Below are positions 1-35,949 of a DNA stretch of 35,949 nt, in pieces. This DNA is from a virus. Both the position numbers and the translations under genes were made by a program. Position 1 is the first letter of the stretch. Every line of letters begins with the position of its first letter. The stretch is taken from the IMG/VR virus record IMGVR_UViG_3300020735_000006, positions 1-35,949 of that record; one strand, 5' to 3'. Under the pieces are notes generated by a model. That model was not told where the DNA came from. It did not search any database and was given only the letters and a program-made list of their open reading frames with translations.

Positions 1-408
1 GCACGTTTATCGATGCCTGCCTTAACTCCTCGGTGGGTATTGCAGTATTGGGGAACAGAAGTATGCCGTAGAGCATTCCATGATAACATTTGGATTGCTG
101 CGTTAGAAGCACGCCTGTCGAGACGTAGCGATAATACTGTTATCAGCGATGTACGATTCCCTAATGAAATAAAAAGTATTAAAAATGCCGGGGGTAAAAT
201 TGTATGGGTTAAACGGGGAGAATTGCCTGCCTGGTACGAAACTGCTTGCCAAGCTAATTCCGGTGTGCCGGGTGCCGAATTAACGTTGCGCGGGCTTGGT
301 ATTCATATTAGCGAAACTGCGTGGGTAGGAACAGAGTTTGATGTTATCGTTGACAACAATGGCACAATAGAGGATCTATACAATAGCATTAAAAGTCTGG
401 TACAATAG
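1..408 (+). CDS. Deoxynucleoside monophosphate kinase, C-terminal part (T4 gp1-like)
   Basis: The frame is open from base 1, so the gene begins before the window; the ATG at 13 is internal. The visible part reads as the C-terminal portion of a phage dNMP kinase. It has the segment LQYWGTEVCR, followed by the VISDVRFPNE stretch and a KIVWVKR strand, all typical of this P-loop kinase family. The Walker A end is outside the window. The family phosphorylates dNMPs to dNDPs to feed phage DNA synthesis. The last 20 bases overlap the convergent reverse-strand gene. Family assignment comes from motif recognition only. Confidence 0.8.
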   Translation, partial: ARLSMPALTPRWVLQYWGTEVCRRAFHDNIWIAALEARLSRRSDNTVISDVRFPNEIKSIKNAGGKIVWVKRGELPAWYETACQANSGVPGAELTLRGLGIHISETAWVGTEFDVIVDNNGTIEDLYNSIKSLVQ

Positions 409-739
409 GACCGGGTTTCCACGGAATACGATTTTTGTATACTTCTTGAGTACAATTTAAACAAATAGTTTTGAGATTAAAATCGTTATTATTTTTTAAA
501 TTTCCATCAACATAGAATACATTACTTTGCTCTGGAAGAGTAAACTTAAAGCCACATTTCTCGCAATGTGGCTTTTTCTTATACCCGCTTTTAGCCCACC
601 CAGGTGGTTCTGGCTTTCGTTTTCTACTATTTCTAATACAACTAGCACAACTATTTCTATAATGTCGCACCCCATCTCGGATATAGTTAACAGATACTGG
701 ATTAGCACGACATATAGGGCATAGATCACGTTTAAGCAT
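389..739 (-). CDS. Small zinc-ribbon / HNH-like protein
   Basis: A 116-aa protein with three cysteine pairs: CPIC near the N-terminus, CEKC in the middle and CLNC near the end, plus a CASC. The spacing suggests bound zinc. The C-terminal YVDGN...NLKTICLNC resembles the beta-beta-alpha core of HNH/endonuclease VII-type proteins, although the usual first His is Tyr here. It is convergent with the kinase and shares 20 bases with it. There is no Shine-Dalgarno sequence; AATAAATA lies 4 bases before the ATG, as for several other genes in this window. Function is unproven: it could be a DNA-binding protein or a nuclease. Confidence 0.65.
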   Translation of the reverse strand: MLKRDLCPICRANPVSVNYIRDGVRHYRNSCASCIRNSRKRKPEPPGWAKSGYKKKPHCEKCGFKFTLPEQSNVFYVDGNLKNNNDFNLKTICLNCTQEVYKNRIPWKPGPIVPDF

Positions 740-743
740 ATAG

Positions 744-751
744 TATTTATT
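744..751 (-). promoter_or_regulatory. Late-promoter-like octamer AATAAATA
   Basis: Reverse-strand AATAAATA, one base from the T4 late consensus TATAAATA, 4 bases before the ATG at 739. If used as a promoter it would give an almost leaderless mRNA. Confidence 0.45.
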
Positions 752-801
752 ACCCTAACCTTCCCAAAGGCTCCTGTAACGCCCCTATTTTACACCTTTA
801 T

Positions 802-809
802 TATAAATA
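802..809 (+). promoter_or_regulatory. T4-type late promoter TATAAATA for the sheath gene
   Basis: Exact TATAAATA octamer 31 bases before the sheath ATG. A conventional AAAGGA ribosome site follows at about 827-832, so this promoter gives a normal leader. Confidence 0.7.
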
Positions 810-840
810 ACTATAACATGTATTTTAAAGGAATATAACC

Positions 841-3800
841 ATGGCACTAGTATCTCCAGGAATTCAGATTTCCATATCAGACCAAAGTCAATCAGTTAAC
901 GGTAATGTTGGTTCAGTACCATTAGTGATTTTAGCAACAGCGCAAGATAAAACATATAACGGTGCCCCTGCTACAGGTACATCTAAGGCTAACGCAGGAA
1001 AACTACTATCATTTAGTAGCCAACGCGATTTAGTTACACAAATGGGTACACCAACTTTCCAGTTAAGTGCTACTGGTACTCCTGTTAACGGCAGTGAAGT
1101 TAACGAATACGGACTATTAGCAGCGCATAGCGCACTAGGATTAACTAATCAACTATTTGCTATTCGTGCTGATATTGATTTAGCTGAACTAGTTGGCACA
1201 ACTGTTCGTCCAATTGGTGAGCCAGCAGATGGCACACTTTGGTTAGATACAGTAAACACAACATGGGGTATTAACTCACTAGATTCTTTAGCTGGCGCAT
1301 TCAGTGAAGTTGCTCCGTTAATAATCACAGATCCTGCCCAAGTATCTGATGTAACGATTAATAGTATAACTGTCTCAACCCCAATAAGTTCTATTGGTAC
1401 TATTGGCCAATATGCATTAGTGTTCATTAATACAGATGGTTCTACAACAACACAGGCTCGCTTATTTTACAAAAAAGGCCCAAACTCATATATTGGTGCA
1501 GTTGCATCAAACACTTGGGTATTAGTGGGTAGTCCGGATTGGCAAGTAAGTTTACCTGCAATTTATGGTACAGTAAATAATCCTAGTATTGCAACAAGTA
1601 GTACTGTGACAATTAATAGTGTTCCTGTTACATCAGATGGCACAGTAACTACACTTGGTGGTAATAATGGGTTAGTAGCTAAGATCAATGGCGCAACTAT
1701 TCCTGGGGTATATGCTGGACTATCAACGACTGGCGCTCTATTATTATTTGTAAATAGTCTTGCAACAAGTAATGGTTCTACTGTTGATGGTAAATTAATT
1801 ATTACTGACGGCACACATAGCCCGATGTATGCTGCCGGTATTGTAACTGTTCCAAGTTCCGGTACAGCTACAGCATATTGCCCAATTTTATTCTATGGTT
1901 CATATGCAGATACTCCGACATTCAACAATGGACAATCTGGCTGGTTTGTAACTGACAATGCACCACGCCCAACTGGCTCTATTTGGTGGAAAACCAGTGC
2001 ATTAGGAAATGGATTTAATCCAGTTATTAGTAAATTTAACTCTAGTTTAAATCAATGGCAACAACTAGCAGCACCAATGTTCCCATATTTCTCTGATTCA
2101 GTTTATGGCCTAGATCCAATTGGCGGCGGAGCAAACATTAAAAATGGTCAGCTATTATCATTATTTGGTGTGCTTGATGGGACTTACAACATTTTAAAAT
2201 TTGCTGAAGAAACTGAAATGGGTATGTCTAGTGCAACTGGCGGCCCAGCGGGTACCTTTACTGTTGGTAATTCATTCATTGTGCGTTCAACTGTACCGGG
2301 TACAGCAACTCAACTTGTAACAACAGTTACATTAACAGGAACAACAGCACAGAGTTTTGTGGCTAATTTATTAGCTGCTAACATTCCGTATGTTACAGCA
2401 TCTGTAACTACTATTGGTTCAACAACTACAATTACTATTACACATACAACTGGGGGTAATCTTGGTTTATCAGATAATGCCGGAACACCGTTAGAAACAG
2501 CAGGATTTGTCGCTGGTCAGGGTTCAGGATTCTTTGTTGAATCTAACCGTGTTATTATTAATAGTTTCACTGAAGTAACTAACGTTGTTTCGTATACAGT
2601 TAGCGCACCACATTCATCACCAGCAAGTGGCACACTATGGTATAACAGTGATGCAGTTGACATCGACATTATGATTAACAATAATGGTTGGAAAGGTTAC
2701 AAAAACGTAGGTAGCGATATCCGTGGATATAATTTAACTTCAACAGATCCACTAGGTGTTATTGTTACTCCTTCTACAGCACCAACAAGTCAAACCGACG
2801 GAACAGCACTAGTAGCAGGTGATTTATGGTTAGACAGTGGCGATTTAATTAACTATCCAAGTTTATATCGTTATAACGGTACTAAGTTTGTAGCAATTGA
2901 TAATACAGACCATACAAGTTCTGCTGGTATTATCTTTGCTGATGCGCGATGGGACACAAGCGGTACTACTGATATTGTTACTAGCAATTTACCGAGTGTT
3001 GTTGCATTATTAAACAGTGATTATATTGATCAAGATGCTCCGGATTATCGTTTATATCCACGTGGAACATTAATGTTTAATATGCGTCGTAGTGGATATA
3101 ATGTTAAGAAATTTGTTCCTAACTATTTTAACTCAACTAGTTTCCCTAATTTGCCAACAGTTCCTAATGCTGGTAATACTTTACCAACTATTAAAGATGC
3201 ATGGGTAACAACAAGTGGTTTAGATAATAACGGTGTTATGAATTCTGGAGCAAGAGCACAACGAGCAATGATCGCTAGTGCAATGCAATCGGCAGTTGAT
3301 AGCAACCTTGATGCATCATCATTATCATTCCAATTTAATTTATTAGTTGCCCCTGGATATCCAGAAGTAGTTCCTAATTTATTAACATTAAATAGCAACC
3401 GTGGCGATACAGCGTTTGTTATCGGTGATACCCCAATGGATCTAGCACCTAATACAGTTGACCTTACAAACTGGAACAATAACATTACTAGTACATGGGC
3501 TATAGCTGGTGCAAGTGCTAGTCCATACTTAGCAGTATATTACCCAGCTGGTCGTACAACAGATTTATCTGGTAATACTGTAGTAGTTCCGGCAAGTCAC
3601 GCTGCGTTACGTACATATTTGTATAACGATCAGGTTGCATATCCGTGGTTCGCTCCAGCAGGTACTCAACGTGGTGTAGTTACTAATATTGGCGACATTG
3701 GTTATATTAATAGTGCAACCGGTGGATTCATTCATAACTCTATTAACCAAGGGTTACGTGATGCATTGGCTACATTAGAAATTAATCCAATAACACAACT

Positions 3801-4182
3801 ACCGGGTGCCGGACTTGTTGTGTGGGGACAGTTAACACGCAGCGGCGCAACAACTTCACGTAATCGTGTAAACGTTGTTCGATTAGAAAATTACTTACGT
3901 ACAATTTTCCAATCAATTGCAAACGGTTATTTATTTGAGCCAAATGATGTTACTACACGCAAATCAATTGCATCAGCAGTTAGTGGTTCGTTGAATAGTG
4001 TATTAGCTCATCGCGGGTTATATGATTTCTTAGTAATTTGCGATTCAAGCAACAATACAAGTTCTACTATTGCTAATAACCAACTATATGTTGACGTTGC
4101 TATTGAACCAGAACGTGATGTAGAGTTTATCTTTATCCCGATTGCGATTTACAACCCAGGCACAATCGCTAGCTTCAGATAA
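841..4182 (+). CDS. gp18: Contractile tail sheath protein (T4 gp18-like), enlarged
   Basis: An 1113-aa sheath subunit. The N-terminus (ALVSPGIQISISDQS) and the C-terminal region, with a gp18-like NPI...GLVVWGQ strand, VNVVRLENYLRTIFQ helix and VEPERDVEFIFIP ending, are characteristic of T4-type sheath proteins. The sheath polymer surrounds the tail tube and contracts at infection. T4 gp18 has about 659 residues, so roughly 450 extra residues lie in the middle. They are rich in Thr, Ser, Gly and Val with repeated short beta-strand patterns, and probably form surface domains on the sheath. The gene has a late promoter at 802, an AAAGGA ribosome site and the tube gene directly downstream, the T4 order. 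Confidence 0.93.
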   Translation: MALVSPGIQISISDQSQSVNGNVGSVPLVILATAQDKTYNGAPATGTSKANAGKLLSFSSQRDLVTQMGTPTFQLSATGTPVNGSEVNEYGLLAAHSALGLTNQLFAIRADIDLAELVGTTVRPIGEPADGTLWLDTVNTTWGINSLDSLAGAFSEVAPLIITDPAQVSDVTINSITVSTPISSIGTIGQYALVFINTDGSTTTQARLFYKKGPNSYIGAVASNTWVLVGSPDWQVSLPAIYGTVNNPSIATSSTVTINSVPVTSDGTVTTLGGNNGLVAKINGATIPGVYAGLSTTGALLLFVNSLATSNGSTVDGKLIITDGTHSPMYAAGIVTVPSSGTATAYCPILFYGSYADTPTFNNGQSGWFVTDNAPRPTGSIWWKTSALGNGFNPVISKFNSSLNQWQQLAAPMFPYFSDSVYGLDPIGGGANIKNGQLLSLFGVLDGTYNILKFAEETEMGMSSATGGPAGTFTVGNSFIVRSTVPGTATQLVTTVTLTGTTAQSFVANLLAANIPYVTASVTTIGSTTTITITHTTGGNLGLSDNAGTPLETAGFVAGQGSGFFVESNRVIINSFTEVTNVVSYTVSAPHSSPASGTLWYNSDAVDIDIMINNNGWKGYKNVGSDIRGYNLTSTDPLGVIVTPSTAPTSQTDGTALVAGDLWLDSGDLINYPSLYRYNGTKFVAIDNTDHTSSAGIIFADARWDTSGTTDIVTSNLPSVVALLNSDYIDQDAPDYRLYPRGTLMFNMRRSGYNVKKFVPNYFNSTSFPNLPTVPNAGNTLPTIKDAWVTTSGLDNNGVMNSGARAQRAMIASAMQSAVDSNLDASSLSFQFNLLVAPGYPEVVPNLLTLNSNRGDTAFVIGDTPMDLAPNTVDLTNWNNNITSTWAIAGASASPYLAVYYPAGRTTDLSGNTVVVPASHAALRTYLYNDQVAYPWFAPAGTQRGVVTNIGDIGYINSATGGFIHNSINQGLRDALATLEINPITQLPGAGLVVWGQLTRSGATTSRNRVNVVRLENYLRTIFQSIANGYLFEPNDVTTRKSIASAVSGSLNSVLAHRGLYDFLVICDSSNNTSSTIANNQLYVDVAIEPERDVEFIFIPIAIYNPGTIASFR

Positions 4183-4196
4183 GAGAACGTTAATTA

Positions 4197-4204
4197 GATA
4201 AATA
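4197..4204 (+). promoter_or_regulatory. Late-promoter-like octamer GATAAATA before the tube gene
   Basis: GATAAATA 19 bases before the tail-tube ATG, followed by an ACAGGAGA ribosome site. One mismatch from TATAAATA. Confidence 0.5.
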
Positions 4205-4223
4205 AGAGTAACAGGAGAATAAA

Positions 4224-4841
4224 ATGGCATCATTAAATACACTTTCGGTACAAGCAGCAGGCGCTAATCAAGGCCTTTTGATGCCAAAGTTAAAATATCG
4301 CTTTCGTGCGATATTTACAGGATTCGGCGTTGATAATGCCGGACTAACAGAATTAACTAAACAAGTAGTTGACATTAAACGCCCAAACGTAAATTTTAAC
4401 CCAATTACAATTGACGTTTATAACTCAAAGGTTTTCCTACAAGGTAAACCGGAGTGGCAAGATACAACTATTAACATTCGCGACGACGCCACTGGCGCTG
4501 TTAGTAAAATGGTTGGTCAGCAAGTTCAGAAGCAATTTGACTTCTTGGAACAAGCTAGTGCTCCAAGTGGCGGCGACTATAAGTTTAGTATCACATACGA
4601 AGTATTAGACGGCGGTAATGGCGCTACTACTCCTAATGTTCTCGAATCGTGGGAATTAGATGGTTGCTTCCTAAGTCAAGTTGATTGGGGCGATATGGCC
4701 TATAATAGTAATGATCCTGTTCAGATTGCATTAACTATTAAATTTGATAACGCTATTCAAACAAGTGGTATAAGTGCTACTGTTTCACCTGCAATAGCTG
4801 GTACCCCTGGCGGTACAGCAGTAGGCGGTACTGGTAGTTAA
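4224..4841 (+). CDS. gp19: Tail tube protein (T4 gp19-like)
   Basis: A 205-aa protein beginning with a short tail, then LKYRFRAIFTGFGVDN, a KQVVDIKRPNVNFNPITIDVYNSKVF block and a WELDGCFLSQVDWGD segment. These are hallmark strands of the T4 gp19 tail tube fold, which builds the hexameric inner tube. The length is slightly above T4 gp19 (about 163 aa), with a Gly/Thr-rich C-terminal extension. It has a strong AGGAG ribosome site, follows the sheath gene and is followed by a clear intrinsic terminator. Confidence 0.93.
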   Translation: MASLNTLSVQAAGANQGLLMPKLKYRFRAIFTGFGVDNAGLTELTKQVVDIKRPNVNFNPITIDVYNSKVFLQGKPEWQDTTINIRDDATGAVSKMVGQQVQKQFDFLEQASAPSGGDYKFSITYEVLDGGNGATTPNVLESWELDGCFLSQVDWGDMAYNSNDPVQIALTIKFDNAIQTSGISATVSPAIAGTPGGTAVGGTGS

Positions 4842-4860
4842 TAAGTAACTTATTAATATT

Positions 4861-4888
4861 AAACCCGGAGTTAAAACCCGGGTTTTTT
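4861..4888 (+). terminator. Rho-independent terminator after the tail tube gene
   Basis: AAACCCGG (4861-4868) pairs with CCGGGTTT (4878-4885), loop about 9 bases, followed by a continuing T-run to 4888. Confidence 0.85.
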
Positions 4889-4894
4889 ATTGAC

Positions 4895-4902
4895 CATAAA
4901 TA
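4895..4902 (+). promoter_or_regulatory. Late-promoter-like octamer CATAAATA abutting a start codon
   Basis: CATAAATA followed by 5 bases and then ATG (4908), directly after the terminator. No Shine-Dalgarno sequence is present. Confidence 0.5.
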
Positions 4903-4907
4903 ATAGT

Positions 4908-6371
4908 ATGAGCATAAATCATATCCTAAATAGTAAATCTTCTACTATGCGTAGTTATCAACATGCATCTCGTATTTTTGTTGATGGTAATTATCGATTA
5001 AGTCCTAAGTACGGATTCTTGTTCTATGTAGAATTTGATTTTAACCCACTGATTAGTAATGTTAGTAATACTTCTGCACAAGAAATGGGAATGATTGTTA
5101 AAAATATCAATCTACCAAAATTCACAATGGATATTAAAGCGCACAATGCTTATAATCGTGTGAACTTAGTTCAAAATAAAATTAAGTATGACCCTATTAA
5201 CATTGTATTCCATGATGATCAAGCAGATACCGTAAGAGATTTCTGGTATGACTATTATAGTTTCTTCTATCGTGATAGTGATTACAACGATGCTACATAC
5301 AGTATTGTTAATAAGTACCAAGAGCGTCCTAGCTTCGAATGGGGGTATACTCCGCGCCCTGTTAGTAGTTATAATGCAGCTAATGCATATCAAAGCTATC
5401 AATATATACAGGCTATAAGAATTTATAGTTTGTATCAAAAGAACTTTGCCGAATATGAATTAATTAATCCTATCATTACAAGTTTTAGACATGGTGAACA
5501 TAACACAAGCGAAGGAACTGGACTATTAGAACACCAAATGAGTGTTCAATTTGAAACAGTAAAATATCAAACAGGATACACTACACAAAATACGGTAGGG
5601 GGTTATATAGATTTACATTATGACAATACTCCAACTCCGTTAGTAACAAATCCATCTGACGTTAATCTAGTAGATAACGGGCATGGCGGCGTTGCTACTG
5701 CCCCAGACACAATAACAGATTTAGCAAATTTTAATTTATCCACTAGTGGCGGTCAAGTTGTACCACAGCCATCGAGCTCTGCTTTAGCGGCATCAGTTTC
5801 ATTCTCATCTATTACAAGTTCACTTTTATCAACGTCGGCTACCAATGGCGTTAACGCAGGCGGATTTGCATTACCTGCATTAGGAAGTTTAACCTCGGGG
5901 CTTAGTAATAGCAATTTAATACAACAACAACTACAAGCGGCAACTATAAGTCTTGCTGGTAGAGCAGCGTCTACTTTAGCTGGAGGAGTAATTGGTGGGA
6001 TCACATCAGGCTTAGGACCAGCTGGTACAGCAGTTCTTGGGCTGGCAGTATCAGCAATCGCTAATCCAAGTGCTACACTTAAAACTGCCGAAAACATGGC
6101 TATTAATTATGCAACAAATGCGGCATCTTCGGCAATTCAAAATGCATTAAATCCAATTGCTAATAAGATTCAAAGTGAGATATCAGGCTTCATTGGTGAC
6201 AACATTACAACTCCTGTTACTGCGGCACTAGGCGATGCTAGTACATATATACAAAATCAAATCGGCGAAGGCCTAGCAAGCTTCTCGTTTGGCGGAGCAG
6301 ATGATGCAGTTACCGCAGCATTGTTTAGCGGTGATTCATCATATGATGCTGCTGCAGGGTGGTCAAGTTAA
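4908..6371 (+). CDS. Second tail-tube-fold protein (tube/baseplate hub-like)
   Basis: A 487-aa protein from ATG 4908. An upstream in-frame TTG at 4890 lies within the terminator and promoter, so I prefer the ATG. Residues about 20-215 look like an expanded tube-fold domain: SPKYGFLFYVEFDF, VKNINLPKFTMDIKAHNAYNR and KIKYDPINIVFHDD. This resembles gp19 relatives and the baseplate tube initiators gp48/gp54. Residues about 260-487 are Ala/Ser/Gly-rich and amphipathic without recognisable motifs. Its place next to sheath and tube supports a structural role in the tail, perhaps as tube initiator or terminator. The exact T4 counterpart is unclear. Confidence 0.65.
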   Translation: MSINHILNSKSSTMRSYQHASRIFVDGNYRLSPKYGFLFYVEFDFNPLISNVSNTSAQEMGMIVKNINLPKFTMDIKAHNAYNRVNLVQNKIKYDPINIVFHDDQADTVRDFWYDYYSFFYRDSDYNDATYSIVNKYQERPSFEWGYTPRPVSSYNAANAYQSYQYIQAIRIYSLYQKNFAEYELINPIITSFRHGEHNTSEGTGLLEHQMSVQFETVKYQTGYTTQNTVGGYIDLHYDNTPTPLVTNPSDVNLVDNGHGGVATAPDTITDLANFNLSTSGGQVVPQPSSSALAASVSFSSITSSLLSTSATNGVNAGGFALPALGSLTSGLSNSNLIQQQLQAATISLAGRAASTLAGGVIGGITSGLGPAGTAVLGLAVSAIANPSATLKTAENMAINYATNAASSAIQNALNPIANKIQSEISGFIGDNITTPVTAALGDASTYIQNQIGEGLASFSFGGADDAVTAALFSGDSSYDAAAGWSS

Positions 6372-6373
6372 TT

Positions 6374-6760
6374 ATGTCTACTAATCAAATTTCAACAGCA
6401 ACTAATGTACAAGGTCCGGACCTTTCTAATGTACAAAATAATACGCAAAAGTTTTTTAATAACTTTTTTGCAAGAGATTTTGCCATTGGCGCTGCAAATG
6501 ATATTATTGTTGCTTATTTTGAAAAATACACAGGTAGTGCAACAAATGGAAAAATGTTAGCAGCAACAGTTATCTATACAGCACAAGCACAAAATCTTGA
6601 TCCAATGGCAGTACTTTCACAATTTCAAAAGTTAACACCCGGCCAAGTTGATAATTACTTAGCTGCATTTTTAAACTTTAATCGTGTGCCCACAAGCACA
6701 ATCGGGGTTAAACAGATTCAACAAACAAGTCCGTTTATAACTAGAAGTATACTACCATAA
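6374..6760 (+). CDS. Unknown small virion-region protein
   Basis: A 128-aa protein starting at ATG 6374, two bases after the previous stop; a GTG at 6359 overlapping the upstream gene is less likely. The sequence is mostly helical (FFARDFAIGAANDIIVAYFEKYTG, then a DPMAVLSQFQKL segment). It has no recognised domain, signal or membrane segment. Its stop overlaps the ATG of the head-completion nuclease gene, so the two are probably translationally coupled and expressed with tail and head genes. Confidence 0.75.
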   Translation: MSTNQISTATNVQGPDLSNVQNNTQKFFNNFFARDFAIGAANDIIVAYFEKYTGSATNGKMLAATVIYTAQAQNLDPMAVLSQFQKLTPGQVDNYLAAFLNFNRVPTSTIGVKQIQQTSPFITRSILP

Positions 6761-7191
6761 TGGCAAAATACGCTCAAGGCAAATTTCAATTAACTAATCC
6801 GCAAAAGTATGCAGGAAACAAAGCCCCAACATATCGTTCAAGTTGGGAATTTGTGTTTATGCAGTTCTGTGATAACAATCCTAGTATTATTCAATGGGCT
6901 AGTGAAGCAGTACACATTAACTACAGGAATCCATTAACGGGTAAAAATACTATATATGTACCAGATTTCTTAATTACATATCAAGATTCTGGCGGCGCCC
7001 AACGAGCAGAAATTATTGAAATCAAACCTAAAAAAGAAACTACCTTAGAAGGTGCTAAGAACATACGTGATCAAGCCGCTGCTATTCTCAACCTTGCCAA
7101 GTGGGAAGCTGCACGTCAATGGTGCAAAGCACATGGTCTAACATTTAGAGTAGTTACTGAGGACATGATTTTCCATCAGGGTAAGCGTTAA
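6760..7191 (+). CDS. gp4: Head completion nuclease-like protein (T4 gp4-like)
   Basis: A 143-aa protein with the pattern of T4 gp4/gp50: MAKYAQGKFQLTNPQKYAGN, then YRSSWEFVFMQFCDNNPSIIQWASE, and the nuclease-like core PDFLITY...AEIIEIKPKKE. The PD and ExK elements match the PD-(D/E)XK (TnsA-like) fold. In T4 this protein acts at the end of head filling and is needed for stable full heads. Length is close to T4 gp4 (about 150 aa). It overlaps the upstream gene by one base and is followed by the small terminase. Confidence 0.85.
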   Translation: MAKYAQGKFQLTNPQKYAGNKAPTYRSSWEFVFMQFCDNNPSIIQWASEAVHINYRNPLTGKNTIYVPDFLITYQDSGGAQRAEIIEIKPKKETTLEGAKNIRDQAAAILNLAKWEAARQWCKAHGLTFRVVTEDMIFHQGKR

Positions 7192-7195
7192 TACC

Positions 7196-7203
7196 AATAA
7201 ATA
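7196..7203 (+). promoter_or_regulatory. Late-promoter-like octamer AATAAATA abutting gp16 start
   Basis: AATAAATA then 5 bases then ATG (7209). It sits in a small palindrome (ACCAATAAATATTGGT). No Shine-Dalgarno sequence. Confidence 0.45.
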
Positions 7204-7208
7204 TTGGT

Positions 7209-7712
7209 ATGACTAAAAAATTAGAATCACTCTTTAATCTTCCGCCATCCAATGATGCAGAAGATACCACCCCAGAACAAGCTAACAAGTTTATCCGAGA
7301 CAATAAAACAACCATTGCTGAAGTTGATTCGGCAATTGACAAAATTGATGCAGCCCTTCCTACTGTACGTGATTTAGAAACAGGAGACGACGAGCTAGAC
7401 GAATTAGCCAAACTAGCACAAGATAAAGCCGAAGATCTAATGGATTTAGGTATGAATGTTGAGCCTCGATTTGCTGGAGTTATCATGCAAACAGCCGGAG
7501 TATTGCTAGGACATGCTATTACAGCTAAAACTGCTAAATTAGACAAAAAACTAAAAATGGTACAATTACAACTAGCTAAAGCCAAGTTAGATTATCAAAT
7601 TGAAAAAGATGCCGCGAGTAAGGGTCCTGTAGAAGAAGCAATAGAAGGACACGGCGTAGTATTTGACCGCAACGAATTACTAAAACAGATTATGGGTAAG
7701 AAAGATAATTAA
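7209..7712 (+). CDS. gp16: Terminase small subunit (T4 gp16-like)
   Basis: A 167-aa, strongly helical protein. The central helix-turn-helix pair (residues about 75-130, with PRFAGVIMQTAGVLLGHAI followed by a Lys-rich coiled coil) resembles the oligomerisation core of T4-type small terminases. The N-terminal third is acidic. The small subunit recognises DNA and stimulates the large terminase ATPase during packaging. The partner gene lies 5 kb downstream (12620), whereas T4 has gp16 and gp17 adjacent. The assignment rests on pattern and context. Confidence 0.7.
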   Translation: MTKKLESLFNLPPSNDAEDTTPEQANKFIRDNKTTIAEVDSAIDKIDAALPTVRDLETGDDELDELAKLAQDKAEDLMDLGMNVEPRFAGVIMQTAGVLLGHAITAKTAKLDKKLKMVQLQLAKAKLDYQIEKDAASKGPVEEAIEGHGVVFDRNELLKQIMGKKDN

Positions 7713-7721
7713 CCTGATTTG

Positions 7722-7729
7722 TATAAATA
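7722..7729 (+). promoter_or_regulatory. T4-type late promoter TATAAATA
   Basis: Exact TATAAATA 19 bases before ATG 7749, with a TAGGAAA ribosome site between. Confidence 0.7.
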
Positions 7730-7748
7730 TAGAATATAGGAAATAAAA

Positions 7749-8363
7749 ATGAAATCGTTCCAATCATACATTTTTGAATTAAATAAGCCAAGTGAGTTTC
7801 GTATTAAACTTGCTGGTATTAATCCAACTGGTCCAGTAATGGAAAGCATTAAAAACGCACTAGAAGCATTTCAACTTGAAAGCGTTAGTACTGTTAAAAG
7901 TTTACCAATCCAAGAACACCGCGAGTTCCCACAGTGGGGCGGTCCATGCGAAGCATATCAATTTGATGTTAAATTAGCATACCCAACTACTAGTATGTCT
8001 GTCCGTCAGACTATTAAAGAACGTGCTCAAATCAACGTAGACTGGATTAACGTTCGTAACTTACTTGAAGCAGAGAACATTGAAGAAGCCGAAGCACTCG
8101 GTAAAGACCATACTGGCTCACTACTAGATGTTGAAGATCTGGGTGGCAGTACAGAAGGTCAATCATTGGCAGGACAGGTTCGCATTGGTAGTTTATTAAA
8201 AGAATTAGAGTCCCGCAAGTTTGATTTTGCTACAGACGACACTAACTTAGACAAAGTATTTCAAAGCAAAAAAGGTACAGATACAAACTCTATACCACAA
8301 GGCGATGTATCTCCAGAGGGTACAAAGCAAAACAAAATTTATCGCAAACCAAAAGGCAATTAA
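7749..8363 (+). CDS. Unknown phage protein, 204 aa
   Basis: Starts at an ATG preceded by an AGGAAA ribosome site and an exact late promoter. The first 110 residues look like one alpha/beta domain: FRIKLAGINPTGPVMESIKNAL, a buried-strand pattern, then YQFDVKLAYPTTS and VRQTIKERAQINVDWINVRN. The rest is acidic and probably disordered, ending in a basic KNKIYRKPKGN tail. No enzyme motif is seen. It lies two bases before the next gene and between late structural genes, so a virion or assembly role is plausible but not shown. Confidence 0.8.
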   Translation: MKSFQSYIFELNKPSEFRIKLAGINPTGPVMESIKNALEAFQLESVSTVKSLPIQEHREFPQWGGPCEAYQFDVKLAYPTTSMSVRQTIKERAQINVDWINVRNLLEAENIEEAEALGKDHTGSLLDVEDLGGSTEGQSLAGQVRIGSLLKELESRKFDFATDDTNLDKVFQSKKGTDTNSIPQGDVSPEGTKQNKIYRKPKGN

Positions 8364-8365
8364 TC

Positions 8366-10642
8366 ATGAGCAAGAATCACCCACACGACAATATCTATTC
8401 CATCTTAGGCAAGTTGGACGCACTAAAGCCAACTCCAGAAGAGAAGCGTATGTCTCTTGTAAAAGAAATCCGCGAAAGCATTGAAGCTCAAGGTAGTATT
8501 GTTGAGGGTGTCGATGCTGTTCAAGCTAAACTAGCTCGTCAATTTGCCGAAGGCAAAGACGAAGGCAAGCCAGGTAAAACATTTGCTAAGATTGCTAAAT
8601 CGGCTGGCAAACACTATGGTTCAGCCGAAGCTGGTAAGCGTGTAGCCGGTGCAGTTAAAGCTAAGTTAGCCAAGCAAGGTAAGTTAGAAGAAGGTGATGT
8701 TGTACCTACCGCTACCGGACTAAAGCATAAAGGTACAACAGGGTACGGCGCAGATTATGATGCTGGCCGTGGTCAAGAATTTTCTAAACAAAAACATCAT
8801 GCAGATCTTAGTAAGGTTGATAAGACACTCACTAAAAGTCTTGAAAAAGGCATGGATGTAACACTAGATGAGAAAGCTCCTCCAGGCATGGAGAAGATGG
8901 TTCGTAAGTTGAAAAAAGAATATCCCGGCGAAGAAGGCAAAGCATTTGCTACTGCTTGGTCAATTTACAACAAGAAGCATGGTAAGAAAACTGAAAGCCG
9001 TGATGCTTGCCCCGGTTGTAACGAGTGCAGTATGGAAGAAGCTCTAAATCCGGAGCAAAGCAAACGCCATGACGCTAAGTCTAAAGAAGAATTTATAAAA
9101 ATGTGCCGAATTGAAGGCATGTCCGACGAACAAATCAAGCGCAAGTTAGCCCGTTGGTCTAAGGTACCCGGTCAAGAGCACATGAAGGGTATGAAAGAAG
9201 ATCCACAAGAAGCATTTCAAGAAGGCGAACTTACACGTAAACATGGTGTAACAAAACATATTAAAACAGATTATCCTGGTTATCCAAGCGATGATTTGGA
9301 AAAAGATGATGATGGACGCACTGGTCCTAAGGCTGTTGGCGGTCGTGGTCGTCCACGCAAAGCAAGTACAGTTAATCCACGCATTGATCCTAATGCACCT
9401 AAAAAAGGTCGCGGTCGCCCATCGAGTACTAAATCGGTTGGTGCAAGTAGTTTAGCTGATCCGTTTGGCCGCACTACTGGTGTAGCACCAAAAGGACAAA
9501 AAGGTAAAGTACATTCTATGTCTGAAGCAATGAATATGGTAACAAAAAACTTATTAACTGAAGGTCGTTACTTAGAAGATAGCAATGGCGAATCATTTAA
9601 TCATATTATGAATCGTTTCCGTACTGAAGTTAAAGCATTTGAGCAAGGCAACGACTTAGATAACGACTTATATGATGCATTGTTTGACTATTATTCAGAG
9701 TGCGGCGAAATGCCATATGGCGTACAAAAAGCACGTGACGGCGATCCGTATGAATGGGTAGCAGAAAAGTTAGGCGCCGAGTTAGGCGACGTTGCGTATG
9801 GTAGCGATCCTGCTAATGCAGAAGGTTTTGGTATCGAGGATGAAGCTGCTCCAGCTGGTATTGGACACGATTTAGTAAGTCCGGAACAACGTGTAGCACA
9901 ATCAACTCCTGCTAAGCCGGGCGTTATGGGCGCAGTTAAAGACGTTGCACAAGGCGCAAGCAATTGGTTACGTGGCAAACCAGAAACAGGCCCTACATAC
10001 GAAGAAGCCGATCCAATGGAACACGAATTAAATGAACTAGCACGTTTAGCTGGATTACATTCAGCTGGTAGTCAAGTACGTGAAAGTTTTGACCAGTCAC
10101 AACCCGAGTTTAGTTTAAACACAAGCATTGATAGCGAAGGTCGTAAGTCTGTTAGTGTTAGTGCAGAAGGCGAACAAGCAGAAGCATTATTACAAATGTT
10201 AAAAATTGCTGGATTAGGTGGTGGCGATAAAGCACGTGAACTACAAGCCGGTCACAGCGAAGAAGGTTGTGAAGAAATTGAAGATGAAGGTAATGAGTTT
10301 AGTGGCGAATTAGCCCAAGCTCGCGCACAGCATCAAGATACATTTGATGTTGGTGGCCATGAGTATGAAGTCGATGAAGCAGATGCTCCAGTTGATTCTC
10401 CTGCTACTCAACCAGCTAATGCTCCAGATGAGAAGTACGCATCAATGAGAGCAAGCACTATGGGCCCAGGCGAAGGTGATGCAGGAGAAAAAGCAATGAA
10501 TCCAGATCGTCCAACTAATAACAATGGCGATAATGCACTAGCAACTCCTCCAACAAGAGCACAAAAAACTCTTATTCAGGTAGCAGCACTTGAATCTAAA
10601 TTAGCCGCAGAATACGAAAGTATTAAGAAAGTTATTAAGTAA
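8366..10642 (+). CDS. Large acidic protein with AT-hook-like motifs
   Basis: A 758-aa protein of low-complexity, charged composition. The first 250 residues hold Lys/Ala-rich helices, including KTFAKIAKSAGKHYGSAEAGKRV and a MEKMVRKLKKEYPGEEGKAFATAWSIYNKKHG block. A CPGCNEC cluster follows near residue 215. Around residues 320-360 are two GRGRP motifs that resemble minor-groove AT hooks. The rest is acidic. The DNA-binding-like patches and late context suggest a head-internal or DNA-associated protein, but no known family was recognised. The stop overlaps the next ATG. Confidence 0.75.
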   Translation: MSKNHPHDNIYSILGKLDALKPTPEEKRMSLVKEIRESIEAQGSIVEGVDAVQAKLARQFAEGKDEGKPGKTFAKIAKSAGKHYGSAEAGKRVAGAVKAKLAKQGKLEEGDVVPTATGLKHKGTTGYGADYDAGRGQEFSKQKHHADLSKVDKTLTKSLEKGMDVTLDEKAPPGMEKMVRKLKKEYPGEEGKAFATAWSIYNKKHGKKTESRDACPGCNECSMEEALNPEQSKRHDAKSKEEFIKMCRIEGMSDEQIKRKLARWSKVPGQEHMKGMKEDPQEAFQEGELTRKHGVTKHIKTDYPGYPSDDLEKDDDGRTGPKAVGGRGRPRKASTVNPRIDPNAPKKGRGRPSSTKSVGASSLADPFGRTTGVAPKGQKGKVHSMSEAMNMVTKNLLTEGRYLEDSNGESFNHIMNRFRTEVKAFEQGNDLDNDLYDALFDYYSECGEMPYGVQKARDGDPYEWVAEKLGAELGDVAYGSDPANAEGFGIEDEAAPAGIGHDLVSPEQRVAQSTPAKPGVMGAVKDVAQGASNWLRGKPETGPTYEEADPMEHELNELARLAGLHSAGSQVRESFDQSQPEFSLNTSIDSEGRKSVSVSAEGEQAEALLQMLKIAGLGGGDKARELQAGHSEEGCEEIEDEGNEFSGELAQARAQHQDTFDVGGHEYEVDEADAPVDSPATQPANAPDEKYASMRASTMGPGEGDAGEKAMNPDRPTNNNGDNALATPPTRAQKTLIQVAALESKLAAEYESIKKVIK

Positions 10643-11046
10643 TGAAAATTACCGAGATTATTACTGAAGCTAATAATACCGATTTGAACAATGACGGAAT
10701 CCCGGATAGTCAGCAAACAGCTACACCGGGATTGCGTAGTCATACAAATTTAGATAACTCTAGTCCGTATCATCCTTGGCGCTATGCTGCATTGTTCTTA
10801 GCCGGTGCCGGCGATAAAAGCGGCGAGTATGAGCATCAACCTGCTAAAGATGGACCAAACGGTCAGTCATTGGTAGCAGCAGCGTATAGCGAAGGTGAAC
10901 GTGCTATTTTAGATCAAGCATCTAAAGCATTTGGCCCTGAAGCAAATTATACTCAACTTACACCAGATGGATCCAGTGAAATTAAAGATGTAAATAGCAC
11001 CAGCCCAATTCGTAAAGTTGGTGCAATTCAGCGTAAATCAAAATAA
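10642..11046 (+). CDS. Unknown protein with a Ca-binding-like DxNxDGxxD loop
   Basis: A 134-aa protein whose ATG overlaps the stop of the preceding gene. Near the N-terminus, residues about 14-22 read DLNNDGIPD, a loop like those of dockerin or thrombospondin type 3 calcium sites. A DKSGEYEHQPAKDGPNGQSLVAAAYSEGERAI segment follows. No other motif is visible. It ends one base into the next gene, so the three genes from 8366 probably form one translational unit. Confidence 0.7.
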   Translation: MKITEIITEANNTDLNNDGIPDSQQTATPGLRSHTNLDNSSPYHPWRYAALFLAGAGDKSGEYEHQPAKDGPNGQSLVAAAYSEGERAILDQASKAFGPEANYTQLTPDGSSEIKDVNSTSPIRKVGAIQRKSK

Positions 11047-11438
11047 TGAAACAGTATCGCATTACACAAGCAGACTTTGTATTGTCTGGGGAGTCCGGCG
11101 ATGCGGATGCTATTATGGATGCCCGCGATTTAGCTGAGATTAAAAAATTAGCTGGTATAACAGGTTTGCTAGAAGCAGAAGCAGGTATGTATACTGGACA
11201 AAACACAGTACCACAAGCCAGCGAAGGTGGGATAGTAAGTCCGGTTGGTAGTAACATTAGTACCACAGCAGAAGATCGTCGTGAACTAGAACGTGAATAC
11301 GGCGCACGTCCGGGAACTGATTTATGGTTTATTATTAACTTTACTAAGCCTTACCTTAACGGAAGTCTGCGTAAACACATTGAGGACTATTTAACAAAAC
11401 ATCCTGAGTACCGCATTAAGCCGCATCCAGGCGATTAA
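11046..11438 (+). CDS. Unknown phage protein, 130 aa
   Basis: The ATG overlaps the upstream stop. The N-terminal 45 residues (DLAEIKKLAGITGLLEAEAG) repeat a motif seen in the 758-aa protein (LNELARLAGLHS). Such short LxxLAG segments recur in this group of proteins, hinting at shared binding partners. The C-terminal part (YGARPGTDLWFIINFTKPYLNGSLRKHIEDYLTKHPEYRI) is a compact alpha/beta piece. Function unknown. The last four bases overlap the convergent HNH gene. Confidence 0.7.
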   Translation: MKQYRITQADFVLSGESGDADAIMDARDLAEIKKLAGITGLLEAEAGMYTGQNTVPQASEGGIVSPVGSNISTTAEDRRELEREYGARPGTDLWFIINFTKPYLNGSLRKHIEDYLTKHPEYRIKPHPGD

Positions 11439-11965
11439 GCTATACGCTTGTCTAATCCCAGGTATTGATTCCATGAGTTCTGTTTTACGCTAAAGTCCAT
11501 TTTCTTCCATTGATTTACTAAACTATAGTAGTCTGGCTTGTACGGCATAACCCGTGGGCGTATATTAGTCTTATGCCCCTTAGCACTATTGCAACTCTTA
11601 CAACTAGTTGTACAGTTTTCCCAATTAGTCTTACCGCCAAGCATACGTGGAACAACGTGATCAATGGTTAGTTCGTCGTAATCAAATACATCGTCACAGT
11701 ATTGACACTTAAACAAGTCACGCATATATAAGTTATAACGACTAAACTTAACGTGCTTCTTATAGTGGAAATAATCTTTAGTTACGCAGACACTCGGCAC
11801 GTTTATTGCCACCCTTTCGGAATGAATGATCCAATCGGGATATGTTTCAATGACATGAACCCGTCCAAGATACATTAACTTGATAGCGTGTTGCCATCCG
11901 ATAACACTTAGCGGCAATACGCTAATTGGCTCGTAGTTTGAGTTGAGTAGTAAAGTGTCTGACAT
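11435..11965 (-). CDS. HNH endonuclease
   Basis: A 176-aa protein with a complete HNH site: CQYC (residues 87-90), the DHVVPR core (102-107), then NC...CKSCN (117-126). The two CxxC pairs hold a structural zinc and the DHVVP His is the predicted general base. The N-terminal 80 residues (LLLNSNYEPISVLPLSVIGWQHAIKLMYLGRV) match the leader region of a common bacterial and phage HNH family. It is encoded against the surrounding genes and could be a packaging-associated or homing nuclease. It is not inside a split gene, and terminase lies 650 bases away. Confidence 0.88.
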   Translation of the reverse strand: MSDTLLLNSNYEPISVLPLSVIGWQHAIKLMYLGRVHVIETYPDWIIHSERVAINVPSVCVTKDYFHYKKHVKFSRYNLYMRDLFKCQYCDDVFDYDELTIDHVVPRMLGGKTNWENCTTSCKSCNSAKGHKTNIRPRVMPYKPDYYSLVNQWKKMDFSVKQNSWNQYLGLDKRIA

Positions 11966-11974
11966 TTTTGATAA

Positions 11975-11982
11975 TATAAATA
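11975..11982 (+). promoter_or_regulatory. T4-type late promoter TATAAATA
   Basis: Exact TATAAATA 32 bases before ATG 12015. A transcript from here begins downstream of the alternative ATG at 11943, which rules that start out for this promoter. Confidence 0.65.
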
Positions 11983-12014
11983 ATTATTATACTATATATC
12001 GATATAACCAGTCA

Positions 12015-12602
12015 ATGACAATTAAAAATAAATTAGTAATATACTACCCAGTTGGAGCTCGCGGCGATTTTTTGGCAGCTATTTTGTTAAATGCAAAACC
12101 GCGATTCTTTGATTATAGTATGATACGATATCCACCTGAATTTATTGAAGAATATTATAAATTGCATGATATAGATGCAAATCCACAATCGAGATTTTTT
12201 AAAGGATCGGTAATGGATATAAAACGGAATAGGTCTATTCGAATAAAATTAAATAGTATAGATGATTTTTTAAGTTCTGTTTATTATCGTATGATCAAAG
12301 TTGAAAAGCATACATTAAATTTACCATATGTATTTAAAAAGTTAGTTGATCACGAATTATTTGGAAGACGTATTGATTATAATTTTAAGTATACTGTTAA
12401 TTTCGCTGATTTATTTGATGTAGACTTTTTAAAAGATTTCTATTATACATACAATCAAATAACAATGCCGGATGAATTATTAGCTCCGATTATACACAAT
12501 ATTGGATTACAACCCAGAGTAACAGTTGATAATTATTCCGAATATATAACAGACTTATCCCCGCATACTGTTACCCAAGTTAAAAACAAGATGTGTTTAT
12601 AA
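12015..12602 (+). CDS. Putative P-loop/sulfotransferase-like phage protein
   Basis: A 195-aa protein from ATG 12015; the longer start at 11943 lies upstream of the late promoter and is rejected. The N-terminus, LVIYYPVGARGDFLAAIL, has a beta strand followed by a G-x-R-G-D-FL turn and helix. This is similar in layout to the protein at 24682 (FILYLPGYAGNFLTRLF), and the two look like distant paralogues. The pattern recalls the PAPS-binding loop of sulfotransferase folds, but catalytic residues cannot be assigned. The rest is Tyr/Phe/Asp-rich. Confidence 0.6.
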   Translation: MTIKNKLVIYYPVGARGDFLAAILLNAKPRFFDYSMIRYPPEFIEEYYKLHDIDANPQSRFFKGSVMDIKRNRSIRIKLNSIDDFLSSVYYRMIKVEKHTLNLPYVFKKLVDHELFGRRIDYNFKYTVNFADLFDVDFLKDFYYTYNQITMPDELLAPIIHNIGLQPRVTVDNYSEYITDLSPHTVTQVKNKMCL

Positions 12603-12605
12603 TTA

Positions 12606-12613
12606 CTTAAATA
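12606..12613 (+). promoter_or_regulatory. Late-promoter-like octamer CTTAAATA before large terminase
   Basis: CTTAAATA, 6 bases, then ATG 12620. Two mismatches from consensus; no Shine-Dalgarno sequence. Listed because of the repeated spacing seen at other genes. Confidence 0.35.
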
Positions 12614-12619
12614 CTATAT

Positions 12620-14185
12620 ATGAGTAAAGACCTAGCAACCGCAATTATTAAAACTCCGTATAAGAGTATGTCCTATACTGAGCAACAAATCTTGGAGTTT
12701 GCCAAATGTGCGGACCCAGTAACTGGAGCACGTTACTTTATGAGTAACTACTTCTTTATTCAACATCCAACTAAGGGTAGTATCCAATATCACCCATTTG
12801 AGTATCAAGAACGCTTAATTGATGCATACCATCAAAATCGCTATAGTATATCATTAATGCCACGTCAAACTGGTAAGAGTACAAGTGCAGCGGGTTACTT
12901 GTTGTGGTATGCAATGTTTGTTCCAGATAGTACTATTTTGGTCGCGGCGCACAAATATATTGGTGCACAAGAGATTATGCAACGTGTACGCTATGCGTAT
13001 GAGAACTGCCCAGACTTTATACGAGCAGGAGTGACAAGTTATAACAAAGGATCGTTAGACTTTGAAAACGGTTCACGTATTGTATCACAAACAACAACCG
13101 AAAACACAGGGCGTGGTATGTCTATATCACTACTATATTGTGATGAGTTTGCGTTCGTTCGCCCCACTATTGCATCAGAGTTCTGGACTGCAATTACACC
13201 TACATTAGCAACTGGTGGTAAATGTATTATTACATCAACTCCAAACTCAGACGAAGATCAGTTTGCACAAATCTGGCGTCAAGCTAATAATTGTTTTGAT
13301 GAATACGGTAATTCTACTCCTTTAGGTAAAAATGGATTTAAAGCATTCCGTAGTCAGTGGCAAGAACATCCAGACCGGGACGAGCAATGGGCAAGAGAAA
13401 TGCTTGCCCAATTAGGCGAAGAACGTTTCCGTCGTGAGATGGAATGTGAGTTTATTATCTTTGATGAAACGTTGATTAATCCATTACACTTAGCTGAAAT
13501 GGCTGGAATTGATCCTATAGAGAAACAAGGACAAATACGTTGGTATAAAAAGCCAGAACGTAATAAAACTTACGTAGTTGCATTAGATCCAAGTTTAGGC
13601 ACGGGGTCAGATCCTGCGGCTATACAGGTATTTGAGTTACCCGGGCTTAAACAAGTAGCAGAATGGAGTCATAATAAAACAATCGTACAACGACAAATCG
13701 TTATTATGAAAGAGATATGTGGTTACCTAGCAGATGTAGCTGGTAACACAAACGTATATTACTCTGTAGAAAACAATACATTGGGCGAAGCAGCATTGGT
13801 TGTTATTGCACAAATGGGTGAAGAAAATATTCCAGGTACATTCTTAAGTGAACCTCGTTCCGCTGGTGGTGGTGGAACACGTTGGCGAAAGGGATTTAAT
13901 ACAACTAACAAATCTAAGTTAAGTGCTTGTGCTAAGTTCAAAAGTTTGATTGAAACACGTAGACTAATAATCGCTAGTAAAATGTTAGTCAGTGAGCTAA
14001 AGAATTTTATTGCTGTTGGCGGAAGCTATAAAGCTAAAATTGGTGAGCATGATGATTTAGTTATGAGTTCGTTATTGGCAATCAGAATGATTATGATGGT
14101 ACAACAATTTGATGCTAGTTTAGATATGGAACTAAAAGATACTATAGATAACTTTATAGAGCCGATGCCTTTTATAATGTTCTAA
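12620..14185 (+). CDS. gp17: Terminase large subunit (T4 gp17-like)
   Basis: A 521-aa packaging motor. The ATPase half has a Walker A-type PRQTGKST (residues 81-88), Walker B LLYCDEFAF (171-179) and coupling motif ITSTPN (204-209). The nuclease half has the RNase H-like acidic residues at ALDPSLG (D323), VENNTLGE (E384 region) and GEHDDL (477-480). It cuts concatemeric DNA and pumps it into the prohead through the portal. Length is below T4 gp17 (610 aa) but typical for environmental T4-like phages. There is no ribosome site; the oxygenase-like gene follows after one base. Confidence 0.96.
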   Translation: MSKDLATAIIKTPYKSMSYTEQQILEFAKCADPVTGARYFMSNYFFIQHPTKGSIQYHPFEYQERLIDAYHQNRYSISLMPRQTGKSTSAAGYLLWYAMFVPDSTILVAAHKYIGAQEIMQRVRYAYENCPDFIRAGVTSYNKGSLDFENGSRIVSQTTTENTGRGMSISLLYCDEFAFVRPTIASEFWTAITPTLATGGKCIITSTPNSDEDQFAQIWRQANNCFDEYGNSTPLGKNGFKAFRSQWQEHPDRDEQWAREMLAQLGEERFRREMECEFIIFDETLINPLHLAEMAGIDPIEKQGQIRWYKKPERNKTYVVALDPSLGTGSDPAAIQVFELPGLKQVAEWSHNKTIVQRQIVIMKEICGYLADVAGNTNVYYSVENNTLGEAALVVIAQMGEENIPGTFLSEPRSAGGGGTRWRKGFNTTNKSKLSACAKFKSLIETRRLIIASKMLVSELKNFIAVGGSYKAKIGEHDDLVMSSLLAIRMIMMVQQFDASLDMELKDTIDNFIEPMPFIMF

Positions 14186-14186
14186 T

Positions 14187-14756
14187 ATGAAAATAACGCC
14201 GGTAGACCGATATAATAGAATATTTCATATTGAGGATATATTTCCAAAAGAGCTATTAGATACAGTAATAGCACTAGATTGGTCAAATATGGACTGGAAG
14301 CGTGGTGACGCACAAGAAAATTGGTTACGACGTCATATAGAGTGCGATGCCAATCCTGCTTTACAAACGGTAGTAAATTATATATGGGATTCGATAACAG
14401 AAATAAGCAATATCTGCGGAGTTGCGTTTACTAATCCATATCCTCCAACTTGGTGGTGGTACGATGAACCGGGGTTTGATGTGGGTATCCACACCGATGG
14501 GCACTTACCTGCGACAATGCAGTTATTTTGGATAGCACTTGATGATTCGTATGCAACAACATTTTATAATTCGAAGAATCCCAGTGATCCGATGACCAAT
14601 CTAAGATTTATTCCAAATTCGGGATATATAATGTTAAATCAACCTAATGCAGACGGATCGCAACCATTACAATGGCATGGTATGTTAAATAAAGTACCAA
14701 TTGACACTTTTAGGCTTACTAGTTATACCACATTAGGCACTTACGAGAATAAATAG
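14187..14756 (+). CDS. 2-oxoglutarate/Fe(II)-dependent oxygenase-like protein
   Basis: A 189-aa protein with the facial triad pattern of 2OG oxygenases. HTD at residues 102-104 gives the His and Asp, H164 (QWHGM) is the distal His, and R176 (FRLTSY) fits the 2-oxoglutarate-binding Arg. Strands between them (TMQLFWIALDD, GYIMLNQPN) fit the double-stranded beta helix. Such enzymes hydroxylate proteins or nucleobases or act on small molecules; the substrate here is unknown. It follows terminase by one base, so it is likely made late. Confidence 0.75.
   Translation: MKITPVDRYNRIFHIEDIFPKELLDTVIALDWSNMDWKRGDAQENWLRRHIECDANPALQTVVNYIWDSITEISNICGVAFTNPYPPTWWWYDEPGFDVGIHTDGHLPATMQLFWIALDDSYATTFYNSKNPSDPMTNLRFIPNSGYIMLNQPNADGSQPLQWHGMLNKVPIDTFRLTSYTTLGTYENK
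14748..14755 (+). promoter_or_regulatory. Late-promoter-like octamer AATAAATA abutting a start codon
   Basis: AATAAATA then 5 bases then ATG 14761, overlapping the end of the upstream gene. No Shine-Dalgarno sequence. Confidence 0.45.
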
Positions 14757-14760
14757 TATT

Positions 14761-16161
14761 ATGAAAGAAATTGAATCCATCTCTACTGCATTATTTGACA
14801 AAGTACGCTCACGCTTCCCTAATGTGACGTTAGGCGACGAAAAAGCTAAAGCATGTACTGATCCCTCTGAAGCACGTTTTTTTAATTTTACATACAGCGG
14901 TGCAGATGGTGCAGAGTTTGGTAAAGTAACTATTAGTTTAATCGACGAAGAATCTGTAAAAGTATATTTTGGGCAAAACATCTCTGGCGAGATGGACCGC
15001 GAACAACGCAAAGAATGGTATGAATTTTTACGTAATTTAAGACAGTTTGCAAAACGCAATTTACTTACATTTGATACACGTGATATCAACAAATCTAATT
15101 TACAGTTGCAAGATATTAAACAACAAGCAAAAACAGATGATGTAGCTACAATTGACGACGTCGCTGTTACGGAAAGTAAATTATATGGTACTAGTCGTAA
15201 CAGTTATGCTGATATGGGCGAGTGCAAGTTAATTATTAAACACGATGGGTTAGTCAGCGACGAAAAACGTGGCGATCGTAGTCGTAGAATTAAAGAAATA
15301 TTTGTAGAAACAAGCAAAGGCGAGAGACTGTTATGCCCCACTAAAAATCTACATGCGGCTAGAGCATTAGCACAAAATATTGCACATGGCGGCAACATGT
15401 ATGACGAACATGCTACTCATATTTGTGAGTTAGTTAAAGAAATGGCAGCAATGCAACATTTTGTTCGTAGTACTAAAAACCGTCAATTTGAAGATCAAGA
15501 AACAGCAGATATGACACATGCGGCTGTCCATCATTATGATCAAGTTAAACGTACACTACGTCAAATGCGCGGCGCTCGTGGTTATCGCAGTTACTTTGAA
15601 ACATTCAGTCCAGCAGAAAATCCTCTGGAAGGTATTGATGTTGATGCACTAAAAGAACGATTTGTTAAGAAAATATACGATCAGCGTTTTGATGAAGCAT
15701 TGCCATACGTAGAACGTGCATATCAACAACAAAAAGCTAGTGCCGGTCAAGCTGGATCTGAGTTAGAGGAGTGGGCAAACAGCGTCACTGAATCAACTTG
15801 GGCTAAACCGGATAATGCTGATAAAATTCGTGCATTAGTTGAATTGTTAAAAACATCATTGACCTGTGGAATTGATGGAATCGATGCACAAACTAAAATT
15901 GAACCGATTATTGGCGATGACGATTTAAATGATCAAATTTTTAATTTAAGTGTAGCACAAGGCCCTGATGCAGATTGTCGTCCGTTAGTCAAAGCATGGT
16001 TAGTACAAACCATGCCGGGATTATTAAAAGAATTAGAATTTGGTAAGAAAAATTCGCAAGACGGGCAAACCAATTGGGAACCACAAACAAGTCCACAACA
16101 AGATAATCATAATTATGGATCACAACCGAGCGGCACCAATGTTTCGAACATAACTTATTAA
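14761..16161 (+). CDS. Unknown phage protein, 466 aa
   Basis: A soluble, charged protein. The first 125 residues look like one domain: LFDKVRSRFPNVTLGDEKAKAC, then GKVTISLIDEESVKVYFGQNI, and a REQRKEWYEFLRNLRQFAKRNLLTFDTRDI block. A second segment (residues 150-260) carries ELIIKHDGLV-like strands and an NLHAARALAQNIAHGG helix. The C-terminus is Asn/Gln-rich and probably flexible. No catalytic signature was recognised. The ATG lies directly behind AATAAATA without a ribosome site. The gene lies between late terminase genes and early replication genes and ends before the gp32 promoter. Confidence 0.8.
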   Translation: MKEIESISTALFDKVRSRFPNVTLGDEKAKACTDPSEARFFNFTYSGADGAEFGKVTISLIDEESVKVYFGQNISGEMDREQRKEWYEFLRNLRQFAKRNLLTFDTRDINKSNLQLQDIKQQAKTDDVATIDDVAVTESKLYGTSRNSYADMGECKLIIKHDGLVSDEKRGDRSRRIKEIFVETSKGERLLCPTKNLHAARALAQNIAHGGNMYDEHATHICELVKEMAAMQHFVRSTKNRQFEDQETADMTHAAVHHYDQVKRTLRQMRGARGYRSYFETFSPAENPLEGIDVDALKERFVKKIYDQRFDEALPYVERAYQQQKASAGQAGSELEEWANSVTESTWAKPDNADKIRALVELLKTSLTCGIDGIDAQTKIEPIIGDDDLNDQIFNLSVAQGPDADCRPLVKAWLVQTMPGLLKELEFGKKNSQDGQTNWEPQTSPQQDNHNYGSQPSGTNVSNITY

Positions 16162-16193
16162 TTGTGTTTGGTAATAAAGTTTAAAAATAGTAT

Positions 16194-16223
16194 TTGACTT
16201 CATAAATACAAATGTTATATACT
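16194..16223 (+). promoter_or_regulatory. Sigma70-type promoter for gp32
   Basis: TTGACT (16194-16199), 18 bases, TATACT (16218-16223). A small CTAGCA/TGCTAG hairpin (16222-16236) overlaps the expected start of the roughly 60-base gp32 leader. AAAGGA is the ribosome site. Confidence 0.65.
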
Positions 16224-16288
16224 AGCAGGGTGCTAGTAAATATCTAGGCATGTAGTAAATTAAGACCATCTTATAAAGGAAAAACATC

Positions 16289-17287
16289 ATGGCAACAACA
16301 TTAGCAGAAATTCGCGCAAAATTAGCAGCAACAGAAAATCGCGGTCAAGGTAACAAACAATCGGGTGGCGACAACGCTATCTATCCACATTGGAACATCG
16401 CAGAAGGCTCCACAGCTCGCGTTCGCTTCCTACCAGACGGTAATACAAAAAATTCATTCTTTTGGGCAGAACGTGCAATGATCAAATTGCCATTTGCAGG
16501 CGTTAAAGGCCAATCAGATAGTAAGCCAGTCATTGTTCAAGTTCCATGTATGGAAATGTATGGTGCGGCTTGCCCAATCCTTGCAGAAGTTCGTCCATGG
16601 TTTAAAGATCCTTCTTTAGAAGAAATGGGTCGTAAGTACTGGAAGAAGAAGTCTTATGTATTCCAAGGCTTTGTACGTGAAAACGCACTAAGTGACGATA
16701 AAGCACCAGCGAATCCAATTCGTCGCTTTACAATCAGTCCACAAATTTTTAACATCATCAAAGCAGCTTTAATGGATCCAGAAATGGAAGAATTGCCAAC
16801 TGACTTGCAACGTGGTTTGGATTTCCAAATCATCAAAACAAGTAAAGGTGGCTACGCAGACTATAGCACAAGTAAATGGGCTCGTAAAGAATCTGCATTA
16901 ACAGCAGAAGAACAAGCGGCAATTGACGAACATGGTTTGTTCAACTTGTCAGACTTCTTGCCAAAACAACCAACAGAAGCAGACCTTAAAGTAATTAAGG
17001 AAATGTTTGAAGCTTCGGTTGATGGCCAGCCATATGATGGCGAGCGTTGGGGTAACTACTACAAACCATACGGGTTAGATGTAGGCAATGCGGCTCCTAA
17101 AGCAGATTCTGCTCCAGTAGCAAGTGCACCTGCGCCAGTCGCAGAAGCAACCACTCCGAGTCCTTTTGTCGGCGACGAAGATGACGAAGTACCTGCCCCG
17201 ACTGCGCCTGTAGCGGCAGCACCGGCAGCATCGAGTCAAAAAGCTGAAGATATTTTAGCAATGATCCGTAACCGTCAGAAACAGTAA
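16289..17287 (+). CDS. gp32: Single-stranded DNA-binding protein (T4 gp32-like)
   Basis: A 332-aa protein with the T4-type SSB layout: a short N-terminal multimerisation region, the OB-fold core (STARVRFLPDG, SFFWAERAMIKLPF) and an acidic, Ala/Pro-rich tail from about residue 270 ending in a conserved hydrophobic helix. C87 and C95 (PCMEMYGAACPIL) mark the zinc-site region of gp32 relatives. It coats single-stranded DNA during replication and recombination and works with UvsX and UvsY, encoded next. A good AAAGGA site and its own sigma70-type promoter support early expression. Confidence 0.93.
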   Translation: MATTLAEIRAKLAATENRGQGNKQSGGDNAIYPHWNIAEGSTARVRFLPDGNTKNSFFWAERAMIKLPFAGVKGQSDSKPVIVQVPCMEMYGAACPILAEVRPWFKDPSLEEMGRKYWKKKSYVFQGFVRENALSDDKAPANPIRRFTISPQIFNIIKAALMDPEMEELPTDLQRGLDFQIIKTSKGGYADYSTSKWARKESALTAEEQAAIDEHGLFNLSDFLPKQPTEADLKVIKEMFEASVDGQPYDGERWGNYYKPYGLDVGNAAPKADSAPVASAPAPVAEATTPSPFVGDEDDEVPAPTAPVAAAPAASSQKAEDILAMIRNRQKQ

Positions 17288-17298
17288 TAAGCTCGCAT

Positions 17299-17329
17299 GG
17301 GTAGGGGTCAGATGATCTCTACCCCTTTT
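17299..17329 (+). terminator. Terminator-like hairpin between gp32 and uvsX
   Basis: GGGTAG (17299-17304) pairs with CTACCC (17319-17324), followed by CTTTTA. Short T-run, so probably partial termination that raises gp32 over uvsX. Confidence 0.55.
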
Positions 17330-17348
17330 AATTTAAAGGATTTCAATC

Positions 17349-18449
17349 ATGGCAACAAAACCATTTGACGTATCAAAGTTTCGCAAAAGTATTACAAAAA
17401 GTATTGACGGTATTAGCGTTGGCTTTAACGATCCTAGCGATTGGATCTCAACAAACAATTACGCACTAAACTATTTGATCAGTGGCGACTTTAACAAAGG
17501 TGTTCCACTAGGTAAAGTTACTGTGTTTGCTGGAGAGTCCGGCGCAGGTAAATCATTCATTTGTTCGGGCAACTTAGTAGCTAATGCACAAAAGGATGGC
17601 ATCTATGTTATCTTAATTGATTCAGAAAACGCACTCGATGAGAAGTGGCTACATGCACTTAATGTAGATACGTCGGAAGATAAGTTACTTAAACTTAACA
17701 TGGCAATGATCGACGATGTGGCTAAAATGATTAGTGAGTTTGTTAAAGAATATAAAACATTGCCAGAAGCAGATCGCCCTAAAGTCTTATTTGTAGTTGA
17801 CTCACTTGGCATGTTACTTACACCAACAGACGTTAACCAATTTGAAGCAGGCGATATGAAGGGCGACATGGGTCGTAAACCTAAAGCATTAGCCGCATTA
17901 GTTCGTAACTGTGTAAACATGTTTGGTAACTTAAATCTAGGTTTAGTATGTACAGCACACACATACGCATCACAGGACATGTTTGATCCCGATGACAAGA
18001 TCTCAGGCGGACAGGGTTTTATCTATGCTAGTTCTATCGTTGTAGCTATGCGTAAGTTAAAGTTAAAAGAAGATGAAGATGGTAACAAGGTGTCAGAAGT
18101 TAACGGTATCCGTGCGGCATGTAAGATTATGAAAACTCGTTACGCTAAACCGTTTGAGTCAGTACAGGTTAAGATCCCTTATGAAACAGGTATGAATCCT
18201 TACTCTGGTTTAGTAGACATGTTTGAAGGCAAAGACATGCTGAAAAAAGAAGGTAACAGTTTAGTGTATACTATTACTGGCGGAGAGATTATCAAGAAGT
18301 TCCGTAAAGCATGGGAACGTAATGATGACAACTGTTTAGATAAAGTAATGGCAGACTTCATTGCTAACCCACACCAAAAAGTTATTCCAGTAGCAGAAGT
18401 AGTTGATAATGAAACTGGAGAAATCACAGCAGAGGAAGTAGCAGAATGA
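17349..18449 (+). CDS. uvsX: Recombinase UvsX (RecA-like)
   Basis: A 366-aa strand-exchange ATPase. Walker A is GESGAGKS (residues 62-69) and Walker B is LFVVDS (147-152). The following GMLLTPTDVNQFEAGDMKGDMGRKPKAL stretch and the GLVCTAHTY strand are typical of UvsX rather than cellular RecA. It forms filaments on single-stranded DNA and drives recombination-dependent replication. The length is close to T4 UvsX (about 390 aa). It follows gp32 and is translationally coupled by ATGA overlap to the small genes leading to uvsY. Confidence 0.96.
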   Translation: MATKPFDVSKFRKSITKSIDGISVGFNDPSDWISTNNYALNYLISGDFNKGVPLGKVTVFAGESGAGKSFICSGNLVANAQKDGIYVILIDSENALDEKWLHALNVDTSEDKLLKLNMAMIDDVAKMISEFVKEYKTLPEADRPKVLFVVDSLGMLLTPTDVNQFEAGDMKGDMGRKPKALAALVRNCVNMFGNLNLGLVCTAHTYASQDMFDPDDKISGGQGFIYASSIVVAMRKLKLKEDEDGNKVSEVNGIRAACKIMKTRYAKPFESVQVKIPYETGMNPYSGLVDMFEGKDMLKKEGNSLVYTITGGEIIKKFRKAWERNDDNCLDKVMADFIANPHQKVIPVAEVVDNETGEITAEEVAE

Positions 18450-18712
18450 ATACAATAGAAAACAAAGATGGATTGTACAATTTAATCGGGATTCCCGAAA
18501 CTGGTGTCTTGTGCGCTAATCCAGAAGATATTATCATAGTTCACGTTGATCCAGAAAATACGCCAGAGCAAATGCATGAGTATGCTAAAAAAATCATTGC
18601 AGTATTGCCTACTAATAAAATTGTAGTCCTGCCTAAGAATGTATTAATTTCAACATTTCCGGCAGATATGGGTAATGGCGTATATGTTGCACAAGTATTG
18701 GAGACAGAATGA
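18446..18712 (+). CDS. Small unknown protein in the uvsX-uvsY operon
   Basis: An 88-aa protein whose ATG overlaps the uvsX stop (ATGA). Predicted strands (IIIVHVDPENTPEQMHEYAKKIIAVLP) suggest a small alpha/beta fold. No family recognised. It overlaps the next gene by four bases, so it is co-translated with UvsX and UvsY. Confidence 0.75.
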   Translation: MNTIENKDGLYNLIGIPETGVLCANPEDIIIVHVDPENTPEQMHEYAKKIIAVLPTNKIVVLPKNVLISTFPADMGNGVYVAQVLETE

Positions 18713-18939
18713 ATATCGACGTAGAAGTTCTTAGCGAACTATATACTATTATGAAACAGTACGTTCCTGCAAAGGATCGCCAGGAATGTGCCGATAACTT
18801 AATGAGCGTTATGGTTGATATGTTAGGTGACCAAGAGCTTAAAGAGTTTGGCACTACTGATGCAACACTAAAGAAAGCTCTTAAAGAGTACTCTACAGAT
18901 GATGACGACATTGAAGATGTTGATGGGGAAGAGTGGTAA
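18709..18939 (+). CDS. Small acidic unknown protein in the uvsX-uvsY operon
   Basis: A 76-aa, strongly acidic helical protein ending in DDDDIEDVDGEEW. The ATG overlaps the stop of the preceding gene. The acidic tail resembles DNA-mimic or partner-binding tails, but no function can be assigned. Confidence 0.75.
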   Translation: MNIDVEVLSELYTIMKQYVPAKDRQECADNLMSVMVDMLGDQELKEFGTTDATLKKALKEYSTDDDDIEDVDGEEW

Positions 18940-18942
18940 TCT

Positions 18943-19398
18943 GTGTGGTATAATAAGGTAGTACGCAACCTTGGTGAGATTCCTGCATTCATTGAATATT
19001 ATGAGCGGGAATTAGTTGCGGCTCGGGCAGATGTTAAAATACAAGGCAAAGTTGAAAAAGAATTAAGCAACTTACCTGGCGAAACAGAGTATCGTTTTAA
19101 TCAATTGCAAGAAATTGAAGCAGTACTAGAGCATCTTAATATACAGTTACGTAAGATTAGGCAGAAGCACTATAAAAAGTATTTAGAAGCATACGCAAGA
19201 GCATTAACAAGTCGTGATGCTGAAAAGTATGCTGAAGCCGAAGACGAAGTTATTGATATGGAAACAATCATCAACGAAGTAGCACTATTACGCAACAAAT
19301 GGCTAGGTGTCATGAAAGGTATTGAGTCAAAGAACTTTATGCTGGGACATGTAGTTCGGTTAAGAACAGCAGGAATGGAAGATATTACGGTATCATGA
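18943..19398 (+). CDS. uvsY: Recombination mediator UvsY
   Basis: A 151-aa helical protein starting with GTG at 18943, three bases after the preceding stop; no in-frame ATG fits. Features typical of UvsY are the KVEKELSNLPGETEYRFNQLQEIEAVLEHLN helix and the KHYKKYLEAYARALTSRDAEKYAEAEDEV segment. UvsY loads UvsX onto gp32-coated single-stranded DNA. Length matches T4 UvsY (137 aa) closely. Together with gp32 and UvsX it completes the recombination core within 3.2 kb. Confidence 0.88.
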   Translation: MWYNKVVRNLGEIPAFIEYYERELVAARADVKIQGKVEKELSNLPGETEYRFNQLQEIEAVLEHLNIQLRKIRQKHYKKYLEAYARALTSRDAEKYAEAEDEVIDMETIINEVALLRNKWLGVMKGIESKNFMLGHVVRLRTAGMEDITVS

Positions 19399-20321
19399 AA
19401 ATTTTATGTACACGAAGTAACGAACACGAAACTGATCACTTATCAGATATGTTAATACACGGATTTGCCAGTCTAGGACACGAAGTTGTTGATGCTCCTA
19501 GAATTTGGCATATCTATAACGATGGACAGTTAGGCCCAAACGGCAAAGAACGTAAAACATTACACGGCCGCGGGTTTACATTAACTAGTGTCATTGACAC
19601 CGATAGTGCCGACCGTACAGATATAGAAACTAAGATTCGTAATCAATACTTTGATGTTATTGTGCTAAGTCGTGCAGACTTTAAAAGTGAATACGAAGAT
19701 TTAATTCTTGAGGTATATCCTAAGAGCAAGATTATTATCATTGATGGCAAAGATCAAGGCGACTTAACGCACTATAGAAATCACATACATTTAGTTGATG
19801 CTGGCACTTACTTTAAACGTGAACTATACTTCAACGATGCTAGAATACATCCTATTAGTTTTAGCTTTCCTAAACAAAAGATTGTTGACTGTACAGGTAT
19901 TGCAAAAGAAAAAATAATGTCGGGCGCAAAACCTATTCCCGGGAGTGACCAAACAAAGTATACGTTTGATAATGAAGTTGATTATTATCGGGATTATGCT
20001 AGTAGTTACTTTGGCGAAACTATGCAAAAGGGCGGATGGGATTGCCAACGCCACTACGAAATTATGGCCTCGGGTGCAGTTCCAATTTTCCACGGAATAG
20101 AACATTGCCCGCCTAACACTTGTGCCAGTTTACCTAAAGATTTGCTATTGGCAGTAAATGGATTAGTAACTGAACATGGGGTAGAATGGTTTACTACAGA
20201 GCCCGGTTTAACTGTATATAATGAATTACAACGTCAAATATTTGATCACTTTATTAATAATTGTACATCGGAAGCAACAGCTAAGTACGTATTAGACACC
20301 CACAAAAATCAAAATCAATGA
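19395..20321 (+). CDS. Glycosyltransferase-like protein (GT-B / exostosin-like)
   Basis: A 308-aa protein. The N-terminal half resembles a Rossmann domain (MKILCTRSNEHETDHLSDMLIHGFASLGHEV). The C-terminal half has the signature KGGWDCQRHYEIMASGAVPIF (residues 212-232), found in exostosin/CgeB-like glycosyltransferases, where the conserved Glu/Gly segment contacts the sugar nucleotide. The ATG overlaps uvsY by four bases, and the next gene overlaps by four. With the methyltransferase and nucleotidyltransferase-cupin genes it suggests modification of a glycan, DNA base or host surface. The acceptor is unknown. Confidence 0.75.
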   Translation: MKILCTRSNEHETDHLSDMLIHGFASLGHEVVDAPRIWHIYNDGQLGPNGKERKTLHGRGFTLTSVIDTDSADRTDIETKIRNQYFDVIVLSRADFKSEYEDLILEVYPKSKIIIIDGKDQGDLTHYRNHIHLVDAGTYFKRELYFNDARIHPISFSFPKQKIVDCTGIAKEKIMSGAKPIPGSDQTKYTFDNEVDYYRDYASSYFGETMQKGGWDCQRHYEIMASGAVPIFHGIEHCPPNTCASLPKDLLLAVNGLVTEHGVEWFTTEPGLTVYNELQRQIFDHFINNCTSEATAKYVLDTHKNQNQ

Positions 20322-20572
20322 CAGACTGGAAGCAACGAGCTACTGAATTACTAGAAGAGTTTGATCTTTGCTGTCAGGCAAAGCCTAAACACGATGCAAT
20401 TGATATACAATTAGAAAAAGATAGTTGTGCTAAGTTTGCCTATCACCTGGCTACTCAGCGTGGATGGGGAACAGACAATGAAATTGCTAAAGCATGTTAC
20501 CAACTTGAACCTAGACTTAATAAATTAAAAGAAAAATTAGTAATGGAAATATTAACCAATGGCCCTGTTTAA
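20318..20572 (+). CDS. Small unknown helical protein, 84 aa
   Basis: The ATG overlaps the stop of the glycosyltransferase gene. The sequence is helical, with WKQRATELLEEFDLCCQAKP and CAKFAYHLATQRGWGTDNEIAKACYQLEPRL. No motif or family recognised. It overlaps the methyltransferase gene by 14 bases, consistent with operon translation. Confidence 0.7.
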   Translation: MTDWKQRATELLEEFDLCCQAKPKHDAIDIQLEKDSCAKFAYHLATQRGWGTDNEIAKACYQLEPRLNKLKEKLVMEILTNGPV

Positions 20573-21317
20573 AAATCCACAGGAAAGCCACGAACACAGC
20601 TTAAAAGTATTAAACGCTATAAGGGAATACGATACATTCTTAGAAAGTCTTACTGTTATTGCCGATATGGGCGCCGGTAGCGGTCTTGACGCAGAATGGT
20701 TTGCTACATTAACTACTAGAGATGATACCCCCGAACCACTTAATTATATTGTATATGCAGTTGACCAAAATATAAGTCAACTTGAAGTAGATACTCGAGT
20801 AATTAAAAATATTATACTACAAGAAGGAAACTTTGAAGATCGTATAATTCCACGCACAGCCGATTTAATATGGTCACACGATAGTTTTCAATTTGCACGT
20901 GATCCATTTAAAACATTAGCAACATGGAAAAACTCAATGAGTGTTAATGGTATGTTAATATTAAGTATACCACAAACTACATATTGGGATAGTAGAATTG
21001 GTCGATTAGTGGTTAGTGTTCATAATGGTCAATACTTCAGTTATAATTTACTTAACTTGATGTATATGTTAGCTATATCGGGATTTGACGCCAGAGATGC
21101 GTTCTTTTATCGTGACCCTGATAGTCCCTGGTTATATGCGGCTGTATATGCTAGTGAAGAAGGACCATTAGACAAGAACACAACGTGGTATGATTTAGCA
21201 GATCGTAATTTAATCAATGATAGCGTTATATCCAGTGTAAACAAATATGGATACGCTAGACTAGAAGATGTTGTAGTCAGATGGTTTGACAAAAATTATT
21301 ATCAAATAAACAACTAA
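20559..21317 (+). CDS. SAM-dependent methyltransferase-like protein
   Basis: A 252-aa Class I methyltransferase fold. Motif I is VIADMGAGSGLDAEW (residues 33-47) and a motif II-like acidic strand end is YAVDQN. A motif IV-like IWSHDSFQFA stretch and LILSIPQ strand follow. The order fits small-molecule or sugar methyltransferases rather than DNA MTases, because no NPPY/DPPY is present. It lies between a glycosyltransferase and a nucleotidyltransferase-cupin fusion, so a sugar substrate is reasonable but inferred. Confidence 0.72.
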   Translation: MALFKNPQESHEHSLKVLNAIREYDTFLESLTVIADMGAGSGLDAEWFATLTTRDDTPEPLNYIVYAVDQNISQLEVDTRVIKNIILQEGNFEDRIIPRTADLIWSHDSFQFARDPFKTLATWKNSMSVNGMLILSIPQTTYWDSRIGRLVVSVHNGQYFSYNLLNLMYMLAISGFDARDAFFYRDPDSPWLYAAVYASEEGPLDKNTTWYDLADRNLINDSVISSVNKYGYARLEDVVVRWFDKNYYQINN

Positions 21318-21318
21318 T

Positions 21319-22056
21319 ATGAAAATTGTAATTGTAACAGGCGGGTATGATCCTATACATAGCGGCCACATTAGATATCTAAATGCCGCACGAGAACTAG
21401 GCGATTGGTTACTAGTTGGCATTAATAGCGATGCATGGCTAGAGCGCAAAAAAGGCCGTGCATTTATGCCCTTTGCAGAACGTGAAGCAATACTGTACAA
21501 CATAAAGTCGGTAAATGCTGTCCGTGAGTTTGATGACTCAGATGGTAGTGCGTGTGATCTACTTGAATGGGTTAAGACAAACTTTCCCTACGCAGAAATC
21601 ATATTTGCCAATGGCGGCGATCGAACACAAGAGAACATTCCCGAAATGCGAGTGGAAGGTGTTACATTTGCGTTTGGTATTGGCGGCGAAGATAAGGCCA
21701 ATAGCAGTAGTTGGATCCTTGAGGAGTGGAAAGCACCCAAAACTCAACGTTCTTGGGGATATTACCGTGTATTACATGATGTAGAAGGCACCAAAGTTAA
21801 AGAGCTTACAGTTGACCCGGGTAAAAGCCTAAGTAATCAATCACACGCCGAGCGTTCGGAATACTGGATAGTAACAGAGGGACGGTGCACAGTTAAATTA
21901 GAAGGTCAAGCTCCGCAAGAATTGGGTAAGCATGATACTATTTGTATTCCCGTTAATGCATTACATTTATTGGCTAATCCATTTACAGAACCCTGCAAAA
22001 TAGTAGAAATACAATATGGCGTTCGTTGCGTGGAAGAAGATATAAAGCGTAGATAA
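21319..22056 (+). CDS. Cytidylyl/adenylyltransferase-cupin fusion
   Basis: A 245-aa two-domain protein. Residues 1-130 are a nucleotidyltransferase of the RfaE/TagD type: GGYDPIHSGHIRYLNAAR has the HxGH nucleotide-binding motif, and FMPFAERE matches the conserved Arg/Glu region. Residues about 145-245 are a cupin barrel like that of type II mannose-6-phosphate isomerase (HAERSEYWIVTEGRCTV, then HLLANPF). The first domain would activate a sugar phosphate with a nucleotide; the second may isomerise a sugar or bind its product. It starts one base after the methyltransferase stop. Confidence 0.8.
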   Translation: MKIVIVTGGYDPIHSGHIRYLNAARELGDWLLVGINSDAWLERKKGRAFMPFAEREAILYNIKSVNAVREFDDSDGSACDLLEWVKTNFPYAEIIFANGGDRTQENIPEMRVEGVTFAFGIGGEDKANSSSWILEEWKAPKTQRSWGYYRVLHDVEGTKVKELTVDPGKSLSNQSHAERSEYWIVTEGRCTVKLEGQAPQELGKHDTICIPVNALHLLANPFTEPCKIVEIQYGVRCVEEDIKRR

Positions 22057-22059
22057 ATA
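22052..22059 (+). promoter_or_regulatory. Late-promoter-like octamer GATAAATA abutting a start codon
   Basis: GATAAATA then 4 bases then ATG 22064; no Shine-Dalgarno sequence. Confidence 0.4.
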
Positions 22060-22063
22060 CTAG

Positions 22064-23728
22064 ATGCGTAATTTAATTGATATCCTAGGCCAACCCGAAA
22101 TACTATCTGAAGCAATGATGCTTGCTAAAGAGTGGAATAAAGAAAAATACTGGACAGCGTTTGTAGATAATCTACGTACTGGACAAACAACTTTTAATTT
22201 TAAACTTAAAACTTCTGATCTTGTTCCTGGTAGTATTACAAATGCCGACGAAGTGGTTGAAAGAGTAGAATATGCATTTAATGGTAACTTTTCACCTGCT
22301 ACCAGAAATGACCTACTAAAAGCAATTACAGTTAAGGCAGTTGAGTTAGATGATGAAGATCAACCAATTGAAGGTAAAGAATTCGTGGCAAGACTTAGTC
22401 AAATAGCTAAGGATGAAAAAATCACCGGCGAACTAAAGCCCAACATGGGCGATATTGCCGAGGCGGTACTAGGTTGTGCTGTTACTGCTAAGTTTGAAAA
22501 ACTTGGTGCAGAAATTTCAGTAGATGATGCCAAGGCAGTAGGTCGTCGTGTAGCAGAAGCCGGCGGAGCAATAACAGGACTAGCTGGTAAAGACCAATTA
22601 TACTTTAGAGTAAGCATACCTACTATTTCTAAAAAAGCCTTTTATGCATTCCTTGACAAAGACCCGCGAGGCAAAACATTAAAAGATTATAATATTCCTG
22701 CAGAAAAAGTTGAGAAATTTAATAGCTATCTTACCAGTGCAGTAGAGTATGCTAATACATCAAAGCGTGTGTTTGCAGCTATACAACGTGCTCGGGAAGA
22801 TAAACGAAAAAACAAAGTTGACGTTATCAGTGACGGTGGCGAAAAAGCCAATCAGAGTGTTACTAAAGTCGACTTGAAAGTATTAGTTGACGGAACTAGC
22901 ATGAACCTATTAAGTATTAAGGCAGGTACAGTAAGCCAATTTGGGCAAGTTTCTGGGTATAACTATTCTCACTTAGCTGAATTTTTTGCTACCACAGTTG
23001 GTCTTAAACTAACCGATGCAGTTAAAAAGAAATTTGTTGAAGTAGCCAAAGGGGCTCGCGGCGAGGAAGCATTCAAACAAAAAATGAAAAATTATACCAA
23101 TGGGGTTAGAGCAGCCTACGGTGAAATTTTTAAACAACTTAATGCAATGTCCAAGACTGATCCTGCTAGTTTAATTAAACGTGTATACGCAGGCACATTG
23201 TTTCATCTGACTAGAGGCGAAGCTGGTGTTGAGATGGTAATTTTAGAACCTAGCGCAAAGAAAGCGTTTTCTGAATTATCATTCGGTCCAGAGTTCCGTA
23301 AAGCACTAAACCAATTACAATTATTTGTTGAAGAAGCGCATACCCCTACAGAATATTATCTACACGTCTACGGAATTCCAAAAACAGACGTAGCAAGAAA
23401 AGTATTTAAATCCAAAGAGCGTTTGGTTACTTTAAAATCAAGAGTCGAGGGTGCAACCAAGTTTCATAATACAATTGGTATGGGTTCATTGCTTAAAGAC
23501 CTAGCAGACATTGAAAAGATTATTCAGCGACCAGCAAAGGCCGTACCAAAAACTGCTCCAGTTGCACGAGCACCAGTTGCTCAAAAGCCGCCAGCGATCC
23601 CTCCTCGCCCAACTAAACCCCCAGTAGCACAAGCACCAATGCCAGCACCAAATCCAGAAATGGACGAACCTGTTGCTGAACCACGCGGTCGCAGAACCAC
23701 TGCCCAAACGGTAAGACCGCGCCGGTAA
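22064..23728 (+). CDS. Unknown large protein, possible PD-(D/E)XK-type nuclease
   Basis: A 554-aa protein. Around residues 255-295, KVDLKVLVDG is followed by LLSIKAG and QFGQVSGYNYSHL. A strand-turn with Asp followed by S-x-K resembles the PD-(D/E)XK nuclease core, and the upstream NMGDIAEAVLGCAVTAKF helix with Glu fits the helix preceding it in such folds. Catalysis is not established. The last 55 residues are Pro/Ala-rich and end in basic GRRTTAQTVRPRR, probably a flexible nucleic-acid-binding tail. Its ATG lacks a ribosome site and lies behind GATAAATA. Confidence 0.65.
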   Translation: MRNLIDILGQPEILSEAMMLAKEWNKEKYWTAFVDNLRTGQTTFNFKLKTSDLVPGSITNADEVVERVEYAFNGNFSPATRNDLLKAITVKAVELDDEDQPIEGKEFVARLSQIAKDEKITGELKPNMGDIAEAVLGCAVTAKFEKLGAEISVDDAKAVGRRVAEAGGAITGLAGKDQLYFRVSIPTISKKAFYAFLDKDPRGKTLKDYNIPAEKVEKFNSYLTSAVEYANTSKRVFAAIQRAREDKRKNKVDVISDGGEKANQSVTKVDLKVLVDGTSMNLLSIKAGTVSQFGQVSGYNYSHLAEFFATTVGLKLTDAVKKKFVEVAKGARGEEAFKQKMKNYTNGVRAAYGEIFKQLNAMSKTDPASLIKRVYAGTLFHLTRGEAGVEMVILEPSAKKAFSELSFGPEFRKALNQLQLFVEEAHTPTEYYLHVYGIPKTDVARKVFKSKERLVTLKSRVEGATKFHNTIGMGSLLKDLADIEKIIQRPAKAVPKTAPVARAPVAQKPPAIPPRPTKPPVAQAPMPAPNPEMDEPVAEPRGRRTTAQTVRPRR

Positions 23729-23733
23729 ATCGT

Positions 23734-23762
23734 TTGACCTTTAATTCTCAATAGTATATAAT
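23734..23762 (+). promoter_or_regulatory. Sigma70-type promoter of the tRNA array
   Basis: TTGACC (23734-23739), 17 bases, TATAAT (23757-23762), 12 bases before the first tRNA gene. Confidence 0.75.
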
Positions 23763-23774
23763 AGTTACTTAGTA

Positions 23775-23849
23775 GGGCCTTTAGCTTAATGGTAAAGCAA
23801 TCGACTCATAATCGATGGAGTGAAAGTTCAATTCTTTCAAGGCCCACCA
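23775..23849 (+). tRNA. tRNA with CAT anticodon (Met or Ile2)
   Basis: Acceptor GGGCCTT/AAGGCCC, discriminator A, encoded CCA. Anticodon stem ATCGA/TCGAT with loop CTCATAA. One of three CAT tRNAs; it lacks the three G-C pairs of an initiator. Confidence 0.92.
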
Positions 23850-23858
23850 GATTTGAAG

Positions 23859-23866
23859 TATAAATA
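23859..23866 (+). promoter_or_regulatory. T4-type late promoter TATAAATA inside the tRNA array
   Basis: Exact TATAAATA 8 bases before tRNA-Leu(TAG) and upstream of the rubrerythrin gene. It would put tRNA-Leu, rubrerythrin and rubredoxin under late control. Confidence 0.6.
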
Positions 23867-23874
23867 GAAACACC

Positions 23875-23959
23875 GCCTCGATGGTGGAATTGGTTTACAC
23901 AGCGGTCTTAGAAGCCGTCCCCGAAAGGGTTGAGAGTTCGAGTCTCTCTCGAGGCACCA
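23875..23959 (+). tRNA. tRNA-Leu(TAG)
   Basis: 85-base class II tRNA. Acceptor GCCTCGA/TCGAGGC, loop CTTAGAA, long variable arm (CCCCGAAAGGG), T-arm GAGAG-TTCGAGT-CTCTC, encoded CCA. Confidence 0.95.
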
Positions 23960-23981
23960 CACAATTCAATTAGGAAATATT

Positions 23982-24431
23982 ATGTCAATTACATTAGAAA
24001 ACTTAAAATCGGCATTTGCAGGTGAGTCGCAAGCATTTACCAAGTATATGTATTTTGCTAAAATCGCACGTGCAGAAGGTAATGAAGATATTGCTCTACA
24101 TTTTGAACATACTGCCGGTCAAGAACTATTACATGCACACGGACATTTAGAATTATTAGTAAGCAAGCCAACTACAGCTGAATGTTTGCAAATGGCAATT
24201 GATGGCGAAACGGAAGAGTTTACTCATATGTACCCAACAATGCTTAAAGAAGCTGTTGAAGAAGGTAATATTGTTGCTGCACTCGAAGCACAAACACAAA
24301 TTGACGAAAGCAAAGAACACGCCGACGAATTTACCACTATCCTTGCCAAAGCAGAAAAGCGTTTTGCTGCATTAGCAAAAGTTGAGAAGCGTCATGCAGA
24401 AGCGTATCAATCAAAATTGGAGACACTATAA
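23982..24431 (+). CDS. Rubrerythrin-like diiron protein (ferritin-like domain only)
   Basis: A 149-aa four-helix protein with the rubrerythrin iron-ligand pattern: GESQAFTKYMYFAKIA, then EHTAGQELLHAHGHLELL (ExxxxH), DGETEEFTHMY and QTQIDESKEHADEF (second Glu/His pair). Rubrerythrins reduce hydrogen peroxide at a diiron site using electrons from rubredoxin. The usual C-terminal rubredoxin domain is absent, but a free-standing rubredoxin is encoded next, sharing the A of TAATG. A likely role is peroxide detoxification in the infected cell. The host origin of the gene is inferred. Confidence 0.85.
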   Translation: MSITLENLKSAFAGESQAFTKYMYFAKIARAEGNEDIALHFEHTAGQELLHAHGHLELLVSKPTTAECLQMAIDGETEEFTHMYPTMLKEAVEEGNIVAALEAQTQIDESKEHADEFTTILAKAEKRFAALAKVEKRHAEAYQSKLETL

Positions 24432-24559
24432 TGGAACATGTTTGTATTGTATGTGGACACGTTCACAATGAAGCAGTAGAAGGCGTATGGGACGAATTAC
24501 TAGAGAATTTTGAGTGCCCAGAGTGTGGTTGCGGTAAAGAAGATTACGTAGTACAATAA
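24431..24559 (+). CDS. Rubredoxin-like mini-protein, 42 aa
   Basis: A very short gene whose ATG overlaps the rubrerythrin stop. The product has the two cysteine knuckles of rubredoxin: CIVCG near residue 5 and CPECGCGKEDY near residue 29. These four Cys would bind one iron (FeS4). Free rubredoxins have about 50-55 residues, so this one is minimal. Together with the upstream gene it reconstitutes a complete rubrerythrin as two polypeptides, arguing for electron transfer between them. Confidence 0.82.
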   Translation: MEHVCIVCGHVHNEAVEGVWDELLENFECPECGCGKEDYVVQ

Positions 24560-24568
24560 GCATTGAAT

Positions 24569-24653
24569 GGGATCGTGGAGAAATTGGTATACTCAGGAGA
24601 CTTAAAATCTCCCGTCGCAAGACATGGCGGTTCAAGTCCGCCCGGTCCTACCA
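24569..24653 (+). tRNA. tRNA-Leu(TAA)
   Basis: 85-base class II tRNA. Acceptor GGGATCG/CGGTCCT, anticodon stem GGAGA/TCTCC, loop CTTAAAA, T-loop TTCAAGT, encoded CCA. Confidence 0.94.
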
Positions 24654-24681
24654 TTAACATTCTTTCTAGCCAGTTGCATTA

Positions 24682-25311
24682 ATGAAATCTATCTTTATAC
24701 TGTACCTTCCAGGATATGCAGGTAATTTTTTAACCAGACTATTCAGCCTAGGAGCAGATACAGTACCGCATCTACCTAAAGATGAACTAACTAAAGCAGT
24801 AGATTTGGGTTGCCTCCCAGATATGGCAAACAAAATACAGTGGTATCGATTCTCAAAAGTAAATCAAACATTTGAAAATTGGCAAGAGTTTCATCGAAGT
24901 TGGCCCGATTTTTATGATAGAGAATTATTCGAAGAGTACATACAACTACTAGATCCTACTCCGGGTAATATTGTTTATAGCATACACCCCCATGAATTTG
25001 ATATATTTTTGAAAGATATAACATCAATTGAGGATCGGCAGTTATTTTATGTCGAATTGGACCTAACAAAATATGCAGAATGGTTAGCTACAGCTACACT
25101 TAAACTTGGGTTTGTTTGTAGACCAAATGAAGTTGCACAGCTAAATCATTTTTGTAAATTTGACATGGAACCGATTAGTTTAACTTCTATGTTAGACTCT
25201 GAAGAATCATTTATAGAAGAATATCATAGGGTATGTGATCTAATGTCACTTGCTAAAGTTACTAGTAGTGCAGTAGAATTATATCGAGATTGGACAAGTA
25301 TTAGAGGTTGA
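24682..25311 (+). CDS. Putative P-loop/sulfotransferase-like phage protein
   Basis: A 209-aa protein beginning FILYLPGYAGNFLTRLFSLG, a strand, a Gly-rich loop and a helix. The loop resembles the phosphate-binding loop of sulfotransferase folds. The protein at 12015 has the same layout (YYPVGARGDFLAAIL). Later segments (NIVYSIHPHEFDIFL, then FVELDLTKYAEWLATATLKLG) are compatible with an alpha/beta fold. Substrate and catalysis are unknown. No clear ribosome site. A sigma70-type promoter begins over its stop codon. Confidence 0.6.
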   Translation: MKSIFILYLPGYAGNFLTRLFSLGADTVPHLPKDELTKAVDLGCLPDMANKIQWYRFSKVNQTFENWQEFHRSWPDFYDRELFEEYIQLLDPTPGNIVYSIHPHEFDIFLKDITSIEDRQLFYVELDLTKYAEWLATATLKLGFVCRPNEVAQLNHFCKFDMEPISLTSMLDSEESFIEEYHRVCDLMSLAKVTSSAVELYRDWTSIRG

Positions 25312-25336
25312 CAGATAAATAACTTTAATGTACAAT
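25308..25336 (+). promoter_or_regulatory. Sigma70-type promoter
   Basis: TTGACA (25308-25313), 17 bases, TACAAT (25331-25336). Downstream is a 95-base untranslated stretch containing AAAAAGGATAAATAAAT, then a second promoter. Confidence 0.6.
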
Positions 25337-25400
25337 CAGTGCATTAGTTAACAAAGTTTTACAAAAAGGATAAATAAATTACTGACAGCCAAATTGGTGG

Positions 25401-25429
25401 TTGACAGTAAAAGATCAATAAGCTACAAT
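25401..25429 (+). promoter_or_regulatory. Sigma70-type promoter immediately before a small ORF
   Basis: TTGACA (25401-25406), 17 bases, TACAAT (25424-25429). The start would fall about 3 bases before ATG 25439, giving a leaderless or nearly leaderless message. Confidence 0.65.
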
Positions 25430-25438
25430 AGATATATT

Positions 25439-25594
25439 ATGAAATTACAGAATTTTAAACAGTCCGTACAACATACGCAACCAGCAGGGATGTCAGCCTA
25501 TTGGTCAGTGAATTGTGCGCCGGCGATGTTTAATAGTAATTCAGATCGCGGCACAGAGATTAGAAGTAGGGTCCACGGAGTTATGGTTAGTTAA
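25439..25594 (+). CDS. Small unknown ORF, 51 aa
   Basis: An ATG directly downstream of a strong promoter encodes MKLQNFKQSVQHTQ followed by AYWSVNCAPAMF. No family or motif is recognised and there is no ribosome site, so translation would need leaderless initiation. An intrinsic terminator 30 bases after its stop makes a complete small transcription unit (about 25436-25654). It could instead be a small regulatory RNA. Confidence 0.4.
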   Translation: MKLQNFKQSVQHTQPAGMSAYWSVNCAPAMFNSNSDRGTEIRSRVHGVMVS

Positions 25595-25623
25595 GTAAAA
25601 ACAAATCATAAAGAACTTTAAGG

Positions 25624-25654
25624 ACCCTAGGATATAAAAACCCTAGGGTTTTTT
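25624..25654 (+). terminator. Rho-independent terminator
   Basis: ACCCTAGG (25624-25631) pairs with CCTAGGGT (25642-25649), followed by TTTTT. Confidence 0.88.
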
Positions 25655-25671
25655 GTTATTAGGAACAGTAT

Positions 25672-25827
25672 ATGAATGTAAAGAACATTAGAGAGTTTAC
25701 TGGCTTGGTTCTTTCAGCAGAGCAGAAGGTTGAACTGATGGAAGCCAAAGTTAGGCGAGCCGAAGCACATATTAAGAGTTTAGCAGAACAAGCTAAACTA
25801 CTTGAAAAAGCTCGAGCTCGTAGATAA
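25672..25827 (+). CDS. Small coiled-coil protein, 51 aa
   Basis: A short protein starting at ATG 25672 behind TTAGGAACA. After a short N-terminus the sequence is one continuous heptad-like helix (AEQKVELMEAKVRRAEAHIKS and onward) with a basic end RARR. It is probably a dimeric coiled coil; function unknown. It sits between a terminator and the next tRNA. Confidence 0.6.
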   Translation: MNVKNIREFTGLVLSAEQKVELMEAKVRRAEAHIKSLAEQAKLLEKARARR

Positions 25828-25897
25828 GAAGTAAGTGTTAACAGGAAACGAGATCCTATGCTACACTATAAACAAGCATAAATGGGCGGAACTAAGG

Positions 25898-26020
25898 ATG
25901 GAGCACCTCGTGTGGTGTGAAAAATCTAGTTATAGTAAAGTACTTTGGATGACCATCTGGCGAGAGAAGCAGGCCGCATCGACCGCGGCTGACAAGTACA
26001 TAACGCACGAAAAAGTGTAA
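25898..26020 (+). CDS. Doubtful 40-aa ORF overlapping a closed inverted repeat
   Basis: ATG 25898 opens a frame encoding MEHLVWCEKSSYSKVLWMTIW and a basic remainder. GGCGGA lies about 11 bases upstream. A 15-bp perfect inverted repeat (25930-25944 and 26034-26048) encloses most of the frame, so this stretch may be a structured RNA rather than a gene. No family recognised. Confidence 0.25.
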   Translation: MEHLVWCEKSSYSKVLWMTIWREKQAASTAADKYITHEKV

Positions 26021-26048
26021 AATGTATACCCAGAGTACTTTACTATAA
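25930..26048 (+). repeat. 15-bp perfect inverted repeat closing a 119-base segment
   Basis: TTATAGTAAAGTACT at 25930-25944 and its exact complement AGTACTTTACTATAA at 26034-26048, ending 5 bases before tRNA-Tyr. The interior contains a GC-rich GGCCGCATCGACCGCGGCT segment. Confidence 0.7.
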
Positions 26049-26053
26049 ACAAC

Positions 26054-26138
26054 GCACAAGCGGCTAAGTTGGAGAGTGGCGGCTGACTGTAAATCAGTTC
26101 CTTAGGGTGAATAGGTTCGAATCCTATCTTGTGCACCA
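26054..26138 (+). tRNA. tRNA-Tyr(GTA)
   Basis: 85-base class II tRNA. Acceptor GCACAAG/CTTGTGC, anticodon stem CTGA/TCAG, loop CTGTAAA, T-arm ATAGG-TTCGAAT-CCTAT, encoded CCA. Confidence 0.95.
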
Positions 26139-26160
26139 ATTGAAGTATAAGTAAGTATAT

Positions 26161-26234
26161 GCGGGTATGGTGTAATGGTAACCCGAGACCTTGCCAAGGT
26201 TTAGTTGAGAGTTCAATTCTCTCTACCCGCTCCA
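26161..26234 (+). tRNA. tRNA-Gly(GCC)
   Basis: Acceptor GCGGGTA/TACCCGC, discriminator T, loop TTGCCAA, T-arm GAGAG-TTCAATT-CTCTC, encoded CCA. Confidence 0.94.
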
Positions 26235-26250
26235 ACTTTAATAAAATATA

Positions 26251-27108
26251 ATGCCGAGTAGATTACTCTTTGTTGGATGTAACAAAATAATAGATTCAGT
26301 TATTAGTTTACAATTTGACAAATACCTAACACCTAAACCTAGTAAGACTATAATTTACCTAGGATCGCGTGAACATGGGGTACGTAACGATATTGATTTG
26401 CTTGGGTTATACCAACAGTACAACATAGATACCACAAATTTTAGTGTAGTACACGATTTAGATTTATTAGATACATACAAGAATATACGTCTAATTAATT
26501 TATTTCAACCATGGATTTTACAACAACTTTTAAAATTGATGGCAGTTGACACATGCAACGATAATAAAATATTAATTCAAGACAGTGATATTATATTGTT
26601 GAAACCTTATGTTTATTTTGAAAACAATATACCTGTACCATTTAAATTTGAGAATATGTCACACTCTGCAGGATATTACAAATACGTTGAAACATTTACT
26701 GGACAGTTAAGACAAACCGAAGATTGTTTTGTTACAGACTTTATGCCGTTTCGTAAAAGCGACTGGCAATCTCTAAAACAACACATTGAGCAATCATACA
26801 GAACAGATTGGTTAACAGCAATAACAACTCAATTTAAAAAGGATCACCCATATCCAAAAGGTAATATAGCGTTTAGTGAGTATGAATTGTTAGGTAATTG
26901 GTTGTTAATCAATTATCCCGATCTTAAAACAGTACAACAGTATCATTATCCGTTAACAGCAGAACGTACTAGATTTATAAAGAACAAAAATTTTGAGTTA
27001 AGTGATTTTAAAAAAGAATCATTTGACAGTATTGCTATAAAACTATATAATGATGACATAAGACTTAGTCTTGATGATGTAGATTATATAGTAAAGTATT
27101 TTACATGA
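26251..27108 (+). CDS. GT-A-like glycosyltransferase-type protein
   Basis: A 285-aa protein. The central ILIQDSDIILLKP (residues 107-119) is a DxD-type segment at the end of a beta strand, as in GT-A glycosyltransferases, where it holds metal and sugar nucleotide. A later EYELLGNWLLINYPD stretch resembles the acceptor-side helix seen in related capsule or LPS proteins of this type. The substrate is unknown. Its stop codon overlaps the first two bases of tRNA-Trp. Confidence 0.6.
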   Translation: MPSRLLFVGCNKIIDSVISLQFDKYLTPKPSKTIIYLGSREHGVRNDIDLLGLYQQYNIDTTNFSVVHDLDLLDTYKNIRLINLFQPWILQQLLKLMAVDTCNDNKILIQDSDIILLKPYVYFENNIPVPFKFENMSHSAGYYKYVETFTGQLRQTEDCFVTDFMPFRKSDWQSLKQHIEQSYRTDWLTAITTQFKKDHPYPKGNIAFSEYELLGNWLLINYPDLKTVQQYHYPLTAERTRFIKNKNFELSDFKKESFDSIAIKLYNDDIRLSLDDVDYIVKYFT

Positions 27109-27180
27109 GTCTCAAGTGTTACGGTAGCACAGCGGCCTCCAAAGCCTCAGGCCGGGGTTCGACTCCCTGGAGATTCGCCA
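27107..27180 (+). tRNA. tRNA-Trp(CCA)
   Basis: Acceptor GAGTCTC/GAGATTC, discriminator G, loop CTCCAAA, T-loop TTCGACT, encoded CCA. One mismatch in the anticodon stem. The 5' end overlaps the stop of the preceding gene. Confidence 0.9.
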
Positions 27181-27198
27181 GATTAAAAAGGAAATAAA

Positions 27199-27759
27199 AT
27201 GAAATATTTGTATTATGTGTTTTACTTGCCAATGGCATTAGTTGATATATTGTTATCATATGTTATATCGTATCCACTTGCACCACTGTTGCCATTGTTT
27301 GCAACAGAACAAGACGGCCCACTAGATAATGGTGGTCATACAGGATTAGGACCAAGATTACCTAAGTGGCTTAATTGGTTTCAAACGCCCGACAATAGCT
27401 TGTATGGTGATGCCGGATTTATTGCTATTAATGGCCAAAGCTATTTGTCACAAGTTAAATGGTTATGGCGCAATCCGGCATATTCGTTTGCTATGAGTAC
27501 TGTAACAAGTCCTTATACTACAAGTTTTAGTGGAGATCCAACTATCAAGGATAATGATAATGCCCGAGCTGGCTGGTGCGTAGCCCATGTAAATGATTTA
27601 TTTTTACTTAGATTAGTTTTACCAATTGGATTTAGTCGTTGTATCTATTGTAACTTTGGCTGGAACATTATGGCCATTGTAGATCCTAATGTACAACCGA
27701 AGCCAACAACATGGCAAGCAACATTTGTATTCAGTCCTAGATTATCGGGATTTAGGTAA
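27199..27759 (+). CDS. Membrane-anchored unknown phage protein
   Basis: A 186-aa protein with a good AAAAGGAAA ribosome site. Residues about 4-35 (LYYVFYLPMALVDILLSYVI and continuing) form a long hydrophobic segment, likely a signal anchor or transmembrane helix. The remainder is aromatic-rich with conserved-looking WFQTPDNSLYGDAGF and WLWRNPAYSF motifs. It resembles conserved proteins seen in other phages, but I cannot name a function. It lies alone between two tRNAs. Confidence 0.72.
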   Translation: MKYLYYVFYLPMALVDILLSYVISYPLAPLLPLFATEQDGPLDNGGHTGLGPRLPKWLNWFQTPDNSLYGDAGFIAINGQSYLSQVKWLWRNPAYSFAMSTVTSPYTTSFSGDPTIKDNDNARAGWCVAHVNDLFLLRLVLPIGFSRCIYCNFGWNIMAIVDPNVQPKPTTWQATFVFSPRLSGFR

Positions 27760-27769
27760 CAAGTTTTAT

Positions 27770-27843
27770 GCGGGATTAGTTTAGGGGCAAAACAGCAGAT
27801 TTCCAATCTTCGGTCATCGGTTCGATTCCGATATCCCGCTCCA
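27770..27843 (+). tRNA. tRNA-Gly(TCC)
   Basis: Acceptor GCGGGAT/ATCCCGC, discriminator T, loop TTTCCAA, T-arm ATCGG-TTCGATT-CCGAT, encoded CCA. Confidence 0.93.
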
Positions 27844-27866
27844 AGTTTTAAAGTAGTGTATTATGT

Positions 27867-27939
27867 TCCGAGCAAGCAAACACGGTGTAGGCGGCGGACT
27901 GTTAATCCGTTAAGCCTGGTTCGATTCCAGGGCTCGGAG
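27867..27939 (+). tRNA. tRNA-Asn(GTT), CCA not encoded
   Basis: Acceptor TCCGAGC/GCTCGGA, discriminator G, loop CTGTTAA, T-arm CCTGG-TTCGATT-CCAGG. The array's only otherwise normal tRNA without an encoded CCA (CAT follows). Confidence 0.92.
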
Positions 27940-27952
27940 CATAGTACATTAT

Positions 27953-28027
27953 GGGGGTGTAGTGCTAATGGGAACACATCTGGTTTGCAACCAGAAATTG
28001 AGAGTTCGATTCTCTCCATCTCCACCA
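27953..28027 (+). tRNA. tRNA-Ala(TGC)
   Basis: Acceptor GGGGGTG/CATCTCC with G.T pairs, anticodon stem TCTGG/CCAGA, loop TTTGCAA, T-loop TTCGATT, encoded CCA. Confidence 0.93.
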
Positions 28028-28030
28028 TAC

Positions 28031-28105
28031 GGTAATGTAGCATAATGGTAGTGCTCCACCTTCATACGGTGTTCAGTGTAAGTTCGACTCTTACCATTAC
28101 CACCA
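28031..28105 (+). tRNA. tRNA with CAT anticodon (Met or Ile2)
   Basis: Acceptor GGTAATG/CATTACC, discriminator A, loop TTCATAC, T-loop TTCGACT, encoded CCA. Second of three CAT tRNAs. Confidence 0.92.
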
Positions 28106-28117
28106 AATCTTTCCTAT

Positions 28118-28194
28118 TGCGGGAGAGTAAAACGGTTTAAACGTCAGTCTCATAAGCTGAAGACATCAGGTTCGACTCCTGCTTCCCGCAACCA
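28118..28194 (+). tRNA. tRNA with CAT anticodon (Met or Ile2)
   Basis: Acceptor TGCGGGA/TCCCGCA, discriminator A, anticodon stem TCAGT/GCTGA, loop CTCATAA, encoded CCA. Its 3' end resembles initiator tRNA, but positions 1 and 72 can pair (T-A) and the G-C-rich anticodon stem of initiators is missing. Confidence 0.9.
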
Positions 28195-28205
28195 ATTTAA
28201 TACGG

Positions 28206-28248
28206 CCCTCTTCTATCGCTTAACTGGATAGCTTGAGGGTTCTTTTTT
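28206..28248 (+). terminator. Terminator-like hairpin inside the tRNA array
   Basis: CCCTC + CTATC on the left arm pair with GATAG + GAGGG on the right arm, followed by TTCTTTTTT. Internal loops TT/CTT. It directly precedes an abnormal tRNA. Confidence 0.6.
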
Positions 28249-28322
28249 GCCTCGGTAGTTTAAAAGTAGAACACCCTCCTTACAAGTGGAAGACGGCGGA
28301 GCATTACCGCAACGAGGTACCA
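28249..28322 (+). tRNA. Atypical tRNA-Val(TAC)-like gene
   Basis: Acceptor GCCTCGG with 3' ACGAGGT, then ACCA. The loop CTTACAA would give anticodon TAC, but the anticodon stem has mismatches and the T-loop is AGCATTA instead of TTCRANY. It may be degenerate or modified. No other Val tRNA is present. Confidence 0.45.
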
Positions 28323-28329
28323 ACAATTT

Positions 28330-28404
28330 GCCCTATTATCCTTAATGGTAGAGGTCCTGTTTTGTAATCAGGGTGTGGAAGTTCGATTCTTTCATGGGGC
28401 ACCA
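28330..28404 (+). tRNA. tRNA-Thr(TGT)
   Basis: Acceptor GCCCTAT/ATGGGGC, loop TTTGTAA, T-loop TTCGATT, encoded CCA. One mismatch at the base of the anticodon loop. Confidence 0.9.
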
Positions 28405-28504
28405 AGTTTTGAAGAAGCCTGGTTTAAATCCGGCCCGCCGGGAAACGGTTAATAGTCCGTCCTAGCGGTAGATTAATAATTAATAAATCGTCAAATTTAA
28501 CAAT
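28405..28504 (+). other. 100-base gap with tRNA-like fragments
   Basis: Contains CCTGGTTTAAATCCGG (T-arm-like) followed by CCTAGCGGTAG (D-arm-like). A consistent acceptor stem was not found, so no tRNA is called. Confidence 0.3.
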
Positions 28505-28579
28505 CTCAGTGTAGGCAAGTGGTATGTCGCTTGGTTTGGGACCAAGACGTCGAGTGTTCGATTCACTCCACTGAGACCA
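28505..28579 (+). tRNA. tRNA-Pro(TGG)
   Basis: Acceptor CTCAGTG/CACTGAG, discriminator A, anticodon stem CTTGG/CCAAG, loop TTTGGGA, encoded CCA. Confidence 0.94.
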
Positions 28580-28587
28580 CAAACAAT

Positions 28588-28662
28588 AGCCGGTTAGCTC
28601 AGTGGTAGAGCAGCGCCTTGATAAGGCGTTGGCCGCAAGTTCAAATCTTGCACCGGCTACCA
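28588..28662 (+). tRNA. tRNA-Ile(GAT)
   Basis: Acceptor AGCCGGT/ACCGGCT, anticodon stem GCGCC/GGCGT, loop TTGATAA, canonical D-arm AGCTCAGTGGTAGAGC, encoded CCA. Confidence 0.96.
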
Positions 28663-28669
28663 AAACAAT

Positions 28670-28759
28670 AGTGAGTTGGGCGAGAGGCTTATGCCGTTAG
28701 TTTGCTAAACTGATGATCCCTAAAAAGGTCCGTGAGTTCGAATCTCACACTCACTGCCA
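28670..28759 (+). tRNA. tRNA-Ser(GCT)
   Basis: 90-base class II tRNA. Acceptor AGTGAGT/ACTCACT, discriminator G, loop TTGCTAA, T-arm GTGAG-TTCGAAT-CTCAC, encoded CCA. Confidence 0.95.
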
Positions 28760-28765
28760 TACACA

Positions 28766-28840
28766 GGGTCTTTCGTAGAATGGATATTACGCAACGCTAC
28801 GGACGTTGAAATGTGGGTTCGATTCCTGCAGGACCCGCCA
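28766..28840 (+). tRNA. tRNA-Arg(ACG)
   Basis: Acceptor GGGTCTT/AGGACCC, discriminator G, anticodon stem CAACG/CGTTG, loop CTACGGA, encoded CCA. It needs host TadA to convert A34 to inosine. Confidence 0.94.
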
Positions 28841-28863
28841 ATTTAAAATGAAAGGAGAAGGTA

Positions 28864-29268
28864 ATGTCGTATTATGACAAGTTGTGTGAAGTAGACGTAT
28901 TAAAAGGTAAAACATTATCTTCTGTTCATAGAGATGGTGACGAGGAAATCTTGTTTGAAACAGTGGATGGTGACGTCTATCGAATGTTTCACAGCCAAGA
29001 TTGTTGTGAGTCGGTGTATATTGAAAGTATTGTTGGCGATTTACAAGACTTAGTAGGTGAAGAAATCTTAGTAGCTGAAGCAAATGAAAATTTGTTTGAT
29101 ATATTGAAAAATGCAGGTAAAGAAGAAGATGACTGTGATGAATCATACACTTGGACATTCTACAAGTTTGCTACACGTAAAGGTTATGTAGATATTCGTT
29201 GGTATGGATCATCAAATGGTTATTACTCAGAGTCGGTAGACTTTGTAAAAGTACAAGGAGAAGTATAA
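28864..29268 (+). CDS. Conserved small acidic phage protein
   Basis: A 134-aa protein with an AAAGGAGAA ribosome site. The pattern GKTLSSVHRDGDEEILFETVDGDVYRMFHSQDCCESVYIESIVGDLQDLVG belongs to a small-protein family common in phages and plasmids (I recall it as DUF7448-like; not verified). The HSQDCCE segment with His and paired Cys could bind metal. Function unknown. Its stop overlaps the ATG of the next small gene (TAATG). Confidence 0.82.
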   Translation: MSYYDKLCEVDVLKGKTLSSVHRDGDEEILFETVDGDVYRMFHSQDCCESVYIESIVGDLQDLVGEEILVAEANENLFDILKNAGKEEDDCDESYTWTFYKFATRKGYVDIRWYGSSNGYYSESVDFVKVQGEV

Positions 29269-29474
29269 TGAAAGCAAGAAACATATATGCAGTATTAGCC
29301 AGTAAACGGAAGGCGGGCTCGCACCGCAAGAGCAATAAAGCTCTACGTAAATTAACTAAACAGCGGGATCGTAGCTCAAAGGCAGAGCAAGAGGCTTTTA
29401 ACTTCGAGGTTGTCAGTTCAAGTCTGACCGGTCCCACCATATTAAAACATATTTGCAACCACATGGGAGTGTAA
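29268..29474 (+). CDS. Small basic protein whose frame runs through tRNA-Lys
   Basis: The ATG overlaps the stop of the preceding gene. The first 35 residues, MKARNIYAVLASKRKAGSHR followed by KSNKALRKLTKQ, are strongly basic and resemble small phage proteins with an AGxHRKSxKA core. From codon 33 the frame passes through the whole tRNA-Lys and stops inside hairpin unit 8, so the last half of the 68-aa product is encoded by RNA-gene sequence. Either the protein has acquired a foreign tail or a shorter original stop was lost. Confidence 0.5.
   Translation: MKARNIYAVLASKRKAGSHRKSNKALRKLTKQRDRSSKAEQEAFNFEVVSSSLTGPTILKHICNHMGV
29365..29439 (+). tRNA. tRNA-Lys(TTT)
   Basis: Acceptor GGGATCG/CGGTCCC, discriminator A, loop CTTTTAA, T-arm GTCAG-TTCAAGT-CTGAC, encoded CCA. 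Its ACCA is also the first four bases of hairpin unit 8. Confidence 0.93.
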
Positions 29475-29503
29475 AGTCCGTGGGGAGTGTGTTTTAATAT
29501 GGT
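29436..29503 (+). repeat. Hairpin unit 8 (copy inside the tRNA array)
   Basis: Left arm ACCATATTAAAACATA (29436-29451), right arm TGTGTTTTAATATGGT (29488-29503): 16 bp with one G.U. The interior TTTGCAACCACATGGGAGTG is shared with unit 6 at 33611. It starts on the ACCA of tRNA-Lys. Confidence 0.85.
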
Positions 29504-29517
29504 ACAAGACGAACAAA

Positions 29518-29592
29518 GGGGGATGGGCAGGGTACCCGGATTTGCTTTGCAAGCAGATAGCCTGATCGGTTCGAGTCCGATATTCTCCACCA
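29518..29592 (+). tRNA. tRNA-Ala(TGC), second copy with odd D-arm
   Basis: Acceptor GGGGGAT/ATTCTCC, anticodon stem TTTGC/GCAGA, loop TTTGCAA, T-arm ATCGG-TTCGAGT-CCGAT, encoded CCA. The D-arm (GGGCAGGGTACCC) is unlike a normal one. It lies between unit 8 and a lone right arm. Confidence 0.82.
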
Positions 29593-29600
29593 ATTACTTG

Positions 29601-29616
29601 TATGTTTTAATATGGT
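29601..29616 (+). repeat. Lone right arm of the hairpin family
   Basis: TATGTTTTAATATGGT, the exact 16-base complement of the left arm of unit 8. It could pair with that arm to enclose unit 8's right arm and tRNA-Ala. Confidence 0.75.
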
Positions 29617-29632
29617 AGAGCGGCGGAGTAAG

Positions 29633-29640
29633 CATAAATA
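29633..29640 (+). promoter_or_regulatory. Late-promoter-like octamer CATAAATA
   Basis: CATAAATA 16 bases before ATG 29657, with an AAAGGA ribosome site between. Confidence 0.5.
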
Positions 29641-29656
29641 ACTTAAAGGATATATT

Positions 29657-30268
29657 ATGCTTATTTGTAAATTTTGTAATAAAGAATGTAAGTCGCCGAA
29701 CTCCTGGAGAAACCACGAAAGATTGTGCCACTCAAATCCAAACAGACAAATATCAAGTTTCACTTGGTATAATTACGAAAATAAAGTTGCGTGGAACAAA
29801 GGAAAAACAAAAGCAGAATTCCCTTCACTGGCACGACCTAACCAAATTGGGAAAAAGTTTGGATCTGCACTTACTGGGCACACTGAGGAAACTAAGAAAA
29901 AAATTAGTGCTAAGTTATCAATAAACAATAAGGGAGGAAGATCCAAGTGGTACGAAGTTGCTGGACAAAAAGTACAAGGTACTTGGGAAAGAAATGTTGC
30001 CTTAAAGTTTGAAGAGTTGCACATTAAGTGGGAAAAACTTAAAACAAATAGAGATACACTTGAGTATGTAATGGACGGAAAAACTCGATCTTATACTCCA
30101 GATTTTTTTCTCCCTGATAATAATCTTTATTTAGAAATTAAAGGACATTGGTGGGGCAACGATAGAGAAAAAATGGATATTGTATTAAAAACATATCCTG
30201 ATATAAAGATTATCATCGTTGAAAAAGATGATTACGAAAAGATTTTGCGAGGTGAGCTAGTTTGGTAA
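29657..30268 (+). CDS. Putative homing endonuclease (zinc finger, NUMOD-like, PD-(D/E)XK)
   Basis: A 203-aa protein of modular build. It has an N-terminal C2H2-type finger (CKFCNKECKSPNSWRNHERLCH), a NUMOD3-like DNA-binding linker (AWNKGKTK, HTEETKKKIS) and a C-terminal nuclease-like core, YTPDFFLPDNNLYLEIKG, with the PD...ExK residues. This combination is typical of free-standing phage homing endonucleases. It lies within the tRNA array, and its last 22 bases overlap the 5' half of tRNA-Phe, so its insertion point seems to be the tRNA locus. The cut site is unknown. Confidence 0.78.
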   Translation: MLICKFCNKECKSPNSWRNHERLCHSNPNRQISSFTWYNYENKVAWNKGKTKAEFPSLARPNQIGKKFGSALTGHTEETKKKISAKLSINNKGGRSKWYEVAGQKVQGTWERNVALKFEELHIKWEKLKTNRDTLEYVMDGKTRSYTPDFFLPDNNLYLEIKGHWWGNDREKMDIVLKTYPDIKIIIVEKDDYEKILRGELVW

Positions 30269-30325
30269 TTCCAGCGTATGCCTGAAGAGCATAAGAACTA
30301 GGTTCGATTCCTAGACCTCGCACCA
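30247..30325 (+). tRNA. tRNA-Phe(GAA)
   Basis: Acceptor GCGAGGT/ACCTCGC, anticodon stem TATGC/GCATA, loop CTGAAGA, T-arm CTAGG-TTCGATT-CCTAG, encoded CCA. The 5' 22 bases overlap the nuclease gene's end. Confidence 0.93.
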
Positions 30326-30334
30326 AAGTTCTAT

Positions 30335-30408
30335 TGAGGTATAGTGTAATGGTAACACTACGCACTTTGACTGCGTCATTCTAGGTTCAAGTCCTGGTAC
30401 CTCTACCA
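30335..30408 (+). tRNA. tRNA-Gln(TTG)
   Basis: Acceptor TGAGGTA/TACCTCT with an unpaired 1-72 position, as is common for Gln; anticodon stem ACGCA/TGCGT, loop CTTTGAC, encoded CCA. Confidence 0.92.
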
Positions 30409-30409
30409 A

Positions 30410-31540
30410 CTAAGATATTATATCAGTGAAATATTTGACTATCTCTGGAAAAGTTTCTTTCCAGTTTAATTTACGTTTTTTATCATGAAACTCGATATAT
30501 TGAATAAACGCATTAAATTTATCTTTGTCGAACGGTCTCATTCTATTAACTAGCCAGGGATCGTTTGCGTATTTTGTTTTAATTTCTTCCATCAGATTTG
30601 GGGGAATCGACGAGGTGTTAATAATTCCATTTGTATCAAACCCCTGTAAGAATCTTAGGTCATTACTACTCTTGCGCGGGGGGAAAATTGTTTTTTCCCA
30701 TTCCATATATTGATCGTAATAAAAAATGTTCAATGGGTTAATAGCAGAACTAATTTCCAATTTGATGTCTGGGATGTTTAAATTGATAATATATTTAATA
30801 TTATTTTCAACTTGATCCCACTGCAAAGGCCACCGTAAATAATTAAAATGTTCGCCAATGCCATCAATACTGAAACTAATTTGTAAGGTTTTTAATTGTT
30901 TCCATAATTCAATAGTTTCGGCGTCAGGTTTTTGACTACCGTTAGTGACATATCTCACTGATACTTGATCTAATGGTTTAGATTTTTGAATATCTTTAAG
31001 CGTTTGTTTATGGAATTCACTAAGTAGAGGCTCTCCTCCTAAGAATACTACTAAGTTAACATCATTTAATGAAACAAACTTAAATATGTTGTTATATCGA
31101 TTTGTTGCGTTTACATCTGCAATTATATCGATTTGTTTATTAATTACACTTTTGTTTACTGCATTACTAGAACTATATTTTTGCCATGTTGTACTATTAT
31201 AATCGCCACATATTAAACAGGCAGCATTACAATTAGTATCAATTTGAAATTCCAAGGATGTAACTTTGTTGATTTCGAGGACATTAGTGATCCCAACTAT
31301 AGATGGTTTCTTTTCGGCGATTTGTCTGGGTGATATAACATTACGACTTTCTTTTTCTTGGCAAAAATTGCATTCGGGTACCCAATCGTCGATTTGTCCT
31401 AACCAATTTTGATATTCATTGAATTCATCTTGTGTACTACTCATAATATTAAATTTCTTAGTAATCCAACAACACGGTGCATAATCATTGTATTCAACAC
31501 GTGCTTGATTTTTTAGATATAAACAAAAAGGTTTTTTCAT
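30410..31540 (-). CDS. Radical SAM protein
   Basis: A 376-aa protein from the ATG at 31540; a 12-residue longer start at 31576 exists, but a late-promoter octamer lies inside that extension. The iron-sulfur motif is CNAACLIC (C104, C108, C111), followed by FLGGEPLL and the SFSIDG strand of the radical SAM barrel. Two extra Cys groups lie N-terminally (APCCW, then CNFC), which may bind an auxiliary cluster as in twitch/SPASM-type enzymes. Similar proteins occur in other T4-like phages; the substrate is unknown. It is convergent to tRNA-Gln. Confidence 0.88.
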   Translation of the reverse strand: MKKPFCLYLKNQARVEYNDYAPCCWITKKFNIMSSTQDEFNEYQNWLGQIDDWVPECNFCQEKESRNVISPRQIAEKKPSIVGITNVLEINKVTSLEFQIDTNCNAACLICGDYNSTTWQKYSSSNAVNKSVINKQIDIIADVNATNRYNNIFKFVSLNDVNLVVFLGGEPLLSEFHKQTLKDIQKSKPLDQVSVRYVTNGSQKPDAETIELWKQLKTLQISFSIDGIGEHFNYLRWPLQWDQVENNIKYIINLNIPDIKLEISSAINPLNIFYYDQYMEWEKTIFPPRKSSNDLRFLQGFDTNGIINTSSIPPNLMEEIKTKYANDPWLVNRMRPFDKDKFNAFIQYIEFHDKKRKLNWKETFPEIVKYFTDIIS

Positions 31541-31545
31541 GCTAT

Positions 31546-31553
31546 TATTTATA
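31546..31553 (-). promoter_or_regulatory. T4-type late promoter TATAAATA (reverse strand)
   Basis: Exact TATAAATA on the reverse strand, 5 bases before ATG 31540, giving a predicted near-leaderless radical SAM message. Confidence 0.6.
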
Positions 31554-31641
31554 GAAACATTTTGTTGTATAAACAATTAACCGTGTCAACTTAGCTGTAG
31601 CTTAAGGCGTTAATATAGTATGCAAACTACAGGAGACTATT

Positions 31642-31773
31642 ATGTCACCAATGCTACTTCAAGTTAAAGAACTATTAAGTCGTAATTTAGATGCTTTTGA
31701 AATTGCTCACCGCTTACACATCAATATCGATAGTGTAAATTCTGCGATTGAGTTACTAACCCGAATAAATTAA
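31642..31773 (+). CDS. Small helix-turn-helix-like protein, 43 aa
   Basis: ATG 31642 follows a good CAGGAG site 9 bases upstream. The product has VKELLSRNLDAFEIAHRLHI and NIDSVNSAIELL, which read as a minimal helix-turn-helix pair. It may be a small DNA-binding regulator. It ends one base before the next tRNA gene. Too short for firm family assignment. Confidence 0.6.
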   Translation: MSPMLLQVKELLSRNLDAFEIAHRLHINIDSVNSAIELLTRIN

Positions 31774-31774
31774 C

Positions 31775-31849
31775 CCGCCCATAGTATAATGGAGAATACA
31801 GAAGGCTTCTACCCTTTTGATGTGAGTTCGATTCTTGCTGGGCGGACCA
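31775..31849 (+). tRNA. tRNA-Arg(TCT)
   Basis: Acceptor CCGCCCA/TGGGCGG, discriminator A, anticodon stem GAAGG/CCTTT, loop CTTCTAC, encoded CCA. Confidence 0.94.
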
Positions 31850-31855
31850 AACAAT

Positions 31856-31931
31856 GGTGACATTAGTGTAGAGGTTCGCACCCGACTCTGTGAAAGTCGT
31901 AGTATGGGATCGTTCCCCATATGTTACCCCA
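31856..31931 (+). tRNA. tRNA-His(GTG)
   Basis: Acceptor GTGACAT/ATGTTAC with an extra 5' G opposite C73, the His hallmark. Anticodon stem CGACT/AGTCG, loop CTGTGAA. The T-loop (ATCGTTC) is unusual. Confidence 0.88.
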
Positions 31932-31937
31932 AACAAT

Positions 31938-32029
31938 GCCAGCGAGACTTGGAAGTCAGAGAGGTCTTATACACCTTTTAGCGCCAGATTAGCGTTCTTG
32001 AGAAGGTTCGATCCCTTCCGCTGGTACCA
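31938..32029 (+). tRNA. Atypical class II tRNA with TAT anticodon
   Basis: Acceptor GCCAGCG/CGCTGGT, T-arm GAAGG-TTCGATC-CCTTC and encoded CCA are clear. Anticodon stem GAGGT/ACCTT, loop CTTATAC gives TAT (Ile AUA codon). The D-arm is compact (GACT-TGGA-AGTC) and the variable arm long, which is unlike any normal Ile tRNA. Confidence 0.6.
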
Positions 32030-32036
32030 AAAATAC

Positions 32037-32126
32037 GGAAGAATGTCTGAGTCTGGCTTAAGGAAACAGTCTTGAAAACTGTCGGCTGTAAAAGGTCCGT
32101 GGGTTCGAATCCCACTTCTTCCTCCA
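32037..32126 (+). tRNA. tRNA-Ser(TGA)
   Basis: 90-base class II tRNA. Acceptor GGAAGAA/TTCTTCC, discriminator T, anticodon stem ACAGT/ACTGT, loop CTTGAAA, encoded CCA. Confidence 0.95.
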
Positions 32127-32133
32127 ATACTAT

Positions 32134-32211
32134 GCAACGGTGGCAGAGTGGCCCAATGCACCAGCCTGCAAAGCTGAAACCCCGTGTGTTCGAATCACAC
32201 CCGTTGCTCCA
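32134..32211 (+). tRNA. tRNA-Cys(GCA)
   Basis: Acceptor GCAACGG/CCGTTGC, discriminator T, loop CTGCAAA, T-arm TGTG-TTCGAAT-CACA, encoded CCA. Confidence 0.94.
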
Positions 32212-32244
32212 AATAGTGTTGCAAAAATACAACGGTTGAAATAG

Positions 32245-32273
32245 TTGTCCGTTAATTCCCAATATTGTATAAT
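32245..32273 (+). promoter_or_regulatory. Promoter P1 of the noncoding locus
   Basis: TTGTCC (32245-32250), 17 bases, TATAAT (32268-32273). A boxA-like element follows 21 bases downstream. Confidence 0.75.
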
Positions 32274-32294
32274 AGTTGTATATTAAGTAATACA

Positions 32295-32314
32295 GCTCAT
32301 TAACAATTTATTGG
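32295..32314 (+). promoter_or_regulatory. boxA-like antitermination element 1
   Basis: GCTCATTAACAATTTATTGG, close to the E. coli rRNA-leader boxA (GCTCTTTAACAATTTAT), 21 bases after the P1 -10 box. Confidence 0.6.
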
Positions 32315-32315
32315 C

Positions 32316-32418
32316 ACTATATTAAATCAAACTTTGAAAATCCGTAGGTGATCGGGTAGTTGCTTGTATTACTATGAGTAATAGGTTGCTCCGACAGGTT
32401 AGTATGTTTTAATATGGT
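32316..32418 (+). repeat. Hairpin unit 0
   Basis: Left arm ACTATATTAAA (32316-32326) with right arm TTTTAATATGGT ending at 32418, both of the A/T core type. The right arm runs into promoter P2's -35 box. The weakest arm pair besides unit 2. Confidence 0.6.
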
Positions 32419-32446
32419 TGTCCAATAAAGATCATAATGCTATAAT
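32418..32446 (+). promoter_or_regulatory. Promoter P2 of the noncoding locus
   Basis: TTGTCC (32418-32423), 17 bases, TATAAT (32441-32446). The same -35 and -10 as P1; the P1-to-boxA block appears duplicated. Confidence 0.75.
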
Positions 32447-32464
32447 ACTTGTATAGTAATTAAA

Positions 32465-32482
32465 GTTCATTAACAATTTGAG
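32465..32482 (+). promoter_or_regulatory. boxA-like antitermination element 2
   Basis: GTTCATTAACAATTTGAG, 18 bases after the P2 -10 box, matching element 1 over TTCATTAACAATTT except for one base. Confidence 0.6.
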
Positions 32483-32509
32483 TAGAATATAAGCACCCTG
32501 GGAAGGGTT

Positions 32510-32602
32510 ACTATATTGAAATGTATTAGTCTACGTCAGTACTAGGACTTCTGTGCGATAAGCGGCTACCTAGATAAGCCCACTAGTGCGTTTCAATATA
32601 GT
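32510..32602 (+). repeat. Hairpin unit 1
   Basis: Left arm 32510-32530 pairs with right arm 32582-32602 over 21 bp: 18 Watson-Crick, 3 G.U, no mismatch. Core ACTATATTGAAA/TTTCAATATAGT. The interior has a CTAGG/CCTAG stem. Confidence 0.85.
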
Positions 32603-32763
32603 AAGGTTGGCGGGCAGAGGCCCGGATTGAGTGGATGGACCTTTATCTGGTCCTACCCGCAAGAGATAGTCTGGTGGTCGCAGAGCAAGTACGCGGAGAT
32701 GCAGTCAAGAACGTTGCGTCGACGCAACGGAGGAGATAGTACCAGGGAAAGCGAAAACAACAT

Positions 32764-32848
32764 ACTATATTAAAGCATACTCTGCTGAAGCTGATGCCCG
32801 GGCTTGGTTCCCGATGGTAATCGTCGGAAGGAGTGTGTTTTACGATAG
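32764..32848 (+). repeat. Hairpin unit 2 (divergent)
   Basis: Left arm ACTATATTAAAGCATACTC (32764-32782) pairs with GAGTGTGTTTTACGATAG (32831-32848), with a 2-base internal loop. The interior carries GCCCGGGC and a TTCCCGA/TCGTCGG-like segment. Confidence 0.6.
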
Positions 32849-32929
32849 AACTAAGTTGCTAGAAGCTTAGTCTGACGGCTGGTTAGGGATACACGGTGTC
32901 CGCGGTATAAGTGAACCAGAACTTCGAGT

Positions 32930-33021
32930 GCTGATAGGTAAGCTATCTACTATATTGAAATACTTTGCAACGGCAGCTGATAGGTAAGCTATCTACTATA
33001 TTGAAATACTTTGCAACGGCA
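32930..33021 (+). repeat. 46-bp tandem duplication over the left arm of unit 3
   Basis: Two identical 46-base copies (32930-32975 and 32976-33021), each starting GCTGATAGGTAAGCTATC and containing one full left arm of the hairpin family. Confidence 0.9.
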
Positions 33022-33110
33022 GCTGATAATGCCAGATAGACGAACAGCGTATAAGCGGTGCACCGCCCAATTCTTAGTAGGTCTATGAAGTAGAGTGTTT
33101 CAATATAGTA
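32994..33110 (+). repeat. Hairpin unit 3
   Basis: Left arm 32994-33014 (second copy of the duplication) pairs with right arm 33090-33110 over 21 bp with 3 G.U and no mismatch. The first-copy left arm (32948-32968) could compete. Confidence 0.83.
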
Positions 33111-33240
33111 TCCGTTCGTATATGGTAGTATATACAGTTGGGTGAAAGGTGGAACTACTCGAAGGTGCGGCCGCACTAGTTGAGACTATCACTAAGTAGC
33201 TTTTGGACAACTGTGGATAGGTTCGATTCCTATTACGGAG
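33111..33240 (+). ncRNA. tRNA-like segment between units 3 and 4
   Basis: TCCGT near the 5' end pairs with ACGGA near the 3' end. T-arm-like ATAGG-TTCGATT-CCTAT lies near 33220-33236. An ACAGTTG/CAACTGT stem in the anticodon position carries an extra ornate domain of about 65 bases. Confidence 0.5.
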
Positions 33241-33338
33241 ACTATATTGAAATGCATTTATATGCTAAACGGTACAGCCGACCTGTTAAAGGGTTAGATG
33301 TAAGGTTCGAGTCCTTACTAAGTGTGTTTCAATATGGT
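33241..33338 (+). repeat. Hairpin unit 4, enclosing a tRNA-like fold
   Basis: Left arm 33241-33260 pairs with right arm 33319-33338 over 20 bp, 4 G.U, no mismatch. Inside, the arm end acts as an acceptor stem (GCATTTA/TAAGTGT) for a D-arm-like, an anticodon-arm-like (GACC/GGTT with an 8-base loop) and a T-arm TAAGG-TTCGAGT-CCTTA. Confidence 0.75.
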
Positions 33339-33446
33339 GACAGTATGAGCGTGGTACGATCCTCGAGGTAAGTGCTCGGACATACGCTATTATTTACAGG
33401 GATTAATTACCCCTTAGTAGTAGAGATCCAGGTTCGATTCCTGGTC
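33339..33446 (+). ncRNA. tRNA-like segment between units 4 and 5
   Basis: Ends with T-arm-like CCAGG-TTCGATT-CCTGG followed directly by the left arm of unit 5. The flanking right arm of unit 4 and left arm of unit 5 can also pair with each other across this segment. Confidence 0.45.
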
Positions 33447-33553
33447 ATTATATTGAAACATATTAAATTCTAGACACACTAGAGCACTGAGGTCGTGTGT
33501 TATGCCCCCAAAGGCGAGCTTAGAGACTTCTGCATAGTATGTTTCAATATGGT
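33447..33553 (+). repeat. Hairpin unit 5
   Basis: Left arm 33447-33465 pairs with right arm 33535-33553 over 19 bp, 3 G.U, no mismatch. The interior has ACACAC/GTGTGT and GCC/GGC hairpins. Confidence 0.83.
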
Positions 33554-33610
33554 GAGTCGGACAAACGTGTATGGACAACCGGGCAACTGGGGCTAATCCT
33601 ACACACCGAC

Positions 33611-33678
33611 ACCATATTAAAACACATTTGCAACCACATGGGAGTGCAATATCCGCGGGGAGTGTGTTTTAATATGGT
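33611..33678 (+). repeat. Hairpin unit 6 (near-copy of unit 8)
   Basis: Left arm 33611-33629 pairs with 33660-33678 over 19 bp; the first 16 bp are perfect Watson-Crick with the A/T core (TTAAAA/TTTTAA). The interior TTGCA/TGCAA hairpin is matched in unit 8 by TTGCA/TGTAA, a G.U-preserving change. Confidence 0.87.
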
Positions 33679-33803
33679 AAGTAACAGTAGATCGGGAGGG
33701 AGGTCGTTGCTAGTCACAATGGACCCCAAACAGAGTCGCTGTGAAGTCAGACAATAGAGAAGGACAACTCCGTGACTGGACTACTCCGAATCCACGATAC
33801 GAC

Positions 33804-33931
33804 GCCATATTGAAATGTATTTGACGGGAGTCGCTTGCCAAGAGCCGCAAGTGGGCCACCCGGTGGAGCTGTCACTCTGCGAAAAGCCACTATGACAGTA
33901 GTGGAACATATTAAGTACGTTTCAATATGGT
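33804..33931 (+). repeat. Hairpin unit 7
   Basis: Left arm 33804-33824 pairs with right arm 33911-33931 over 21 bp, 4 G.U, no mismatch. The interior has CTTGC/GCAAG, CCACC/GGTGG, TGTCA/TGACA and CCACTA/TAGTGG elements. Confidence 0.85.
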
Positions 33932-34052
33932 TGTGTTCGCAAGCTAAGTAGCGTAGTGGTACGCCAGCTGGTAATTTCCAGTCCTTGCCCTTAGAGAGTA
34001 AACGCGATGCTCTCGTAAAGTGAGGTAGGTTCGATTCCTACTACAGCCACCA
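33929..34052 (+). ncRNA. Oversized tRNA-like element with CCA
   Basis: Acceptor GGTTGTG/TACAGCC, T-arm GTAGG-TTCGATT-CCTAC and ACCA end are clear, but the body is 124 bases. It contains GCAAG/CTTGC enclosing GCG/CGC and CTGG/CCAG arms, then a GAGAG/CTCTC hairpin. No standard anticodon loop could be assigned. It overlaps the right arm of unit 7 by three bases. Confidence 0.55.
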
Positions 34053-34058
34053 AAATTT

Positions 34059-34133
34059 GGTCTCATGGTATAATGGTTATTACACCGGCCTGTCACGTCG
34101 GATACAGGGGTTCAATTCCCCTTGAGACCGCCA
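34059..34133 (+). tRNA. tRNA-Asp(GTC)
   Basis: Acceptor GGTCTCA/TGAGACC, discriminator G, loop CTGTCAC, T-arm AGGGG-TTCAATT-CCCCT, encoded CCA. Confidence 0.95.
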
Positions 34134-34139
34134 AATTAT

Positions 34140-34214
34140 ACTCTGTTCGTCTATCGGTTAGGACCCAAGGTTTTCAACCTTGTAAGAGGAGTTCAACTCT
34201 CCTACAGAGTACCA
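34140..34214 (+). tRNA. tRNA-Glu(TTC)
   Basis: Acceptor ACTCTGT/ACAGAGT, discriminator A, anticodon stem CAAGG/CCTTG, loop TTTTCAA, encoded CCA. Confidence 0.95.
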
Positions 34215-34890
34215 AATTCCAGTCATGGTGCGTATGCGACCCAGGGATTAGTATCAAGGTGTTCGAACACCGACATACTGATTGTAAAGTGTACGAGTGG
34301 TTCAATTCCACTACTGGTCTTATCTATCGGGTCAATGATCGTGCGTGAGCACACAGACGGAGGTTCTGCTGTTGAAAGTGAATCCGTGTAGCGTAATGCT
34401 ACACGCTCGGCCAATTTTCAGGATAGACGGTAGGATGAGTCCTAAGTAGCGTAAAGCAGTTCCTTTCGGCGCGAAATACAGATGTGCTCTCCTTCTCGAG
34501 ACAAACATAGTTGGACCTACGGCGTAAAAACTGCAACTATGTTCCTGAAAACCTTTTATGTTTGTATAGTGGCTACAATGGAACAACACTGAACTTGCTA
34601 TGATGCCGGTCGACGCAAGAGGTGCCATGAAGAGTTGGGGCTACCGCAGGTTCAAGCACTGAATACAAACACCTAATTCGCCCATAACGGATTTGACTAA
34701 CTCGCCTTGTACCAAGGAACTTAAATGTTCCGCCGCGGTACGGGAAGTGATTTAAGGAGTAAGTCGTCAACAGACCCCCGGGAGCCATTCGGCGGTTAAG
34801 TTCTTAACCCGGTAAAATAAATAAGAGTGAGTTCTGCCAGTAACTTTCACAAGGACAAGAGTGTAGCTTGCTACCACTCCACTGGCACCT
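34215..34890 (+). other. Noncoding, hairpin-rich region after the last tRNA
   Basis: No credible gene. A tRNA-like piece (about 34218-34316) has CCAGT/ACTGG ends, T-arm GTGG-TTCAATT-CCAC and a perfect GGTGTTCGAACACC hairpin in the anticodon position, but no CCA. Further stems: GTGTAGC/GCTACAC at 34386-34404, AACATAGTT/AACTATGTT around 34504-34552, GGAAC/GTTCC within GTACC/GGTAC near 34710-34740, GTTAAG/CTTAAC near 34795, and TGCCAGT/ACTGGCA closing a GAGTGTAGC/GCTACCACTC hairpin at about 34836-34888. Confidence 0.5.
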
Positions 34891-34910
34891 ATTTTATATA
34901 TAGAATATAG

Positions 34911-34939
34911 TTGACTACGTTTTCTATTTGCTATATAAT
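34911..34939 (+). promoter_or_regulatory. Sigma70-type promoter abutting the PP-loop gene
   Basis: TTGACT (34911-34916), 17 bases, TATAAT (34934-34939), only 6 bases before ATG 34946, predicting a leaderless message. Confidence 0.7.
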
Positions 34940-34945
34940 ATACAG

Positions 34946-35949
34946 ATGAATCATATAGAAACCAATGATAAACTAGGCTACTATACAGTAGGCCAAGAAA
35001 AAATCCATCATAAGCCAATTGCTTTGATGCGAGCCACCGAAACTAATCAATTTCCCGAATGGCACTTTAATAGAGAAGTTCTTAACGCACATACATGGGA
35101 CCAAGAACCCGAAGTTTCCTTACAGGAACTGTATCGTATACGTGCTCAACAGATTCGTGACAAATACGATTATATTAGACTAGAGTTTAGCGGCGGCGCC
35201 GATAGCACAGTAGTATTATATTCGTTTATTAACAATGGAATTCATCTTGACGAAATTGTAACACGATGGCCTAAAACTGCTGGAGAAAAATTTGTACCAG
35301 CAGATCCGTATAATTACAAACCCGAAAATAGTTTAAGTGAGTGGGAGTATGCGGCTAAACCATTACTTGAATGGGTGAAAACACATTCGCCTAATACAAA
35401 AATTACAATACACGATTACTCAGATGACATGCTCACTGGCGAGCATGATGAATCGTGGGTGTATAATGTCAAGGATTGGTTACTTCCTAGTTATCAGTTT
35501 AAAACAAGTATCCATGCAATGGATGAGCACAAACGAACATTAGACCGAGGAAAATCTGTATGTATACTTTGGGGTGTAGATAAACCTAAATTATGTATTA
35601 AAGACGGTAAATGGTATGTATACTATATGGATACCCAGGCTAATAATTGTAGTTCTGACATTGGTGTTTACTCTAATGCTACTAATGAATATTTCTTTTG
35701 GTCACCAGACTTGCCTGAAATTGTAAGTAAACAAGCGCATACTATAAAAAATTGGTTTGAATTACCAACTAACAAGTATTTGCAACATTTAGTACGTTGG
35801 CCTAACCATTCTTTAGCGCAACGTGCTACATATGAACAGATAGTAAAACCACTGATTTTTCCCGAATACGATCCTACTACGTTCCAGTGTTCTAAACCTA
35901 GTAGCAATTTTTATAATGAAATGGATGCGTGGTTTTATAATAATTTTCA
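34946..35949 (+). CDS. PP-loop ATPase-like protein, incomplete at the window end
   Basis: An open frame of 334 codons running off the right end without a stop. Residues 79-91 read LEFSGGADSTVVL, the SGGxDS pyrophosphate-binding loop of PP-loop (adenine nucleotide alpha-hydrolase) enzymes, which adenylate a substrate carbonyl or nucleobase. Examples are asparagine synthase, QueC and tRNA-modifying ATPases. The N-terminal 75 residues contain a WHFNREV segment of unknown role. No ribosome site: the -10 box lies 6 bases before the ATG. Codon use is like its neighbours. The substrate cannot be told. The first methionine is chosen for its fit to the promoter; Met28 (35027) is an alternative. Confidence 0.75.
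   Translation, partial: MNHIETNDKLGYYTVGQEKIHHKPIALMRATETNQFPEWHFNREVLNAHTWDQEPEVSLQELYRIRAQQIRDKYDYIRLEFSGGADSTVVLYSFINNGIHLDEIVTRWPKTAGEKFVPADPYNYKPENSLSEWEYAAKPLLEWVKTHSPNTKITIHDYSDDMLTGEHDESWVYNVKDWLLPSYQFKTSIHAMDEHKRTLDRGKSVCILWGVDKPKLCIKDGKWYVYYMDTQANNCSSDIGVYSNATNEYFFWSPDLPEIVSKQAHTIKNWFELPTNKYLQHLVRWPNHSLAQRATYEQIVKPLIFPEYDPTTFQCSKPSSNFYNEMDAWFYNNF

Follow-up and report, generated by a model that had tools for sequence, protein, structure and literature searches.

How does one late-promoter octamer come to stand almost against the start codon of some genes, and well upstream of that of others, within the same phage? The question is raised by IMG/VR record IMGVR_UViG_3300020735_000006, of which positions 1-35,949 are the window, the whole stretch of DNA (35,949 nt) analysed here; genome-wide octamer counts were made over the full record of 108,109 bases. 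T4 late promoters depend on gp55, gp33 and gp45 and read TATAAATA, and in that textbook system the late messages carry Shine-Dalgarno (SD) leaders. With the gap d defined as the number of nt from octamer end to start codon, and start codons assigned by an ORF rule, we distinguish a near class (d of ~4-7) from a far class (16-34). The first-pass annotation had placed an octamer 4-6 nt before the ATG of seven genes, and all seven coordinates check out:

744-751, minus strand: near octamer AATAAATA, 4 nt before the ATG at 739
389-739, minus strand: near gene of 116 aa without a PHROG family, predicted leaderless
4861-4888, plus strand: intrinsic terminator between the tube gene and the near promoter of 4908 (-17.5 kcal/mol, z -3.8)
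4895-4902, plus strand: near octamer CATAAATA, 5 nt before the ATG at 4908
4908-6371, plus strand: second tail-tube-type gene, predicted leaderless (phrog_4542, 5e-9)
7196-7203, plus strand: near octamer AATAAATA, 5 nt before the ATG at 7209
7209-7712, plus strand: near gene of unknown function, predicted leaderless (phrog_16202)
12606-12613, plus strand: near variant octamer CTTAAATA, 6 nt before the terL ATG at 12620
12620-14185, plus strand: terminase large subunit gene, terL (phrog_36964, E 4e-122)
14748-14755, plus strand: near octamer AATAAATA, 5 nt before the ATG at 14761, within the end of the upstream gene
14761-16161, plus strand: virion structural protein gene, predicted leaderless (phrog_13484, 9e-19)
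22052-22059, plus strand: near octamer GATAAATA, 4 nt before the ATG at 22064, overlapping the 3' end of the preceding gene
22064-23728, plus strand: near gene of unknown function (phrog_3560), with only 2 orthologous upstreams
31546-31553, minus strand: near octamer TATAAATA, 5 nt before the ATG at 31540, with few orthologs
30410-31540, minus strand: radical SAM-type gene of the near class (phrog_14086, 3e-8)

The four far sites that it had set beside them were also found, each with a GGA/AGGA-type site:

802-809, plus strand: far octamer TATAAATA, 31 nt before the sheath ATG at 841
841-4182, plus strand: tail sheath gene, 1113 aa, leadered with an SD (phrog_10581, E 6e-177)
4197-4204, plus strand: far octamer GATAAATA, 19 nt before the tube ATG at 4224
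4224-4841, plus strand: tail tube gene, leadered with an SD (phrog_4542)
7722-7729, plus strand: far octamer TATAAATA, 19 nt before the ATG at 7749
7749-8363, plus strand: far-class gene of 204 aa, leadered with an SD
29633-29640, plus strand: far octamer CATAAATA, 16 nt before the ATG at 29657

The octamer total is at chance level (TATAAATA occurs 5 times in the window versus 5.6 expected, ATAAATA 17 times versus 19), and what departs from random is where the octamer sits with respect to start codons. The full record holds 39 copies of ATAAATA; counting gaps from ATAAATA to the ATGs of ORFs of ≥60 aa only, we observed 9 ATGs at 4-6 nt and 14 at 16-34 nt, with none at 0-3 or 7-15 nt. About 0.37 ATGs are expected at 4-6 nt (Poisson P ~2e-10), and ATAAATA is the top-ranked of all 7-mers at this distance; of the 20 other A5T2 permutations, the overlapping AATAAAT came closest with 5 and the remainder reached 0-2, and the reversed-pattern control gave 13 versus 0. 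The first-pass annotation had staked its reading on a genome-wide distance peak, and the record displays a sharp one at 4-6 nt, followed by a stretch of empty gaps and then a second, broad peak. Further near genes lie beyond the window at 38198, 43095 (minus strand), 43139, 50373, 88265 and 92745 (minus strand).

This jumbo-type phage is only distantly related to T4 and is one of a group of uncultured T4-like bacterial viruses of large size. Judged strictly, by close kinship to T4 structural genes, it falls outside the Tevenvirinae, with a terL 29% identical to that of T4 and ~54% identical to that of PA5oct. A terL search of genome contigs for the host found no relative.

To follow the pattern beyond this record, we compared ~150 relatives in 2 Mb of IMG/VR sequence and six long records (G001-G006). 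Gaps in the ~150 relatives peak at 4-5 nt (and 7) and at 17-25 nt. In the long records, the counts at 4-7, 8-15 and 16-34 nt are 18/1/38 (G001), 6/0/21 (G002), 8/0/21 (G003), 13/4/37 (G004), 6/1/11 (G005) and 7/0/11 (G006); a distance row that covered 65 of the 160 IMG/VR loci was left out of the results. Across the IMG/VR relatives, which are not independent samples, it is the same genes that carry the near class: TAAATA lies 4-5 nt before the start in 39 of 41 distinct upstreams of 739, the gap is 4-6 nt in 49 of the 76 orthologs of 4908 (16-23 nt in 13), and it is 4-7 nt in 68 of the 78 orthologs of 14761 (19-25 nt in 10). The terL octamer, already described as the weaker one, is the least conserved among the well-sampled near sites, with the core at 4-9 nt in 31/88 orthologs and absent in 42/88. 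Spacer sequence varies as its length stays fixed (75 different spacers among 122 cases of d=5). The far sites are equally consistent: the sheath octamer lies 28-34 nt out in most relatives, and an SD-like 4-mer is present in 48/48 octamer-bearing orthologs; orthologs of the tube gene (4224) with the core always have a gap of ≥18 nt, with an SD in 57/57 far-class orthologs; and those of 7749 with the core all have gaps of 17-26 nt, with an SD in 44/56.

Both classes share the same octamer preferences, an NTAAATA core with G favoured at position 1, giving a consensus, (G)NTAAATA, looser than T4's; the (N)ATAAATA form proposed earlier is corrected accordingly, its placement unchanged. Neither class has a -35 signal (columns upstream of the octamer carry ≤0.23 bits vs 0.9-1.8 for the core), and host sigma70 promoters were rejected on this ground. 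We found gp55 homologues in five of the six long relatives (G001, G002, G004, G005 and G006) and in PA5oct, and none in G003 or the present 108-kb record, each of which may be incomplete; a search for the sliding clamp gp45 (phrog_223) gave no match anywhere, its control being silent as well.

The T4 octamer spans -13 to -6 (PMC2988020), so a 5-nt gap would place the A of AUG at +1. Gaps of 4 and 5 nt would each put the AUG at the very 5' end, and for both to mean +1 requires a one-base shift in start-site choice; the d=7 variants would have a leader of ~3 nt. T immediately precedes the ATG more often in the near class (80% of sites) than in the far class (40%; P 2e-18), which is what a start at a -1 pyrimidine/+1 purine predicts. 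The near octamer is a -10-type signal at a fixed distance, ~10-12 bp before the AUG, and a -10 box at about this distance is the accepted signature of leaderless genes (PMC3160421). SD-like 4-mers precede 7/217 near versus 185/257 far sites, an absence from the near class that is partly forced, since the octamer fills the SD position. Near-class starts comprise 291 ATG versus 15 GTG/TTG, about the background rate, and AUG is strongly favoured by leaderless translation (PMC9031893).

We propose that the octamers are T4 gp55-type late promoters standing at either of two fixed distance ranges upstream of the start codon, and that they very likely yield two message types, one leaderless or near-leaderless (0-3 nt) and one leadered with an SD. 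In the far class, transcription would start ~5 nt after the octamer and leave an 11-29-nt leader with an SD-type site. The near-class message probably begins at or within ~3 nt of the start codon, without a ribosome-landing leader: at gaps of 4-5 nt, and also 6-7, the transcript would start on or beside the A of AUG and be leaderless or carry a 1-3-nt leader, with SD-independent translation, probably by 70S binding to the 5'-terminal AUG. Leaders of ~4-10 nt, nearly absent here, would be too long for the leaderless route and too short for an SD. We infer the RNA 5' ends at near octamers, gp55-RNAP as their maker and the mode of translation from sequence patterns, and the leaderless reading of the first-pass annotation gains support from their recurrence in the ~150 relatives, the six long records and the cultured pelagiphage HTVC008M.

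Near genes might instead be translated mainly from longer messages that begin at more distant promoters and read through, with the near promoter as a minor extra. Some T4 genes are transcribed from several promoters, a precedent for such read-through, and 14761 and 22064 abut their upstream genes with no terminator found between. We consider this unlikely, as a terminator-like element lies ≤90 nt upstream in 62/76 orthologs of 4908 (vs 0.6% of random 90-mers), 739 and 31540 are opposite in strand to their neighbours, 43095 (minus) and 43139 (plus) diverge with 43 bp between them, and read-through explains neither the fixed 4-5-nt gap nor the scarcity of gaps of 8-15 nt. A/U-rich leaders can aid SD-less initiation, and the near octamer could on that precedent be a translation enhancer or non-SD ribosome-binding element rather than a promoter; this is very improbable, given that the octamer also stands, its first-base preference unchanged, 16-34 nt upstream of SD genes, that A/T 7-mers of the same composition have no comparable peak, and that cyanophages carry the octamer without the peak (only 2 loci at 4-6 nt among 289 octamers). 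Extremely improbable is that the real starts are later codons preceded by ordinary SD sites, the near ATGs being incidental: the starts do come from the ORF rule, but few members of the near-class families have an in-frame start with an SD within codons 2-30 (14761 0/76, 7209 1/67, 739 1/39, 4908 3/65), the 7209 protein is conserved from residue 2, near-class starts are almost only ATG, and the deposited starts of HTVC008M are the near ATGs. On the 7-mer, SD and cyanophage comparisons, neither of these last two readings is favoured. Chance occurrence of ATAAATA near the ATGs of an AT-rich genome, with which the octamer total would agree, has practically no standing and is refuted by the position statistics, the reversed-pattern control and recurrence of the pattern, both among relatives and in a second lineage.

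Returning to the two message types, promoter class is a mostly conserved property of the gene. Three genes (7209, 14761 and 4908) change class across the terL tree, nearly always passing over gaps of 9-15 nt. SD-like triplets in near versus far versions number 0/46 vs 12/13 for 7209, 6/66 vs 8/10 for 14761 and 16/49 vs 13/13 for 4908, a third of whose near-class upstreams still have a GGA/AGG/GAG triplet. The nearest isolates, PA5oct, Atu_ph07, Phosso and CBB (the first three with closely related terL), have the sheath and tube genes and far-class octamers in common with this phage, whereas their orthologs of near-class genes lack the near octamer, and several have an SD-type site; in Phosso, the 14761 ortholog combines an SD with an octamer 21 nt out. 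An initiator-type tRNA-Met (C1 x A72) is encoded by G001, G002 and G004, and bS21 by G001, G003 and G004; positions 1 and 72 pair in both tRNA-Met genes of the window, which are thus not of the initiator type. As a cause of leaderless use the pair was rejected and is not diagnostic, since PA5oct has both yet only 1-2 near-class sites (≤2 genome-wide). In PA5oct, the structural gene gp262 has an octamer 5 nt ahead of its ATG, and its protein is listed as ESI-MS/MS-detected.

A wider account, to which we give about an even chance, is that one late promoter type serves two gene-specific, conserved translation modes for virion messages, leaderless and SD-led, which evolve by shifts across a nearly forbidden leader length; that the arrangement arose at least twice in T4-related phages (a freshwater jumbo clade and pelagimyophages); and that it may give late messages access to a ribosome state less contested by host SD messages, possibly aided by the phage initiator tRNA and bS21 of some relatives. 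Leaderless initiation is regarded as rare in enterobacteria. If the messages are leaderless, whole late virion-gene blocks of environmental phages rely on a rarely used initiation route, and the class switches, in which the same gene and promoter occur with and without a leader, are natural experiments on the use of leaderless translation; start-codon calls would also improve.

In HTVC008M, ATAAATA lies exactly 5 nt before the ATG at nine genes, including baseplate and tape-measure genes. The nine starts include 6280, 7562, 16007 (minus strand), 18916 (minus strand), 19456, 31132 and 49760, and the deposited starts match at the seven near sites inside the annotated 50 kb examined; pelagimyophage loci give 27 at d=5 and 0 at d=4. 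These phages belong to another branch, close to the cyanophages, and their near class, whose gaps in the isolate are all exactly 5 nt, is probably of independent origin. We found no published report of it. Late-promoter prediction did not work in pelagimyophages (PMC7029224), and the near class, if its messages are leaderless, would suggest why. Leaderless mRNA and gp55 promoters are already known; the dual late mode is apparently unreported, and we found no description of it or of leaderless T4-type late messages in the open-licence literature. Like T4 late promoters, those described here have the octamer at -10, no -35 element and an AT-rich start region; the far-class genes resemble T4 late genes, and a gp55-family sigma occurs in relatives of this phage. 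Unlike in T4, where, in the 50 kb examined, late octamers stand 12-35 nt before the start codon and no ATAAATA lies at 4-8, roughly one in three octamer-led genes here has its promoter abutting the ATG. T4, cyanophages and the nearest isolates lack the near class or show it only at background level, which bears out the earlier remark that two classes of late genes would be unusual for a T4-like phage. The near genes share a fixed -10-to-AUG spacing, lack of an SD and an AUG start with the TA-led genes of Actinobacteria and Deinococcus-Thermus (PMC3160421), but they differ in being driven by a phage late promoter, one shared with SD-led genes of the same virion-gene block. Like the lambda cI leaderless mRNA, they are predicted to have a 5'-terminal AUG and SD-independent initiation; unlike cI, a case of single repressor-type genes, they would represent a recurring mode for late structural genes.

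T4-type late-promoter octamers in this phage keep two separate distances from start codons. The first-pass annotation had placed an octamer 4–6 nt before the ATG of seven genes and had proposed counting such distances genome-wide; all of its octamer and gene coordinates were correct on re-inspection. The raw octamer count in the window is at chance level, so the motif by itself is no proof and the signal lies in its distance to start codons. We measured the gap (d) from ATAAATA to ATGs beginning ORFs ≥60 aa long, and the count showed a distance peak: across the whole record, 9 gaps were 4–6 nt (near class; 0.37 expected), 14 were 16–34 nt (far class), and none were 0–3 or 7–15 nt. ATAAATA ranks first among all 7-mers at the near position in the record, where, among words of the same composition, only the overlapping AATAAAT behaves comparably. 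With the shorter core TAAATA, 13 of the record's 118 longer ORFs are near class and 9/118 combine octamer and Shine-Dalgarno (SD) sequence. At record positions 43095 (−) and 43139 (+), divergent near-class genes stand 43 bp apart with two head-to-head octamers between them. In the window, we also observed:
11435–11965, (−) strand, HNH endonuclease gene, with a TATAAATA not assigned to any gene at 11975 (+) alongside

The window makes up the opening third of a virus record totalling 108,109 bases and encodes sheath, two tube-type genes, head closure, terminase large subunit (terL), gp32-like SSB, uvsX, uvsY, and 26 tRNAs, the last in a cluster at 23775–34214 broken up by a radical SAM gene and small ORFs. 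At 160 loci from two IMG/VR scans, gaps peak at 4–5 nt (minor peak, 7) and 17–25 nt and are sparse in between, a pattern also seen genome-wide in six longer relative records (omitting the last 1,732 bases of G003 and the last 49 of G002); these statistics are descriptive, relatives not being independent samples. Promoter class belongs to the gene, with orthologs of 739 (−), 7209, 14761 (virion structural), and 4908 (second tube-type) mostly near class and those of 841 (sheath), 4224 (tube), and 7749 far class. Where a sequence has no exact ATAAATA, its position is usually taken by GTAAATA or CTAAATA, and d=5 spacers come in 75 kinds among 122 cases, their sequence free to vary and their length not. 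The near site of terL (12620) is poorly conserved among orthologs, and few orthologs were available for comparing those of 22064 and 31540 (−).

Mapped on a terL tree built with FastTree, the gap in orthologs of 7209, 4908, and 14761 changed between 4–8 and 16–26 nt in separate branches, and an SD-like triplet appears where the octamer moved away. Near versus far forms carry it in 0/46 versus 12/13 (7209), 6/66 versus 8/10 (14761), and 16/49 versus 13/13 (4908) orthologs, the near-class SD absence being partly automatic because the octamer fills the SD position. Under a stricter SD 4-mer test, far forms score lower (1/13, 2/10, and 5/13, respectively), so their SDs are weak.

The closest isolates are jumbo phages such as Atu_ph07, Phosso, the CBB group, and PA5oct, whose terL is 54% identical. 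Near octamers are absent from orthologs of near-class genes in the isolates examined; the Phosso 14761 ortholog has an octamer at 21 nt, plus an SD. Whole-record pattern counts gave no clear excess over the reversed pattern in T4, S-PM2, KVP40, Aeh1, phiM12, Cr30, P-SSM2, CBA120, GAP32, 121Q, 2.275.O, CBB, Atu_ph07, Phosso, or PA5oct, and at 80 cyanophage-type loci only 2 of 289 ATAAATA lie at 4–6 nt. PA5oct gp262 (44986–45855), a structural protein whose annotation records MS detection, starts at a deposited ATG that follows TATAAATA by exactly 5 nt. The exception among isolates is the Pelagibacter phage HTVC008M, with nine genes at exactly 5 nt and none at 4 or 6; its deposited starts are the near ATGs at 6280, 7562, 16007 (−), 18916 (−), 19456, 31132, and 49760. 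Among 80 loci retrieved with its terL, 27 sites are at d=5 and none at d=4. Since HTVC008M sits with Kyanoviridae (terL 65% identical to S-PM2), the near class probably arose twice. A pelagimyophage survey reported unsuccessful late-promoter prediction (PMC7029224); we suggest that the near-class arrangement could be the reason.

The conserved two-mode late promoter architecture is real and, judged from sequence, is best read as one promoter type yielding leaderless and leadered late messages. The T4 late octamer occupies positions −13 to −6 (PMC2988020), so +1 comes after 5 nt; a 5-nt gap would put the A of AUG at +1, 16–34 nt would leave leaders of 11–29 nt, and the avoided gaps would leave ~3–10 nt. 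The base preceding the ATG is T in 80% of near versus 40% of far cases, which in the near class fits a −1 pyrimidine/+1 purine start, and a TA step at bases 4 and 5 after the octamer in d=7 cases predicts a ~3-nt leader. A terminator lies ≤90 nt upstream in 62/76 orthologs of 4908, versus 0.6% of random stretches, which would call for an abutting promoter. Promoter position is an accepted basis for inferring leaderless genes in bacteria (PMC3160421).

We found gp55 in 5 of 6 relatives tested and not in the 108-kb record itself, which is possibly incomplete; gp55-family sigma ORFs are ~290–305 aa in the window phage's clade and PA5oct versus 164 aa in S-PM2, the added length being a putative extra domain. 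An initiator-type tRNA-Met with a C1 x A72 mismatch is phage-encoded in PA5oct and the relatives G001, G002, and G004, and extra initiator tRNA reportedly favours leaderless translation (PMC9031893). Ribosomal protein bS21 (PF01165) is encoded by 71–88 aa ORFs in PA5oct, G001, G003, and G004.

The window phage is only distantly related to T4. Within the literature searched, the combination appears undescribed in T4-related phages, and its components, leaderless messages and T4-type late promoters, are both of already known kinds.
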